DNA from: Rhodospirillaceae bacterium
Lineage (GTDB): Bacteria > Pseudomonadota > Alphaproteobacteria > Bin65
Assembly (NCBI GenBank): GCA_009840595.1
Contig: VXNK01000001.1
Span: 1-64,000, forward strand
DNA: 64,000 bases
Direction: 5' to 3'
In this document: positions 1 to 64,000 of the stretch, in pieces
How positions within the stretch are numbered: the stretch's first letter is position 1
How the letters are laid out: every line of letters begins with the position of its first letter
Program-made: the position numbers and the translations under genes
The notes under the pieces: generated by a model
Told to the model about the DNA's origin: nothing
Databases searched by the model: none
The model's input: the letters and a program-made list of their open reading frames with translations, nothing else

Positions 1-1629
1 GCCGCACAAACCCACCCGGGCGGGGCGCGGACCCGCCACGCGCCCGACGCGGCCGCGGCGCGGGAAGGGCTGATGGAACGCGCCTGGCCGGCGGCCGACG
101 TCGCGCCGCTGATCGCGCTGATCGCGGAGCCCGGCCGCACGGTCGGCGAAGACGGCGGCTACCGGCTGTCCGAAGCGCAGGCGCGCGCCATTCTGGATCT
201 GCGGCTGCATCGCCTGACCGGCCTGGAGCGCGAGAAGATCGGCGAGGATCTCCGGCAGATCGTCGAGGAAATCCGCAATTATCTCGACATTCTCGGCTCG
301 CGCATCCGGGTGCTGGAAATCCTGCGCGACGAACTCGGCGAAATGAAGGAAACCTACGCGGATCCGCGCCGCACGGCGATCGAGGACGGCGACTTCGACC
401 AGGATATCGAGGACCTGATCCAGCGCGAGGACATGGTTCTCACCTTCACCCACGGGGGCTACATCAAGCGCGTGCCGCTCGCCACCTACCGGGCGCAGAA
501 GCGCGGCGGCAAGGGCCGCGCCGGCATGAAGACCAAGGAAGAGGATTTCGTCGACCAGGTCTATGTCGTGAACACCCACACGCCGGTGCTGTTCTTCTCC
601 TCCACCGGCATGGTCTACAAGCTCAAGGTCTACCGGCTGCCGCTCGGCACGCCCCAGGCGCGCGGCAAGGCGATGGTGAACATGCTGCCGCTCCAGCCGG
701 GCGAGAACATTTCGATCATCCTGCCCTTGCCGGACGAGAACGAATGGCCGGACCTGGACGTCATGTTCGCGACCACCAGCGGCACGGTGCGGCGCAATTC
801 TCTGGCCGATTTCGTCAACGTCATGTCCAACGGCAAGATCGCCATGAAGCTCGAAGAGGGCGAATCGCTGGTCGGGGTCAAGACCTGCGATGCCGGGCAG
901 GACGTGTTGCTGGCCACCGCCGCCGGCCGGGCGATCCGCTTCCCGGTGGCCGATGTGCGGCGCTTCAAGGGCCGCGGTTCCCGCGGCGTGCGCGGGATCA
1001 GGCTGACGCCGGACGATCGGGTCATTTCCCTTTCCATCCTGAACCATGTCGATGCCGAAACCGATACGCGGGACGAATATATCCGGATCGCCAACGCGCA
1101 TAAGCGGGCCGGCTCGCGGATCGAGCAGGGTGAAAAGCCCAACCGGGAGGATGTCGAACTGGCGGCCCGGATCGTCGAGCCGCCCTGGTCGGATATGCAC
1201 GCCGTCGAGGAATTCGTGCTGACGGCCTCGGATGACGGTCTCGGCAAGCGGACCTCGGCCTACGAATACCGCATCACCGGGCGGGGCGGGGGCGGCATCG
1301 TCAACATGGACCTGGATCGCGACGGCAGCGAAGCCCGGGTTGTCGGTGCTTTCCCGGTAGAGAAGGAGGACGAACTGATCCTCGTGACCAATGGCGGGCA
1401 GATCATCCGCGTCCCCGTGGACGGCATCAGCGTCGTCGGCCGCAAGACGCGCGGCGTGAACCTGTTCCGGCTCGACGACGACGAGCGGGTCGTCTCGGTG
1501 TCGCGCCTGCGCGACGCGAACGGCGCGGAGGAATCTCCGGTCGGTGCGGAGGCGAAGCCGGACGGCTTTTCGGATCGGGACGCGCCGGACCGCCCGGCGG
1601 CCAGAGGCGAAGAAAATTCAATTAAGTGA
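1..1629 (+). CDS. gyrA: DNA gyrase subunit A, C-terminal part (5' truncated by window edge)
   Basis: Frame is open from base 1; contains LSEAQARAILDLRLHRLTGLE and the repeated beta-pinwheel motifs typical of GyrA CTD. Confidence 0.95.
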   Translation, partial: AAQTHPGGARTRHAPDAAAAREGLMERAWPAADVAPLIALIAEPGRTVGEDGGYRLSEAQARAILDLRLHRLTGLEREKIGEDLRQIVEEIRNYLDILGSRIRVLEILRDELGEMKETYADPRRTAIEDGDFDQDIEDLIQREDMVLTFTHGGYIKRVPLATYRAQKRGGKGRAGMKTKEEDFVDQVYVVNTHTPVLFFSSTGMVYKLKVYRLPLGTPQARGKAMVNMLPLQPGENISIILPLPDENEWPDLDVMFATTSGTVRRNSLADFVNVMSNGKIAMKLEEGESLVGVKTCDAGQDVLLATAAGRAIRFPVADVRRFKGRGSRGVRGIRLTPDDRVISLSILNHVDAETDTRDEYIRIANAHKRAGSRIEQGEKPNREDVELAARIVEPPWSDMHAVEEFVLTASDDGLGKRTSAYEYRITGRGGGGIVNMDLDRDGSEARVVGAFPVEKEDELILVTNGGQIIRVPVDGISVVGRKTRGVNLFRLDDDERVVSVSRLRDANGAEESPVGAEAKPDGFSDRDAPDRPAARGEENSIK

Positions 1630-1818
1630 AATAATTCAATTCGATATTAGGTATTTCTAATGTAATTTATGCAGCCTGTCCGGCCGGATGCCGGTTGAGT
1701 TGGCGGGCCTGCCTCCGGCCGGCGCCGTCCGGTCCCGCCGCGCCGCATTGGCCGTTGCATTCGGGACGGCGCCCGCCTAGGCGTGTCGGGAGCCGTTTCG
1801 CGAGCAGGGAGCGCATCC

Positions 1819-2316
1819 ATGGCCGAGCGCATCGGAGTCTATCCGGGCACATTCGATCCGATCACCAACGGGCATGTCGACATCATCCGGCGCGCCCTGC
1901 GGATCTGCGATCGCCTTATCGTCGCCGTCGCCGAGAATATCGGCAAGAGCCCGCTGTTTACGCTCGAAGAGCGCCTGGCCCTGGTGAACCACGAGCTCGG
2001 CATCGTCAACGGCGCGAACGGCGGCAAGGCGCAGGCCAAGGTCTTCGGCGGCCTGCTGATGCATTTCGCGGAAGAGAACGGCGCCGTCATGATCATCCGC
2101 GGCCTGCGGGCGGTCTCGGATTTCGACTACGAATTCCAGATGGCGGGGATGAACGCCCGGCTCAACCCGGATGTCGAGATGGTCTACCTGATGGCGTCGG
2201 AACAGCAGCAGTTCATTGCGTCCCGGCTGGTCAAGGAAATCGCCTCGCTGGGCGGCGACATCGGAAGCTTCGTGCCGCCGAACACCGCCCAGGCCCTGCG
2301 CGCCAAATTCAACTGA
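1819..2316 (+). CDS. coaD: Phosphopantetheine adenylyltransferase
   Basis: MAERIGVYPGTFDPITNGHVDIIRRAL, IIRGLRAVSDFDYEFQMAGMN, QQFIASRLVKEIASLGGD are CoaD signatures; internal ATG at 1819 chosen. Confidence 0.95.
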   Translation: MAERIGVYPGTFDPITNGHVDIIRRALRICDRLIVAVAENIGKSPLFTLEERLALVNHELGIVNGANGGKAQAKVFGGLLMHFAEENGAVMIIRGLRAVSDFDYEFQMAGMNARLNPDVEMVYLMASEQQQFIASRLVKEIASLGGDIGSFVPPNTAQALRAKFN

Positions 2317-2407
2317 CGTCCGGGCGCGGGCGCCGCTGCGCGGTCCCGACTCCCGTGTTGACACCGTGGGGCGGCTCCGGCAAGCTGACAAGAACTAAAC
2401 AAGTACA

Positions 2408-3514
2408 TTGATCGAGCAACCGGAAATGAAACACCTTTTCCTTCTTGCGCTCCTTGCTGCCGTGCTGGCGGCCTGCGCGCCGCAGTCGCGGGTGCCGGAA
2501 ATCTCCCGCGAGGCCGCGGAGGAGGAGGCGCGCAAACAGCGCGAGATCGTCATCCTCGAACGCATGAAGGTGCAGAACCGCCTTCGCAGCGTCGATTTCG
2601 CCGTTCGCGCCGCCAACGTCGACCTCTGCAAGGAAAAGGCGCCGGCAGTCGGTTTTCTGACCATGAATCTGGACAGCGCGCCGCGCGAATACAGGGCCGC
2701 CTACGGCAGTCTCTACGGCGTCACGAGGCAGATAACGCTGATCTCGGTGTTCGAGGGCGGCCCGGCCGACCGGGCCGGGCTGGCGGTCGGCGACCGGATC
2801 GTCTCCGCCAACGGCACGGCCGTCGCGGCCGGCAGCGCGGGACAGTCCCGGCTCGCGAAACTGATCGCCGAAAGCAAGGGCCGGCCGCTCGACCTGACGG
2901 TCCGGCGCGGCGGCGGTCTGGTTCCCGTCGAACTGTCGCCCCGCATGATCTGCAACTACCCGACCTTCCTGCGCAACGACGACAGCGTGAACGCCTTCGC
3001 CGACGGCAGCCGGATCGTCGTCACCTCGGGCCTGATGCGCTTTGCCGAAGCGGATGACGAACTTGCCTTCGTGATCGGGCACGAACTGGCCCACAACACG
3101 ATGGGCCATATCGAAGCCAAAACCGGCAACATGATCCTGGGCGGTATCGTCGGGGCGATCCTCACCGGGCTGAGCGGCGTCAACGTCATCGATCCGATGA
3201 TGCAGGTCGGCGTGCTCGCCTTCAGCCAGGAATTCGAGGCCGAGGCCGATTATGTCGGCGTCTACTACGCGGCCCGCGCGGGCTACGACGCGAAGAAGGC
3301 CGCCTATTTCTGGCGCCGCATGGCGGCGGCGCATCCCAGCGCGATCGGCCTGCAGGGCACGACCCACCCGTCGAGCGCCAAGCGGTTCCTCGCGGTGGAA
3401 GCGGCGTCCAGGGAGATTGCCGGAAAACAGGCGAAAGGCGCGCCGCTCATTCCGTATATGAATTCCGCCCGGACGCCTGCCCGGAAACCCGCAGAGGCCG
3501 AAGGCAACCGGTAG
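2408..3514 (+). CDS. M48-family metalloprotease with PDZ-like domain, lipoprotein signal
   Basis: Lipobox-like LAAVLAACA at N-terminus; PDZ-like GGPADRAGLAVGDRIVSANG; HELAHNTMGH zinc motif. Confidence 0.85.
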   Translation: MIEQPEMKHLFLLALLAAVLAACAPQSRVPEISREAAEEEARKQREIVILERMKVQNRLRSVDFAVRAANVDLCKEKAPAVGFLTMNLDSAPREYRAAYGSLYGVTRQITLISVFEGGPADRAGLAVGDRIVSANGTAVAAGSAGQSRLAKLIAESKGRPLDLTVRRGGGLVPVELSPRMICNYPTFLRNDDSVNAFADGSRIVVTSGLMRFAEADDELAFVIGHELAHNTMGHIEAKTGNMILGGIVGAILTGLSGVNVIDPMMQVGVLAFSQEFEAEADYVGVYYAARAGYDAKKAAYFWRRMAAAHPSAIGLQGTTHPSSAKRFLAVEAASREIAGKQAKGAPLIPYMNSARTPARKPAEAEGNR

Positions 3515-3553
3515 ACCGGCCCCGCCGCGCCTCCGGAACCGGCGGGCGGCGCG

Positions 3554-4360
3554 CTATCCCGCCATCGTCAGGCCGCCGGAGACGCTGATCGTCTGCCCTG
3601 TGATGAAGTCGGCGTCGCTGCTGGCCAGGAAGGCCACCAGGCCGGGATAGTCGTCCGGCCGGCCGAGCCGGCGCATCGGGATCGCGCGTTCGAGGGCGGC
3701 GACCAGTTTCTGCCCGGCCTCGCCGTCGCCGGCGAAGGTGCGGAACAGGTTGGTATCGGTCGGGCCCGGGCAGATGCAGTTCACCTGGACGTTGCGCCGG
3801 GCCAGCTCCCGCGCCAGGGTTTTCGAGAACGAGACGATGCCGCCCTTGCAGGCGGCGTAGACCGACTCGCCGGAGGATCCGACCCGCGCGGCATCGGAGG
3901 AAATGTTGATCACCTTGCCGGACCGGCGCTCGGCCATGCCGCGCACTGCGATATGGTGCAGGTTGAGCGGACCGAAGAGGTTGATCTCGACGATCCTGCG
4001 CCACAGCCCGGCGTCGGTGTCCAGAAAGGGCATCGCGACATCGACGCCCGCATTGTTGACGAGGATGTCGAGCGGGCCGGCCGCCGCCTCGAAGGCCGAT
4101 ACCGCGTCGGCGACCGCGTCGTAGTCCGCGATGTCGGCCTCGAATGCCGTCGCTTGGCCGCCGCTTCCGGCGATCAGGCCCGCCGTCTCGTGCGCCGCCG
4201 GGCCGTCGCGGTCGAGGACGCCGACGGTGACGCCCTCTTCGCCGAGCCGCCGGCAGATCGCGCGGCCGATGCCGGCGCCGCCGCCGGTTACCAACGCATT
4301 TTTTCCGTCCAGGCCGCGCATGTCGTGCTCCCGTATCGCCGTGTTCCCGGCGGGCGACAC
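3554..4360 (-). CDS. SDR-family oxidoreductase
   Basis: ALVTGGGAGIGRAI Rossmann motif, NNAGVD, YAACKGG catalytic motif, C-terminal SGGLTM. Confidence 0.85.
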   Translation of the reverse strand: MSPAGNTAIREHDMRGLDGKNALVTGGGAGIGRAICRRLGEEGVTVGVLDRDGPAAHETAGLIAGSGGQATAFEADIADYDAVADAVSAFEAAAGPLDILVNNAGVDVAMPFLDTDAGLWRRIVEINLFGPLNLHHIAVRGMAERRSGKVINISSDAARVGSSGESVYAACKGGIVSFSKTLARELARRNVQVNCICPGPTDTNLFRTFAGDGEAGQKLVAALERAIPMRRLGRPDDYPGLVAFLASSDADFITGQTISVSGGLTMAG

Positions 4361-4586
4361 TACCCCGGCCCGGCCCCGGAACGCCGCGCAAATGCCGCCG
4401 GCTTCCGGGCCATTTCGCCGCGCGCCGGGCTTGCGGCCGTCCGGGGCGGCAACAAGGGGGGATCGGGCTGCACCGCCTCGACAAATCGTTTCTGGATCGT
4501 CCGGGAAATTCGCTTTAGTGAGCCCGGTTCGGCAACACCGGCCGGGAAACCTGAAGCGGTTTCCGGCGCGTGCAGGGAGCGAAACG

Positions 4587-7010
4587 ATGGACCAGTATCG
4601 GGTCGTGGTGATCGGCGGCGGGGTGGTCGGCGCCTCGGTCCTCTATCATCTGGCCAAGTATGGCTGGACCGATATCGCGCTGGTCGAACGCTCGGTGCTG
4701 ACCGCCGGATCGTCGTGGCACGCCGCCGGCGGCGTCCACGCCCTCAACGCCGATCCGAACATGGCGGCGCTCCAGGCCTACACCATCGACCTGCTGCGCG
4801 AGATCGGGCCGGAATCGGGCCAGGATATCGGCCTGCACATGACCGGGGGGATCACGGTCGCGTCGGCGCCCGCGCGCTGGGAATGGCTCCAGAGCGCCTA
4901 CCGCATCTTCCAGACCATCGGCATCGAGGACTGCCACCTGATGACGCCGGCGGAGATCGAGGAGCGCTGCCCGATCATGGATGTCGACGGTGTGATCGGC
5001 GGCCTGTGGGCCGACCGCGAAGGCTATGTCGACACCACCGGAACCGTTCACGCCTATGCCGGCGCGGCGCGCAAGCGCGGCGCGACGGTGATCGAGCACA
5101 ACCGGGTCCTCGAACTGAAGCAACGGCTCGACCGTTCCTGGGAGGTCGTCACCGAAAAAGGCACGCTCCTCGCCGAGCATGTCGTGAACGCCGGCGGGCT
5201 GTGGGCCAAGCAGGTCGGCCGGATGGTTGGCTTGGAGCTGCCGGTCTCGCCGCTGGCGCACCACTATCTGGTGACGGAGTCCATTCCGGAGATCGAGGCG
5301 CTCGATTTCGAGGTGCCGATGACGGTGGACTTGGAAGGCTTCACCTATCTGCGCCAGGACCAGAACGGCGTGCTGGTCGGTATCTACGAAATCGACCACC
5401 AGCACTGGAACATCGACGGCGCGCCCTGGGACTACGGCTTCGACCTGATCCAGGAGGATACCGACCGGATCGCCAACGAGCTCGAACTCGCGTTCACGCG
5501 CTATCCCGTGCTCCAGCGCGTCGGCGTCAAGAACTGGGTGAACGGCGCCTTCACCTTCTCGCCCGACGGCAATCCGCTGGTCGGCCCGGTGCGCGGGCTG
5601 CCGAACTACTGGCTGGCCTGCGGGGTGATGGCGGGCTTCCTGCAGGGCGGCGGCGTCGGCAAGACGCTCGCCGAGTGGATGATCCACGGCGAGCCCGAGG
5701 CCGACGCCTGGTCGATGGACATCGCGCGCTACGGGCCGTTCGCGTCGAACCGCGAATATATCCGCCAGACGACCGGCCAGTTCTATTCCCGCCGCTTCGT
5801 GATGACCTATCCGAACGAGCAGTTGCCCGCCGGACGCCCGCTCAACAAGGCGCCGGCGCACGATGCGATGAAGGCGGCCGGCGCGCTGTGGGGCGTGAGC
5901 TGGGGCCTGGAAGTGCCGCTCGTGTTTGCGCCGCCGGGTTTCGAGGAGACGCCGACGCTCAAGCGGTCCAACGCCTTCGGCCTCGTCGGCGAGGAATGCC
6001 GCGCCGTGCGCGAGGATGTCGGGCTGCTCGATATTACCGGCTTCTCCCGCTACGAGGTGACGGGCCGGGACGCCGAAGCCTGGCTCGACCGGACGATGGC
6101 CGGGCGCCTGCCGAAACCGGGCCGGGTCCGCCTGTCGCCGATGCTGGCGCCGGACGGCCGGCTGAAGGGCGACCTCACGATTCTGAACTGGGGCGACGGT
6201 TCCTGGTGGATCATGGGCTCCTACTATCTGCGCGAATGGCACATGCGCTGGTTCCACGACCGGCTCGACCCGGCGCGCGACGGCGACGTGCAGGTGCGGG
6301 ACATTTCGGACGCCACTGTCGGCTTCTCGCTGTCCGGCCCGAAATCCCGCGAGGTGCTGGCCGCGCTGACCCACGAGGACGTGAGCCACGAGGCCATGCC
6401 GTTCATGAGTTGCCGCAAGATGGATGTCGGGCTGATCCGCGCCCGGGTCGGCCGGCTCTCGGTCGCCGGCGAACTGGGCTACGAGATCAACTGCCCGGCG
6501 GCGGCGCATGTCACCCTGCGCGAAATGCTGCTGGAAGCCGGCAAGGCAGCCGGAATCCGGGAATACGGCTATTACGCCCTGAATTCACTGCGGCTCGAAA
6601 AGAGCTTCGGCATCTGGTCCGCCGAATTCACCCAGGGCTATACGCCGGGCATGACCGGCCTCGACCGGTGGATCGCCTTCGGCAAGAGCGACTTCGTCGG
6701 CCGGGAAGCCGCCCTGGCGGAGCGCGAGAAAAACACCGCGCCCCAGCGGCTGGTGACGCTGGAGGTCGACTCGCCCGACGCCGACGCCTCCGGGTTCGAG
6801 CCGGTCTGGCGCGACGGCCGGCGGGTCGGCTTCATCACGTCCGGCGGCTACGGCCATGTCGTCGGCAAGAGCCTGGCTATGGCGCTGGTCGAACCGGAGT
6901 TCGCCGAGCCGGGCACAGGCCTCCGGACCCATATCGTCGGCGTAGAGCGCGAAGCGGCCGTGCTTCCGGCATCGCCGTACGATCCCCCGGGCGAAAAGAT
7001 GCGGATGTAG
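4587..7010 (+). CDS. FAD-dependent oxidoreductase with GcvT-like C-terminal domain (dimethylglycine/sarcosine dehydrogenase-like)
   Basis: VVVIGGGVVGASVLYHLAKYG FAD motif; GcvT/aminomethyltransferase-type C-terminal half; start is internal to ORF 4131..7010. Confidence 0.85.
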   Translation: MDQYRVVVIGGGVVGASVLYHLAKYGWTDIALVERSVLTAGSSWHAAGGVHALNADPNMAALQAYTIDLLREIGPESGQDIGLHMTGGITVASAPARWEWLQSAYRIFQTIGIEDCHLMTPAEIEERCPIMDVDGVIGGLWADREGYVDTTGTVHAYAGAARKRGATVIEHNRVLELKQRLDRSWEVVTEKGTLLAEHVVNAGGLWAKQVGRMVGLELPVSPLAHHYLVTESIPEIEALDFEVPMTVDLEGFTYLRQDQNGVLVGIYEIDHQHWNIDGAPWDYGFDLIQEDTDRIANELELAFTRYPVLQRVGVKNWVNGAFTFSPDGNPLVGPVRGLPNYWLACGVMAGFLQGGGVGKTLAEWMIHGEPEADAWSMDIARYGPFASNREYIRQTTGQFYSRRFVMTYPNEQLPAGRPLNKAPAHDAMKAAGALWGVSWGLEVPLVFAPPGFEETPTLKRSNAFGLVGEECRAVREDVGLLDITGFSRYEVTGRDAEAWLDRTMAGRLPKPGRVRLSPMLAPDGRLKGDLTILNWGDGSWWIMGSYYLREWHMRWFHDRLDPARDGDVQVRDISDATVGFSLSGPKSREVLAALTHEDVSHEAMPFMSCRKMDVGLIRARVGRLSVAGELGYEINCPAAAHVTLREMLLEAGKAAGIREYGYYALNSLRLEKSFGIWSAEFTQGYTPGMTGLDRWIAFGKSDFVGREAALAEREKNTAPQRLVTLEVDSPDADASGFEPVWRDGRRVGFITSGGYGHVVGKSLAMALVEPEFAEPGTGLRTHIVGVEREAAVLPASPYDPPGEKMRM

Positions 7011-7141
7011 CGAGAGATTCGGCCGGCCCGCGCAGCGGTTTTCCGCTGTTTGCCGAATCGGTTTTGCTGTTATTGAACGCGAAGCGGCCCGCCGCGGCCT
7101 CCGGGAGAATCGAGATCGTTTCGGACCGTAAACCCGACGCA

Positions 7142-8119
7142 GTGATCGACGGCCTGCAATATTGCCGGTGGTCGGAAAAGATATTCCGCCAGTTGCGGTC
7201 CGGCGGCGTGGACGCGGTTCACACGACCGTCGTTTATCACGAGGACTATCGCGGCGCGCTCGGCCGGCTCGACGAATGGTCGGCCCTGTTCGACCGTTTC
7301 GGCGACCATGTCCTGCCGGGGCGGACGGCGGCCGACATCCGCGACGCGCAGGCGGCGGGCAAGACGGCCGTTTTCTTCGGCATGCAGAATTGCAGGCCCG
7401 TCGAGGACGATCTGGCCCGGATCGAAGATCTGCACGGCCGCGGCGTCCGGTTCATGCAGCTCTCCTACAATGCGAAATGCTCGCTGGCGACCGGATGGAT
7501 CGACGAAGCGGCGGACGAGGGCGTCACGCCGAAAGGGCGGGAGGCGATCGCCGAGATGAACCGGGTCGGCATGGTCGTGGACATGTCCCACTCGGCCGAA
7601 CGGTCGACGCTGGACGCCATCGAACGGTCGGCCCGGCCGATCGTCGTGTCCCACGCAAATCCCCGGTCGTGGCGCGACACCGGGCGCAACAAGTCGGATA
7701 CCGTGCTGAAGGCGCTGGCCGAAAGCGGCGGGCTGCTGGGCTTCAGCCTGTACCCCCATCACATGAAGGACGGCCCGGCCACGACCCTGCGGAGTTTTTG
7801 CGACATGGCCGCCCGCACCGCCGACCTGATGGGCGCGGACCGCATCGGCATCGGGTCCGACCTCTGTCAGGATCAACCGGATTCGATCGTCCGCTGGATG
7901 CGCAGCGGCGTATGGGAGGATGCGAACACGCCGCCGCCGGAGAGCGTAAGGCACGTCCGTTTTCCCGAGATGCCGTCCTGGTTCCGCTCGAACGAGGATT
8001 TCCCCGGCATCGCCCGCGCCTTGCGCGAGACGGGCTTCTCGGCGGAGGAGACCGCGGGGATCATGGGCAACAACTGGTTCCGCTTCATGGAGCGCGCCTT
8101 CGAACCGCAGGCGGCCTGA
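7142..8119 (+). CDS. Membrane dipeptidase family (M19) protein
   Basis: VIDGLQYCRWSEKIFRQLRSGGVDAVHTT, VDMSHSAERSTLDAIE, PIVVSHANP, IGIGSDL. GTG start at 7142 is a guess; the 1388-aa ORF call is an artefact upstream of here. Confidence 0.7.
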   Translation: MIDGLQYCRWSEKIFRQLRSGGVDAVHTTVVYHEDYRGALGRLDEWSALFDRFGDHVLPGRTAADIRDAQAAGKTAVFFGMQNCRPVEDDLARIEDLHGRGVRFMQLSYNAKCSLATGWIDEAADEGVTPKGREAIAEMNRVGMVVDMSHSAERSTLDAIERSARPIVVSHANPRSWRDTGRNKSDTVLKALAESGGLLGFSLYPHHMKDGPATTLRSFCDMAARTADLMGADRIGIGSDLCQDQPDSIVRWMRSGVWEDANTPPPESVRHVRFPEMPSWFRSNEDFPGIARALRETGFSAEETAGIMGNNWFRFMERAFEPQAA

Positions 8120-8120
8120 A

Positions 8121-9839
8121 TTGGGCGCAGCCGGCGACTTCCTTGCGGTTCCCGACGGCCGGACGGGGCGCACCCTGCGCCTGCGGCCGCCGGAAACGGT
8201 CATGCGCCTCGCCCGCCTCGGCGCCTTTCACCAGACGCGGCTCAGCTTCCTGCGGGCGACGCTGCGCCACGTCGCAGCCGCCGGATACCGCTTCGGCTAC
8301 GATCGCTGGGACATCGGCGACGATGGCGTCGGCACCGCGGTCTACGCCGCGCGCGGACCGGAGCGGACCTATTCGCTGGTCTGTTTCGCCCACGACCTCG
8401 ATCCTGCGATGCGCACCGACCGGGTGATCGCCGAGGCCTGGGACGCCACCTATACCCTCTACGACGGCATTCCCGACGACGGCGAGATCGAACGCCTGCG
8501 CGCCAATACGCCGAAGCAGGAAGCCGGACGCTATCGCCACACCGACCTGATCCTGTCCCGCACCAACAAGAGCGCCCGTCTGTTCGACCATGTCGTGGAT
8601 TGCCTGGCGGCGGGGCGGCAGCCGGCGGCGGCTCGTCTCGACGACGTCGGCTACGTCATGCGGACGACCGCGGTCTACGGCAACGGCAAGTTCGGCATTG
8701 CGGACCGGCATCGCTACGCCGGCCGGGCCGGTTTCGGCGGCCCGTTCCGGCTGGAAATGCTCACGGTCTGGATGATTCGCCAGTTCGTCGCCGATCTCGT
8801 CGATCATGCGGCGCGGGCCGGGGGCGGCGCCGGCGCCGTGCCGCTCGACCGGGCGCTGCGGCGGCGCCTCGGCATCGGCAACTCGACCGGCCTCGGCCTC
8901 GGGCCGTTCATCGTCAACCATCCGGCGCTGTTCGCGCGCTGGGTCGAATGCCGCGAGCTCGCGCTCGGCCGGGTCTGCGCCCAGGAGAGCGCCCCGGCTG
9001 CGAACTGGAGCGCCTTCCGCCGGTGGATCGCCCGCGCCAGGGCCGATGTCGCGACCTGGACCGTGCCGGACCCGCTTCAGGCGGAAAAAGTCGACCGGCT
9101 GGCGGACGATCTCGACCGGCTCGACGCCTTCTCGGCCGGACTCGATCCGGCGTCCGGCGCGCCCTGGGCCGAAATCCGGGACTGGGCGGCCGAAAATCTG
9201 TCGCTGGAAGGCCAGGAACTCACCGTGTCGCTGCTCATCGAACCCCATGGCGACCTCGTCGACGACCTGGCCGATCGCATGGCGCTGGCGGAAACGGAAA
9301 TGCCGCCGGCCGGCCTCTCCGGCAATACCGGGGACCTGCGCGGCCGCATCGAAGACGGGTTCGGCTGGGCACTGGCGCCGGACTACGCCGTTGCGGACGC
9401 CCAAGCGCGCTTCTGGTACGTCTCGGCGAACAAGCTGGAGCCGCGTCTGGGCGAACGGTGGGAGGAGGCGGGCGCGGACCTGGAGTTGCCTCTGGCGACC
9501 GGCCGGGATATCGCCGCGTGCCACGCCGACCTGTGCGAGGCGGCGCAGGACGAGCAGCTCGCCGACTTCCTGCTGCGCCGCCCGGAGCATCGCCATACCG
9601 TTCGTCGGCTCTGCGACCCGGAACTGGGACCGTACGGCCAGATTCGCGACAATCTCGTCGGCGCCGACTTGCTGCCGCTCAACCTGCTGCGCTGCAAGCT
9701 TGCCTTCTTCGGCGCCACGCATTTCGATCCGAAGTCGGACCGCTGGCTGCGCATCAACATGTTCTGCCACGCGCCCTATCCGGACGAATTGGATTCCCTG
9801 CCGCCGGACGACTGGATCCTGCCGCGCCGCGATGCCTGA
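8121..9839 (+). CDS. Conserved hypothetical protein (572 aa)
   Basis: Long ORF tightly packed between the dipeptidase and the DUF3726-like gene (8-bp overlap with the latter); no recognised motif. Confidence 0.6.
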   Translation: MGAAGDFLAVPDGRTGRTLRLRPPETVMRLARLGAFHQTRLSFLRATLRHVAAAGYRFGYDRWDIGDDGVGTAVYAARGPERTYSLVCFAHDLDPAMRTDRVIAEAWDATYTLYDGIPDDGEIERLRANTPKQEAGRYRHTDLILSRTNKSARLFDHVVDCLAAGRQPAAARLDDVGYVMRTTAVYGNGKFGIADRHRYAGRAGFGGPFRLEMLTVWMIRQFVADLVDHAARAGGGAGAVPLDRALRRRLGIGNSTGLGLGPFIVNHPALFARWVECRELALGRVCAQESAPAANWSAFRRWIARARADVATWTVPDPLQAEKVDRLADDLDRLDAFSAGLDPASGAPWAEIRDWAAENLSLEGQELTVSLLIEPHGDLVDDLADRMALAETEMPPAGLSGNTGDLRGRIEDGFGWALAPDYAVADAQARFWYVSANKLEPRLGERWEEAGADLELPLATGRDIAACHADLCEAAQDEQLADFLLRRPEHRHTVRRLCDPELGPYGQIRDNLVGADLLPLNLLRCKLAFFGATHFDPKSDRWLRINMFCHAPYPDELDSLPPDDWILPRRDA

Positions 9840-10515
9840 ACCGCTGCCCTGTTCGCTGAACGAAATCCAGAGCCAGGCAACCAAGGCGGCGCGCGGCGCC
9901 GGGCTGCCGTGGGGCGTGGCCGACGAGGCCGGCCGCGCGGCGCGCTGGCTGGAGGCGCGCGGCCTTGCCGGCCTGTCGGCGCTCGACGGTGCGCTCGACG
10001 GCCTGTCGGCGCCGGACTGGCGGCGCTGCTTCCCGGTTCCCGGCGGCGGCGCGTGGCGCGCAGAATCGGGGGAGATCGACGGGCTGCTCGCCGGGATCAC
10101 GCTCGCCGACCGGGCGGATGGATCGCTTCCTTTCGCCGGCGGCGGTGCGCTCGTTCTCGACCGGGTGCGCTGGCCTCTCCTGGCGGTGCCGTTCCTGGCC
10201 GGCATCGCGCAGGCCAGAGGCGCGCGGCTGGCCGTCTCGGCCGGACCGCAAACGCCGAGGATCGGAATCAGGCCGCACGCCGTCACGGTTTCGTGCCGTG
10301 CGATCGAGGGTATGGCCCTGGCGGCAGCCGTCCGGATCGAAGAATGGGGCGATGGCGGCATGCCGCCGGACCTGCCGCGGCTTGACGGCAGCGTCCCGAT
10401 CGACAAAGAGGTCTACGCCCGCCTCGACCGCCGGGCCGCCCGGACGTATGTGCCGGAAAGCGCCGAATCGCAGGCGCGCGGCGCGGGCGGCAGCGACCTG
10501 ATCGAAACCGACTGA
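9832..10515 (+). CDS. DUF3726-like protein
   Basis: N-terminal SLNEIQSQATKAARGAGLPWGVADEAGRAARWLEARG resembles DUF3726 proteins; overlaps upstream stop. Confidence 0.55.
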   Translation: MPEPLPCSLNEIQSQATKAARGAGLPWGVADEAGRAARWLEARGLAGLSALDGALDGLSAPDWRRCFPVPGGGAWRAESGEIDGLLAGITLADRADGSLPFAGGGALVLDRVRWPLLAVPFLAGIAQARGARLAVSAGPQTPRIGIRPHAVTVSCRAIEGMALAAAVRIEEWGDGGMPPDLPRLDGSVPIDKEVYARLDRRAARTYVPESAESQARGAGGSDLIETD

Positions 10516-10534
10516 ACACAGGGGAGAAGGTTCG

Positions 10535-11551
10535 ATGTCCGGCCCCCAGACCGTCGCCATGACCCTCGACGATATCGAGGACCTGGCCTTTCGCGCCCTC
10601 GTCGGAGCCGGCACCGCCGAAGCGAACGCGCGCTCGGTCGCCCGGTCCACCGCTGCGGCCCACGCGGACGGCGTGAACTCGCACGGGCTGCCCTATGTGC
10701 CGATCTATTGCGAGCATGTCCGCTGCGGCAGGGTGAAGGGCGATGCCGTACCGGCCGTCGACCGCCCCAAGCCGGCGGTGCTGGTCGTCGACGCCGGTAA
10801 CGGCTTCGCCCATCCGGCCATCGACGCCGGGTTCGAGCAATTGGTTCCGTTGGCGCGGGAGCAGGGGATCGCCTGCCTTGCGATCCGCAACTCCTACAAT
10901 TGCGGCGTTCTGGGCTGGCATTCCTTCAGGCTCGCCCGGCAGGGCCTGCTGGCGATCGGCTTTACCAACTCGCCGGCGGCCATCGCGCCGGCGGGCGGCG
11001 CCCGCAAGGTGATCGGCACCAACCCCTTCACGGTCGCGGCGCCGGACGGCGAGGGCGAGGTGCATGTCCTGATCGACCAGAGCGCCAGCGTCATCGCCCG
11101 CAGCGAGGTCATGCAGTTTGCGCGCCGCGGCGAGCCGATTCCCGAAGGCTGGGGCCTGGACGCCGACGGCCGTCCGACGACCGATCCGAAGGCGGCGCTG
11201 GCCGGCTCCATGCTGCCGAGCGGCGGCTACAAGGGTTTCGGCGTCGGTCTGATGGTCGAATTGTTCGCCGGGGCCGCGGCGGGCGCCACGCTGGGCATTC
11301 ATGCGAGCCCGTTTACCGGGACGGCGGGCGGACCGCCGGCAACCGGCCAGTTCTTTATCGCCGTCGAGGCGGAGACGACCTCCGGCGGCGCTTTCGGCGG
11401 GCGGGTGGCCGACCTGGTCGCCGCCATCGCGGACCAGCCGGGCGCCCGGGTCCACGGCGCCGGCCGCAAGGCCGCGCGGGCGCGGGCGGCCGCCGGCCCG
11501 ATCGATATCGATGCCGCCACGGTCGACAGGGTGCGCGCCCTGTCGGCCTGA
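10535..11551 (+). CDS. Ldh-family (malate/L-lactate dehydrogenase type 2) oxidoreductase
   Basis: HADGVNSHGLPYVPIY, ATDPKAALAGS-like TDPKAALAGSMLPSGGYKGFGV motifs of the LDH2/MDH2 family. Confidence 0.85.
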   Translation: MSGPQTVAMTLDDIEDLAFRALVGAGTAEANARSVARSTAAAHADGVNSHGLPYVPIYCEHVRCGRVKGDAVPAVDRPKPAVLVVDAGNGFAHPAIDAGFEQLVPLAREQGIACLAIRNSYNCGVLGWHSFRLARQGLLAIGFTNSPAAIAPAGGARKVIGTNPFTVAAPDGEGEVHVLIDQSASVIARSEVMQFARRGEPIPEGWGLDADGRPTTDPKAALAGSMLPSGGYKGFGVGLMVELFAGAAAGATLGIHASPFTGTAGGPPATGQFFIAVEAETTSGGAFGGRVADLVAAIADQPGARVHGAGRKAARARAAAGPIDIDAATVDRVRALSA

Positions 11552-11580
11552 ACTGCTATCCGTCAACGGAGGGACCGGAC

Positions 11581-12684
11581 ATGACCGGCACGTCCAGCAT
11601 CCGCGATGTCGCCATGAAAGGCGCCGGCTATTATTCCAGGTCGACGGCCGGCGCGAAGGACGTCATCGACAACGCGACGCCGATGGTGCTCGACGCCGCG
11701 GCCGCGCTGCCGATCCCCGGCGACGGCCGGCCGATCACGGTCGCGGACATGGGCTGCGCCGACGGCGGCACCTCGATGGAAATGATCGGCAAGGTGCTCC
11801 GGGCGCTGCGCCGGCGCGCGCCGGGCACGCCGATCCAGATGGTGTACACCGACCTTCCCCGGAACGATTTCAGCCAGCTGTTCCAGAACGTCCACGGCCT
11901 GACCGATCTGGAGAGCCCGCTGCTCGATATTCCGGAGGTCTACGTCTTTGCCAGCGGCACCACGTTCCACAAGGGCATCTTTCCGCCCGGCAGCCTGCAT
12001 CTCGGCTTTTCGGCCACCGCATCGCACTATATCAGCGAGAAGCCCTGCCCGATTCCGGACCATGTCCATATGGTCGGGGCCGGCGGTGCGGTGCGTGCCG
12101 CCTACGAGGCGCAGGGTGCCCGGGACCTCGAGGCGATGATGCTCCAGCGCGCCCGGGAGCTTGTCTCCGGCGGCCGGCTGGCCCTGTTCAATTTCGGCAT
12201 CGACGAGGCGGGCCGCTATCTCGGCAACACCGGCGGCGTCAGCATGTTCGATACGTTCAACGAACTGTGGCGGGACCTGGCCGGGCAGGGAGCGATCTCC
12301 CGGGACGAGTACCGCAACACCAATTTCGCGCAATGCTACCGCACCGTCGACCAGTTCTGCGCGCCGCTGACCGACGAGGAAAGCCCGGTTTACCGGGCCG
12401 GATTGCGGCTCAGCCATGTCGAGACCCGGGTCGTCCGCTGCCCGTACGAACGCGATTTCGCCGGCCATGGCGACGCCGCCAGGTTCGCCGCCGAATATAT
12501 CCCGACCCTGCGCTCCTGGAGCGAGCACACCTTCATGGCCGGCCTGTCGCCCGACCGCACCGCGGCGGAGCGGCAGGCCGTCGTCGACCGGTTTTACGAC
12601 AGCTACGAGGACAGGGTCCGGCGGAAGCCCGAAGGCCACGCCATGGACTATGTCCACATCTACCTGGTGTGCGAGAAGGTCTGA
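11581..12684 (+). CDS. SABATH-like (salicylate/jasmonate-type carboxyl) SAM-dependent methyltransferase
   Basis: MKGAGYYSRSTAG, VADMGCADGGTSMEMI, DLPRNDFSQLFQNV, FPPGSLHLGFSATASHYISEKPCPIPDHV match the SABATH layout (MxGxxSYxxNS, DLPxNDFNxLF, FPxxSLHxxxSxxxxHWLS). Confidence 0.75.
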   Translation: MTGTSSIRDVAMKGAGYYSRSTAGAKDVIDNATPMVLDAAAALPIPGDGRPITVADMGCADGGTSMEMIGKVLRALRRRAPGTPIQMVYTDLPRNDFSQLFQNVHGLTDLESPLLDIPEVYVFASGTTFHKGIFPPGSLHLGFSATASHYISEKPCPIPDHVHMVGAGGAVRAAYEAQGARDLEAMMLQRARELVSGGRLALFNFGIDEAGRYLGNTGGVSMFDTFNELWRDLAGQGAISRDEYRNTNFAQCYRTVDQFCAPLTDEESPVYRAGLRLSHVETRVVRCPYERDFAGHGDAARFAAEYIPTLRSWSEHTFMAGLSPDRTAAERQAVVDRFYDSYEDRVRRKPEGHAMDYVHIYLVCEKV

Positions 12685-12870
12685 CCGCCGCCGCCCGGCC
12701 GGTGGTGCTGCGTCAGGCCGGCGCCGCACACCCGGATTGCAGCGCCGGGCGGCGCCGGCCCATCCGGAAATTTGAACATTTTCCGCAGCGGGCTATGTTC
12801 TAGGGCGGTTCGGCCGGTCCGCGCCGGGCCGGCGACTGGCCGAACAGGGGAATTGCCCGGGAGCTTTTGC

Positions 12871-13182
12871 GTGGCCATCGACACGATAGATACCGAGGCC
12901 ATGGCGCGCAGTGCCGAAGAGGCCGCGCGGTTCCTGAAGACGATCGGCAATCCGAAGCGCATGCTGATCCTGTGTTATCTGGTGAACTGCGAACGCAACG
13001 TCATGGAGCTCGAGCAGCTGCTCGACGTACGGCAGTCCAGCATTTCGCAGGAACTGGCCCAGCTTCGCCGCAACGGCATGGTCGCGACGCGGCGCCGGCG
13101 CAGAAACATCTACTACCGGATCAGCGATCCCAAGGTCGAATCGATCATCGGCGCCGTCCATCAGGCGTTTTGCAACAGATAA
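12871..13182 (+). CDS. ArsR/SmtB-family regulator, BigR/SqrR/sHdrR-like
   Basis: Winged-helix FLKTIGNPKRMLILCYLV..VRQSSISQELAQLRRNGMVATRRRRRNIYYRI. GTG start with gggag upstream; Cys35 and Cys101 conserved-looking. Confidence 0.8.
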   Translation: MAIDTIDTEAMARSAEEAARFLKTIGNPKRMLILCYLVNCERNVMELEQLLDVRQSSISQELAQLRRNGMVATRRRRRNIYYRISDPKVESIIGAVHQAFCNR

Positions 13183-13326
13183 GCCGGAGTCCCGGCCGCA
13201 AAGAGCGGCTTTTCCTCCGGTCCGGGTACGAATTTGCTTCCAACAACGGCGGTCGCGGCCTAGCATAGAAGTGCAGGATCGGAGCGGATGCGGGTCCGTT
13301 CCGGCGCCGATAAATGGAGGAAGCCC

Positions 13327-13638
13327 ATGAAACAGCTATACGGCCCGGCGGTCGCCGGGCTCGCAGCCGCGGCTTTGATCGCCCTGGCGCCGGCCGGCGC
13401 TGCGGCGGAGTCGTCCGGCCGCAATCTGGCCCTCTCCTGCTTCAGCTGCCACGGCCCTGCCGGCAAGAGCCCGGATACGATCCCGGGGATTGCCGGCAAG
13501 AGCGCGGCCTTTATCGCCCAGGAGATGATCGCTTTCCGCGACGGCAAGCGGAAATCCTCGGTGATGATGCGCATAGGCAAGGGCTACACCGATGCCGAAA
13601 TCAAGGCGCTCGCCGGTTACATTTCCGGCCTGAAATAG
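13327..13638 (+). CDS. fccA: Small c-type cytochrome, flavocytochrome c sulfide dehydrogenase cytochrome subunit-like
   Basis: Signal peptide plus one CXXCH (CFSCH) and C-terminal Met region; immediately precedes fccB-like gene. Confidence 0.7.
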
Positions 13639-13649
13639 GAGTTCGCGAC

Positions 13650-14924
13650 ATGACAACACTGACACGACGCGAATTTGCTGCCGCGGCCGGCGCTTCGGCG
13701 GCTGCGTTTGCCGCGCCTGCCGTAGCGCAGGGCAAGGGCGGCCGGATCGTCGTGGTCGGCGGCGGCTTCGGCGGCGCCAGCGCGGCGAAATACGCCAAGA
13801 TGTTCGGCGGCGCTGCCGTTGAGGTGACGCTGATCGAGCCGAACAAGACCTTCTACACCTGCCCGTTCAGCAATCTGGTGCTGGGCGGCCTGCTGGAGAT
13901 CGGTGCGATCGGGCACGGCTTCGACGCGATGCGCAAGCACGGCGTCAAGGTCGTCCACGACATGGTGACCGGGGTCGACCATGCCAAGAAGACGGTGACG
14001 ACCGCCGGCGGCGCCTCGATCGGCTGGGACAAGCTGATCCTGTCGCCGGGAATCGACTTCCAGTGGGGCAAGATCAAGGGCTACGACGCGGCGGCGGCGG
14101 AAAAGATCCCGCACGCCTGGAAGGCCGGGCCGCAGACCGTCCTGCTGCGCAAGCAGCTCGAGGCGATGGAGGATGGCGGGGTCGTCGTTCTGGCGCCGCC
14201 GGCCAACCCGTTCCGCTGCCCGCCCGGGCCGTACGAGCGGGCCAGCATGATCGCCCACTATCTCAAGACCACGAAGCCGAAGTCCAAGGTCCTGATCGTC
14301 GATTCCAAGGACAAGTTTTCCAAGATGCCCCTGTTCATGGAGGGCTGGAAGAAAGTCTACGGGCCGATGATCGAGTTCATCCCGCAGAAGAAGGATGGCC
14401 CGGTGACCGAAGTGGATGTCGCCAACAACACGGTCATCACCGAGTTCGGCGCCAAGCACAAGGGCGCGGTGGTCAACCTGATCCCGCCGCAGAAAGCGGG
14501 CAAGGTGGCCGATATCGCCGGCGTGACGAGCAAATCGGGCTGGGCGCCGGTCGACCGGCGGACCTTCGCCTCGACGATGCAGAAGGACGTCTATGTGATC
14601 GGCGACGCCTCGATCGCTTCGCCGATGCCGAAGTCCGGCTTCTCGGCGAGCAGCCAGGGCAAGGTCGTGGCTGCCGGGGCGGTCGATTCGCTGGGCGGCA
14701 AGGCCGTGGCCGATCCGTCCTTCGCCAACACCTGCTACAGCCTGGTGGCGCCGGAATACGGCATTTCGGTCGCCAAGGTCTATGCTTGGCAGGGCGGCAA
14801 GCTGGTCGGCGTCAAGGGCTCCGGCGGCGTCAGCCCGAAGGGCGCGCCCGCGAGCTTCCGGGCCGAGGAAGCCCGCTATGCCCGCGGCTGGTACGCCAGC
14901 ATCGCGGCGGACATCTGGGGATAG
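13650..14924 (+). CDS. fccB: Flavocytochrome c sulfide dehydrogenase flavoprotein subunit (FccB/SoxF-like)
   Basis: Tat-like [32 protein letters not shown] motif; [13 protein letters not shown] redox Cys context. Confidence 0.85.
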
Positions 14925-14964
14925 CCCGGCCGGCCGTTTCCCGAACCGGGAACCGCGAGCAAAG

Positions 14965-14998
14965 AAGGGGCCGCCCGATCCGGGCGGCCCCTTTTCCT
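14965..14998. terminator. Strong Rho-independent terminator, possibly bidirectional
   Basis: GGGGCCGCCCG-ATC-CGGGCGGCCCC perfect stem followed by TTTTCCTT, preceded by A-rich AAAGAA; between convergent fccB and dsrE-like gene. Confidence 0.85.
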
Positions 14999-15014
14999 TG
15001 TCCTTGGCGCCGGG

Positions 15015-15467
15015 CTACGGCCGGATATAGCTCCAGCCCTGCTCCTGCAGTTCCATCAGGCGCACGACGCCCGAAGGCACCTTTTTCGCCTCGGCGACCA
15101 GCGTGACCGGTTTGCCGGCCTTCTTGCTCATCTTGCGGTGGGTGTTGCCGCAGGCCGAGAAGCGCAGGTCCGGATCGGCCAGACTCATCGCCGCGATGCG
15201 GCTCTTCACCGGCGAGGTATCGGCGCGCAGCATGTGCAGGCCGGGACCGTAGGCAACGATCTCGATCATCACCTTCTCGCCCTTGGCCGCATAATACTTG
15301 CGGACATTCTGGGCGTTGTTGAGCGCCATGTTCATCCGCTTGGTATCCCGGTCGTCGACATGGATCGCCACCTTGTGCACCTTCGCCTGGGCGTGGGCCG
15401 GGGCGAGAGAGAGCGGCGTGACGGCGAGCATCAGGCAGAACGCCAGGGCGGCAGCGAGAGGTTTCAT
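15015..15467 (-). CDS. Secreted DsrE/DsrF-like family protein
   Basis: Signal peptide; VHKVAIHVDDRDTKRMNMALNNAQNV and DLRFSACGNTHRKM typical of periplasmic DsrE-fold proteins. Confidence 0.7.
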   Translation of the reverse strand: MKPLAAALAFCLMLAVTPLSLAPAHAQAKVHKVAIHVDDRDTKRMNMALNNAQNVRKYYAAKGEKVMIEIVAYGPGLHMLRADTSPVKSRIAAMSLADPDLRFSACGNTHRKMSKKAGKPVTLVAEAKKVPSGVVRLMELQEQGWSYIRP

Positions 15468-15522
15468 CTTTCGGTCTCCGTAGTGAATGGATGTTGAGGG
15501 GCCGCGTTCGGCCCGGATGCCG

Positions 15523-16056
15523 CTAGAATTCGAGCAGATCCTGAATCGCTTCGATGCCCTCGACGGCGCAGTCGTGGTCCAGCTTGCCGCCGGGCGCGCC
15601 GGACACGCCGACGCCGCCGACGATCGAGCCCGCCGCCGTAACCCGGACTCCGCCGCCGACGAACAGCGCCTGGCCGATCTGGCGCACGCCGGGGTTGACC
15701 GTGCCGTCCTTGATCAGCCCGTACATCTCCCATGTATCGGTGCGGAACGACACGGCCGACCAGGCCTTGCGCCGCGCGGTCTCGACGGTATGGGCGCCGG
15801 CCAGCCGGTCGCGCAGCGCCACCTGCACGCCGCCGAACCGGTCCGTGACCACGACCGCGACCTGGTAGCCGCCCTTGCGGCAGGCTTCGAGCGTGGCCTG
15901 GGCCAGCGCGAGCGCCGTCTTCGGCGTCATCACCTTGAAGGTCGCCAGCGCCTTGTCCTCGGCGCCGGAGGAGGCCGCAAACGCGCCCGACAGCACCAAT
16001 GCGGCGGCGCCGGCCGCCATCCTCAAGAAACCCGTTCGCAATCGAGACATGGTCAT
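15523..16056 (-). CDS. Secreted GlcG/HbpS (DUF336) family heme-binding-like protein
   Basis: Signal peptide; ALALAQATLEACRKGGYQVAVVVTDRFGGVQVALRD and GGGVRVTAAGSIVGGVGVSGAPGG are GlcG/HbpS motifs; start at internal ATG 16056. Confidence 0.8.
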   Translation of the reverse strand: MTMSRLRTGFLRMAAGAAALVLSGAFAASSGAEDKALATFKVMTPKTALALAQATLEACRKGGYQVAVVVTDRFGGVQVALRDRLAGAHTVETARRKAWSAVSFRTDTWEMYGLIKDGTVNPGVRQIGQALFVGGGVRVTAAGSIVGGVGVSGAPGGKLDHDCAVEGIEAIQDLLEF

Positions 16057-16445
16057 CCTTTCGTCCTGCCCGCCGGGTCGCGTTGTGCGGCCGGCAGCTT
16101 TATCAGCAGCCGCTCCAGAAGCGGCCAGAAGAAGTCTTCGCCCGCATAGCCGACGAGCCGCCCGACCTCCCGGCCCCGGTGCCACAGCACGAAGGTCGGC
16201 GTATAGGCGATGCCGCGGACCGCGCGGTAGGCCGCCGGGACCGTGCGGTCGATATCGATCCGGCGCAGCGGCGCGATCCGGCCGAAGCGCGTCTTGCCAT
16301 AGGCGGGGCCGATCTCCTCGTGCCAGCGCTCGCACCATTCGCATGTCGCCGATTCGAACATCAGCAATTCCGCCGCGCGCGCCGGGGCGGCAGGGAGGCC
16401 TGCGGCAACTGCAACGGCCAGCAGCAAAATGCGGAAATTCGGCAT
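16053..16445 (-). CDS. soxS: SoxS-like periplasmic thioredoxin
   Basis: Signal peptide, CEWC redox motif, YTPTFVLWHRGREVGRLVGYAGEDFFWPLL resembles SoxS of sox clusters; divergent from soxX. Confidence 0.65.
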   Translation of the reverse strand: MPNFRILLLAVAVAAGLPAAPARAAELLMFESATCEWCERWHEEIGPAYGKTRFGRIAPLRRIDIDRTVPAAYRAVRGIAYTPTFVLWHRGREVGRLVGYAGEDFFWPLLERLLIKLPAAQRDPAGRTKG

Positions 16446-16514
16446 CGGTGCCCGCTGATTTTCGCCGGTTTCGCAGGGCGTCACACCCCTCGAACCGGCC
16501 ATTCGGATTAGCGC

Positions 16515-16542
16515 TTGTTAAATTAGAAAGTTTGAATATGAT
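16515..16542 (+). promoter_or_regulatory. Putative sigma70-like promoter of soxX operon with overlapping palindromic operator
   Basis: TTGTTA (16515-16520), 16-nt spacer, TATGAT (16537-16542); spacer holds ATTA-N8-GAAT (16522-16537). Confidence 0.5.
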
Positions 16543-16663
16543 ACCGCAACCCCGGCGGCGGGAAAGACCGGATTTGCGACAACTTTGCGGCTCCGGAACC
16601 GCGCCGGGAGCATCGGCTCCGCCGGCCGGAATGCCGGCGAGCCCCGGTCAGGAGGGCAGAGGT

Positions 16664-17152
16664 TTGAAGTTCGGTCGACGTGTCTTGACACCCCTTTTTG
16701 CAGCCGCGCTCGCGGTCGCTCCGTTCGCCGCGCAGCAGGCTCTCGCCCAGGGCAAGGCCCCGCTGGTCAAATACAAGGTCGTCGACGAAGACAGCATCCC
16801 CAAGTCGCTGACCGGCAAGCCGGGCGATCCGGAAAAAGGCAAGAAATGGGCGATCGCCGGCCGGCTGGGCCATTGCATTGCCTGCCACGTCATGCCGGTC
16901 GACGAGCCGTATATGGGCGAGGTCGGGCCGTCCCTGGTCGGCGTCGCGTCGCGCTACAGCGCCGGGCAGCTCCGGATGCTGATCGTCGATCCCAAGGTGG
17001 TTAACGAAGACACGATGATGCCGGCCTTCTACAAGGCCGATGGATTCCACCGGGTGCGCAAGGCTTTCGTCGGCAAGACGATGTTGAGCGCCGAGCAGGT
17101 GGAAGATATCGTTGCCTACCTCCTGACGCTCAAGGAAGAGGAAAAGCAGTAG
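16664..17152 (+). CDS. soxX: Sulfur oxidation c-type cytochrome SoxX
   Basis: TTG start with GGAGG upstream; signal peptide; CIACH heme motif; GEVGPSLVGVASRYSAGQLRMLIVDPKVVNEDTMMPAFY. Confidence 0.88.
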   Translation: MKFGRRVLTPLFAAALAVAPFAAQQALAQGKAPLVKYKVVDEDSIPKSLTGKPGDPEKGKKWAIAGRLGHCIACHVMPVDEPYMGEVGPSLVGVASRYSAGQLRMLIVDPKVVNEDTMMPAFYKADGFHRVRKAFVGKTMLSAEQVEDIVAYLLTLKEEEKQ

Positions 17153-17209
17153 CCATCCGCGCCGGCCGCCCGTCGCAGGCCGGCCCAACCAGGTAACAGG
17201 ACAGGAGCC

Positions 17210-17689
17210 ATGTCACAGACAGAAGTATCCGGCGGCGTGCATCGCCGCAGTTTCCTGATCGCCGCCGGCGCCGGCAGCGCCGCTTTCGCCGCCGCCCAGT
17301 TCGCGCCGGGCATCGCGCTGGCCGACAAGGCGCTGACCGAGCAGGCGATCAAGAAGGTCATCGGCGACAGGAAGCTGATCGAGGGCAGGGTGTCCATCGA
17401 CGGCCCCGAAATCGCCGAGAACGGCAACACGGTCCCGGTCGGCTTCGAGGTCGAGAGCAAGATGTCGGGCGGCGACATGGTCAAGGCCGTGCACGTTTTC
17501 GCCGAAGGCAATCCGCGCCCCGAGGTTGCGAATTTCTGGTTCTCCGCAGACAGCGGCGCCGCCCGCGGCGCGTTCCGGATGCGCATGGCCAAGACGCAGA
17601 ACCTCATCGCCGTGGCCGAAATGGCCGACGGCAAGGTTTATATGGGCAAGCGCCTGGTGAAAGTGACGATCGGCGGCTGCGGCGGCTGA
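17210..17689 (+). CDS. soxY: Thiosulfate oxidation carrier protein SoxY
   Basis: Tat-like HRRSFLIAAG; C-terminal VKVTIGGCGG swinging-arm motif. Confidence 0.95.
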   Translation: MSQTEVSGGVHRRSFLIAAGAGSAAFAAAQFAPGIALADKALTEQAIKKVIGDRKLIEGRVSIDGPEIAENGNTVPVGFEVESKMSGGDMVKAVHVFAEGNPRPEVANFWFSADSGAARGAFRMRMAKTQNLIAVAEMADGKVYMGKRLVKVTIGGCGG

Positions 17690-17764
17690 TCTCCCGCCGC
17701 CACGGCAGGACCGACATCAGGACACACATCGAGACGGACATCAGGACCGAGGGGAAACCGAACC

Positions 17765-18088
17765 ATGTCACGACCCCGCGTGCGCGTTCCGCGCAAGATC
17801 AAGAAGGGCGACACGGTCACCATCAAGACGCTGATTGCGCACAAGATGGAAACCGGCGTGCGCCGCAACAAGAAGACGGGCAAGCTGATCCCGCGCAAGA
17901 TCATCAACAGCTTCGAAGCCAAGATCGACGGCAAGACGGTGTTCAAGGCCGCCTTGCATCCGGCGGTCTCCTCCAACCCGTATATTTCGTTCGCGATCAG
18001 CCCGAAGAAGAGCGGGAAGATCGATTTCGTCTGGACGGAGGACGGCGGCAAGACCTTCACCAAATCGGCGAAATTCACGGTCGCCTGA
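17765..18088 (+). CDS. soxZ: Thiosulfate oxidation carrier complex protein SoxZ
   Basis: RPRVRVPRKIKKGDTVTIKTLIAHKMETG; directly follows soxY. Confidence 0.93.
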   Translation: MSRPRVRVPRKIKKGDTVTIKTLIAHKMETGVRRNKKTGKLIPRKIINSFEAKIDGKTVFKAALHPAVSSNPYISFAISPKKSGKIDFVWTEDGGKTFTKSAKFTVA

Positions 18089-18137
18089 CGGCGCGCCCGG
18101 AACTGCGCCCGACAACGAAAAGAGGCAGGAACCCCAG

Positions 18138-18980
18138 ATGTTGCGTATATCGATCGCTGCGGTCGCCCTTGCGGCGTTCGCCATCGGTGCCGTGTCCGGC
18201 GCCGCGGCAGACGACAAACCGCTCCAGCCTTGGGAGCGGAAGGAAAACCACGTCAAGCCGCCGAAGGGCAGCCCGCTCGACTATCTGGTCTCCGGCTACT
18301 GGTTCCGGACGCCGAAGACCCGGGCGTTGCAGGACGACGATTTCGAGAATCCGGCGTTCCTGTGGGTCGAACAGGCCGAAAGCGAATGGACGACTGTCGA
18401 CGGCAAGGCCGGCAAGTCCTGCTCCAGCTGCCACGATGCGGTCGAGAAGAGCATGAAGGGCGTGTCGGCCCGCTATCCGGTCTACTCCGCCAAGAACAAG
18501 AAGATGATGGCGATCACCCACCAGGTGAACTACTGCCGCGAAAACTACATGAAGGCCAAGAAGTGGAAGTGGGAATCCGACAAGATGCTCGGCATGACTT
18601 CCCTGATCGGTCTGCAGTCGCGCGGTATGCCGGTCAACGTGTCGATCGACGGGCCGGCGAAGAAGTTCTTCGAGGCGGGCGAGAAATTCTACCATCAGCG
18701 CCGCGGCCAGTTCGACCTGGCCTGCGTGCACTGCCACCAGGGGAATTTCGGCATGTACATCCGTGCCGATTTTTTGAGCCAGGGCCACTCCAACGGCTTC
18801 CCGACCTACCGGCTGAAATGGCAGAAGCTGGGCTCGCTGCACCGCCGGTTCCGCGGTTGCAACAACAATATCCGGGCGGTTCCCTACAAGCGCGGCTCGC
18901 CGGAATACACCAATCTGGAGCTGTATCTGGCGTGGCGCGGCCAGGGCCTGAAGGTCGAAGCGCCTTCGGTTCGCCAGTAG
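18138..18980 (+). CDS. soxA: Sulfur oxidation c-type cytochrome SoxA (two heme motifs)
   Basis: Signal peptide; CXXCH motifs CSSCH and CVHCH; RRFRGCNNNIRA Cys-ligand motif. Confidence 0.93.
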   Translation: MLRISIAAVALAAFAIGAVSGAAADDKPLQPWERKENHVKPPKGSPLDYLVSGYWFRTPKTRALQDDDFENPAFLWVEQAESEWTTVDGKAGKSCSSCHDAVEKSMKGVSARYPVYSAKNKKMMAITHQVNYCRENYMKAKKWKWESDKMLGMTSLIGLQSRGMPVNVSIDGPAKKFFEAGEKFYHQRRGQFDLACVHCHQGNFGMYIRADFLSQGHSNGFPTYRLKWQKLGSLHRRFRGCNNNIRAVPYKRGSPEYTNLELYLAWRGQGLKVEAPSVRQ

Positions 18981-19000
18981 GCTTTATCGAAACGCCGTTG

Positions 19001-19041
19001 AGGGGCGGTCGGGCCGGCAGGCCGGCCGCCCTTTTCGTTTG
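19001..19041 (+). terminator. Possible hairpin/attenuator between soxA and soxB
   Basis: GGGCGGTCGGGCCGGC-A-GGCCGGCCGCCC imperfect stem followed by TTTTCGTTT. Confidence 0.45.
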
Positions 19042-19065
19042 GGGCGTTCGGGGAGGGGAAACCTG

Positions 19066-20751
19066 ATGATTACCCGCCGGGATTTCGCAACGGCCGGCGC
19101 CGCCGCAGCCCTGCTCGCCGGATCGGGTTCGCTGGGCCGGCTGGCCGCGCAGCAGAAGCTGACGCAGGACAAGCTGCTCGCCTTCGAACCGGTCGGGCAG
19201 GTGACCCTGCTGCATTTCACCGATATCCACGCCCAGCTCTCGCCGCTCTATTTCCGCGAACCGTCGGTCAATCTCGGGGTCGGCGCGGTCAAGGGTCTGC
19301 CGCCGCATATCACCGGCGCGGCGCTGTTGAAGAAATACGGGCTGAAGCCGGGCAGCGCGGAGGCATACGCGCTTTCGAACGTCGATTTCGCCCGCCTGGC
19401 GGCGTCCTACGGCCGGCTCGGCGGGATCGATCGCATGGCGACGGCGGTTGAGGCCATCCGCGCCGAACGTCCCGGCAGGACGTTGCTGCTCGACGGCGGC
19501 GATACGTGGCAGGGCGACTATGTTTCGCTGAAGACGCGCGGCGGCAGCATGGTCGAGGCCATGAATGCTCTCGGCGTCGATGTCATGACCGCCCATTGGG
19601 AATTCACCTACGGAACCGACCGGGTGCAGGAAATTGTCGAGGACGAACTGAAATTCCCCTTCCTCGCCGGAAATGTGCGCGATACGGAATGGAACGAGGG
19701 CGTCTTCGAGAGCACGCAGTATTTCGAGCGCGGCGGGCTCAATATCGCCGTTATCGGCCAGGCCTTCCCCTTCACGCCGATCGCCAACCCGCGCCACCTG
19801 ATCGAAAACTGGTCGTTCGGCATCCGCGAAAAGGAAATCCGCAAGACCGTGGCGGCGGCCCGGAAGAAAGCCGACCTGGTCGTTCTGCTGAGCCATAACG
19901 GCTTCGACGTCGACCGCAAGCTGGCGTCGCGGGTCGACGGGATCGACGTCATCCTGACCGGCCATACCCACGATGCACTGCCCGAGGCGGTGCAGGTGCG
20001 CGATACCCTGCTCGTCGCCTCCGGCTCCCACGGCAAATACCTGTCGCGCCTCGATCTGGACGTGAAGAACCGCAAGGTCGCCGGGTTCCGCTACCGGCTG
20101 ATCCCGCTGTTCAGCGACGCCATCGCGCCGGACCCGAAGATGAAGGCGCTGCTCGACAGGCTGCGCGCGCCGCACCGGGCGGTGACGGAGAAGGTGATCG
20201 GCCGGACCGATACGCTGCTCTACCGCCGGGGCAACTTCAACGGCACCTTCGACGACCTGATCTGCAACGCCCTGCTCGAAGAGCGGGACGCCGAGATTTC
20301 CTTGTCGCCGGGTTTCCGCTGGGGCGCGTCGCTGCTGCCCGGGCAGGATATCTCCATGAACGACGTCTACAACCAGACGGCGATCACCTATCCGGCGGCC
20401 TACCGGATCAAATTCACCGGCGCGTTCCTCAAGACCGTGCTGGAAGACGTGGCCGACAACATCTTCAACCCGGACCCCTATTACCAGCAGGGCGGGGACA
20501 TGGTGCGCGTCGGCGGGCTGAATTACGACATCGATGTCGGCAGGAAGATCGGCCACCGCATTTCCAACATGACGCTGATGCGCAACGGCGAGGCGATCGA
20601 CCCGGCCCGGGAATACACGGTGTCCGGCTGGGCCTCGGTCAACCCCGACACAAAAGGCCCGCCGATCTGGGAGGTCGTCGCCGGCTATATCGGCCGCAAG
20701 AAGATCATCACGCAGCCCGCACGCGGAAAGATCCGCGTCAGCGGCGTCTGA
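19066..20751 (+). CDS. soxB: Thiosulfohydrolase SoxB
   Basis: Tat-like ITRRDFATAG; LLHFTDIHAQLSPLYFREPS; GGDTWQGDY...LGVDVMTAHWEFTYG. Confidence 0.95.
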   Translation: MITRRDFATAGAAAALLAGSGSLGRLAAQQKLTQDKLLAFEPVGQVTLLHFTDIHAQLSPLYFREPSVNLGVGAVKGLPPHITGAALLKKYGLKPGSAEAYALSNVDFARLAASYGRLGGIDRMATAVEAIRAERPGRTLLLDGGDTWQGDYVSLKTRGGSMVEAMNALGVDVMTAHWEFTYGTDRVQEIVEDELKFPFLAGNVRDTEWNEGVFESTQYFERGGLNIAVIGQAFPFTPIANPRHLIENWSFGIREKEIRKTVAAARKKADLVVLLSHNGFDVDRKLASRVDGIDVILTGHTHDALPEAVQVRDTLLVASGSHGKYLSRLDLDVKNRKVAGFRYRLIPLFSDAIAPDPKMKALLDRLRAPHRAVTEKVIGRTDTLLYRRGNFNGTFDDLICNALLEERDAEISLSPGFRWGASLLPGQDISMNDVYNQTAITYPAAYRIKFTGAFLKTVLEDVADNIFNPDPYYQQGGDMVRVGGLNYDIDVGRKIGHRISNMTLMRNGEAIDPAREYTVSGWASVNPDTKGPPIWEVVAGYIGRKKIITQPARGKIRVSGV

Positions 20752-20758
20752 GCCGGCC

Positions 20759-21502
20759 GTGCTGGAGGACATCAGCTATCCGGGCGTCCTGCTGGCCGGC
20801 ATCCTGACCTTCCTGTCGCCCTGCATCCTGCCGATCGTGCCGCCCTATCTCGCCTATCTCGGCGGCATCACGCTCGACCAGATCGACGTCGAAGGGCAGA
20901 CCGACCGGGCCAAGGCGCTCAAGGTCTTCCGCGCCGCCTTCTTCTTCGTTCTCGGCTTTACGACGGTGTTCGTCGCCATGGGACTGGCGGCGTCCGCCAT
21001 CGGGCGCTTCGTCGGCGACAATATCGACATTCTGGCGACCGTCGCCGGCATCCTGATCATCGTTCTGGGCCTGCACTTCGTCGGCGTTTTCCGGATCGGC
21101 TTCCTGTTCCGCGAAGCGCGCTTCCAGGTCGACCGCAAGCCGGCGGGCGCGGCCGGCGGCTATGTCATCGGGCTGGCCTTTGCCTTCGGCTGGACGCCCT
21201 GCGTCGGCCCGGTGCTGACCGGCATCCTGATGCTGGCCGCGGGCAAGGAAACGGCGCTGGAAGGCGGCTTTCTGCTCGGCGTCTACGCGCTCGGCATCGG
21301 CGTGCCGTTCCTGGTCGCCGCGCTCTTCGCCGGGGCGTTCCTCCGTTTTATGAAACGCTTCCGCCGCTTCATCCCGTGGGTCGAGCGCGCGCTCGGCGCC
21401 CTCCTCATCCTCACCGGCGTCCTGTTCATCACCGGCTCGCTGAACGAGATCGGCTTCTGGATCCAGGAAGCCTTTCCGGGGCTGGCGAAGCTGGCGGGAT
21501 AG
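20759..21502 (+). CDS. ccdA: CcdA/SoxV-type thiol-disulfide transporter
   Basis: GILTFLSPCILPIVPPYLAYLGG and GWTPCVGPVLTGIL; GTG start; immediately after soxB. Confidence 0.85.
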   Translation: MLEDISYPGVLLAGILTFLSPCILPIVPPYLAYLGGITLDQIDVEGQTDRAKALKVFRAAFFFVLGFTTVFVAMGLAASAIGRFVGDNIDILATVAGILIIVLGLHFVGVFRIGFLFREARFQVDRKPAGAAGGYVIGLAFAFGWTPCVGPVLTGILMLAAGKETALEGGFLLGVYALGIGVPFLVAALFAGAFLRFMKRFRRFIPWVERALGALLILTGVLFITGSLNEIGFWIQEAFPGLAKLAG

Positions 21503-21514
21503 GCAGGACGGCCG

Positions 21515-22267
21515 CTATCCCAGGTGCAGCCAGATCAGCCGGTCGAAGGAGCGCAATTCGCGCAGGTTGTTGATGACGCGGAGCGCGCTCTTGTCCTTCC
21601 CGGCAAGGATCAGCCGGCGGATCGAATCGAGGCTGCCGTCGAACAGGCGCTTGAAGGCCGGATGGCCGCGTTCGCGCGGGCCCGCTTCGCGCTGGCAGCG
21701 CTCGTACCAGTGCTTCAGCGCGGCAAAGCGCTTGTCCATCTCCGCGACCTGGGCGGCATCGCCGAAGTCCGGCGGTTTCCGGCGATAGGCCCAGGCGCCG
21801 TCCATCGCCCGGTTCATGGCTGCGATGCAGTCGCTGTAGATCCACAGGCCGTTGCGCTTGCGCAGCGCCGCGAGGCGGCCGGCTACCGGCTTGAGGTGCG
21901 CGGCGGCAGCGTCCCTCTCGTCCGCGTCCACGGCGGCGAGGGCGGCGGACAGGGTCTTCGCCACCGCCGCGATATCGCCTTTGACGGCGCCGTCTCCGGC
22001 CAGCTTGCCGGGCGGATTCGCGCCGAAGGCCGCGGATACGGCGGCCCATTTCTCCGTCGCCTCGTCGAGCTCGGCCCCGGCGACCGCCAGATTGCCGGTG
22101 CGCAGGTAGAATTGCGCGAAGCGGACATGCTTCATCGCCGCGCCCACCTTCAGGTGGAAATCGTCGATGCCGCCGGCGAAAGCCGGACCGGCCGGCCCCA
22201 TGAACGAGAGCGCCAGCATCAGGCCCAGAACGGGCCCGGCAACCATCTCGGGGAGCAGCGGTCTCAT
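21515..22267 (-). CDS. Secreted hypothetical protein
   Basis: Signal peptide and intact ORF overlapping the next gene by 4 bp; no recognised family. Confidence 0.6.
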   Translation of the reverse strand: MRPLLPEMVAGPVLGLMLALSFMGPAGPAFAGGIDDFHLKVGAAMKHVRFAQFYLRTGNLAVAGAELDEATEKWAAVSAAFGANPPGKLAGDGAVKGDIAAVAKTLSAALAAVDADERDAAAAHLKPVAGRLAALRKRNGLWIYSDCIAAMNRAMDGAWAYRRKPPDFGDAAQVAEMDKRFAALKHWYERCQREAGPRERGHPAFKRLFDGSLDSIRRLILAGKDKSALRVINNLRELRSFDRLIWLHLG

Positions 22268-23154
22268 CGGAATTTGTCCTCCAGGAATTCCGCCATCCGG
22301 TCGGCGACGTCCTCGGCGTAGAAATCCAGAAACATGTGGTCCGCTTCCTCGACAACGGCGAAGCCGACGCGCGGGTTCTTCACCCCGGCCATCTTCGCGA
22401 TCAGGTCGGGCACCACCCGGTCTTCCCGGCCGGCCAGCACGAGCAGCGGCGCGCCCCGATAGGCGCCGAGCAGGCCCGGCGTGTCGCGGCCGGGATCGTT
22501 ACGGTGGTAGTCGACGAAGCTGCTCGCCGCCACCGTCGCGCTTGGGCAGGACAGGAAGGGATGGTCCCTGAGCAGGGCGTCCCCCCTGGCGGCTGCCGCC
22601 TTCACGTCGGCGAGACGGTCGCGCTTGTGGCGCGTCCGGTAGGCTGAGTCGGCCCGCTCGGCGCTCCAGGTCGCCGGCGCCAGGGCGACCGCGGCGACCA
22701 GCGCGCCCGGCGGCGCCTTCAGCGCGTAGTGCACGATCTGGTTGCCGCCGCGCGAATGGCCGAACACCGCGACCTTTCCTGCGCCCTGCCGGTCCAGCCA
22801 GTCGCGCCACAGGCCGATCTCCCGGACCGCGTTGCTGTGCTTGTGCCGGTGTACCGCCTCGCACGGATACATGCCGGTGCGGGCCGATTCGCCGAGCGAC
22901 AGGGTGATGGCGAGCGACGGGAGTTCCCGTTCGGCCAGCGCATTCTGGACGCCCGCGACGGTCTCCTGCCCCAGATGGGCCATGCTGCCGTGAACCATGA
23001 GGACGGCGCCGTCCGCCAGCGATGCGCCGTCCGGGACCAGCAGCCTGCCGAGGAGAATCCGGTCGCCGTCCGCAAGCCGTACGGTCTTCGCGGCAGCCTC
23101 GCCCGCCGCCGCGGAGAGCGAAAGCGCCAGGAGCAGGACGAATATTCTTTGCAT
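22264..23154 (-). CDS. Alpha/beta hydrolase, secreted
   Basis: Signal peptide, GHSRGG nucleophile elbow, AGREDRVVPD acid region, EEADHMFLD His region. Confidence 0.75.
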   Translation of the reverse strand: MQRIFVLLLALSLSAAAGEAAAKTVRLADGDRILLGRLLVPDGASLADGAVLMVHGSMAHLGQETVAGVQNALAERELPSLAITLSLGESARTGMYPCEAVHRHKHSNAVREIGLWRDWLDRQGAGKVAVFGHSRGGNQIVHYALKAPPGALVAAVALAPATWSAERADSAYRTRHKRDRLADVKAAAARGDALLRDHPFLSCPSATVAASSFVDYHRNDPGRDTPGLLGAYRGAPLLVLAGREDRVVPDLIAKMAGVKNPRVGFAVVEEADHMFLDFYAEDVADRMAEFLEDKFR

Positions 23155-23212
23155 CGCGCGCTTCGGGACTATGTGATTCCGGGTGCCTCCGGCAGCCGGG
23201 CGGATATCTTAC

Positions 23213-23228
23213 ATTCACGCCCGCGAAT
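23213..23228. promoter_or_regulatory. ATTC-N8-GAAT palindrome, putative SqrR/BigR-type operator
   Basis: ATTCACGCCCGCGAAT, directly abutting TATGAT (23228-23233) -10-like element upstream of soxW-like gene. Confidence 0.5.
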
Positions 23229-23271
23229 ATGATAGACTGCCGGCATCCGCACAGAGAAGGGAGTTGGGACG

Positions 23272-23943
23272 ATGATCGAGCGGCGGCAATTCCTGATCGG
23301 CGGCGGCGCCGCGGCAGTCGCGCTCGGGGCGGGCGGTCTGACCGGTCCGGCGCGGGCGAGCAACCCGGACTGGGTGCCGGGCTACCGCGCCACCGTGGAC
23401 GATGACGGCCTGCATACCCAGCCCTGGTTCCATCAGGGCTTCCTCGACATGAAGGAAGACCTTGCGGAAGCCGCCGCCGGCGGCAAGCGCCTCATGGTGA
23501 TCTGGGAGCAGAAGGGCTGCCCCTATTGCCGGGAAATGCACAAGCGAAACCTCGCGCTGAGACCGATCAACGACTACATCCGCGAACATTTCCTGGTCGT
23601 GCAGCTCAACATGTGGGGTTCGCGCGAGACGACGGATTTCGACGGCAAGGCGATGGAAGAGAAGGCGCTGGCCCGGCGCTGGCGGGTGAACTTCACGCCG
23701 ACGGTCAATTTCTTCCCGCCGACGGTGGCGGAGGTCGAAGGCAAGTCGGGCCTTGAGGTGGAGGTCGCGCGCATGCCGGGCTACCTGAAACCCGCGCATT
23801 TCCTCACCTACATGGAATTCGTCCGGGACGAGGGCTACAAGAAAGAGGACTTCCAGCGCTATCTGCTGACCAAGTTCCGCGCCATCCACGACAAGGGCGG
23901 CGACCCGTTCCGCCTCGACAAGCTGACCCGGCCGCAATCGTAG
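23272..23943 (+). CDS. SoxW-like thioredoxin-family protein (copy 1)
   Basis: Tat-like ERRQFLIGGG; VIWEQKGCPYCREMH; TPTVNFFP; ARMPGYLKP. Confidence 0.8.
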   Translation: MIERRQFLIGGGAAAVALGAGGLTGPARASNPDWVPGYRATVDDDGLHTQPWFHQGFLDMKEDLAEAAAGGKRLMVIWEQKGCPYCREMHKRNLALRPINDYIREHFLVVQLNMWGSRETTDFDGKAMEEKALARRWRVNFTPTVNFFPPTVAEVEGKSGLEVEVARMPGYLKPAHFLTYMEFVRDEGYKKEDFQRYLLTKFRAIHDKGGDPFRLDKLTRPQS

Positions 23944-23954
23944 GAGCGGATACG

Positions 23955-24524
23955 ATGCGCAGGTTGATTTTCGCTTTCGCTGCGCTGTTCGCGCTGGCCG
24001 CCGTCGCGAAGGCCGACGAGGTCAAGGTCGGCGGCGACGGCCTGTATCACCAGGACTGGTTTCTCCAGAGCTTCCTCGACCTGAAGGAAGACCTTCAGGA
24101 GGCGGCCGATGCCGGCAAGCGCCTCGTCATCCTCTGGGAGCAGAAGGGCTGCCCCTATTGCAAGGAGTTGCATCACGTCAATTTCGTCGACCCGGCGATC
24201 CGCAAGTATCTCCAGGCGAATTTCGTCGTCCTGCAGCTCGATGTCTGGGGCGCGCGGCCGGTGACCGATTTCGATGGCAAGGAAATGTCCGAGAAGAAGC
24301 TGGCGCGGCGCTACGGCGTCCGCTTCACGCCGACCATCCAGTTCCTGCCGGCGACGGTCGCGGCGACGGAAGGCAAGGCCGGCAAGGCCCTCGAAGTCAC
24401 CCGGATGCCCGGCTATCTGGAGCCGGCGCCGTTCCTCATCATGTTCCGCTATGTGCGCGAAAAAGCCTACGAGAAAACGCCGTTCCGGAAATACCTGCGC
24501 GCCGAGATGAAGCGGTCGGGGTAA
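23955..24524 (+). CDS. SoxW-like thioredoxin-family protein (copy 2)
   Basis: Signal peptide; ILWEQKGCPYCKELH; FTPTIQFLPATV; TRMPGYLEP; clear tandem paralogue of 23272..23943. Confidence 0.8.
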   Translation: MRRLIFAFAALFALAAVAKADEVKVGGDGLYHQDWFLQSFLDLKEDLQEAADAGKRLVILWEQKGCPYCKELHHVNFVDPAIRKYLQANFVVLQLDVWGARPVTDFDGKEMSEKKLARRYGVRFTPTIQFLPATVAATEGKAGKALEVTRMPGYLEPAPFLIMFRYVREKAYEKTPFRKYLRAEMKRSG

Positions 24525-24527
24525 AGG

Positions 24528-24672
24528 TATCTCCCGGTGTCGCCCCGGCAGACCAACGGGAGAGCCGGGGCTCGGAGCCTGTCCTGATCTTGTCGAAGGG
24601 GCCGACCCGAGAGTCCGTGCCGGGGGACACTTCTGGACCCCGGATCGTCGCTGCGCTCCGTCCGGGGTGACA
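24528..24672. repeat. Interspersed palindromic intergenic repeat (family A, copy 1)
   Basis: GACCCCGGATCGTCGCTGCGCTCCGTCCGGGGTGAC and GTCGCCCCGGCAGACCAACGGGAGAGCCGGGG match the reverse complement of 54759-54867 apart from a few bases. Confidence 0.75.
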
Positions 24673-24780
24673 AGGGAGGGGGTCGGAGACGGTGACTAGA
24701 GCGCCTGATTTATATTTCGAAATAATAAAATAACGGAATTTCCTAGTTTAGGGTCGAGCTAAACATGGTCGAATTCTTCT

Positions 24781-25227
24781 TTATCGGTCGTCTCGACGAG
24801 AATTGTAACCGCAGAAATTCGCTAACCGCCCCATGTTTCTGGTTTCTTGGTTCAAAACGGTAGCAATCCACTGTCTTTGTCCTTCTCCGAGCGCCACCAC
24901 TCCCCATATAGCTGAAGAATCGTTCTTCCATGATTCTTCGCATATCATTCCCTTGTCCTTGTAATACTTGAGCACATGCAACATCTCCGTTGCTCTTGAA
25001 AGAAAATCTGTCAATTTTTCTAAATCAGGTCCAGCTTCATCTACATCTCTTGCTAGCGTCAGAAGAGAAATATAGGAAGCGGCCTCCACAGCGTTGTAAC
25101 CAGACATTTGACTTGTCATGGCTAGCCCAGCACCTTCCGGAGTGAGTTCATAGCCAAGATGCTTTAGATGCTTTTCCGCATCCCGGAGCATCTTTCTGCT
25201 CGGCCTCTTACGCCTCTTCGAGAACAT
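24781..25227 (-). CDS. Hypothetical protein in AT-rich island
   Basis: Only long ORF in a low-GC block; no family recognised. Confidence 0.5.
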   Translation of the reverse strand: MFSKRRKRPSRKMLRDAEKHLKHLGYELTPEGAGLAMTSQMSGYNAVEAASYISLLTLARDVDEAGPDLEKLTDFLSRATEMLHVLKYYKDKGMICEESWKNDSSAIWGVVALGEGQRQWIATVLNQETRNMGRLANFCGYNSRRDDR

Positions 25228-25279
25228 CGGTAAAGCGCATTCGTCGTCTCTTAGCGCGAGCGGTCTGTATTACCGAAAT

Positions 25280-25504
25280 TTACACATTCTTGATCACGAA
25301 CCGGTAAACTCCGCCGTCCTCGCCCGATTCCATCAGTTCGCAGCCGGTCTGGCGGCAGAAGGCCTCGAAATCCGCCGTCGCGCCCGGGTCGGTCGCGTGC
25401 ACTTCCAGCAGGCCGCCGGACGCCATTTTCTTGAGAGCCTTCTTCGCCTTGAGGATCGGCAGGGGGCAGTTCAGGCCCTTGGTGTCGAGGAACTGGTCGG
25501 CCAT
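25280..25504 (-). CDS. tusA: TusA-family sulfurtransferase
   Basis: LDTKGLNCPLPILKAKKALKKMASGGLLEVHATDPGATADFEAFCRQTG; start ATG at 25504. Confidence 0.9.
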   Translation of the reverse strand: MADQFLDTKGLNCPLPILKAKKALKKMASGGLLEVHATDPGATADFEAFCRQTGCELMESGEDGGVYRFVIKNV

Positions 25505-25646
25505 CGGCGGGGGTCTTCCTTCGTCTGTTGTTGCGGTCCGGCGGCGCCGCGCCGCAATCTGGGTCGCCGCAGCCGTTCTGTCATCCCGGCAGGCGCACGA
25601 AACATCCGGCAAATTGTCCGGGCCAACAGATTATCCGGGGTGGCGA

Positions 25647-25676
25647 TTGCCATTCATTCAAAATATTGAATACAAT
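25647..25676 (+). promoter_or_regulatory. Putative promoter with exact ATTC-N8-GAAT operator in spacer
   Basis: TTGCCA (25647-25652), 18-nt spacer, TACAAT (25671-25676); ATTCAAAATATTGAAT at 25656-25671; divergent tusA/HDAC-YeeE-lip intergenic. Confidence 0.55.
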
Positions 25677-25745
25677 ATCCGGCAGCCCGTCAATGGGGCG
25701 GGCGGACGGCCGGAGACCGGGGCTCTGACTCAGCGCAGGATCAGC

Positions 25746-26903
25746 ATGGCAGCGGCATCCCGGCCGGTCTTCGTCGGGCACGAAATCTATCGCCGCGCCG
25801 CCTATGGCGGCAACCACCCGCTGGCGATTCCGCGGGTCGAGACGGCGGTAGACCTGTGCCGCGACCTCGGCTGGATCGACCCGGCAGCCTGGGTCGAAAG
25901 CCCGGTCGCCGGCGCCGCGACCCTCGGCCGGTTCCACGATCCCGCCTATATCGAGGCGCTGCGCCGGGCCGACGAGGACGGCGAGATCGCGCCGGAAACG
26001 CGCGGGCGCTACAATCTCGGCACTCTGGAAAATCCCGTGTTTGCCGGCGTGTTCCGGCGCGCCTCGACCTCGGTCGGCGGTTCGATCGCCGCGGCGGAGC
26101 AGGCGCTGGCCGGCCGGATCGCCTACCATCCGGCGGGCGGCACCCATCACGGCCGGCCGGACCGGGCGAGCGGCTTCTGCTATTTCAACGACCCGGTCTT
26201 CGCCATCCTGACCGCGCTGGACGCCGGTATCGGCCGGCTGGTTCATGCCGATCTCGACGCCCATCACGGCGACGGCGTGCAGGACGCCTTCGCCGGCGAC
26301 CCCCGGGTCTACACGATCTCGATCCACGAGCGCGAGCGCTGGCCCCATACCGGCGCGCTGGACGATACCGGCGGCGGCCAAAGCTGCAACCTGCCGGTGG
26401 CGCCCGGCTTTACGGACGCTGATCTGGACCTGCTGATGGCGGATGTCGTGCTGCCGCTGGTCCGCCGGGCGGCGCCGGAACTAGTCGTCGTCACCTGCGG
26501 CGCCGACGGGCTGGCCGGCGATCCGCTGTCCCGGATGGCGCTCACCAACCGGGCGCTGTGGGACGCCGCCTCGGCACTGGCCGCCGAGGCGCCGGGCGCT
26601 GTCATCCTGGGCGGCGGCGGCTACAATCCGTGGACGGTCGCCCGCTGCTGGGCCGGCCTGTGGGGCGTGCTCAACGGCTTTGCGTTGCCGGACCGGCTGC
26701 CGCCCGCCGCGGTCCGGCGGCTGGAAGGGCTGGATTGCGACCTGGTCGACGAGGAAGACCGCGACCCGCGCTGGTTGACGACACTGGCCGACGAACGGCA
26801 AGACAGGACGGCGCGGCCCGGGACGGCGGCGCTGGCGCGGCGCGCGCTGAACGTGCCGCGGCGCGGGCGCTGGAGCGCCGGCGTGCAGCGGGCGGCGGCG
26901 TAG
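25746..26903 (+). CDS. AcuC/histone deacetylase-family protein
   Basis: HPAGGTHHGRPDRASGFCYFNDPV, HADLDAHHGDGVQDAF, GGGGYNPWTVARCW. Confidence 0.88.
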   Translation: MAAASRPVFVGHEIYRRAAYGGNHPLAIPRVETAVDLCRDLGWIDPAAWVESPVAGAATLGRFHDPAYIEALRRADEDGEIAPETRGRYNLGTLENPVFAGVFRRASTSVGGSIAAAEQALAGRIAYHPAGGTHHGRPDRASGFCYFNDPVFAILTALDAGIGRLVHADLDAHHGDGVQDAFAGDPRVYTISIHERERWPHTGALDDTGGGQSCNLPVAPGFTDADLDLLMADVVLPLVRRAAPELVVVTCGADGLAGDPLSRMALTNRALWDAASALAAEAPGAVILGGGGYNPWTVARCWAGLWGVLNGFALPDRLPPAAVRRLEGLDCDLVDEEDRDPRWLTTLADERQDRTARPGTAALARRALNVPRRGRWSAGVQRAAA

Positions 26904-26931
26904 CGGATTTGCCCGGAGGAGGGAGCGGACC

Positions 26932-27990
26932 TTGGAGACGGTAACCCTGATGGCGCTCGCCGGTCTTGTCATCGGCTTCGGTTTCGGCTTCGTCATCGAG
27001 CGGACGAATTTCTGCACCATGGGCGCGATTTCGGACGCCGCGACCTTCGGCGACTTCCGCCGCTTCCGGGCCTGGATGCTGGCGATGGCGGTCGCGATAA
27101 TCGGCGCCCAGGCCCTGCACGGCGCGGAGATGATCGATCTCGGCGAGTCGATCTACCTCACGGCGAATCTCGGCTGGCTCGGCGCGATCCTCGGCGGGCT
27201 GCTGTTCGGCTTCGGCATGACCATCGCCGGCGGTTGCGGCACCCGCAACCTGGTGCGCTTCGGCGCCGGCGACCTGCGCTCGCTGGTCGTCCTCCTGGTG
27301 CTCGGCATCTTCGCCTACATGACGCTGCGCGGCCTGACCGGGCTGGTCCGCGTCGAACTCGAAAGCGCGGCCAACGTCGATCTGGAGGCGGCCGGCATCG
27401 ATTCCCAGGGGATCGGGGTCCTGCTGGCCGGCCTCTTCGGCGCATCGGCCGGGACCGTGAACCTGGTGGTCGCCGTCGTCGCCGTCGCCGGCCTGCTGAT
27501 CTGGTGCTTCATGGATGGCGCATTCCGGCGCTCGCCGCGCAACATCGTCGCCGGACTGGGCGTCGGCCTCGCCATCGTTGCCGGCTGGTACGCCACCGGC
27601 GTCCTCGGCTACGACGATTTCGAGCCGGCGCCTCTGACCTCGCTGACCTATGTCGCGCCGACCGGCAACGCGCTGGTCTATCTGATGACCTTCACCGGCG
27701 CGACGATCAACTTCGGCATCGCCAGCGTCGGCGGCGTGATCCTCGGCGCCTTCGTCTCCGCGATCCTGCGCGGCAATTTCCATCTGGCAACCTTCGCCGA
27801 CGTCCAGGACATGCTGCGCAACATCTCCGGCGGCGCGCTCATGGGCGTCGGCGGCGTGATGGCGCTGGGCTGCACCATCGGCCAGGGGCTCACCGGCATT
27901 TCGACCCTTGCGCTGGGCTCCGTGCTCGCCATTCTGGCGATTATCGCCGGCGGGATCGCCGGGCTGAAATATATCGAGTGGCGCCTCTGA
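26932..27990 (+). CDS. YeeE/YedE-family (TsuA-like) sulfur-compound transporter
   Basis: Multi-TM; conserved Cys contexts ERTNFCTMGAISD, GMTIAGGCGTRNLVRFGAGDLR, ALGCTIGQGLTG. Confidence 0.85.
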   Translation: METVTLMALAGLVIGFGFGFVIERTNFCTMGAISDAATFGDFRRFRAWMLAMAVAIIGAQALHGAEMIDLGESIYLTANLGWLGAILGGLLFGFGMTIAGGCGTRNLVRFGAGDLRSLVVLLVLGIFAYMTLRGLTGLVRVELESAANVDLEAAGIDSQGIGVLLAGLFGASAGTVNLVVAVVAVAGLLIWCFMDGAFRRSPRNIVAGLGVGLAIVAGWYATGVLGYDDFEPAPLTSLTYVAPTGNALVYLMTFTGATINFGIASVGGVILGAFVSAILRGNFHLATFADVQDMLRNISGGALMGVGGVMALGCTIGQGLTGISTLALGSVLAILAIIAGGIAGLKYIEWRL

Positions 27991-29054
27991 TGGACGGATC
28001 CGCATTTCCCGGCCGCTCTGCCGGTTGGCTCGATCGCCTTGGCGACATCGAGCCGCTGGAGGATGCGGCATTCGATGCCGGGCTGGTTGCCGAAATGCAG
28101 CGCAATGCGCCGGCGTTCGCCGATCGGCCGATCCGCTTCTCGACGCCGACCTTCAAGGAATACGAGACCGGCGAACTGGCCGGCTGCGGCAAGAATAGCT
28201 TTCCGGCGTTTTCGATCACGGCGGGCGGCTGCGCCCTGATGTGCGACCACTGCCAGGCCAGCATCCTGGAGCCGATGATACCGGCGACAAGCCCGGAGAT
28301 GCTCGACCGCAAGGTGCGCGACCTGGTGCTTTTGCAGGATCTGCAGGGCTTCCTGCTGTCCGGCGGCTCGAACCGGCGCAACGAGATCGCCTATGAGCGA
28401 TTCTACCCGGTCATCGAGGGGCTGAAACGCGACTTTCCCCATCTGAAGATCGCCATCCATTCGGCGCTGCTCGACACGCGCCGCGCCCGGCTGATGGAGA
28501 GCGCCGGCGTCGATACCGCCATGATGGACGTGATCGGCGCGCAGGAAACCATCCAGCAGGTCTATCATCTCGACCGGCCGGTCGCCGATTTCGAGGCGAC
28601 GCTGGCCGCGCTGTGCGACACGTCGATGGAGGTCGTGCCCCATATCGTCGCCGGGCTGCACTACGGCCGTCTGCTCGGCGAAACCAACGCGCTCGACATC
28701 TGCAGCCGCCACGGCATCCACGCCCTGGTGCTGGTCGTCATCATGCCGTTCTACGCGAAGGCCGGAACCTTCGAGACGCCGGACACCGCAGCCGTCGGCC
28801 GCCTGTTCCTCGAGGCCCGGCGCCGGATCGCCGACCGGCAGGTGCTGCTCGGCTGCGCCCGGCCGGCCGGGATGCACAAGCGGGTGACGGATGCCTACGC
28901 CGTCATGGCCGGGCTGGACGGGATCGCCTTCCCGGCCGATGGCGCGGTTGCGGTTGCCGGGGCGATCGGCCGGCCGATGGAGCAGCAGCATGCCTGTTGC
29001 TCGATCAAGGTGGGCGGGGAGACGGTGACCGTGCCCGCAAGCTGCGCCGCGTGA
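27990..29054 (+). CDS. lipS1: Radical SAM protein, LipS1-like lipoyl synthase component
   Basis: CX3CX2C motif CALMCDHC, SITAGGCALMCDHCQASILEPMI; position next to lipT/lipS2/sLpl-like genes. LipS1 vs LipS2 assignment is by context. Confidence 0.7.
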   Translation: MDGSAFPGRSAGWLDRLGDIEPLEDAAFDAGLVAEMQRNAPAFADRPIRFSTPTFKEYETGELAGCGKNSFPAFSITAGGCALMCDHCQASILEPMIPATSPEMLDRKVRDLVLLQDLQGFLLSGGSNRRNEIAYERFYPVIEGLKRDFPHLKIAIHSALLDTRRARLMESAGVDTAMMDVIGAQETIQQVYHLDRPVADFEATLAALCDTSMEVVPHIVAGLHYGRLLGETNALDICSRHGIHALVLVVIMPFYAKAGTFETPDTAAVGRLFLEARRRIADRQVLLGCARPAGMHKRVTDAYAVMAGLDGIAFPADGAVAVAGAIGRPMEQQHACCSIKVGGETVTVPASCAA

Positions 29055-30133
29055 CCGGGCACGTCGATATCCTCGTCGTCGGCCTCGGGCCGGCCGGCGC
29101 GTCGGCGGCGCGGGAGGCGGCGCGGGCCGGTGCGTCGGTGCTGGCCGTGGACCGCAAACGCGCGGCCGGCGAGCCGGTGCAGTGCGCCGAGTTCGTGCCG
29201 CGGCTGATCGGCCAGGATGTCGAAGGCGTGGCGCCGGTCGCCGTCCAGCCCATCGAGGCCATGCATACCTTTGTCGAGGCCGCGGACTTCGACAGTGCCG
29301 ACGGTTTCACCGGCACGATGATCGATCGCGGCCGCTTCGACGCCCTGCTCGTGGAGCAGGCGCGCGACGCCGGTGCGGAGTGCCGCTTCGATACGGTCTG
29401 GCACCGGGAGCTGGAGGTTGCGGCGAAACTGGTCATCGGCGCCGACGGGCCGCGGTCGAAGGTCCGCGCCGCGGCGGGGCTGCCGCAGCCGCGGCTGATC
29501 GAGACCCGGCAGGTAACCGTTCCGTTGCTCGATCCCAACAATGCGACCGAGATCTTCCTCTCGGCCGAGATCGAGGGCGGCTACGCCTGGCTGTTCCCCA
29601 AGGGCGACGTCGCCAATCTCGGCGTCGGCGTTGCGCCGAAAGCGCGACCGCGGCTCAAGCCGGTCCTCGAACGGTTACGCCGGCGCCTGATGGCCGAAGG
29701 CCGGATCGGCGACGCGGTCCTCGGCCATACCGGCGGCGCGATCCCGGTCGACGGTATCGTCGGGCCGGTCGCCGCGTTGCCCGATGGAGTGCCCGTATTG
29801 CTGGCCGGGGACGCCGCCGGTCTGACCAATCCGGTAACCGGCGCCGGAATCCCGGCCGCGGTCATGTCCGGCGCCCTGGCCGGGGAGGCGGCCGCCCGCT
29901 GGATCGCCGGCGCAGCGGATGCGCTCGACGACTATGCCGAGGAGATCGACGACCTGTTCGGCGCCTCGCTGCGCCGCGCCGTGGCGCGCCGGCGCGAACT
30001 CGAGCGGGCCTTTGCCGATTCGGTCCCGCAACCGGCCGACCTGCGGCGCGGCTGGATCGCCTATCCGGAATACTGGGCGGCCCGGCCGGCCGTTCCGACG
30101 CCCGATCCGCAGAACGCGATGGGAGCGCCATGA
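29051..30133 (+). CDS. lipT: Geranylgeranyl-reductase-like FAD flavoprotein, LipT-like
   Basis: ILVVGLGPAGASAAREAARAGASVLAVDRK; GDAAGLTNPVTGAGI; GTG start, 4-bp overlap with upstream gene. Confidence 0.7.
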   Translation: MTGHVDILVVGLGPAGASAAREAARAGASVLAVDRKRAAGEPVQCAEFVPRLIGQDVEGVAPVAVQPIEAMHTFVEAADFDSADGFTGTMIDRGRFDALLVEQARDAGAECRFDTVWHRELEVAAKLVIGADGPRSKVRAAAGLPQPRLIETRQVTVPLLDPNNATEIFLSAEIEGGYAWLFPKGDVANLGVGVAPKARPRLKPVLERLRRRLMAEGRIGDAVLGHTGGAIPVDGIVGPVAALPDGVPVLLAGDAAGLTNPVTGAGIPAAVMSGALAGEAAARWIAGAADALDDYAEEIDDLFGASLRRAVARRRELERAFADSVPQPADLRRGWIAYPEYWAARPAVPTPDPQNAMGAP

Positions 30134-31455
30134 CCTGCCTCAAGCCCGAAAGCGCGATGCCTGCCGAAACCGGCCCGAACGGCGCGGACTTCAACCCCTT
30201 CGCGGTCATGCAGCCGCGCCGGCCCGACGCCATTCCGCGGGATTTCCGCAATGGCGGCCGGGTGAAGACGGCCGACGTGGCGCCGGCGGGCGTCTATCTG
30301 CCCAACAACAACGTCATGACGCCGGCCATGCGTTCGCCGGACTATGTCCAGATGTCGACCGCGGCGGCGATCACGCTCGGGATCATGCCGGGCATGCTCT
30401 ACCGCTGCGCCTGCACCCGCTGCCTGAACCTGCTGCTGACCTATCCCGAGGGCTGCCGGGCGAACTGCGCCTATTGCGGTCTGGCGCGGCACCGGGAGGC
30501 CGAGCGCGACTATGCCGACCGCAACTTCATCCGGGTCGACTGGCCGGCGGTGCCGATGGCCGAGATCGTGGACAAGGTGGCGGCGGACGGCGAAAACACG
30601 CCGTTCCACCGCATGTGCATCAGCATGATCACCCATCCGCGCTCCGACGACGATACGGTGACGGTGCTGAAACAGTGGACCGACCGGATCGACCCGGCGA
30701 CCGTTCCGGTCTCGATCCTGTCCAACCCGACGACGATGCAGCGCGCGGACGTCGAGACGCTGAAAGGCCTGGGCGCCGACATCTTCACCGTGGCGCTCGA
30801 CGCCGCGACGCCGGAGATTTTCGACCGGACGCGAGGCAAGGGCGTCGACAGCCCGCACAGCTGGCGCAAATACTGGGACATCCTGATGGACGCCCGGGAC
30901 GTATTCGGGCCGCAGAAGTTCGGCGCCCATATCATCGTCGGCATGGGCGAGACCGAGGCCGACGTGCTGAACCTTGTCCAGCGGCTGGTCGACCTCGGCG
31001 GGCACAGCCACATGTTCTGCTTCTTCCCGGAAAAGGGCTCGCTGATGGACCATCTGCCGGCGACGCCGCGCGACCAGTGGCGGCGGGTCCAACTGGCGCG
31101 CTACCTGATCGACTATTGCGATGTCCGGGTCGATCGGATGGCGTTCGACGGGGAGGGCAGGGTGACGGATTTCGGCCTGCCGCAAAGCGAACTTGACGCG
31201 ATTATCGACGCCGGGATCGCCTTCCGCACGTCCGGCTGCCCGGGCAAGTTTCAGGAAGACATCTCGGCCTGCGACCGGCCCTACGGCGATTCGCCGCCCA
31301 GCAACATCGCCAGCTATCCGTTCCAGCCCGCCGGCGCCGACATCCGCCGCATCCGACATCAACTCGACATGGAGAAGCCGGGCGAGGCCTACGAGCCGGG
31401 CGAGGAGTTCGACGACCCGGACGATTCCCCCGCGCCGGAAGCGCGCGCGTCTTGA
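30130..31455 (+). CDS. lipS2: Radical SAM protein, LipS2-like lipoyl synthase component
   Basis: LLLTYPEGCRANCAYCGLARH (CX3CX2C), translationally coupled to lipT-like gene. Confidence 0.7.
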   Translation: MTCLKPESAMPAETGPNGADFNPFAVMQPRRPDAIPRDFRNGGRVKTADVAPAGVYLPNNNVMTPAMRSPDYVQMSTAAAITLGIMPGMLYRCACTRCLNLLLTYPEGCRANCAYCGLARHREAERDYADRNFIRVDWPAVPMAEIVDKVAADGENTPFHRMCISMITHPRSDDDTVTVLKQWTDRIDPATVPVSILSNPTTMQRADVETLKGLGADIFTVALDAATPEIFDRTRGKGVDSPHSWRKYWDILMDARDVFGPQKFGAHIIVGMGETEADVLNLVQRLVDLGGHSHMFCFFPEKGSLMDHLPATPRDQWRRVQLARYLIDYCDVRVDRMAFDGEGRVTDFGLPQSELDAIIDAGIAFRTSGCPGKFQEDISACDRPYGDSPPSNIASYPFQPAGADIRRIRHQLDMEKPGEAYEPGEEFDDPDDSPAPEARAS

Positions 31456-32510
31456 GCGAGACCGGCGACAGGCCCGGATTCCGGGTCATCGATACCGGCG
31501 TCCGCGACGGCAGCCTCCAGATCGCGTTCGACCAGGCGCTCGTGGAACTGCGCAAGGCCGGCGCGGTGCCGGACACGGTGCGCTTCCTGCGCTTCCCGCC
31601 GACCGCGCTGATCGGCCGGCACCAGGATTTGAGCCGGGAGCTGAAGCTCGACCATTGCCGCGCAGCCGGCGTCGGCGTCGTGCGGCGCATCACCGGCGGC
31701 GGCGCGATCTATCTGGACGAGGGCCAGCTCGGCTGGGAACTGGTCTGCGACCGGCGGAAAATCGGCGTCGCGACGCTGGCGGACATGACCGCCCGGATTT
31801 GCATGGCGGCGGCGGCCGGCCTCTCGTCCCTCGGCATCGCGGCGGAGTACCGCCCGCCGACGGACATTGTGGTGGACGGGCAGAAGATTTGCGGCACCGG
31901 CGGCTATTTCGACGATGACATCGTCATGTACCAGGGCACGACGCTGGTCGATCTCGATCTGCCGGCGATGATGGCGGCGATCAACGTGGCGGCCCCGAAG
32001 GAGGGCGCGCCGCCGCCGCCGCGGGTGACCACCCTGCGTGCCCTGTTGCCGGACGCCGACCTTTCCATGGAAAGATTGCAGGCCGCGCTGATCGCCGGCT
32101 TCGAGGACGGGCTGGGGATCGCCTGCACCGCGTCCGAACCGGGCGAGGCGGAAGAGTCCCTGGCGCAGCGGTTGTGCGATGAGGAAATCGGCACGCCGGA
32201 CTTCATCGCCGGAATCGACGATCCGGGCGCCGACGCCTCGGTGCGCCACGGCGAAAGCGGTCCGGTCAACGCCTGGCTGCGGGTCGAGGGCCGGCGCAAC
32301 GACCGGGTGCGCGAGGTGCTGTTCACCGGCGATTTCGTCATGGTGCCGCCGCGCCTCGTCCTGGACCTGGAAGGCAGCCTGCGCGGCGCCGTCTCCGGCG
32401 AGGTTGCGGCGCACATAGCGGCCTTCTTCAGCGAGGCGCCGCCCCAGATCGCGACCGCGCCGCCGGAAGCCTTTGCCGGGGCCGTCGCCGCGGCCTTTGC
32501 CGGCGCATGA
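31452..32510 (+). CDS. Lipoate-protein ligase, sLpl(AB)-like
   Basis: RFPPTALIGRHQDLSRELKLDHC, RRITGGGAIYLDEGQLGWEL, KICGTGGYFDD (LplA fold); TTG start. Confidence 0.78.
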   Translation: MSETGDRPGFRVIDTGVRDGSLQIAFDQALVELRKAGAVPDTVRFLRFPPTALIGRHQDLSRELKLDHCRAAGVGVVRRITGGGAIYLDEGQLGWELVCDRRKIGVATLADMTARICMAAAAGLSSLGIAAEYRPPTDIVVDGQKICGTGGYFDDDIVMYQGTTLVDLDLPAMMAAINVAAPKEGAPPPPRVTTLRALLPDADLSMERLQAALIAGFEDGLGIACTASEPGEAEESLAQRLCDEEIGTPDFIAGIDDPGADASVRHGESGPVNAWLRVEGRRNDRVREVLFTGDFVMVPPRLVLDLEGSLRGAVSGEVAAHIAAFFSEAPPQIATAPPEAFAGAVAAAFAGA

Positions 32511-33211
32511 AGTCGCTCACGGTCATCCAGCATACCTCGGCCGAATATCTCGGCCTGATGGAAGACCATTTCGAAGGCCGGCGCATCCGCTTCACCTACG
32601 TCCGCCCCTTCACCGAAGGCGTGGCGCCGCCGCACCCCGACGCCGTTGCCGACGGCCTCATCCTGCTCGGCGGCGGGCCCTGGGGATCGGCCGGCGCGCG
32701 CGACCTGCCGACCCTCGAGGCCGAAATCGCCGTCGCCCGGACCTGCCTGATGGTCGAGAAACCGGTCGTCGGCATCGGCCTCGGCGCGCAAATCCTGGCA
32801 TTGGCCGCAGGCGGCTCGGTCGAGGCGGCGCCGCTGCGCTTCACCGTCGATACGGCGCTGCGTTGCATGGAGGAGGCGCTGAACGGCTATCTGCCCGAGT
32901 CCTGGCCCGTCGCCGTCTACGGCCGCGACCGGGCCGTGCCGCCGGATTATGCGCAGGTCCTGGCACGCGCCGGCGACGGCGAGCCGGCGCTGTGGCAGAT
33001 CGGCGGCAATGCGTTCGGCTTCGCCGGCCATCCCGGCCTCAAGGTCGCCATGGTCGAGGACCTGATCATGGAATTCGAGGAGGCGCCCGCCGATCCGGCG
33101 CCGGCCCTGCGCGATCTCCGCGCCGCCCAGCGCGCCATCGAGGATGCGCTGGTGCCGATCATGACCGGCCTCGTCCAGCTGACCGGCCTGATGCAGCCGG
33201 GCGGAGAATAG
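32507..33211 (+). CDS. Class I glutamine amidotransferase-like protein lacking the catalytic Cys
   Basis: LLGGGPWG, VVGIGLGAQILALAAGG; the usual GxCxGxQ nucleophile Cys is Gly91 (GGC 32777-32779). Confidence 0.75.
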   Translation: MKSLTVIQHTSAEYLGLMEDHFEGRRIRFTYVRPFTEGVAPPHPDAVADGLILLGGGPWGSAGARDLPTLEAEIAVARTCLMVEKPVVGIGLGAQILALAAGGSVEAAPLRFTVDTALRCMEEALNGYLPESWPVAVYGRDRAVPPDYAQVLARAGDGEPALWQIGGNAFGFAGHPGLKVAMVEDLIMEFEEAPADPAPALRDLRAAQRAIEDALVPIMTGLVQLTGLMQPGGE

Positions 33212-33304
33212 CGGGCGGCGGGACCGGCCGTCGCCCGGTCCCGGAGCGAATTCGACCGGTACGGATCTCCGACTGCGCGGCGACACTTCTGCCCGACACC
33301 CTTT

Positions 33305-33443
33305 CCCGTCATTTCGACCGAAGCGGTTCGAAGAACCGCGGAGCGGAGAAATCTGTCACCCGCGGAGCCTGGTCCCGAGCGGCTTGCCGGAAAGATTTCT
33401 CCGCTCCATGACCCTGCGGGCCATTCCGGTCGAAATGACGGGG
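33305..33443. repeat. Nested inverted-repeat (MITE/REP-like) intergenic element
   Basis: Ends CCCGTCATTTCGACCG / CGGTCGAAATGACGGG are complementary; internal GGAGCGGAGAAATCT / AGATTTCTCCGCTCC also complementary. Confidence 0.8.
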
Positions 33444-33620
33444 TGAGGAGGGTGTGGGTCAGTCGGTCCGACGGTTCAAATCGAAGCGGGATCACGCCGA
33501 CTCCGCTTTGTCCGCTGCGGGGATTTGCCCGGCGTCGCCGACATATTCAAAAGTTGCTATCTGTCGGGAGTTTCAATACCCTGTCGGCACAGCCGGTCGG
33601 CCAGCGTTAGGGGGCATGTC

Positions 33621-33998
33621 GTGACGGACAAACTGGTCATCGTGATGGCGAACACGGACACGCGCAACGGCGAGGAACTGGGCGCGCCGATCTTCCAGGC
33701 GACCGTCGCCGCGGCGATGGAATACGAGGTCGACGTGATCTGCACGGCCACCTCGGGCCGCCTGATGAAGAAGGGCGTCGCCGAACATCTCGTGGTCAAG
33801 GAAGGCTCGCCGAAATCGGTCTACGATTTCATCCAGGACGCCCACGAGGCGGGCGTGAAATTCTACTGCTGCTCGCCCAATCTCGACCTGTTCGACATGA
33901 CCAAGGACGACCTGATCCCCGAATGCGAGGGCATCGTCGGCGGCGCCCATCTGATCGAGGAGATCATGGAGGACGACGTCAAGGTGCTGACCTACTGA
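33621..33998 (+). CDS. dsrE: DsrE-family sulfurtransferase (DsrE3-type by context)
   Basis: KLVIVMANTDTRNGEELGAPIFQATVAAAMEYEVDVICTATSGRLMKKGVA; GTG start; directly upstream of shdrC1. Confidence 0.8.
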   Translation: MTDKLVIVMANTDTRNGEELGAPIFQATVAAAMEYEVDVICTATSGRLMKKGVAEHLVVKEGSPKSVYDFIQDAHEAGVKFYCCSPNLDLFDMTKDDLIPECEGIVGGAHLIEEIMEDDVKVLTY

Positions 33999-34020
33999 GG
34001 AAGGGGATCCGGCAACGGAC

Positions 34021-34782
34021 ATGGACCACGGCGCCGCCACCCGCGTGCAGGAGCATATCGGCGATCCGGTTTCGGACGCGCCGCCGCTCGACCGCGACGC
34101 CCTGGAAGAGATTTTCGGCGATATCCAGGCCGACCTGCGCTACGACCACGAACTCAACGGCTGCCTGAACTGCGGCATCTGCACGGCGACCTGCCCGGCG
34201 GCCCATTATTACGATTTCAGCCCGCGCGAGATCGTCCAGCTGCTCTGGACGGAAAATCTCGAGGGCATCTACGACGCGATGCAGGAAAAGATCTGGGCCT
34301 GTGCCCAGTGCTACACCTGCGCGGCGCGCTGCCCGTTCGGCAACAGCCCCGGCGGCCTCGTCATGCTGATGCGCGAGGTCGCGATCAAGCACGGCATGGA
34401 GTCGGCGAAGAATGTGCTGCGCCCGTTCAGCCGGGTCATGCTCAAGCTGATCTCGACCGGCAACCAGCTCGCCCCGGACATGATCAATCCGGACCATTTC
34501 GCCGACTGGGGGCCGAACATCGCCAAGGTGGATGCGCCGCTCAAGCTGCTGCGCAAGGCGATCCCGATGCCGACGCTCAACACCACGGCGACGGCCTGGG
34601 AGGTCAATCTGAAGACCTCGGTGGAGCTTTACACGATCTGGGAAATGACCGGCGTGCTCGACCAGCTCGAAGGGATCGACGAGAATCTGTTCGACGTCAT
34701 TACCGACATCATGGACGAGAAGCGCGAGGACTGGGAAGACTTCCTTGAAGAGCAGGAAGACGAGGACGAAGACGACGACTGA
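34021..34782 (+). CDS. hdrC1: sHdrC1, heterodisulfide-reductase-like iron-sulfur subunit
   Basis: Two 4Fe-4S motifs CLNCGICTATCP and CAQCYTCAARCP; acidic tail EEQEDEDEDDD. Confidence 0.88.
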   Translation: MDHGAATRVQEHIGDPVSDAPPLDRDALEEIFGDIQADLRYDHELNGCLNCGICTATCPAAHYYDFSPREIVQLLWTENLEGIYDAMQEKIWACAQCYTCAARCPFGNSPGGLVMLMREVAIKHGMESAKNVLRPFSRVMLKLISTGNQLAPDMINPDHFADWGPNIAKVDAPLKLLRKAIPMPTLNTTATAWEVNLKTSVELYTIWEMTGVLDQLEGIDENLFDVITDIMDEKREDWEDFLEEQEDEDEDDD

Positions 34783-34817
34783 GCCGCCCGCGGCGGCTCG
34801 CGCAGGAGACAAGGGAT

Positions 34818-36212
34818 ATGACCGGCACACCGAACGATACCGGGAACGCTTCGGGCGAAAGCGGCGAACGCTTTACCGGACACGGCAGCGAATGGCGCGA
34901 TGCGAACCTGTCGGCGCAGGACGCGCGCACCGCCACCGCTTGGGTCGAGGCCAAGGTCGACAAGCGCTCCATGCTGACGAACAAGGATCGCGTCGAAGAC
35001 GTGCGCGATATCATGTGGCAGCTGGAGAAAGATGGCGAGATCGCCGTCCACCGGGTCGACGACGGCCATGCGCCGGTCGAGGTCAAGACGCTCTACGGCT
35101 GGACCAAGCGCATCCCGACGACCCGGCTCTGGCATCACAAGTCGTGCGGCCAGTGCGGCAACATTCCGGGCTACCCGGCCTCGCTGCTCTGGCTGATGAA
35201 CGAACTCGGCATCGAATATCTCGACGAGACCGACCAGACCTCCTGCACCGCCTGGAACTATCACGGCTCGGGCATCGGCAATCTGGAGAGCCTGGCCGCG
35301 GTCTTCCTGCGCAATTTCCACCAGGCCTATGTCAGCGCCCGCGCCCAGGGCCTGCCGGACGCCTACTACTATCCGCTGGTCCATTGCGGCACGTCGTTCG
35401 GCAACTACAAGGAGGTGCGCCACTATCTGCTGCACTCCGCCGAGTTGCGCGAGCGGGTGAAGAAGATCCTCGCCAAGCTCGACCGGCTGGTCGACGGTAA
35501 GCTGCTGATCCCGGAAGAGGTCGTGCACTATTCGGAATGGGTGCATGTCATGCGCGACCGCATCGCGGACCGCCAGACGATCGACGCCAGCGCCATCCGC
35601 GCGACCATCCATCCGGCCTGCCATGTCTACAAGATGGTGCCGGAGGACGCGATCTACGACGACGACATCCTGGAGGGGAACCGGGTCGCGGTCTCGACCG
35701 GCGTGATCGGCGCGCTGGGCGCCCAGGTGATCGACTATTCGACCTGGTACGATTGCTGCGGCTTCGGCTTCCGCCACATCATCTCGGAGCGCGAGTTCAC
35801 CCGCTCCTTCGCGATCGACCGCAAGGTCAAGGTCGCGGTGGAGGAGGCCCGGGCCGACGTGATGATCGGCCACGACACCGGCTGCATTACGACGCTGGAC
35901 AAGAACCAGTGGATCGGCAAGGCTGCCGGCAAGGACTACGACCTGCCGATCCTGGCCGACTGCCAGTTCGCGGCGCTGGTCTGCGGCGCCCATCCGTTCA
36001 AGATCGTCCAGTCCCACTGGCACGCCTCGTCGACCGAGACGCTGATGGAGAAGCTGGGCATCGACTGGCGCGCGGCGAAGGCGGAGTTCGAGGCCTATCT
36101 CAAGCAGGTCGAAGCCGGCGACCAGGAGAATCTCTACGATCCGCGCCTGATGATCACCTCGGGCCCCGGCTTCAAGCGGATAGAGAACGGAACACTCGAG
36201 ACGGGCACATGA
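34818..36212 (+). CDS. hdrB1: sHdrB1, heterodisulfide-reductase-like CCG-domain subunit
   Basis: WYDCCGFGFRHI, HDTGCITTLDKNQWIG, HPACHVYK; position between hdrC1 and hdrA. Confidence 0.85.
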   Translation: MTGTPNDTGNASGESGERFTGHGSEWRDANLSAQDARTATAWVEAKVDKRSMLTNKDRVEDVRDIMWQLEKDGEIAVHRVDDGHAPVEVKTLYGWTKRIPTTRLWHHKSCGQCGNIPGYPASLLWLMNELGIEYLDETDQTSCTAWNYHGSGIGNLESLAAVFLRNFHQAYVSARAQGLPDAYYYPLVHCGTSFGNYKEVRHYLLHSAELRERVKKILAKLDRLVDGKLLIPEEVVHYSEWVHVMRDRIADRQTIDASAIRATIHPACHVYKMVPEDAIYDDDILEGNRVAVSTGVIGALGAQVIDYSTWYDCCGFGFRHIISEREFTRSFAIDRKVKVAVEEARADVMIGHDTGCITTLDKNQWIGKAAGKDYDLPILADCQFAALVCGAHPFKIVQSHWHASSTETLMEKLGIDWRAAKAEFEAYLKQVEAGDQENLYDPRLMITSGPGFKRIENGTLETGT

Positions 36213-37258
36213 CCAAGCCGGTCCTCGTGGTCGGCGGCGGCCCGGCCGGGCTCGCCGCAGCCGAGGCGCTGTCCGGCGTCGGCCGGAACGCCGTTCTGGT
36301 GGAGAAGGAGGACCGGCTCGGCGGCGCGCCGATCCTCTCCGGCTACGCCAAGCTGGTGCCGACCGGGGAATGGGCGAAGGACGCCATAGGCGGCATGGTC
36401 GCGCGGGTCGAAGGCGACGCTACGGTCGATGTCCGGACCGGCTGCACCGTGCAGGAATTCGGCGGCGAGCCCGGCGCGTTCGCGGCGACCCTGTCGGACG
36501 GCGCCACGGTCGAGGCTTCGGCCGCCATCCTGTGCACCGGCTTTACCCATTTCGATTCGGTCAACAAGCCGGAATGGGGCTTCGGCAGCTTCCCCGACGT
36601 CGTGACCACGACCCAGGTCGAGCAGATGATCTCGTCGGGCGCCGGCGTGCGCTGCCCGTCCGACGGCCGCACGCCGAAGCGGGTGGCGATCTTGCTCTGC
36701 GTCGGCTCGCGCGACCGCCAGATCGGCCGCGAATGGTGCTCCAAGATCTGCTGTACGGTGAGCGCCAACATCGCGATGGAAATCCGCGAGGAAGTGCCGG
36801 ACTGCCACGTCTACATCTACTACATGGATATCCGCACCTTCGGCCTCTACGAGACGAGCTACTACTGGCGCAGCCAGGAGGAGTTCAAGGTCAAGTATAT
36901 CAAGGCGCGGATCGCCGAGGTGACCTCGGACGGCGAACGGCTGATCGTCAAGGGCGAGGACACGCTGGTCAAACGGCCGATCACCATTCCCTTCGACATG
37001 GTCGTCCACGCCATCGGCATGGACCCGAACGTCGATAACCTGCTGCTGTCTTCCATTTTCGGGGTCGACCTGGAGCCGCACGGCAACATTGCCCGGCAGT
37101 CGGCCTATGGCGGCATGGGGCGGACCAGCCGGCCCGGCGTGTTCGTCGCCGGCGCGGCGACCGGGCCGGAGACCATCGACGATTCGATCGCCCAGGCGAA
37201 TGCCGCGGCCATCGCGGCGCTCGGCGCCGGCCGGGCGGCGGCGGACGAAGCGGCCTGA
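36209..37258 (+). CDS. hdrA: sHdrA, heterodisulfide-reductase-like flavoprotein
   Basis: VLVVGGGPAGLAAAEALSGVGRNAVLVEK, LCVGSRDRQIGREWCSKICC, DDSIAQANAAA. Confidence 0.9.
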   Translation: MTKPVLVVGGGPAGLAAAEALSGVGRNAVLVEKEDRLGGAPILSGYAKLVPTGEWAKDAIGGMVARVEGDATVDVRTGCTVQEFGGEPGAFAATLSDGATVEASAAILCTGFTHFDSVNKPEWGFGSFPDVVTTTQVEQMISSGAGVRCPSDGRTPKRVAILLCVGSRDRQIGREWCSKICCTVSANIAMEIREEVPDCHVYIYYMDIRTFGLYETSYYWRSQEEFKVKYIKARIAEVTSDGERLIVKGEDTLVKRPITIPFDMVVHAIGMDPNVDNLLLSSIFGVDLEPHGNIARQSAYGGMGRTSRPGVFVAGAATGPETIDDSIAQANAAAIAALGAGRAAADEAA

Positions 37259-37262
37259 GCGG

Positions 37263-38126
37263 ATGATGGCGCACGCCCTGCGCGGGACGGCGGGACGGGA
37301 CGAGCCGGTCCCCGAGCGGCCGGAGCTGCATCTCTCCGGCCCGCGTCTGCGCCAGGCGCTGGAAAGCCTGATCGCCGGCAGCGAGGAGCAGGGCGGCGTC
37401 GAGCGCTATGTCGATGCCGTGAAGCTCAAGGCCTCCGCATTCGGCGACGCCCTCGCCGGCGGGGCGGCCGGCCTGAAGCCCGCGGCGTTCGGCGAACTCT
37501 GCGCCCTGATGCCTTCGGTGCGCCGGCGCATCGGGCCCTATCTCGACCGGAAGGGTTTTGCGACCGTCTGCACGGCAATCGACGCGTTGCTGGACGGCAG
37601 GACCGATACGACGACGACCGACGCACGGCTCGCCGCCTTCGAGGGCGCCTTTCCGCGCGACCGGGACCATCGCTGGGTGCGCGACCTGGCGGCCGAACTG
37701 CTGCACAACCTCGACCCGGAGCGCTATCCGCCGATGCAGCGCTGGGTCTGGGACGCCAAGACCAACACCGGCGTGCTGCGCGAGATCTGGTGGGGCGACG
37801 ATGTCGACCACATCATGATCGACGTGCCGGACAGCTACGGCGCCTTCGTCATGCTGCGCGAGGAACTGTCGCAATTCTTCACGGAAAACGGCGTGTTCCG
37901 GGACATTCTCCAATATGTCGATCTGCTCCTCGCCCATGTCTACGCCGCCTATATCGGCGAGCAGGGCGGACAGTATCTGCGTACCGATTTCGCGACGCCG
38001 GAAGATCCGATGCTGCACACCCGCCGGATGCTCGGGCTGGACGGCGTCGGCGCCAGGGGCCGGACGAAGCCTGCCGCGGTGGACGGCGACGCGCGGCCCG
38101 TCGGCGCCCCCAGGCTGCTCAACTAG
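37263..38126 (+). CDS. sHdr-cluster conserved hypothetical protein ('hyp')
   Basis: Located between hdrA and hdrC2 as in known shdr clusters (C1-B1-A-hyp-C2-B2). Confidence 0.8.
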   Translation: MMAHALRGTAGRDEPVPERPELHLSGPRLRQALESLIAGSEEQGGVERYVDAVKLKASAFGDALAGGAAGLKPAAFGELCALMPSVRRRIGPYLDRKGFATVCTAIDALLDGRTDTTTTDARLAAFEGAFPRDRDHRWVRDLAAELLHNLDPERYPPMQRWVWDAKTNTGVLREIWWGDDVDHIMIDVPDSYGAFVMLREELSQFFTENGVFRDILQYVDLLLAHVYAAYIGEQGGQYLRTDFATPEDPMLHTRRMLGLDGVGARGRTKPAAVDGDARPVGAPRLLN

Positions 38127-38139
38127 GCCCGGGCGCGCG

Positions 38140-38886
38140 ATGCCGATCCACGAACAGTCGCTGATCCGGCCGGAGAATATCCGGACTCACGACAACCTGG
38201 TGCTCGACGGCGTCGACGTGTCCGGCCACTGGTCGACCTTCATCGAGCCGCGGGTCGTCACCGACTACAACGAGGCGCTGGAGGACGAGATCGCGGCGCT
38301 GCCCGGCGGCGAATATATCCACCGCTGCTGGCAATGCGGCTCCTGCACCAACTCCTGCACGGTCAACGCCGTCAACCCGGACTTCAACCCGCGCTACTGG
38401 ATCTACCTGATCCGCATGGGCATGGAATCCGAGCTGCTGCGCGACAAGGACATCATCTGGCAGTGCGTCTCGTGCAACAAATGCACCTACGCCTGTCCGC
38501 GTGACGTCGAGCCGGAAGGGGTGATGAAGGCGACCGCGCACTGGCTGGAGAAGAAGGGCCATACGCCGAAATCGCCCTCGATCATTTTCGACGAGATTTT
38601 CGCCGAACAGGTGATCGCGCGCGGCAAGATCGAGGAATCGTCCATCATTCGGACGTTCCTCAAGCGCACCGGCCAGCCGCTGATGCAGGACTGGCTGATC
38701 GCGATGGCGCGCAGCCTGATGATGAAGCTGCCCATCGGCCTGATGCGGCGCATGGGCCTGGCCGTGCTGTTCCGGCCGCGCACCGCCGGCTGGTCGAAGG
38801 CGCGGGCGGCGCTCGAAGACTATGTCGAGGAATGCGAACGCGAACAACGCCGGGCGCTCGGCCTGGGCAACGGGAAGCCGGAATGA
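38140..38886 (+). CDS. hdrC2: sHdrC2, heterodisulfide-reductase-like iron-sulfur subunit
   Basis: CWQCGSCTNSCTV and CVSCNKCTYACPRDVEPEGVMKA. Confidence 0.9.
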   Translation: MPIHEQSLIRPENIRTHDNLVLDGVDVSGHWSTFIEPRVVTDYNEALEDEIAALPGGEYIHRCWQCGSCTNSCTVNAVNPDFNPRYWIYLIRMGMESELLRDKDIIWQCVSCNKCTYACPRDVEPEGVMKATAHWLEKKGHTPKSPSIIFDEIFAEQVIARGKIEESSIIRTFLKRTGQPLMQDWLIAMARSLMMKLPIGLMRRMGLAVLFRPRTAGWSKARAALEDYVEECEREQRRALGLGNGKPE

Positions 38887-39815
38887 GCGAAGAACGGAAA
38901 TACGACCGCGTCGCCTACTATCCCGGCTGTGCGCTGGAAGGCACCGGCCATGCCTACAACCGCTCGACCAAGGCGGTCGGCAAGGCGCTCGGCCTGAAGC
39001 TGGACGAGGTGAAGAACTGGAACTGCTGCGGGGCGATGGAGGTCAAGAATATCGACCCGAAGATCCAGACCTACCTGTCGTCCCGGGTCATGTCGATCGC
39101 CGCGAACGAAATGGGCCACGATGTCGTCATGGCGCCGTGCAACGGCTGCTACCACAATCTCAAGAAGGCCGAATACGACCTGGAGCACGACGGCAAATCG
39201 CGCGAGGTCGTCGACCGCCTGTCCTCCAAGGCCGGCCATGAAACCTACGAGGCCGGGCAGGTCGAAACCATCCATGCCCTCGACTGGATCAAGGACGGGA
39301 TCGGCGAGGACGGCCTGAAAGCCAGGGTCAAAAACAGCCTGCAAGGCGTTAAAATCGCGAACTATTACGGTTGCATGTACACGCGGCCGCGCCACATCTT
39401 CCCGGAGAAGGACGCCGGGCCGGGTTCGGAATCGACATCCGAACCGCACTTCATGGACGACCTGCTGGCCGCGGCCGGCGCCGAGAATGTCGATTTCCCG
39501 CTCAAGACGGCCTGCTGCGGCGGCGCGCACACGCTCTCGGACAGCGACATCTCGACGAAACTGGTGCTGAACATCCTCGAAGCCGCCGAGGCCGCCGGCG
39601 CCGACGTTATCGCCACGGAATGCCCGACCTGCCATTCCGGGCTCGAAATGCACCAGATCCGCGCCGAAAAGCGGCTCGGCCGGAAAACGACGGTGAAAAT
39701 CCTCTATTTCACCCAGCTGCTCGGCGTCGCGCTGGGCCTCAGCCCGCGCAAGGTCGGCGTGCACGAGAATGTCTCCGACTCGCGCGGTTTCCTGAAGGAA
39801 AAGGGCCTGGCATGA
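38883..39815 (+). CDS. hdrB2: sHdrB2, heterodisulfide-reductase-like CCG-domain subunit
   Basis: YYPGCALEGTGHAYN, NWNCCGAMEV, APCNGCYHNL, TACCGGAH, TECPTCHSGLE. Confidence 0.92.
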   Translation: MSEERKYDRVAYYPGCALEGTGHAYNRSTKAVGKALGLKLDEVKNWNCCGAMEVKNIDPKIQTYLSSRVMSIAANEMGHDVVMAPCNGCYHNLKKAEYDLEHDGKSREVVDRLSSKAGHETYEAGQVETIHALDWIKDGIGEDGLKARVKNSLQGVKIANYYGCMYTRPRHIFPEKDAGPGSESTSEPHFMDDLLAAAGAENVDFPLKTACCGGAHTLSDSDISTKLVLNILEAAEAAGADVIATECPTCHSGLEMHQIRAEKRLGRKTTVKILYFTQLLGVALGLSPRKVGVHENVSDSRGFLKEKGLA

Positions 39816-40285
39816 CGCCGTTCGCCGACATCGAAGCGGCGCTCGACGGTTTCGATTCCGCCCGAATCGATGCCGGGGAGGGCGATCCAGCCGGCCGCCT
39901 GCTCGGTCTGGCTGAGATGGTGCTGGAAAACTGGATCAAAGCCCGCGACGAGGCGCCGACCGCGGACGAGCGCGAAGGCTTCCGCCTGCTCGCCCTGCAC
40001 CGGCAGGGCGCGCGCGGCGAACCCAGCTTCAACGCGTGCCGCGAAACCTGCCGCGAGATCGCCTACCACGCCAACCTGCTGCGCCTGGAACCGGACCATG
40101 ACGAAACCGGCCGCCGCGCGGCCATGATGGCGATGCTGGTGCGCCATCTCCTGCTTTTCGTCTCGGGCAAAATGCAGGTTGCGGGGCTGGGCGAATTTTG
40201 CTGTTCATCGCGCGGCTTGCGCTCGCTCGATCGGGACGCAGCCCAAGCACCTGAATACACGCCCGAATTGACGAAGGTTGCCTGA
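39812..40285 (+). CDS. Hypothetical protein between shdrB2 and lbpA
   Basis: 157-aa ORF translationally coupled to hdrB2; Cys-containing segments NACRETCREI and GLGEFCCSSRGLRSLDRD. Confidence 0.75.
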   Translation: MTPFADIEAALDGFDSARIDAGEGDPAGRLLGLAEMVLENWIKARDEAPTADEREGFRLLALHRQGARGEPSFNACRETCREIAYHANLLRLEPDHDETGRRAAMMAMLVRHLLLFVSGKMQVAGLGEFCCSSRGLRSLDRDAAQAPEYTPELTKVA

Positions 40286-40288
40286 TCC

Positions 40289-40726
40289 ATGCCGACTGTC
40301 CGTGGATGCCATCTGCCCGACGACCTGCTCTACGACGTGCCGAACCATATCTGGTTCACCGAAACCGGCGACGGCAACCTGCGTCTCGGCATGACCAGCG
40401 TGGCGACGGCGATGGCGGGCAATCTGGTCGCCTTCACGCCGAAGAAGGTCGGCCGGTCGGTCAAGGCCGGGCGGTCCTGCGCCACCGTCGAATCCGGCAA
40501 ATGGGTCGGCCCGGCCAAGTCGGCGGCCGGCGGCGAGGTCGTCGAGGTCAACGACGCGCTGGTCGAGGAGCCGAGCCTGGCGAACCAGGACCCGTACAGC
40601 GCCTGGATGGTCGTGCTCCGGCCGGACGACTGGGACAGCGTGAAGCCGACCCTGACGCCAGGCACCGACGTCGCTGCGGCCTACGAAGCCAAGATGGACG
40701 AGGACGGCTTCGCCGGCTGCGAGTGA
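40289..40726 (+). CDS. lbpA: Lipoate-binding protein LbpA (GcvH-like)
   Basis: GcvH fold with lipoyl-Lys context CATVESGKWVGPAKSAAGGEVVEVND; end of shdr operon. Confidence 0.88.
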   Translation: MPTVRGCHLPDDLLYDVPNHIWFTETGDGNLRLGMTSVATAMAGNLVAFTPKKVGRSVKAGRSCATVESGKWVGPAKSAAGGEVVEVNDALVEEPSLANQDPYSAWMVVLRPDDWDSVKPTLTPGTDVAAAYEAKMDEDGFAGCE

Positions 40727-40735
40727 ACCGCCGCC

Positions 40736-41086
40736 TTACGGTCGCGCGACGCCGGCCAGCGGCCGGGTCGACAGGCAGCCGGCCAGGATATCGAGCCGGT
40801 TGACGTCGAATTCGCGCCACAGGCCGGGCAGCGCCGGGTCCTCGCCGTACCAGGCGCGCAGGAACGGATCGAGCCAGGGCCGCAATTCGCCGGTGCGCAG
40901 GTCGCCCGGCGTCCAGCCGGCAAGGCCCGCCGCCTTCAGGAACGCCGTTTCGTCCGCCGCATCGGCCGCCAGGTCCAGCAGCCGGTTCAGCCGCTCCACG
41001 TCCTCGCGCAGCAAGGCGGCCCGGAAATAGCTCGGATCTCCGGCCAGTTCCGCCGTTACGGCGTCGATCACGGCTTGTCTGCTCAT
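40736..41086 (-). CDS. Hypothetical protein
   Basis: Intact 116-aa ORF; no family recognised. Confidence 0.5.
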   Translation of the reverse strand: MSRQAVIDAVTAELAGDPSYFRAALLREDVERLNRLLDLAADAADETAFLKAAGLAGWTPGDLRTGELRPWLDPFLRAWYGEDPALPGLWREFDVNRLDILAGCLSTRPLAGVARP

Positions 41087-41134
41087 GGCGGTCGGTCCTG
41101 TCTGAGGCGGTCGTGTACAGCCTGAAACGCAATT

Positions 41135-42316
41135 CTATCGAGTCAAATCGTGAAGTTCGCACGCCATTTCGTGCAGACCGAGCGCATCGACGCCGTTGGC
41201 GACCGGATAACGATCCCGCCCGGAATGGACGATGAAAGCGCGCTCCGGTTCGATGTCCTGATGCGCATGATGGAAACCTCTGTCGAGTCGTGGCGCCAGC
41301 CCTCGCTTGATTTCGATAGCCCAGCGTTTACCGCCCGGCAGGTCCAGAATGAGGTCGATTTCCGCGCCTGCGGCAGTGCGGTAGAAACTTGCAGCGGTGC
41401 GATCCGGCGAGACATTCAGAAGGTTCTCCACAACGAATCCTTCCCAGCTTCCACCGGCAACCGGATGGCCGAGGACGGCTTCCCGATCGCCGAGCCCAAG
41501 CAGCGCATGGACGATGCCGCTGTCGCGGATATAGACCTTGGGCGATTTGACGAGCCGTTTGCGGACGTTGGCGTGGAACGGCGGCAGGCGCCGCACCAGC
41601 AGCAGGTCGACCATAAGATCGAGATAGCGCGCCACCGCCTTGCCTTCGACCGCAAGCCCGCGTGCGAACTGCGCTGCATTGAAGAGGCCGCCTTGGGCGT
41701 GGGCCAGCATCGTCCAGAAGCGCCGCAGGGTTTCCGCCGGAATCCGCTGCCCGAATTGCGGGATGTCGCGTTCCAGGTAGGTGCGGATGAAATTCTCACG
41801 CCAGACGGCGCTGGCGTCGTCGTTGCCGGCCAGGAAGCTGTCGGGGAAGCCGCCCGCGATCCACAATTTTTCGCTCTTGTCCGCGCCGGTTTCGAGAATG
41901 TCCAGCGGATCGAGTTCGACATAGGCAATTCGCCCGGCCAGGGATTCGCCCGATTGCCGGAGCAGTTCCATGGAAGCCGAACCCAGAAGCAGGAACCGGC
42001 CGGCCCTGCGGCCGCGGCGACGCCCTCTGTCGATCAGCCCGCGCAGCGTCTGGAACAACTCCGGCATGCGCTGAATCTCGTCGAGGATGACCAGCTTGTC
42101 TTCGTTTGCCGACAGATAGAGGCCGGGATCGGCAAGCTTCTCGCGGTCCGGCGGCGCCTCGAGATCGAGATAGACGGATTGCCGGCCCGTCAGGTCGTTG
42201 GCGGCGATATGTTCCGCAAGGGTCGTCTTGCCGGCTTGACGCGGCCCGAGCAGGGCGACGGCCGGGAATTGCCCCAGTCGGTCCAGCACGGGACGAAGAA
42301 GACGCCGCTCGATCAT
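41135..42316 (-). CDS. AAA-type ATP-binding protein (DUF4143 type)
   Basis: VALLGPRQAGKTTLAEHIA Walker A, LVILDEIQRMPELF Walker B, IRTYLERDIPQFG, SKEGWEG-like SWEGFVVENLL. Confidence 0.88.
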   Translation of the reverse strand: MIERRLLRPVLDRLGQFPAVALLGPRQAGKTTLAEHIAANDLTGRQSVYLDLEAPPDREKLADPGLYLSANEDKLVILDEIQRMPELFQTLRGLIDRGRRRGRRAGRFLLLGSASMELLRQSGESLAGRIAYVELDPLDILETGADKSEKLWIAGGFPDSFLAGNDDASAVWRENFIRTYLERDIPQFGQRIPAETLRRFWTMLAHAQGGLFNAAQFARGLAVEGKAVARYLDLMVDLLLVRRLPPFHANVRKRLVKSPKVYIRDSGIVHALLGLGDREAVLGHPVAGGSWEGFVVENLLNVSPDRTAASFYRTAAGAEIDLILDLPGGKRWAIEIKRGLAPRLDRGFHHAHQDIEPERAFIVHSGRDRYPVANGVDALGLHEMACELHDLTR

Positions 42317-42437
42317 CCTTGTAAATATGCCATCGTATGGCAGAAATGCAAGGTTAATTGCGCAAAGCGCCTTTATCGGTCACTCTCTGAGCTGCAAATT
42401 TCTCCGTCGTTATAGTTTTCCCGCTTCGCTGAAAGCA

Positions 42438-44849
42438 ATGGCCGCCCGGCAAGAGCCCATGCCCGATTCCCTTCCCGCCCATGCGCCGGTCGTCGTCATC
42501 GGCGGCGGCATCATGGGCTGCTCGACGCTCTACCATCTGGCAACGATGGGCGTCACCGACGCCATCCTGCTGGAGCGCAACCGGCTGACCTCGGGCACGA
42601 CATGGCATTCCGCGGCGCAGGTGCGGGCGTTGCGGCAGTCGCGCAATCTCACCCGGCTGATCCGGTATTCGGTCGACCTCTACGCCCGGCTCGAACGGGA
42701 GACCGGCCAGAGCGTCGGCTGGATACAGAAGGGTTCCCTGTCGATCGCGACGACGCCGGACCGGCTGACCCATATCCGGCGCCAGGCCGCGCTGGCCCGG
42801 GCCTACGGCATCGAGGCACACGAGATCGGCGCCGGCGAGGCCAAGGCGCGCTGGCCGCTGATGAATGCCGGTGACGTGCTCGGCGCCGTCTGGTCGCCGG
42901 AGGACGGCCGGGTCAGCCCGTCGGACGTCTGCGCCGCCCTCGGCAAGGCCGCGCGCGGCCTCGGCGCCCGGTTCTTCGAGAATTGCGGCGTGACCGGAAT
43001 CCTGACGGAAAACGGCCGCATCCGCGGCGTCGAGACGGCGCGCGGCACGGTGATGTGCGACGCCGTCGCGCTCTGCGCCGGCCTGTGGTCGCGTGAGGTC
43101 GGTGCCATGGCCGGCGCGCGGGTGCCGCTGCTCGCCTGCGAGCATTTCTACCTGCTGACCCGGCCGGTCGAGGGCATCGCCGGCAACCTGCCGACCCTGT
43201 CGGACCACGACCGCCATCTCTACATCCGCGACGACAGCGGCGGCCTGTTGGTCGGCTGTTTCGAACCCATGGGCAAGCCGATCCCGCCGGGCGCGCTGGA
43301 CGAGACCTTCGAGTTCCGGCTCCTGCCCGAGGGCTGGGACCATTTCGAGCCGATGATGGAGAACGCGCTGCACCGGCTGCCGGCGCTCGAGACCGCCGAG
43401 GTCCGGATGCTGCTCAACGGCCCGGAGAGCTTCACGCCGGACGGCATGTTCATGCTCGGCGAGACCGCGGAGACACGCGGCCTGTTCCTCGGCTGCGGCA
43501 TGAATTCGGTCGGCATCGCCTGCGGCGGCGGCGCGGGCATGAACCTCGCCCACGCCATCGTCCACGGCCGCACCGCCTATGACCTGTCGGAGGCCGAGGC
43601 CAACCGCTTCGCGCCGCAGTTCGACAGCGTCGTACATCTGATGGCGCGGGCGCCGGAAGTGCTCGGCCGGCACTACGAGATCGCCTATCCGGGCCTTCAG
43701 CCGGCGACGGCGCGCAACCTGCGCCGCCTGCCGCTCGACGCCGAACACCGGGCGGCGGGGGCGCAGACGGGCCAGGTCTACGGCTGGGAGCGGCCGCTCT
43801 GGTTCGGCGCGCCGGCCGAACCGGAGCCGTCCTTCGGGAAGCCTGACTGGTTCGAGACCGTCCGCAGCGAGGTCATGGCCGCGCACCGCAAGGCCGCGGT
43901 GTTCGACGGCTCGCCCTTCGGCAAGATCGAGGTGACCGGGCCGGACGCCGAAGCCTTCCTGCAGCATGTCTGCGCCAACGACATGGACCGGCCACCCGGC
44001 CGCGCCGTCTATACGCCGCTGCTGAATGAGCGCGGCACCTACGAATCCGACATCACCGCCCAGCGCCTCGCCGCGGACCGCTACCGCCTGTTCACCGGCG
44101 CTGCCGCGATCCGCCGGGACCTGGCCTGGCTGCGCCGCCATGCCGGGGGCTTCGACGTGATCCTCGCCGACGCGACGGAACGCACCGCCGTGCTCGGCCT
44201 GATGGGCCCGGACGCCGCGCGGATCGCCGCCGAACTCGGCGCCGATGCCTTGAACGCCCTCGGTTATTTCAGAACCGGTACGGCGCAGATTGCCGACTGT
44301 CCGGTGCGCGCCGCCAGGCTCTCCTACGTCGGCGAGGCGGGCTGGGAAATTACCTGCCGTTCAGAGGACGCGTCGGCGGTCTACGCAGCCCTGACCGCCG
44401 CCGGGGCGGTTCCGGCGGGCCTGTACGCCCAGACGTCGATGCGCATTGAGAAGGGCTTTGCGGCCATGGGCCACGAGCTCGACGGCGACATCGGGCCGGT
44501 CGAAGCGGGGCTGGACCGGTTCTGCTCGAAGAGGAAACCGTATATCGGCAGCGACGCGGTCGCCGAACGCCGCAAGTCCGGCCGGCGGACGCTGGCGACC
44601 GTCCTGTTCGACGATCCGGACGCCGTTCCCCTCGGCCACGAGCCGGTCTACAGCGCGGGCAAGATCGTCGGCCGCTCCACCTCGGCGGCCTTCGGATACC
44701 GGATCGGCCGGCCGGTCGCCCTCGGCCATGTCGAGGCCGACGGCATTGATGGCCGGCGGGTCGAGGTCGACATCGCCGGCGCCCGCCGCGCCGCCCGGAT
44801 GCAACTCGCTCCGGCCTTCAATCCGTCGGAGAAGCGGATGAAACGCTAA
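42438..44849 (+). CDS. FAD-dependent oxidoreductase with GcvT-like domain (dimethylglycine/sarcosine dehydrogenase-like), second copy
   Basis: VVVIGGGIMGCSTLYHLATMG; C-terminal GcvT region; same architecture as 4587..7010. Confidence 0.85.
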   Translation: MAARQEPMPDSLPAHAPVVVIGGGIMGCSTLYHLATMGVTDAILLERNRLTSGTTWHSAAQVRALRQSRNLTRLIRYSVDLYARLERETGQSVGWIQKGSLSIATTPDRLTHIRRQAALARAYGIEAHEIGAGEAKARWPLMNAGDVLGAVWSPEDGRVSPSDVCAALGKAARGLGARFFENCGVTGILTENGRIRGVETARGTVMCDAVALCAGLWSREVGAMAGARVPLLACEHFYLLTRPVEGIAGNLPTLSDHDRHLYIRDDSGGLLVGCFEPMGKPIPPGALDETFEFRLLPEGWDHFEPMMENALHRLPALETAEVRMLLNGPESFTPDGMFMLGETAETRGLFLGCGMNSVGIACGGGAGMNLAHAIVHGRTAYDLSEAEANRFAPQFDSVVHLMARAPEVLGRHYEIAYPGLQPATARNLRRLPLDAEHRAAGAQTGQVYGWERPLWFGAPAEPEPSFGKPDWFETVRSEVMAAHRKAAVFDGSPFGKIEVTGPDAEAFLQHVCANDMDRPPGRAVYTPLLNERGTYESDITAQRLAADRYRLFTGAAAIRRDLAWLRRHAGGFDVILADATERTAVLGLMGPDAARIAAELGADALNALGYFRTGTAQIADCPVRAARLSYVGEAGWEITCRSEDASAVYAALTAAGAVPAGLYAQTSMRIEKGFAAMGHELDGDIGPVEAGLDRFCSKRKPYIGSDAVAERRKSGRRTLATVLFDDPDAVPLGHEPVYSAGKIVGRSTSAAFGYRIGRPVALGHVEADGIDGRRVEVDIAGARRAARMQLAPAFNPSEKRMKR

Positions 44850-45054
44850 TTTGCGTAAGGTACTCGGATTACGATTTTGATCCGTGGCAAATGGGCAAAT
44901 TCCAAAAGAAGATCGAGAAGCTACTCGAAGCATGAGCCGATTATACTTGTTTGATTTCAGCAAATAGTTATCAGTTGACATTACATCTTGCATAGCATAT
45001 GGTGCCAATTTAGAGTTATCTTTGTCGCTATTCGGTCAACAAGGTCTGGGAAAA

Positions 45055-45507
45055 ATGAATGCTCAAGAAACCAAAACCGAAGAACTTATCAAAAAAGCTT
45101 CGTCGATTCTTGGTAGCTTTAACTCCGATGAGTTCGTCATATTTGGTTCGTTGGCGATAATTTTGAATGGTTTAGATCTTAGAGATGGAGCAAACGATCT
45201 AGATTTTTTTGTGTCAGACGACACGTTTGTAAAATTGGAAGAGACTTTCGAGAAGAAATTTAAAGGTACAAACGATGGAGATATACCGTATATCGAACTC
45301 ACGGAAGAAATTGAAGTATTTAAGGAATTTAAAGGAGCTAATTTTAAAAATATCTATAATAGATCGATTTCAAGCAAGTCATCGTACGGCTTTCGTATTG
45401 CACATATTTTCGATATTATTGAATGGAAGAAAGTTCAAGGTAGGCAAAAGGATACTGATCACTTGAAGCAAATTGAGAAACAGTTCAAAAGAATATTTGA
45501 ATTTTAG
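45055..45507 (+). CDS. Nucleotidyltransferase-fold-like hypothetical protein in AT-rich island
   Basis: FVIFGSLAIILNGLDLRDGANDLDFFVSDD resembles GS-X-DxD nucleotidyltransferase core. Confidence 0.55.
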   Translation: MNAQETKTEELIKKASSILGSFNSDEFVIFGSLAIILNGLDLRDGANDLDFFVSDDTFVKLEETFEKKFKGTNDGDIPYIELTEEIEVFKEFKGANFKNIYNRSISSKSSYGFRIAHIFDIIEWKKVQGRQKDTDHLKQIEKQFKRIFEF

Positions 45508-45675
45508 TAAGCGCAATTATGTCGGACATGAAATAGATTTTATTCCTTTGGACAATTCTGATACTGAAACGATTATTCGTGGCGGCGGGATTTAAAGCAA
45601 ATTCGTTGATTTCCGGACAGGAGAAATGGATCTGCCTGATAATAGATTGATGATGCTCGACAGGGTACCAACGCG

Positions 45676-46758
45676 ATGGCAAGGTCGCGCCGCATTCCTG
45701 CCGACGGGCCAACCAACGGGACACCCATCTTGCGCATCGGCGTTTTCGACCATCTGGACCGGGGCGCCGGGGCGCCGGCGGACTTCTACGAGGACCGGTT
45801 GCGGCTGATCGAACTGTACGACCGCGCCGGCCTTCACGCCTACCACCTCGCCGAGCATCACGGCACGCCTCTGGGCATGGCGCCGTCGCCGAGCGTGTTT
45901 CTCTCCGCGGTTGCCCAGCGCACGACGCGCCTGCGCTTCGGGCCGACGGTCTATTGCCTGCCGCTCTATCCGCCGCTGCGCCTGATCGAGGAAATCTGCA
46001 TGCTCGACCGGATGAGCCGCGGCCGGCTCGATCTCGGTGTCGGGCGCGGCATCTCGCCGATCGAGGTCGCCTTCTTCGATCTCGACCCGGCCGAGACGCC
46101 GGCGATGTACCGGGAGGCGCTCGACTTCGTCCTGCAGGGGCTGGCCGCCGCGTCGGCGGGCCGCGATTTCAGCTTCGAGGGCGCATACTACCGGGCCGCC
46201 GAGGTGCCGATGGTCCTGTCGCCGGCGCAGCAGCCCCATCCGCCGCTCTGGTACGGCCTCAGCCGGCCGGATTCCGTGGCCTGGCCGGCCGCCCGCGGGG
46301 TCAACGTCATCAGCAACCAGCCGCCGCCGCTGACCCGGGCGATTATCGACGCGTATCGCGCCGAGTGGCGCAGGGCCGGCCGCGCCGAAGCCGATCTGCC
46401 GATGATGGGCGTCAGCTTCCACCTCGTGATCGCGGAGAGCGAACGCGCGGCGCTGGAGACGGCGCGGCGCGGCTACCGGGTCTGGCGCGAGAGCTTCTAT
46501 ATGCTGTGGGAGCGCGCCGGCCGGACGCCGATCGGCATATCGTTTCCGGACGAATTCGACGCGCTGATGGAAACCGGCGTCGCCATCGCCGGCACCCCGG
46601 CCCAGGCACGCGCGAAGATGGCGGCGCTGGCCGCCGAAAGCGGCGTCAACTACCTGGTCTGCCGTATGGCCTTCGGCGACCTGAGCTACGAGGAGGCGGC
46701 CCGCACGGCGGACCTGCTGACGCGGGAGGTGCTGCCTGGGTTGCGGGAGGCGGCGTAG
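45676..46758 (+). CDS. LLM-class flavin-dependent oxidoreductase
   Basis: YDRAGLHAYHLAEHHGTPLGMAPSPSVFLSAVAQRTTRLRFGPTVYCLPLYPPLRLIEEICMLDRMSRGRLDLGVGRG. Confidence 0.9.
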   Translation: MARSRRIPADGPTNGTPILRIGVFDHLDRGAGAPADFYEDRLRLIELYDRAGLHAYHLAEHHGTPLGMAPSPSVFLSAVAQRTTRLRFGPTVYCLPLYPPLRLIEEICMLDRMSRGRLDLGVGRGISPIEVAFFDLDPAETPAMYREALDFVLQGLAAASAGRDFSFEGAYYRAAEVPMVLSPAQQPHPPLWYGLSRPDSVAWPAARGVNVISNQPPPLTRAIIDAYRAEWRRAGRAEADLPMMGVSFHLVIAESERAALETARRGYRVWRESFYMLWERAGRTPIGISFPDEFDALMETGVAIAGTPAQARAKMAALAAESGVNYLVCRMAFGDLSYEEAARTADLLTREVLPGLREAA

Positions 46759-46794
46759 CCAGGTAACCCTTCTTCTACCTTGGATTCCAAGGAT

Positions 46795-47796
46795 TTAGCG
46801 GTCGTTGACCGACGGAACCCCCCCGCATCGGACCGTTTCCGTGTCGAACGAAGGCACGTCTCTTGCCCGTTCGATGGGGCGCCTCAATGCGGTTTCGTCA
46901 GGCTTCTTACCTGCGCCGACGAATTCGATACGGCATTTTGTTTCTTCAGGGGCCCGTTGGGGCGCCTCCGCGATCGACAATCCCGACCCGGTCAACTGAA
47001 CGATCATCGTGCGCTCGGGCGCGTCGCGGAACCGGACGAATCCCTTGGCCCGCTCAACAAGGGGGGCCAGCTCGGTCAGGGCCGCTTCCAGGTCCCGTCG
47101 CCGAAAGAGACGGTCTCCTTCGTAACTCCATGACCAAAATACTTCGGAGTGTTGCTTCGACAGACCCGCCTCGCTGTGGCCTTGAAGCGTCGCCGCCGGG
47201 TCTGCCAGCACGTCTGCGACGGGTATCCGTGCGTGCCTTGCGGCAAGGTGGGGCCGTTCGCCGAACCGCAAGCGAAGCCAGTCCGACAGGTTGGCCAGAT
47301 CGTCGCCCGTCACCAAATCCGCCTTGTTGAGGATGAGCAGATCCGCCGCGTCGATCTGTTTGCGCACGGTCTCGCCCACCAGCGTGTCCGCGAGCCGGAC
47401 GCGGACCTGCGCACTGTCCACCAACACGACAACGCGGCCGGGAAGCAGGGACGGCGAGAGACGGGCGATGTCGGCTATCCGCGCAGGGTCGGCGACCCCG
47501 CTGGACTCGAGCAGGATCCGTTCCGGACGCGGCTCCCTGCGGAGCACGTTCAGCAGGGTCGATGTGAGACTGTTGCCGATGCTGCAGCAGATGCAGCCGC
47601 TTTCCAGCCGATAGGCCCGGCCTCCCTGCATTTCGACCAGTTCCGCGTCGATGTTCAGTTTGCCGAAGTCGTTGACGAGGATGGCAAAACGCGACGTGTC
47701 GCATCGGGCAATGACATGGTTCAGCAGGCTTGTCTTTCCCGAACCGAGATATCCGGCGACGATCGTGAGCGGTATGGCCGGCCGGGGGTGAACCAT
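46795..47796 (-). CDS. CobW/COG0523-family GTP-binding metallochaperone-like protein
   Basis: VAGYLGSGKTSLLNHV Walker A, LESGCICCSIGNSL (CxCC metal motif), LLESSGVADPARI, LNKADLV. Confidence 0.9.
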   Translation of the reverse strand: MVHPRPAIPLTIVAGYLGSGKTSLLNHVIARCDTSRFAILVNDFGKLNIDAELVEMQGGRAYRLESGCICCSIGNSLTSTLLNVLRREPRPERILLESSGVADPARIADIARLSPSLLPGRVVVLVDSAQVRVRLADTLVGETVRKQIDAADLLILNKADLVTGDDLANLSDWLRLRFGERPHLAARHARIPVADVLADPAATLQGHSEAGLSKQHSEVFWSWSYEGDRLFRRRDLEAALTELAPLVERAKGFVRFRDAPERTMIVQLTGSGLSIAEAPQRAPEETKCRIEFVGAGKKPDETALRRPIERARDVPSFDTETVRCGGVPSVNDR

Positions 47797-47814
47797 CGAC
47801 GGATACGCCGGTGC

Positions 47815-49452
47815 CTAGTGTGCCGGGAACTCGCGGCCTCCGAGCATCGTTGCCCGGATCGGGATGTCCCTGAGCGCGCTCGGGGAAACCGAAAGGGGAT
47901 CTTCTTCAAGCACGGCGAAGTCGGCGAACTTGCCGGACTCGATGCTGCCGACCAGATGATCCATCTTCAGAGTATAAGCGGCGCCCAGCGTGATGGCCCG
48001 CAGCGCCCGGTCGACGGAAAGACGTTCTTCCTGCCCCAGCACCCGGCCCGTAGCCGTCTTTCGCTCCGCCGCGCACCAGGCGGTGAATAGCGGCCCGATC
48101 GGCGATACCGGCGCATCGGAATGCATGGCGTAGCGCACACCGAGACGTTCGGCCGTGGCAAAGGGTTCCAGACGGTGCGCCCGCTCCGGGCCGAGGGTCG
48201 TGCCCAGATGCTCGTCGCCCCAATAGTAGATGTGGTTGGCGAACATATTAACGCAAACACCGAGTGCAGCCGCCCGTTCGAGCTGCGCTTCGCTTGCCAT
48301 CTGGCAATGCTGCAGGGTGTGCCGGTGGTCCCGCCGCGGGTGCGCGTCCAGAGCAGCCTCTATCGCGTCGAGCATCACCTCTATGGCCTCGTCGCCATTG
48401 GTGTGGATGTGGATCTGGAAGCCGGCGCGATGATAGGCGGCGAACTGCGCTTTCAGCTCTTCCGGCGACGCGTTCCAGATGCCGTTTGGGGCGCCGTTGA
48501 AGTAGCCGGGCCATTTGAGGCGCGCCGTAAATCCCTGGATCGAGCCGTCGGTCATCATTTTGACAAGACCGAACCGCAATTTATCGGTGCTCCTGGCCGT
48601 GAGGTTCCCCATCAGCTCAACGCCCTCGTCCGTGGGTCCCGACAGGGCGCCGTAGGCCGGCACCAGGCGAATGGGGCATGTGTCTTCGCCGGTGACCGCA
48701 AGCAGTTGCTCGACATTCTCAGGGTAGAGCACGGCGTAGAGATCGGTCGCGGTAGTCACGCCCGCGCGCTGCGCCACGGCGGCGAAATCGCGAATGCTCT
48801 GCGCCGACCCCATCTCCTCGAACGGGTTTATGCCGGCGACCTCGAAGCCGATGAACATCGCGGCAAGTTCCTGCAACTCCCCGGTGGGGAGGCCGTTTTC
48901 GTCCTTTACGATTCCGTGGACATTCGTGTCTGCGGTGATGCCTGCGGCCTCGAGAATGAAGCTGTTTGCGTTCAGCATGTGTCCGCTGGCATGCATGACG
49001 ATCGTCGGCCGGTCGTCGGTTACCCGATCCAGATCGGCGGCAATCATGCGTCGCGAAGAGAAATAGATAGGATCGAAGCCCCAGCCGACGACCGGTTTGC
49101 CGGCCAGTTCGGGTCTGGATGCCTGGTCCCGAAGCCGGGCGACAACTTCATCGATGCTCCGTAATCCCGGCCAGACCCTCCCGTCCGGGGCCGTGCGATC
49201 GAAAAAGCCGACATAGACGTAGCGCCAGAGCGCGCCCTCCAGGATGTGGGAATGTCCTTCGACAAATCCCGGCATGACAACGCTGTCCGCAAACCGGCGA
49301 TCGAGCGTGTAGTCGCCCCAACCCTCCAATTCGCTGAGCGACCCCGCACCGAGAATGCGGCCATCGCGAACGGCCACATGGTCTGCCTCGGGCCGGCTGC
49401 GGCACATGGTTATGATCTTCTTCGCCGAGAAGATCGTGATTTCCGAACTCAT
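47815..49452 (-). CDS. Amidohydrolase, YtcJ-like
   Basis: VMPGFVEGHSHILEGAL, FQIHIHTNGDEAIEVMLDAIE, LEEDPLSVSPSALRDIPI; start at internal ATG 49452. Confidence 0.88.
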   Translation of the reverse strand: MSSEITIFSAKKIITMCRSRPEADHVAVRDGRILGAGSLSELEGWGDYTLDRRFADSVVMPGFVEGHSHILEGALWRYVYVGFFDRTAPDGRVWPGLRSIDEVVARLRDQASRPELAGKPVVGWGFDPIYFSSRRMIAADLDRVTDDRPTIVMHASGHMLNANSFILEAAGITADTNVHGIVKDENGLPTGELQELAAMFIGFEVAGINPFEEMGSAQSIRDFAAVAQRAGVTTATDLYAVLYPENVEQLLAVTGEDTCPIRLVPAYGALSGPTDEGVELMGNLTARSTDKLRFGLVKMMTDGSIQGFTARLKWPGYFNGAPNGIWNASPEELKAQFAAYHRAGFQIHIHTNGDEAIEVMLDAIEAALDAHPRRDHRHTLQHCQMASEAQLERAAALGVCVNMFANHIYYWGDEHLGTTLGPERAHRLEPFATAERLGVRYAMHSDAPVSPIGPLFTAWCAAERKTATGRVLGQEERLSVDRALRAITLGAAYTLKMDHLVGSIESGKFADFAVLEEDPLSVSPSALRDIPIRATMLGGREFPAH

Positions 49453-49496
49453 TGCCGGCCGCCCCGGCACAAGCGCCCGCTCTTCGGCGCCGCCGC

Positions 49497-50888
49497 TCAC
49501 GTCTCCGCGCGGGCGAAGCCGGATCCGCCGCGCATGAATCCCATGGCGTAGATTGCGACCCAAGCGACGACGAAGGTGAGGCCGAACACGATCCAGATGG
49601 TCGTCATGCCATAGCTCGGCAGGATGGGCGACATCACCAGAATGATGTGGAAGCAGGTGAACAGGATGGCGATGTTGAAGAACGCCAATTCCTTGGACAC
49701 CGTGGTCGAGAAATCCGGGTCGAGGATACGCAGCAACAGGAGCCCGGTTCCCGTCGAGCCGGTGCAGCAGCCGAAAATCGTCACCGCCCGCTCGATGCCG
49801 AGGTTGGCGAGCTTGCGGCCGAGCCCGAAGCACAAGAGCGCCGTGACCAGTGTCACCGCCGCCGTCACCAGCAACACAGGGGCCAGGAATTCCACGAGCA
49901 CGGCGAACTTGATGCTCATGATCGTGCCCACCACCATGAAATCGACCGCAGTCCCGGTGATGCGCTTTTGCGTGTCGTTGTCGATGAAATGGTCGATGCG
50001 CAGTCGCTCCATGAGGAGGCGGATGATGACGCAGACCACGAGGCCCCAGAAGAAGAAGAGATTGTGCGAGAAAATGACGCCGACGGCCACGCCGAGCGGC
50101 CGGGCGTCTCCGATGACCGACTGCATAAAGACGAGCCAATAGTTGGTAGCGATGTAGGCAACGCCCAAAATGGCGATATGGAAAGCAAGTGTATCTACAT
50201 TCGCCGAATGGGTGACCTGCTGTCCCGCCGAAACACGCGATTCGCGGCGATAGTAGCCGCGCAGGAATTCGTCATCGATTTTCGCCGATGCGTTTTGATT
50301 GTACCCGTTCTTGATTGCCCAGCGGGCGACCGGCACGCCGACGCAGAACGCTGCAATAAATCCGAACGAGGCGTAGATAAGGCCTACGGTTGCCGCATCG
50401 GAGATATTGAAGCTCCGCTCCCAAATGCCGCCATAGGTGAGGGCCTGTCCGGGCCCCATTGTGTATCCGTATGTTGAGATCGCACCCAGGAAACCGCTGA
50501 TGGACGTTCCCGAAATCCCGTTGTAGCCGGCGATAACCCCGAATCCTATGAGAGCCTGCATCGCCAGCGACATGGTCCAGATCAAAGTCAGCCACATGCC
50601 GCCCCGGTAGATCGGCGACGACTTTTTTGCAGCGGCGCTCGACCCGGTCAGCACCAGGGACATGAAACTGAGGGTGAAGAAGTGGAATGTGAACGGAGCG
50701 AAGGTCCGGGCCTCAAATCCCAGGGACAGGCCGGCCGAGATCAGGATGAAACCCACGACGCCGCCAATGAGGCTCGCGGGAATGAGCGCAGTGCGAAAAA
50801 TCGGGACGTTGGCGCGCAGCCAGGTCCCAATCAGCAACATCGCCGCCATGAAAGCGAACGCGATGATCATTGGAAAAGTGGCTGCCAT
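49497..50888 (-). CDS. GltS-like sodium/glutamate symporter family protein
   Basis: Multi-TM; RTALIPASLIGGVVGFIL and FGCCTGSTGTGLLLLRILDPDF typical of GltS-like carriers. Confidence 0.75.
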   Translation of the reverse strand: MAATFPMIIAFAFMAAMLLIGTWLRANVPIFRTALIPASLIGGVVGFILISAGLSLGFEARTFAPFTFHFFTLSFMSLVLTGSSAAAKKSSPIYRGGMWLTLIWTMSLAMQALIGFGVIAGYNGISGTSISGFLGAISTYGYTMGPGQALTYGGIWERSFNISDAATVGLIYASFGFIAAFCVGVPVARWAIKNGYNQNASAKIDDEFLRGYYRRESRVSAGQQVTHSANVDTLAFHIAILGVAYIATNYWLVFMQSVIGDARPLGVAVGVIFSHNLFFFWGLVVCVIIRLLMERLRIDHFIDNDTQKRITGTAVDFMVVGTIMSIKFAVLVEFLAPVLLVTAAVTLVTALLCFGLGRKLANLGIERAVTIFGCCTGSTGTGLLLLRILDPDFSTTVSKELAFFNIAILFTCFHIILVMSPILPSYGMTTIWIVFGLTFVVAWVAIYAMGFMRGGSGFARAET

Positions 50889-51036
50889 GGCTCTTCCTCC
50901 GGAATTCTTCGCTCCGCATGAGCGATCGGCCAGTGCATGCGGCCGGCAGGGGGATGTAATTCGGCACCTGGTATGTTAGCCGTTGCATATCAGCAGAAAA
51001 AATGGTTTATTTTGGGGAATAAACCGAGTTTTTTTG

Positions 51037-51963
51037 ATGAATATCACGCTCAAAAAGCTCGAGGTCGCGGCTGCGGTCGCCAGGAACGGAAGCATCGCCG
51101 GGGCCGCTGCCGATTTGGCCCTGTCGCCTTCCGGCGTGGCCGCGGCGCTCGACGGGCTGGAAGCCGACATCGGCGTGCGGATTTTCGACAGGCGTCCGGC
51201 AAAGGGGGTCGCGTTGACCCCGGCGGGACGCGACATCGTCTCCAATGCCGAGGCAATTCTTCAGGACATGGATTCGTTCCAGGAGAACGCCATCAATTGG
51301 ATTCATTCGTTGTCCGGTGTCCTGCACGTCGGTTGCTTCGCGACCTTCTCGCCCCTGTTTATCCCGCCGGTGCTCCGTGAGTTCACGCGCCGCCATCCGA
51401 GAGTCACTGTCCATATTCATGAGGGAACCGGCGAAGAGATCGAAAAAATGATTCAGGACAGTTCGGTGGACGTTGCCCTGACCTACGATTTCGTGTTGCG
51501 GCAGAATCTTCCGCGGGAATCCCTGGCGCCTGCCCCGACTCATGTCGTCGTCGCCGCCGACGCTCCGGAGGCGAAGCAGGACCTGCTCCGTTTGGCCCAA
51601 CTGTCGGAACTGCCCATGATCCTGTTCGATCAACCGGTTTCGCGGAACTACTTTCTCTCGCTGTTTCGGGAAGCGAAACTCACCCCGAAAGTGCTCTATC
51701 AGACGCAAAATTATCAGACGGTGTGCGAACTGGTCGGCGCCGGCCTCGGCTACTCGCTACTCAATCTTCGGCCGCCGGCCGAGCTCTCCTATCACGGCTA
51801 CCGGCTGGTGCGCCGGCCTTTGGCGGACAAACACTCGTTTCCGAGCGTTGTGCTGTCTTATCCCGCCGGCAAACGGCGCTCTCGCATTGTCGAGGTATTC
51901 GGGACCCTGTGCCGGCAGCATGTCCGCAAGGTCGCCTCCGAATTCACCGTGAGCGGCGGCTGA
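51037..51963 (+). CDS. LysR-family transcriptional regulator
   Basis: N-terminal HTH LKKLEVAAAVARNGSIAGAAADLALSPSGVAAALDGLEADIGVRIFDRRP; divergent from GltS-like gene. Confidence 0.9.
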   Translation: MNITLKKLEVAAAVARNGSIAGAAADLALSPSGVAAALDGLEADIGVRIFDRRPAKGVALTPAGRDIVSNAEAILQDMDSFQENAINWIHSLSGVLHVGCFATFSPLFIPPVLREFTRRHPRVTVHIHEGTGEEIEKMIQDSSVDVALTYDFVLRQNLPRESLAPAPTHVVVAADAPEAKQDLLRLAQLSELPMILFDQPVSRNYFLSLFREAKLTPKVLYQTQNYQTVCELVGAGLGYSLLNLRPPAELSYHGYRLVRRPLADKHSFPSVVLSYPAGKRRSRIVEVFGTLCRQHVRKVASEFTVSGG

Positions 51964-52319
51964 GCGTTGCCATAAGGAGCAAAACGAACTTTCCGGTTCC
52001 ATTGAGCGTTAACGGCGGAGGAACAGCGGGACAGGCTGCCGTCGTTCCCTGTCGTGCAATTATTGTTCGCCGCTGTGCCGGTGCCTGATCCCACCGCCGT
52101 AAACAAGCATTTTTTCGCTGTACGACGGTCGATGCCGAGCCGCGTTGCAGAACTTGCGCTATACATTTTCTGGCACTCGCCGTTATCCGTCGGGCGCCGC
52201 CTCGTTCGGTGCCGGTGTTTGATCTTTTGGAATCGATCGGCACCGGAAATCTGGCATGCCGATGGGTACGCCGACCTATATTTCGGTCTACCTGTCTTTC
52301 GATGAGGTAGTGACCTTTC

Positions 52320-52395
52320 TGGTACGCCCAGCTGGATTCGAACCAGCGACCTACTGATTAAAAGTCAGTTGCTCTACCAACTGAGCTATGGGCGC
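52320..52395 (-). tRNA. tRNA-Lys (anticodon TTT), CCA encoded
   Basis: Reverse complement GCGCCCATAGCTCAGTTGGTAGAGCAACTGACTTTTAATCAGTAGGTCGCTGGTTCGAATCCAGCTGGGCGTACCA folds as a cloverleaf; anticodon loop CTTTTAA. Confidence 0.95.
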
Positions 52396-52522
52396 ACCCG
52401 GTGCCGCGGTGAGGGCGGCAGGAGGGACCCGATTCGGCCCCGTCTCGGCGCGGCGGAAGATAGGGACGGGCCGGTGGGGCGTCAAGCGAGGCGGGCACGA
52501 CGATGCGGCAGTGAACGGGCGT

Positions 52523-52551
52523 GTAGGGGAGGGTTTAAAACCCTCTCCTAC
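52523..52551. repeat. Near-perfect palindrome (REP-like or hairpin)
   Basis: GTAGGGGAGGG-TTTAAAA-CCCTCTCCTAC. Confidence 0.7.
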
Positions 52552-52673
52552 GGAACGCCGGGAGGCTGTTGGCGGGTGCAGGCCATGCGCCGCCCGGCGC
52601 CATCGCGGCTTGACTCCGCGGCGGCGGCGGGCCACGAGATTCCCGCCCGTCCGACCGATCCCCCGGAGCCGCC

Positions 52674-54329
52674 ATGACCGGCTATATCGATCTGCCCGAC
52701 TACCCGACCGCGCTGGCCGGGGGCGTCCGCCTGCCGGCGCCGGAATATTACAATTTCGGCTTCGACCTGATCGACCGCCGGGCGGCGGAGCGGGACAAGA
52801 CGGCCTTCGTCTACGCCGACGCCAACACCGGAGAGCAGGCGATCTGGCGCTTTTCCGACCTCTCGGCGGCATCCAACCGCTTCGCCAACATGCTGCGCGG
52901 CCTCGGCGCGGCCAAGGGCGATTTCGCCTTCATGATGATCCCGCGGATTCCGGCCTGGTACGAGACCATGATCGGCTGCATCAAGCTCGGCGTGGTCGCC
53001 ATGCCCGGCACCAACCTGCTGCAGCCGAAAGACATCGAATACCGGATCAACAAGGCGCGCGCGCGCTTCGCCATCATAACTGCCGACCATATCGCGAAGA
53101 TCGAGGCGGTGCGCGGCGCCTGCCCGACTCTGGAGCAGGTCGTCGTGGTCGGCGCGCCGCACCGCGATTGGGTTCATTGCGAGGCCGCCTGCGCGGCGGC
53201 GAGCGACACGCTGGACCGCAGCGAGGTCGAGCCGACGCGCCTCGACGAGACGATGCTGGCCTATTTCACCTCCGGCACCACGGCCTTTCCGAAGCTGGTG
53301 CCGCGCAGCCACGAATACGCCATCGCCCACACGCTCACCGCCCGCTACTGGCACGATTTGCACGAGGACGACCTGCACTGGACGATGAGCGACACCGGCT
53401 GGGCCAAGGCGGCCTGGGGCAAGCTGTTCGGCCAGTGGCAGATCGGATCGGCCGTGATGCTCTACAATCCGGCCCCGGCCTTCGACGCCGACGCCCATCT
53501 GCGGCTGTTCGCCGAGCACGGCATCACGACCCTGTGCGCGCCGCCGACCGTGTTCCGCGCCTTCATGCAGATCGACCTGTCGCCCTACGACCTGTCGTCG
53601 CTCCGCCACACGGTGAGCGCCGGCGAGCCGCTCAACCCCGAGGCGCTGCGCGCCTGGAAGGACGCCACCGGCACGGTGCCCCACGACGGCTACGGCCAGA
53701 CCGAGACCGTCAACCTGGTTGCCAACGTGCCCGGTGTCCCCGGATTCGAAGTGCGGCCCGGCTCCATGGGCAAGCCCGTGCCGGGCATGGACGTCGACAT
53801 CGTCGACGACGGCGGCAACCGGCTGCCGGACGGCGAGGTCGGCCACATTGCGGTCAGGACCGACGGCGACACCTGGCCGCCCGGCCTGTTCCACGGCTAT
53901 TACGAGGACGACGCGGCCAACGCCAAGTGCTTCCGCCACGGCTGGTACTATACCGGCGATACCGCGACCCGGGACGCCGACGGCTATATCTGGTTCGTCG
54001 GCCGGGCCGACGACCTGATCTCCTCGGCCGGCTACCGGATCAGCCCGTTCGAGGTCGAAAGCGCGCTGATCGAGCATGAGGCGGTCGCCGAATCCGCGGT
54101 CGTCGGCAAGAAGGACGCGCTGCGCGGCGAGATCGTCAAGGCCTATGTCGTGCTGGCCGAAGGCTTCGAGGCCGGCGAGACGATGGCCAAGACCTTGCAG
54201 GATTTCGTCAAGGCGACGACCGCGCCGTACAAGTATCCGCGCGAGATCGCCTTCGTCGGGGAATTGCCGAAGACCATCTCCGGCAAGATCCGCCGGGTCG
54301 AACTGCGCGACAGGGCCAACGCGGAGTAG
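52674..54329 (+). CDS. AMP-binding acyl-CoA synthetase-like enzyme
   Basis: YFTSGTTAFPKLVPRSH, DGYGQTETVN, YYTGDTATRDADGYIWFVGRADDLI, PKTISGKIRRVELR. Confidence 0.9.
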   Translation: MTGYIDLPDYPTALAGGVRLPAPEYYNFGFDLIDRRAAERDKTAFVYADANTGEQAIWRFSDLSAASNRFANMLRGLGAAKGDFAFMMIPRIPAWYETMIGCIKLGVVAMPGTNLLQPKDIEYRINKARARFAIITADHIAKIEAVRGACPTLEQVVVVGAPHRDWVHCEAACAAASDTLDRSEVEPTRLDETMLAYFTSGTTAFPKLVPRSHEYAIAHTLTARYWHDLHEDDLHWTMSDTGWAKAAWGKLFGQWQIGSAVMLYNPAPAFDADAHLRLFAEHGITTLCAPPTVFRAFMQIDLSPYDLSSLRHTVSAGEPLNPEALRAWKDATGTVPHDGYGQTETVNLVANVPGVPGFEVRPGSMGKPVPGMDVDIVDDGGNRLPDGEVGHIAVRTDGDTWPPGLFHGYYEDDAANAKCFRHGWYYTGDTATRDADGYIWFVGRADDLISSAGYRISPFEVESALIEHEAVAESAVVGKKDALRGEIVKAYVVLAEGFEAGETMAKTLQDFVKATTAPYKYPREIAFVGELPKTISGKIRRVELRDRANAE

Positions 54330-54337
54330 GGACCGGT

Positions 54338-54631
54338 TCAGGCGACCGCGTCGAGCCGCTTCACGCTCTGCCTGATGGCCTTGCCGGAGTCCCGTTCGGC
54401 GACCTCCAGTTCGTAGTGGGACTGGAGATTGAGCCAGAAGGCGGCGGAGACGCCGAATGCCTGCTCCAGCCGCAGGGCGGTATCCGCGGTTATGCCGCGG
54501 CGGCCGCGCACGATGTCGCTGATCCGGTTCTGCGGAATGCCGAGCCGCCTGGCGAGGCCGTTGGCGCTCAGCCCGTAAGGCGCCATGAAGTCTTCACGCA
54601 GGGTCACGCCGGGATGAATGGGTCCGATCAT
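54338..54631 (-). CDS. higA: HigA-family antitoxin-like XRE protein
   Basis: IHPGVTLREDFMAPYGLSANGLARRLGIPQNRISDIVRGRRGITADTALRLEQAFGVSAAFWLNLQSHYEL. Confidence 0.88.
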   Translation of the reverse strand: MIGPIHPGVTLREDFMAPYGLSANGLARRLGIPQNRISDIVRGRRGITADTALRLEQAFGVSAAFWLNLQSHYELEVAERDSGKAIRQSVKRLDAVA

Positions 54632-54758
54632 CGGTAATGACCTAACGCGGTTTCGGCAGGGCTCCAAGGGGTAGCCGGCCGGTTCGAGAATACCCGACGC
54701 GGCGCGGCCCTTCCCGCAGCACCGGACCGGACGCTCTCATCTGCCCGAAACCTCTCAT

Positions 54759-54867
54759 TGTCGCCCCGGACGGAGCGCAGCGGAGATCCGGGGTCCAGGG
54801 CCAGGGAGCGCAGGCCTTTCGGGTCGGCTCTGGTTCCCGGCTCTCCCTTCGGTCGGCCGGGATGACA
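54759..54867. repeat. Interspersed palindromic intergenic repeat (family A, copy 2)
   Basis: GTCGCCCCGGACGGAGCGCAGCGGAGATCCGGGGTC...GGGATGACA; reverse-complement match of 24528-24672. Confidence 0.75.
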
Positions 54868-55060
54868 CATCGGTTGAAGCGACGGGATCTTGGGGCTCTG
54901 TCGGTTGTCAGAATTCGAACTGATTTGCTTCCCACCGGGGCGTTGTCTGGACAGGCCCATGTCGCGTCGCTACACCAACGCACCCGCGATCGGGTAACGG
55001 GAGGGATCGAATGGCCGACACGGCGACCGGCGTCTTGCCGATGCGGAGCTTCGCAGCCGC

Positions 55061-55483
55061 GTGAGCGCCGGCGACTATCGGCTGGACGAGCAGATCGGCT
55101 TCCTGCTGCGCCGGGCGCAGCAGCGGGCGACCGCGATCTTCACCGCGCGCTTCGCCGGATACGGGTTGACGCCGACCCAGTTCGCCGCGCTGGCGAAGAT
55201 CGCCGACGAGGGCGAGGTCTCGCAGAACCGGCTGGGCCGGCTGACCGCCATGGACCCGGCGACCATGAAAGGGGTGACGGACCGGCTCTCGGAGCGCGGC
55301 CTGATCGCCGCCCGGGCGGACCAGGAGGACCGGCGGCGCACCCAGTGGCGCCTGACGGATCCCGGCGCGGCCCTGCTGGCGGCGGCCTACGGCGACGGTT
55401 TCGCGGTCACGGCGGAAATCCTGGACCCGCTCTCGCCGCGGGAACGCGCAACATTTTTGCGTTTGCTGGAGAAAATAACTTGA
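55061..55483 (+). CDS. MarR-family transcriptional regulator
   Basis: GLTPTQFAALAKIADEGEVSQNRLGRLTAMDPATMKGVTDRLSERGLIAARADQEDRRR. Confidence 0.9.
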   Translation: MSAGDYRLDEQIGFLLRRAQQRATAIFTARFAGYGLTPTQFAALAKIADEGEVSQNRLGRLTAMDPATMKGVTDRLSERGLIAARADQEDRRRTQWRLTDPGAALLAAAYGDGFAVTAEILDPLSPRERATFLRLLEKIT

Positions 55484-55589
55484 TGCTTGCGCGGCGGCGG
55501 CAGGTTCGATATGATCGCACAAATTCGTTCGTATACAAACAAGTTAAGCGGCCGGTAAGAGCAGCGGATTCGAGCGGGCAGGGACGGCG

Positions 55590-56444
55590 ATGTCGGTGTA
55601 TCTGCGGCCGGACAATCTCGAAGAGGCGCTGGACGCCCTGCAGCGCCGGCCGCTGACCGTGCTCGCCGGCGGCACCGACTATTATCCCGGCCGGGTCGGC
55701 CGGCCGCTCGACGACGACCTCCTCGATCTGACCGGCATCGCCGCCCTGCGCGGCATCGCCGACGAAGGCGACCGGTGGCGCATCGGCGCGCTCGCGACCT
55801 GGACGGACCTTGTCCGGGCCGATCTGCCGGCCTGTTTCGACGGCCTCAAGGACGCGGCGCGCGAGGTCGGCGGCGTCCAGATCCAGAATGCCGGGACAAT
55901 CGCCGGCAACCTGTGCAACGCCTCGCCGGCGGCCGACGGCGCGCCCAACCTGGCGGCGCTGGAGGCCGAGGTCGAACTCTCGGCCGCGGACGGGGTCCGG
56001 CGGCTGCCGGTGACGGAGTTCCTGACCGGCAACCGGACGACGGCGCTGGGGCCGGGTGAAATTGTTACCGCCGTGCTCGTGCCCAAGCTGCCCGACAATG
56101 CCGCCAGCGCCTTCCTCAAGCTCGGCGCGCGGCGCTATCTGGTCATTTCCATCGTCATGATCGGCATCGTCCTGGTGCCGGACGGCGCTGCGGTCAGCGA
56201 CGCCCGGATCGCCGTCGGCGCCTGTTCCCCGGTGACAAGGCGGTTACCGGCGCTGGAGACCGCCCTGAACGGCCGCCCGCTCGACGGCACGCTAGGCGAA
56301 GCGGTGTCCGCCGATGCGGTCCATGCCGTCCTGTCGCCGATCGACGATGTGCGCGGTTCGGCCGGATACCGGCTCGACGCCACCGTCACGATGCTGCGCC
56401 GCGGCCTGTCGGAGATGGGCCGGCGGATGGGGGCGGGCGCATGA
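55590..56444 (+). CDS. Xanthine-dehydrogenase-family FAD-binding subunit
   Basis: LTVLAGGTDYYPGRVG, QIQNAGTIAGNLCNASPAADGAP. Confidence 0.9.
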   Translation: MSVYLRPDNLEEALDALQRRPLTVLAGGTDYYPGRVGRPLDDDLLDLTGIAALRGIADEGDRWRIGALATWTDLVRADLPACFDGLKDAAREVGGVQIQNAGTIAGNLCNASPAADGAPNLAALEAEVELSAADGVRRLPVTEFLTGNRTTALGPGEIVTAVLVPKLPDNAASAFLKLGARRYLVISIVMIGIVLVPDGAAVSDARIAVGACSPVTRRLPALETALNGRPLDGTLGEAVSADAVHAVLSPIDDVRGSAGYRLDATVTMLRRGLSEMGRRMGAGA

Positions 56445-59218
56445 ATATCGCGGCGGCCGCGACGACTCTGACCGTCAACGGCGAAGAGACGGCGCTGCGC
56501 AGCCCGCCGGCGACCCGGCTCGCGGATGCCTTGCGCAGCGAACTCGGCCTCACCGGCACCAAGGTCGGCTGCGACGCCGGCGATTGCGGCGCCTGCACCG
56601 TGCTGCTGGACGGCGAGCAGGTCTGTTCCTGCATGGTGGCGGTCGCCCAGGCCGCCGGGCGCGACGTGACGACGGTCGAGGGTCTGGCCCGCGACGGCGC
56701 GCTCTCCGACCTACAGGCTGCTTTCCTGCGCCACGGCGCGGCTCAGTGCGGCATCTGCACGCCGGGTATGCTGATGGCGGCGCGCGACCTGCTTGATCGC
56801 AACCCGTCGCCGACCGAGGAACAGGCCGCCGACGCGCTGGGCGGCGTGCTGTGCCGCTGCACCGGCTATCGCAAGATCGTCGAGGCCGTGCTGGATGTTG
56901 CCGGATCGCAGGACTGCGCCCCGCCCGAATTCGTATCCGGGACCGGCCCCGATAACGACAGGGCGGTCGGCGCCCGGATCGAACGGCTGGACGGCGCGCA
57001 AAAGCTCACCGGCGACGAGGTGTTCGGCGCGGATTTCGCACCGCCCGATGCGCTCACCCTGCGCGTCCTGCGTTCACCGATCGCCCGCGGCCGGTTCGAG
57101 ATCGGCGACCTGGACAGCTTCCGGCAGGCCCGGCCCGGCATCGCCGCGGTGCTGACCGCCGCCGACATTCCCGGCAGCAACGCCTTCGGCGTCTATCCGG
57201 TCGGCAAGGACCAGCCCGTGCTGGCCGACCGGATCGTGCGCTACCGGGGCGAGGCCGTGCTCGCCGTCGTGGGCAACGCCGGCGCCGTCGCCGCCCTGCG
57301 CGACGAGGATCTGCCGGTCGTCTGGCATGAAGAAGCGCCGGTCACTGGCATCGACGCGGCGTCGACGCCGGACGCGGCGCTGGTCCAGGGGCATCGGGAC
57401 AGCAACGTCCTGGCGCGCGGCCGGGTCGTCAAGGGCGATGTCGAGCGGGGGTTCGCCGACGCGGACTTCGTCGCCGAGGGCGCATGGCGGACCAGCTTCG
57501 TCGAGCACGCCTATATCGAGCCGGAGGCCGGCTGGGCGCGCCGCATCGGGGACCGGCTCGAAATCCACGTTTCGACCCAGTCGCCCTACATGGACCGCGA
57601 CGAGACCGCGCTGATCCTCGGCATCGGCGAGGAGCAGGTGCGGATCGTCCCGACCGCCTGCGGCGGCGGCTTCGGCGGCAAGCTCGACATCTCCGTCCAG
57701 CCGCTGATCGCGCTCGCCGCCTGGACCTTGGGCGCGCCCGTGCGCTGCACCTACACGCGCCCGGAGAGCATGGCGTCGTCGACCAAGCGCCACCCGGCGG
57801 CGATCCGGGCGCGCGCCGGCTGCACCGCCGACGGCAGGCTCACCGCCTTCGAGTTCCACGGCGACTTCGACACCGGGGCCTACGCCTCCTGGGGCCCGAC
57901 GGTCGCCGACCGGGTGCCGGTCCACGCGGCCGGGCCCTACGTCATCCCCCATGTCAAGAACACGAGCTGCGCCTGGCTGACCAACGCGCCGCCGTCGGGC
58001 GCCTTCCGCGGCTTCGGCGTACCCCAGTCGGCGATCGCCAACGAGGCGCTGCTCGACGACCTCGCCGGGCAATGCGGCCTCGATCCGCTCGCCTTCCGGC
58101 TGAAGAACGCCATCCGCAAGGGCGACGAAACCTCGTCCGGCCAGGTGCTGGAGCACAGCGCCGGCCTCGCCGCCTGTTTCGAGGCCTTGCAGCCGGACTG
58201 GGACCGGGAGCGCGCTGAAGCGGACCGGATCAACCGGGCCGGCGGGCCGCTGCGCCGGGGCGTCGGGGTCGCCGGCATGTGGTACGGCTGCGGCAACACC
58301 TCCATGTCCAACCCGTCGACCATGAAGCTCGGCATTTCCGCCGAGGGGCAGGTCACGCTCTACAACGGCGCGATGGACATGGGGCAGGGGCCGAACACGA
58401 TCATGCCCCAGATCGCCGCCGACGCGCTCGGTGTGCCGGTCGACCGGATCGCCAACGTCGCCGGCGATACCGACCGGACGGCCGACGCCGGCAAATCCTC
58501 CGCATCGCGCCAGACCTTCGTGTCCGGCCGGGCGACCCAGATCGCCGGCGAAACCCTGCGGGCGAACATCCTGCGCCTCGCCAATGTCGGCCCGGCGGCG
58601 GCGCTGGACATCGGCGACGGCCGGATCGTGCTGCGCGACGGCGACGCCGAGCGGACCCTCGATCTCCGGGCGATGGCGCCCGACGCCGAGGGCGACGTGC
58701 TCGCCGCCGACGGCACCTTCGATCCGCCGACGAAGCCGCTCGACGCGAACGGGCAGGGCGTGCCCTACGCGACCTACGGCTTCGGCGCCCATCTCGCCGT
58801 CGTCGACATCGATATCGAACTTGGCACCATCAAGGTCCGGCGCATCGTGGCGGCCCACGATGTCGGCCGCGCGATCAACCCGACCTTGCTGGAAGGGCAG
58901 ATCCACGGCGGCGTCGCCCAGGGGCTCGGCCTTGCCCTGATGGAAGAGTTTGTCCCGGGCCGGACGGAAAACCTGCACGATTACCTGATCCCGACCTTCG
59001 GCGACGTGCCGCCGATCGACACGATCCTGATCGAGGACCCGGAGCCGCTCGGCCCCTACGGCGCCAAGGGCATCGGCGAGCAGGCGCTGATCCCGACCGC
59101 GCCGGCGATCTTCAACGCGGTCCATCATGCGACCGGCGTGCGCCTGCGCCACGCGCCGGCGCTGCCGCACCGGGTCCGCGACGCCCTGCTCGCCGCGCAG
59201 GAGGCCGGCCATGCCTGA
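56441..59218 (+). CDS. Fused 2Fe-2S and molybdopterin-binding xanthine-dehydrogenase-family protein
   Basis: N-terminal GCDAGDCGACTVLLDG and CRCTGYRKIVEAV (2Fe-2S) joined to Mo subunit GGGFGGK..., GAFRGFGVPQS, GAKGIGEQALIPTAPAI. Confidence 0.9.
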   Translation: MNIAAAATTLTVNGEETALRSPPATRLADALRSELGLTGTKVGCDAGDCGACTVLLDGEQVCSCMVAVAQAAGRDVTTVEGLARDGALSDLQAAFLRHGAAQCGICTPGMLMAARDLLDRNPSPTEEQAADALGGVLCRCTGYRKIVEAVLDVAGSQDCAPPEFVSGTGPDNDRAVGARIERLDGAQKLTGDEVFGADFAPPDALTLRVLRSPIARGRFEIGDLDSFRQARPGIAAVLTAADIPGSNAFGVYPVGKDQPVLADRIVRYRGEAVLAVVGNAGAVAALRDEDLPVVWHEEAPVTGIDAASTPDAALVQGHRDSNVLARGRVVKGDVERGFADADFVAEGAWRTSFVEHAYIEPEAGWARRIGDRLEIHVSTQSPYMDRDETALILGIGEEQVRIVPTACGGGFGGKLDISVQPLIALAAWTLGAPVRCTYTRPESMASSTKRHPAAIRARAGCTADGRLTAFEFHGDFDTGAYASWGPTVADRVPVHAAGPYVIPHVKNTSCAWLTNAPPSGAFRGFGVPQSAIANEALLDDLAGQCGLDPLAFRLKNAIRKGDETSSGQVLEHSAGLAACFEALQPDWDRERAEADRINRAGGPLRRGVGVAGMWYGCGNTSMSNPSTMKLGISAEGQVTLYNGAMDMGQGPNTIMPQIAADALGVPVDRIANVAGDTDRTADAGKSSASRQTFVSGRATQIAGETLRANILRLANVGPAAALDIGDGRIVLRDGDAERTLDLRAMAPDAEGDVLAADGTFDPPTKPLDANGQGVPYATYGFGAHLAVVDIDIELGTIKVRRIVAAHDVGRAINPTLLEGQIHGGVAQGLGLALMEEFVPGRTENLHDYLIPTFGDVPPIDTILIEDPEPLGPYGAKGIGEQALIPTAPAIFNAVHHATGVRLRHAPALPHRVRDALLAAQEAGHA

Positions 59219-60698
59219 CGGAACACCTGCAACCGCCAAGGACAAGCCGGGCATCGTCACCTGCGATGCCTGTCCGGTCCTGTGCCGCATCCGCGAAGGG
59301 CGCACCGGCGCCTGCGACCGCTACGGCAATATCGACGGCGCGCTGACCCGGATGGACCCGTTCGTGGTCACCCAGCGCGCCGGCCGCGACGGCGACCTCG
59401 TACCCTTCCAGGGCCAGGACTGGGACGGTTCGCTGATTCCCAACGCCGAGACCTTCGTCACCGGCATCGGCTCCGGCACGACCTATCCGGACTACAAGCC
59501 CGCGCCCTTCATCGTCGCCAGCGAGCATGAGGGTGTCGACATGGTGACGGTCGTTTCCGAAGGCATCTTCAGCTATTGCGGCCTCAAGGTGAAGATCGAC
59601 ACCGACCGCTATATCGGGCCGGAGACCGCGCCGGTGCGCGTCGAGGGCGAGCAGGTCGGCCATGTCACGACGGCGGAATACGGCTCCCAGATGCTCTCGC
59701 TCGGCGGCGTCCGCCATCTCACCGGCGGCTCGAAGAAGGAGGGCGTCGTCACCTGCGATATGATGCTGCGCCTGTCGAACGGCGACGCGATCGACTTCAC
59801 CATCGACGGCGGCGAGGAGCTGACCCTCCAGGCCGGCAAGGCGCCGGTCATCGGCGGCCGGCACGAGGAGCGGATGCGCGTCGGCTGCGGCTCGGCGACC
59901 ATCGGCATCTTCGCGCAGCAATGGTTCGGCCATACCGACGAGGTGATCGTCGTCGACGACCATATCACCGGCGTCCTGACCGAGCACCAGGCCGGCCGTT
60001 TTCTCGACATGAAGCCCGCCGGGATCCGGGTGCGCGGCCGCAAGTCCACGCCGGGGCGCTATTTCCAGGTCGCCGAGCCGGGCAGCGGCTGGGGCGGCAC
60101 CGACGTGACCGACCCGCTATCGATCATCGACACGATCAACCCGAAGGTCGCCTGGCCGGGCGAGCGGCTGCTCATGGTCAGCACGACCGGCGAGGACGCG
60201 GAATATTTCATCCTCGACGACGAACTCCGGCCGCAGACGGCGCCGATGCCGCCCGAACTCTCGGTCGTGGTCGACCGGATCGGCGAGAATTGCGAACCGG
60301 CGCTGGCGACGGTGGCTTTCATGGCCGGGGCCGGCGGATCGCTGCGCGCCGGTGTGACCGAGAACCCGGTGCGGCTGACCCGCTCGGTGCGCAGCGCGCT
60401 GACCCGGGTCACCGCCGGCGGTGCGCCGGTCTACGTCTGGCCGGGCGGCGGCATCACCATCATGGTCGACGTCACGACCATGCCGGAGAACAGCTTCGGC
60501 TACGTCCCGACGCCGGCCATCGTCGCGCCGATCGAATTCACCCTGCGGCTCGACGACTATGCCGCCCTGGGCGGTCATATGGACGCCGTGCGGCAGGTCG
60601 GGGAGATCGTCGACGCCGACCGGCTGCGGGTCGAGAAATGGCACGACCGGGCGCCCTGGCCCGGCGCGCCGTTGAACGGCGTGGCGGCGGACGGATGA
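59211..60698 (+). CDS. 6-hydroxynicotinate-reductase-like protein
   Basis: CDACPVLCRIREGRTGACDRYGN N-terminus; overall resembles proteins annotated as 6-hydroxynicotinate reductase; ATG at 59211 overlaps upstream stop. Confidence 0.65.
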   Translation: MPDGTPATAKDKPGIVTCDACPVLCRIREGRTGACDRYGNIDGALTRMDPFVVTQRAGRDGDLVPFQGQDWDGSLIPNAETFVTGIGSGTTYPDYKPAPFIVASEHEGVDMVTVVSEGIFSYCGLKVKIDTDRYIGPETAPVRVEGEQVGHVTTAEYGSQMLSLGGVRHLTGGSKKEGVVTCDMMLRLSNGDAIDFTIDGGEELTLQAGKAPVIGGRHEERMRVGCGSATIGIFAQQWFGHTDEVIVVDDHITGVLTEHQAGRFLDMKPAGIRVRGRKSTPGRYFQVAEPGSGWGGTDVTDPLSIIDTINPKVAWPGERLLMVSTTGEDAEYFILDDELRPQTAPMPPELSVVVDRIGENCEPALATVAFMAGAGGSLRAGVTENPVRLTRSVRSALTRVTAGGAPVYVWPGGGITIMVDVTTMPENSFGYVPTPAIVAPIEFTLRLDDYAALGGHMDAVRQVGEIVDADRLRVEKWHDRAPWPGAPLNGVAADG

Positions 60699-61630
60699 GC
60701 GGGATGCAGACCCGCGCCGAACGGAACGCCATGCCGGGCGCGGTCCGGGCCATCCTGCCCGACGGCCGCCGCCGGCATTTCCAGCACGGCCCGATCGACC
60801 TGGTGCTCGACGCCTTCGGCCCGGCCGGCGAGGTCGCGGCGTTCCACGAGCAGGCCTGGGCGCGCTTTCGCACCGTGCTCGGCGAACTGGTCGGCGAGCT
60901 GGCCGCGCTGCGCACCGATGTCGGTGCCATGCCGGCGGTGAGGGGCAGCACGGCGCGGCGGATGGCGGCGGCCTGCGCGCCGCATCGAGGTGCCTTCGTC
61001 ACGCCGATGGCGGCCGTCGCCGGCGCGGTTGCAGACGAGGTGTTGGCGGCAGGGCTCGCCGGCCGAGACCTGTCCCGCGCCTATGTCAACAATGGTGGCG
61101 ATATCGCACTCCATCTGGCGTCGGGCGAACGGTTCCGCACCGGCATGGTCGCGCTGGGCGACATGCCGGAAGCCACCGGTGTCGCCGGAATCCGGAGCGA
61201 AGACGGGATCGGCGGGGTCGCGACCAGCGGCTGGCGCGGCCGCAGCCTGTCGCTCGGTATCGCCGATTCGGTGACGGTCCTCGCAGAAACCGCCGCGGCG
61301 GCGGATGTCGCGGCGACGCTGATCGCCAACGCGGTCGATGTCGGCAGTCCCGCCGTCGCCCGGACGCCGGCGCGCGACCTGGACCCGGACAGCGACCTGG
61401 GCGACCGGCCGGTGACCGTCGGGGTCGGCGCCCTGACGACGGCCGAGATCGAGACGGCGCTGGCAGCCGGCCGGGCGGCCGCGCAGGCGATGATCGGCCG
61501 CCGCCTCATCGCAGGGGCGGCCCTGGTCCTGTGCGGCCGAAACGCAGTTGCCGGGGGCGCGACTCTGCCCGCTATCGCGGACGGTGGCCCTGTGGTTTAC
61601 AGGCGCGAGGACAGGGCCAGAGCCGCATGA
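60695..61630 (+). CDS. UPF0280 (ApbE-like) family protein
   Basis: YVNNGGDIALHL, DVAATLIANAVDVGSPAVARTPARDLDPDSDLGDRPVTV. Confidence 0.75.
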   Translation: MSGMQTRAERNAMPGAVRAILPDGRRRHFQHGPIDLVLDAFGPAGEVAAFHEQAWARFRTVLGELVGELAALRTDVGAMPAVRGSTARRMAAACAPHRGAFVTPMAAVAGAVADEVLAAGLAGRDLSRAYVNNGGDIALHLASGERFRTGMVALGDMPEATGVAGIRSEDGIGGVATSGWRGRSLSLGIADSVTVLAETAAAADVAATLIANAVDVGSPAVARTPARDLDPDSDLGDRPVTVGVGALTTAEIETALAAGRAAAQAMIGRRLIAGAALVLCGRNAVAGGATLPAIADGGPVVYRREDRARAA

Positions 61631-61712
61631 ACGAATTCATCACCCTGCACGGAACGAATACGGCGGCCGGAAATCCGGCGCGGCCCGCCTTCGGCAACGG
61701 AAACGCCGGAAG

Positions 61713-62759
61713 ATGAACGGCTTCGTGCGCAATGCCTGGTACCCGATCGCCTGGCTGGACGAGCTGGACGGCGGTCCCCTGGGCCGGCGGCTGCTCGGCG
61801 AGCCGGTCATGGTCTTTCGCGCCGGCGACGGCTCCGTGGCGGCGCTGGAAGACCGCTGTGCGCACAAGTTCCTGCCCCTGTCGAAGGGCCGGGTGCGGGG
61901 CGACTGCATCGAGTGCGGCTATCACGGCCTGCAATTCGACGCGACCGGCGCCTGCCGGAAGATTCCGGGCCAGAAGCTCATCCCGGGCAACATCCGGGTG
62001 CGGTCCTATCCGGTCGCCGAGCGGCTCGGCCTGGTCTGGGTCTGGACCGGCGAGGCCGAGCAGGCCGACGAGGCGCTGCTGTTCGATCTGCCGCCCTACC
62101 GGAATCCGGCCTGGGGCGTCAATCACGGCCCCTATACCCACGTCGCGGCGCACTATCAGCAGCTGACCGACAACCTGCTCGATCCGGCGCATGTGAGCTT
62201 CGTGCATCCGTCGTCGCTCGGCAGCGCCGAGATGGAGGACATTCCGGTCGAGACAAAGCAAGTCGGCGACATCGTCGAAGTCAACCGCTGGACCCTCGAC
62301 CGGCCGCCCGTTCCGATCTTCGAGCAGTTCATGAAGATCGATGGCCATGTCGATCGCTGGCAATATTATTTTTTCTATCCTCCGGCGATCAATGTCGTCG
62401 ATTTCGGGATCGGCCCGGTCGGCATGGGCCATTCGGACAGGGACCGGGAACGGGGCACGCGCATCTTCTCCTGCCACTATCTCGCCCCGGAGACCGAAAG
62501 CAGCACCCACTATTTCTGGATGCAGGTGCGCAACTTCGAGCCGGAAAACAGGTCGGTGTCCGAACGCATGACCGAACAGTTCGTCATGGCGTTCGAGGAA
62601 GACCGGGACATTCTCGAGGCGGTGCAGCGTTCGCAGGACGAGGCCGCGGTCAAGCCGACGGTCCGGCTGGCGATCGACAACGGCCCGAACCGCAGCCGGC
62701 GCATCGTCGACAAGATGCTCCGGGCGGAACAGGCCGCGGCCGTGGAGGCCGCGGAATAA
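61713..62759 (+). CDS. Rieske 2Fe-2S aromatic ring-hydroxylating oxygenase (VanA-like)
   Basis: Rieske CAHKFLPLSKGRVRGDCIECGYHGLQFD; mononuclear iron region DNLLDPAHVSFVH. Confidence 0.92.
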   Translation: MNGFVRNAWYPIAWLDELDGGPLGRRLLGEPVMVFRAGDGSVAALEDRCAHKFLPLSKGRVRGDCIECGYHGLQFDATGACRKIPGQKLIPGNIRVRSYPVAERLGLVWVWTGEAEQADEALLFDLPPYRNPAWGVNHGPYTHVAAHYQQLTDNLLDPAHVSFVHPSSLGSAEMEDIPVETKQVGDIVEVNRWTLDRPPVPIFEQFMKIDGHVDRWQYYFFYPPAINVVDFGIGPVGMGHSDRDRERGTRIFSCHYLAPETESSTHYFWMQVRNFEPENRSVSERMTEQFVMAFEEDRDILEAVQRSQDEAAVKPTVRLAIDNGPNRSRRIVDKMLRAEQAAAVEAAE

Positions 62760-62839
62760 CGTGATGTAGATGACGCACCGGAGCGGCCGCCGGCCTGCCG
62801 GCGATATTTCCGGGGCGTCGAACCAGGGAGGAAATCCTC

Positions 62840-64000
62840 ATGAAAGTGAAATACGTTCTGACGGCAGGCGTCGCCCTCGGCGTCCTTTCCGGCGCTCTTG
62901 CGTCAAGCGCGCCGGCGCTGGCGGCCGACGAGATCAAGATCGGCGACATCAACAGCTACACGCGGCTGCCGGCGCATACGGTCCCGTACCGGCGCGGGGC
63001 GATACTTGCGATCGAGGAGATCAACAAGGCCGGCGGCGTGCTCGGCAAGAAGCTGGTCTTCGTCTCGCGCGACGACCAGGGCAAGCCGGGCGAGGCCGTC
63101 AAGGTCGCCGAGGAGCTGCGCTCGCGGGACAAGGTGGCGCTGGTTTCCGGCTCGCTGTTCTCGCATATCGGCCTGGCGCTGGCTTCCTGGGCCAAGCAGC
63201 GCAAGACGCTCTATCTGGCGGCCGAGCCGCTGGCCGACGCGCTGGTCTGGGCCAAGGGCAACAACTACACCTTCCGCCTGCGCCCCTCGACCTACATGCA
63301 GGCGGCGATGCTGGCGGCCGAGGCCGCCAAGCGCAAGGACGCGAAGCGCTGGGCGACCATCGCGCCGAACTACGCCTACGGCAAGGACGCCGTGGCGGCG
63401 TTCCAGAAGGTGCTGAAGAAGCTCCGCCCGGACGTGACCTTCGTCGGCTCGCAATGGCCGGGCCTGTTCAAGATCGACGCCGGCGCCGAGGTCCAGGCGC
63501 TCGCCGCCATGAAGCCGGACGCGATCTACAACGTCACCTTCGGTTCCGACCTTGCCAAGTTCGTCCGCGAAGGCCGCACGCGCGGCCTGTTCAAGGGCAA
63601 GCTGATCGTCGGGCTGCTGACCGGGGAGCCGGAGTACATCGATCCGCTCAAGGACGAAGCGCCGGTCGGCTGGCTGGTCACCGGCTATCCGTGGCAGGAT
63701 ATCGATACCCCGGCGCACAAGAAGTTCCTCGCCGCCTACCAGGCGCGCTGGAACGACTATCCGCGCATCGGTTCGATCGTCGGCTACAACACCATGCTGG
63801 CGATCCAGGCCATGCTGAAGAAGGCCGGTTCGACCGATACCGACAAGATGGTCGCCGCCATGAAGGGCCTCAGCTTCGACGCCCCGACCGGGCCGATCAC
63901 CTTCCGCGCCGTGGATCACCAGTCGACCATGGGCGCCTATGTCGGCTGGACGGTGCTCAAGGACGGCAAGGGCACCATGGAGCGCTGGCAGTATCTCGAC
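62840..64000 (+). CDS. ABC transporter substrate-binding protein, branched-chain-amino-acid type (3' truncated by window edge)
   Basis: ATG at 62840 after GGAGG; signal peptide; EIKIGDINSYTRLPAHTVPYRRGAILAIEEINKAGGVLGKKL; frame open to base 64000. Confidence 0.88.
   Translation, partial: MKVKYVLTAGVALGVLSGALASSAPALAADEIKIGDINSYTRLPAHTVPYRRGAILAIEEINKAGGVLGKKLVFVSRDDQGKPGEAVKVAEELRSRDKVALVSGSLFSHIGLALASWAKQRKTLYLAAEPLADALVWAKGNNYTFRLRPSTYMQAAMLAAEAAKRKDAKRWATIAPNYAYGKDAVAAFQKVLKKLRPDVTFVGSQWPGLFKIDAGAEVQALAAMKPDAIYNVTFGSDLAKFVREGRTRGLFKGKLIVGLLTGEPEYIDPLKDEAPVGWLVTGYPWQDIDTPAHKKFLAAYQARWNDYPRIGSIVGYNTMLAIQAMLKKAGSTDTDKMVAAMKGLSFDAPTGPITFRAVDHQSTMGAYVGWTVLKDGKGTMERWQYLD

Follow-up and report, generated by a model that had tools for sequence, protein, structure and literature searches.

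The window (the whole stretch of DNA analysed, 64,000 nucleotides) belongs to an alphaproteobacterium whose near relatives are Rhodospirillaceae MAGs from sponge symbionts and carries a sulfur-oxidation island of 28 kb, in which genes were called by profile searches and from gene models with codon-position GC. The island comprises fccAB, soxXYZAB, tusA, a YeeE/SoxT transporter gene, lipS1-lipT-lipS2-sLpl(AB)-lipX and dsrE3-shdrC1B1A-hyp-C2B2-orf-lbpA, in agreement with the content and coordinates reported in the first-pass annotation of this DNA; the HDAC-family gene (25746-26903) and lipX (32507-33211) were absent from its gene list. Minus-strand genes for a periplasmic DsrE-like protein, an HbpS-like protein, a SoxS-like thioredoxin and an alpha/beta hydrolase also lie inside the island. 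The sulfide and Sox end contains the following features.

12901..13182, plus strand: ArsR-family repressor, BigR/SqrR/SoxR-like putative persulfide sensor (Cys25, Cys91), at the fcc end (HTH_5)
13288..13638, plus strand: fccA, c-type cytochrome with CxxCH (Cytochrom_C)
13650..14924, plus strand: fccB, flavocytochrome c sulfide dehydrogenase flavoprotein (FCSD_central, FCSD-flav_bind)
16053..16502, minus strand: SoxS-like periplasmic thioredoxin with CEWC (from motif and context; no Pfam match)
16522..16537, no strand: degenerate copy (2 mismatches) of ATTCAA-N4-TTGAAT upstream of soxX (motif scan)
16631..17152, plus strand: soxX (TIGR04485, 77.1 bits, cut-off 61)
17210..17689, plus strand: soxY, C-terminal GGCGG (TIGR04488, 139.1 bits, cut-off 125)
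17765..18088, plus strand: soxZ (TIGR04490)
18138..18980, plus strand: soxA (TIGR04484)
19066..20751, plus strand: soxB (TIGR04486, 824 bits)
20759..21502, plus strand: ccdA/DsbD-TM, SoxV-like (DsbD_TM)
23272..24524, plus strand: two SoxW-type thioredoxin-fold proteins (23272-23943, 23955-24524; Thioredoxin_2)

SoxX, SoxY, SoxZ, SoxA and SoxB all passed their NCBIfam cut-offs. SoxC was not found in the genome (98% complete), the sole relative scoring 198.7 against a cut-off of 420, and the Sox system is classified from its gene content as truncated (SoxXYZAB present, SoxC absent), a call based on the search for SoxC. A search of the genome for dsrA found none. The Sox genes are followed by tusA and the lip operon.

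25280..25504, minus strand: tusA, divergent from the hdac-lip operon (TusA, 84.6 bits)
25656..25671, no strand: perfect palindrome ATTCAA-N4-TTGAAT (0 mismatches), putative operator in the divergent tusA/hdac promoter region
25746..26903, plus strand: HDAC-family (class I/AcuC-like) putative zinc acyl-lysine hydrolase at the head of the lip operon (Hist_deacetyl, 217.6 bits)
26932..27990, plus strand: YeeE/SoxT sulfur transporter, flanked by hdac and lipS1 (Sulf_transp, 221 bits; TsuA 6leo, E 5.3e-19)
27990..29054, plus strand: lipS1, first part of the radical SAM lipoyl synthase (E 7.5e-51 with the LipS1 model, below its cut-off)
29051..30133, plus strand: lipT, FAD-dependent oxidoreductase (geranylgeranyl reductase superfamily, 170 bits)
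30130..31455, plus strand: lipS2, second part of the radical SAM lipoyl synthase (E 1.7e-54 with the LipS2 model, below its cut-off)
31452..32510, plus strand: sLpl(AB) lipoate:protein ligase (LplA-B_cat; LplB model at the C-terminus)
32507..33211, plus strand: lipX, class-I glutamine amidotransferase-like (GATase; gene name after PMC10332631)

The operon runs hdac-soxT-lipS1-lipT-lipS2-sLpl-lipX. The transporter gene is embedded in it (hdac stop at 26903, yeeE at 26932-27990, lipS1 start at 27990), and the lip genes after lipS1 overlap by 4 nt at each junction. LipS1 and LipS2 score below the NCBIfam cut-offs, and their assignment is therefore based also on the operon context and on the identity of 74-97% between LipS2 and its counterparts in other islands. 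The genes lipS1, lipS2 and slpl(AB), whose joint presence marks the sLpl(AB)-LipS1/S2 pathway, occur together at the locus. The published pathway (PMC10332631; lipS1, lipS2, slpl, lipT, lipX and lipY) uses these enzymes too, with an identical 4-nt overlap (GTGA/ATGA) at lipS2/slpl/lipX, and its main text includes no deacylase. The SoxT/YeeE protein has 352 aa, a Sulf_transp domain, and C28, C102 and C314 aligned with the Cys positions of TsuA, which agrees with the SoxT characteristics of roughly 350 aa, this domain and three conserved Cys.

Regarding regulation, the ArsR-family protein scored 87.5 bits against the BigR model, below the cut-off of 155, and is therefore filed only as BigR/SqrR-like; the spacing of its Cys25 and Cys91 (66) is the same as that of the Cys pair of SoxR, Cys50/Cys116 (PMC10451225). 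The motif ATTCAA-N4-TTGAAT yielded three hits in the window (0.49 expected), and the tusA/hdac copy is intact in all five sponge-type relatives having that region. The persulfide sensor would probably control the lip operon via putative binding to this palindrome before hdac. The island ends with the sHdr-LbpA block.

33645..33998, plus strand: dsrE3 sulfurtransferase (DrsE_2)
34021..34782, plus strand: shdrC1 (HdrC models)
34818..36212, plus strand: shdrB1 (HdrB, CCG)
36209..37258, plus strand: shdrA (6tjr, E 4e-186)
37263..38126, plus strand: hypothetical gene of the type I shdr core (H gene), conserved in position (no Pfam match)
38140..38886, plus strand: shdrC2 (Fer4 domains)
38883..39815, plus strand: shdrB2 (two CCG stretches)
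39812..40285, plus strand: conserved orf between shdrB2 and lbpA, syntenic in other loci
40289..40726, plus strand: lbpA, lipoate-binding protein, ESGKWVGPAK (GCV_H; clan apart from GcvH, support 100)

The sHdrA protein is of the sulfur-oxidiser type, matching the solved sHdrA of H. denitrificans (6tjr) with an E-value of 4e-186 as compared with 2e-52 for methanogen HdrA. LbpA and GcvH were split into separate clans with a support of 100, the lipoyl lysine of LbpA lying in ESGK; the same genome has a separate GcvH on another contig, and lipA elsewhere. Neither a methanogen-type affiliation of the sHdr genes nor a grouping of LbpA with ordinary GcvH, two of the points on which the first-pass annotation had made its reading depend, was observed. 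The syntenic shdrC1B1A-H-C2B2 core with lbpA agrees with the definition of a type I sHdr-LbpA system (PMC11582611). The earlier interpretation, i.e., truncated Sox combined with a cytoplasmic type I sHdr-LbpA system and dedicated lipoylation genes, is supported by the profiles, by sHdrA and by LbpA. The locus belongs to a facultative sulfur oxidiser and represents a type I lip-sHdr-LbpA-Sox island, and its pathway is secure.

The further claim that the compact single-locus arrangement deserves attention did not stand, as this arrangement had already been published for H. denitrificans (PMC11582611, PMC10451225) and similar loci exist in other Alphaproteobacteria; a new arrangement is ruled out, and the gene that does deserve attention is the HDAC-family one. 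Nor can the relay be simply read in gene order, since tusA is transcribed from the minus strand, away from the next operon. The H. denitrificans locus (Hden_0678-0706; PMC11582611, PMC10451225, PMC12423496) has lipS1-lipT-lipS2-slpl(AB)-lipX in common with the present one and likewise groups dsrE3C-shdrC1B1AHC2B2-hyp-lbpA2, tusA and soxT with sox genes and the gene of an ArsR repressor in a single island; gene content and order correspond. The present island differs in that it includes fccAB, in that tusA is divergent from the lip operon and soxT lies inside it, and in having an HDAC-family gene at the operon head, where H. denitrificans has shdrR before lipS1. That the locus as a whole amounts to no more than an ordinary Hyphomicrobium-type lip-shdr-lbpA-sox island appears rather unlikely: the match to the published locus and the similar islands found by locus comparison in other Alphaproteobacteria and MAGs favour it, but the added fccAB, the different transporter position and the hdac gene do not. 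No mention of an HDAC beside lip/shdr genes was found in the accessible published descriptions of H. denitrificans-type islands, and an HDAC-family enzyme in a sulfur-oxidation lip island is apparently undescribed before.

By its sequence the HDAC of the lip operon appears catalytically intact. The Zn ligands D171/H173/D254, H134-H135 and Y293 are invariant in the alignment, and the fold, Zn ligands, His-His pair, GFC and GGY Tyr are those of classical Zn-dependent deacylases; the AF2 model had a pLDDT of 90.4 and a TM of 0.89 to HDLP. The class I HDAC fold, the Zn and His-His/Tyr machinery and the GGxHH and GGGY motifs are shared with B. subtilis AcuC (bacterial classical deacylases, cluster 2) and Aquifex aeolicus HDLP (1c3p), whereas the identity to HDLP is 32% and the lip-type HDACs form a lip-associated subfamily apart from these, marked by a distinctive C-terminal motif, (C/S)DLxD. 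The catalytic motifs, with GGxHH and GGGY, are kept in 59 of 59 lip-type HDACs, all of which have GGTHH and GGGGY, not the RPPxHH/XGGY pattern of strict deacetylases. The open foot pocket with GGxHH/GGGY has been reported in acyl-promiscuous and de-decanoylase enzymes, and RPPxHH in strict deacetylases (PMC11532494). Because GGxHH/GGGY is also common to the other-type HDACs, it permits octanoyl or lipoyl substrates and does not single them out. The positions separating the two types showed no clear mapping onto the acyl pocket and hence yield no chain-length prediction.

In 44 of the 66 informative loci (loci with room), hdac precedes lipS1 on the same strand; in 34 loci, from several orders, the two genes are directly adjacent, with gaps of -68 to +140 bp. 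Contigs of Oricola nitratireducens NBU1457, Acidimangrovimonas sediminis MS2-2 and Solirhodobacter olei are among those carrying hdac-lipS1. None of the window's own genes occurs more often than hdac within 2.5 kb upstream of lipS1 (41/65), tusA being next (24). The hdac gene is kept with lip where shdr is absent from +/-10 kb (e.g., L023, L045, L051, L055, L062, L086), and the genomes of such loci do carry shdrB1; in part of the loci hdac is absent beside lip. Regarding the tree, the HDACs from lipS1-negative Alphaproteobacteria (23/23) and 11 second copies of lip genomes formed one clan (100/99), and all 48 linked and 11 unlinked HDACs of lip genomes fell on the other side of this split. The lip-type HDAC occurred in 23 of the 27 genomes reached through LipS2 and in only three of seven lipS1-bearing genera of an even class sample, the linkage and tree sample leaning to close relatives and MAGs. 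The HDAC subfamily tracks the LipS1/LipS2 operon and is not universal. HDAC similarity alone was discarded as a phylogenetic profile (HDACs at E<=1e-60 in 66/385 class genomes), since only the tree separates the types. In this genome the HDAC of the other type is encoded some 1.4 kb from lipA, with both genes on one strand. A general HDAC-lipoylation link via lipA was rejected as coincidence, lipA being within reach in only 3 of 40 stretches, two of them from this genus.

Each step of the pathway (Fcc, Sox, transport, TusA/DsrE3, sHdr-LbpA, lipoylation) is assigned by homology to systems shown elsewhere. In the periplasm sulfide would be oxidised by FccAB and thiosulfate by truncated Sox, and the sulfane sulfur left on SoxY would enter the cytoplasm via the SoxT/YeeE transporter. 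It would then pass from TusA to DsrE3 and sHdr and be oxidised to sulfite with LbpA, lipoylated by sLpl(AB) and LipS1/LipS2. The best explanation of the locus, and probably the correct one, joins this lip-sHdr-LbpA-Sox pathway to a lip-operon HDAC whose role in lipoate assembly would be the hydrolysis of acyl-lysine amides. The acids used by sLpl(AB) must be free octanoate or lipoate (PMC10332631). The HDAC would most likely free octanoate or lipoate from acylated proteins, by LbpA turnover or by scavenging from lipoyl proteins made by LipB/LipA, for sLpl(AB) to load onto LbpA; alternatively, it may de-acylate LbpA or the ligase. A more specific and more tentative proposal is that an HDAC-family zinc lipoamidase/de-octanoylase is a conserved LipS1/LipS2 component that may feed sLpl(AB) or reset LbpA, making lipoylation reversible. 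Lipoyl removal from lysine is the chemistry described for the bacterial lipoamidase CobB (PMC5596343), an NAD-dependent sirtuin, whereas the present protein has a Zn-dependent HDAC fold and its lipoamidase activity is proposed. The pathway can run without hdac before lipS1, because shdrR occupies that place in the published lip cluster of H. denitrificans.

It is less probable that the HDAC is an AcuC-like lysine deacetylase, acting on acetyl and not on lipoyl or octanoyl groups, which regulates the adenylate-forming ligase sLpl(AB) or unmasks the lipoyl lysine of LbpA. AcuC activates AcsA via deacetylation of the lysine in RSGK (PMC11532494), which resembles the target motif ESGK of LbpA (ESVK in GcvH), and the class I fold with full catalytic machinery would suit such a role; however, the SGK likeness may be chance, the island showed no gene for an acetyltransferase, and the protein has the open foot-pocket motif, not RPPxHH. 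A small molecule or unrelated protein as the target (e.g., acetylpolyamine, acetoin-type metabolism), with the operon merely shared, is improbable: bacterial HDAC-family enzymes have diverse substrates and the gene is missing beside lip in part of the loci, but a separate subfamily tied to lip genomes, direct adjacency across several orders and its retention with lip when shdr is elsewhere argue against it, and polyamine-type specificity is not indicated. The reading in which the Hdr-like and LbpA genes have no link to sulfur oxidation and encode methanogen-type Hdr and GcvH, to which a GCV_T-domain dehydrogenase (42459-44849) just downstream might point, is refuted by the sHdrA match to 6tjr and the LbpA/GcvH tree.

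The island itself is of confirmatory value, showing a complete sHdr-LbpA thiosulfate pathway carried by sponge-associated Alphaproteobacteria. No account of a sulfur oxidiser's source of free octanoate or lipoate for sLpl(AB) was found in the literature. The proposed acyl-lysine hydrolase could be the missing supplier, remover or regulator of the lipoic-acid cofactor, and a deacylase from a subfamily specific to lip-bearing genomes, as first operon gene, suggests that acyl-proteins release the free acid or that a regulatory switch acts on LbpA or the ligase. The HDAC mechanism is a proposal that can be tested by native-gel shift and mass spectrometry, methods already applied to LbpA. If true, either role would make this the first HDAC-family enzyme tied to bacterial lipoate metabolism, as far as the literature found.

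The sulfur-oxidation island described in the first-pass annotation was borne out by profile searches and gene models, which gave the following features.

Features of the sulfur island
12901-13182: ArsR repressor
13288-13638: fccA
13650-14924: fccB
15015-16502, minus: periplasmic DsrE-like protein (no Pfam match), HbpS-like haem protein and SoxS-like thioredoxin, between fccB and soxX
16631-20751: soxX, soxY, soxZ, soxA, soxB
right of soxB, left of two minus-strand genes: ccdA
21515-23154, minus: hypothetical exported protein and alpha/beta hydrolase (4-nt overlap)
between this pair and tusA: two SoxW-like thioredoxins
24781-25227, minus: 148-aa protein adjoining tusA, without Pfam or NCBIfam match
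25280-25504, minus: tusA
25746-26903: HDAC-family gene, hdac (Hist_deacetyl, 217.6 bits)
26932-27990: yeeE/soxT
27990-29054: lipS1
29051-30133: lipT
30130-31455: lipS2
31452-32510: sLpl(AB)
32507-33211: lipX
33645-33998: dsrE3
from dsrE3 to lbpA, in this order: shdrC1, shdrB1, shdrA, hyp, shdrC2, shdrB2, orf
40289-40726: lbpA

The exported-protein/hydrolase pair is kept between ccdA and soxW in sponge-type relatives (close Rhodospirillaceae MAG loci). On the right flank (41135-44849), an AAA_14/DUF4143 ATPase (minus strand) and a fusion protein that resembles dimethylglycine/sarcosine dehydrogenase and carries a GCV_T domain lie outside the island. The closest loci by LipS2 (95-97%) belong to the MAGs Rhodospirillaceae bacterium CO36386bin_9, Spongia_Bin9 and bin65 and to one Alphaproteobacteria MAG; judged from record titles and background knowledge, the name Spongia_Bin9 suggests a sponge host.

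Regarding pathway identity, sHdrA matched the solved sHdrA 6tjr (4e-186) far more strongly than methanogen HdrA (2e-52), which rules out a methanogen-type Hdr; we take 6tjr to be the Hyphomicrobium (H. denitrificans) protein, the record's own molecule name being generic. A tree built from 54 GcvH-like proteins (the collected loci plus 12 genomes) separated LbpA from GcvH as two clans with a support of 100, by which a GcvH reading of LbpA is ruled out; ESGKWVGPAK was present in LbpA (41 of 43 sequences read), as against ESVK in GcvH. The window's genome holds a separate GcvH, lipA and a second LplA/B-fold protein. Since the whole genome (98% complete) contained no dsrA, and no SoxC above the cut-off, Sox is probably a truncated system here, with sHdr-LbpA as the likely route in the cytoplasm.

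The single-locus arrangement, earlier singled out as meriting attention, has a published equivalent in H. denitrificans, where soxT1A, shdrR, lipS1-lipT-lipS2-slpl(AB)-lipX, dsrE3C-shdr-lbpA2, tusA, soxT1B, soxR and sox genes lie in one region (Hden_0678-0706; PMC11582611, PMC10451225), and islands of sox, tusA, lip and shdr-lbpA were found in several of 80 LipS2-bearing loci (e.g., L014, L044 and L061). In loci L019, L020, L027, L032, L039, L068 and L070 (several Robiginitomaculum-type, one Solirhodobacter), lipX-shdr-lbpA is divergent from lipS1-lipT-lipS2, and the two halves are therefore separable modules.

The island component overlooked in the first-pass annotation is the HDAC-family gene. 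A total of 66 loci either extend at least 1.2 kb upstream of lipS1 or contain a linked hdac; 44 of them have hdac within 4.5 kb upstream of lipS1 on the same strand, and five have it at another place in the locus. In 34 loci hdac directly adjoins lipS1, the gap ranging from -68 to +140 bp (start codons chosen by script); in the window's own clade the gap is about 1,085 bp and is occupied by the yeeE transporter. Ranked by occurrence within 2.5 kb upstream of lipS1, hdac came first among the window's genes (41/65) and tusA second (24). Where lip and shdr are apart, hdac remains with lip (L023, L045, L047, L051, L055, L062, L064, L078 and L086), shdrB1 being found elsewhere in these genomes. Two genomes whose first-found lipS2 had no lipS1 within 10 kb (L030, L033) carry an hdac adjoining a lipS1 at L132 and L136, respectively. 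Successive genes from lipS1 to lipX overlap by 4 nt each, yeeE and lipS1 have one base in common, and 28 bp separate hdac from yeeE; from this spacing, hdac-yeeE-lipS1-lipT-lipS2-sLpl-lipX looks like one transcription unit.

HDACs were found at E<=1e-60 in 66 of 385 evenly drawn genomes of the class, and lipS1 in ten; with HDACs this common, similarity alone proves nothing. The HDAC tree, which leaves out about 35 weaker sequences from lipS1-negative genomes, put all 23 HDACs sampled from such genomes into one clan (other-type), together with 11 second copies from lip genomes; the remaining lip-genome HDACs (lip-type; 48 linked, 11 unlinked) all fell outside it. SH-aLRT support of the split was 100; a careful tree lacking an outgroup, with the two groups taken over from the first tree, gave 100/99. 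Adjacency and subfamily together tie hdac to the lip genes. A lip-type copy was present in 23/27 genomes reached through LipS2 loci and in only 3/7 lipS1-bearing genera of the even sample, so that it is frequent without being universal. Both types occur once in the window's genome; the other-type copy there lies about 1.4 kb from canonical lipA on the same strand (L175, a stretch of this genome, G000:C108:49974-53256), a proximity not general in the other genomes examined. Two Hyphomicrobiaceae loci, L036 and L038, hold lipS1-lipT-lipS2-sLpl, dsrE3 and lbpA with shdr genes absent nearby; L036 has tusA, lip genes, dsrE3 (14.9 kb) and lbpA (15.4 kb), and neither shdrB1 (E<=1e-40) nor a lip-type HDAC was found in its genome.

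HDAC appears intact as an enzyme. The Zn ligands D171, H173 and D254, the pair H134-H135 and Y293 are invariant (n=26 sequences), and the catalytic motifs are kept in 59/59 lip-type sequences. The confident AlphaFold model (pLDDT 90.4) best matched HDLP of Aquifex aeolicus (1c3p/1c3r; TM 0.89, 32% identity), also the best match by sequence; Aquifex is an sHdr sulfur oxidiser. RPPxHH is the motif of strict bacterial deacetylases, and an open foot pocket is found in the acyl-promiscuous AcuC (GGGLHH, GGGY) and the de-decanoylase VcHdaH (SGGYHH, GGGY) (Graf et al., PMC11532494). Lip-type sequences have GGTHH with GGGGY, and their foot pocket is therefore of the open type; such motifs are also common to other-type HDACs, and an open pocket is permissive, not diagnostic.

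The region between the divergent tusA and hdac holds a perfect palindrome at 25656-25671 (ATTCAA-AATA-TTGAAT). At up to two mismatches the palindrome had three matches in the window versus 0.49 expected, including one in front of soxX (16522); this count is no independent test, the motif having been picked after viewing intergenic sequences. Conservation is the better evidence: the palindrome is intact in 5/5 sponge-type relatives with a readable region; more distant loci have a weaker form or none. The ArsR protein has Cys25/Cys91 at the same spacing (66 residues) as Cys50/Cys116 of SoxR, and may control the operon. H. denitrificans SoxR binds 4/5 tested fragments, the tested set including those upstream of lipS1 and dsrE3C (PMC10451225).

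By homology with steps shown elsewhere, sulfur would pass from Sox via SoxT and TusA/DsrE3 to sHdr-LbpA, and LbpA would be lipoylated by sLpl(AB)/LipS1/LipS2. HDAC is proposed to work on acyl-lysine during lipoate assembly. The main rival is that HDAC, like AcuC, deacetylates either LbpA or the adenylate-forming ligase sLpl(AB); RSGK, the target of AcuC, resembles the LbpA motif ESGK, a likeness that may be chance. We prefer a supply/recycling model, given that sLpl(AB) takes free octanoate or lipoate only (PMC10332631), that hdac probably shares a transcript with the lip genes and that the foot pocket is open; that lip-type HDAC is a lipoamidase/de-octanoylase is possible and is put forward tentatively. 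No deacetylase or amidohydrolase in a lip-shdr context was mentioned in main texts or literature searches (supplements and subscription journals being outside their scope), and HDAC's absence from the literature is provisional. The island is a known pathway in a known layout, plus one conserved extra component.
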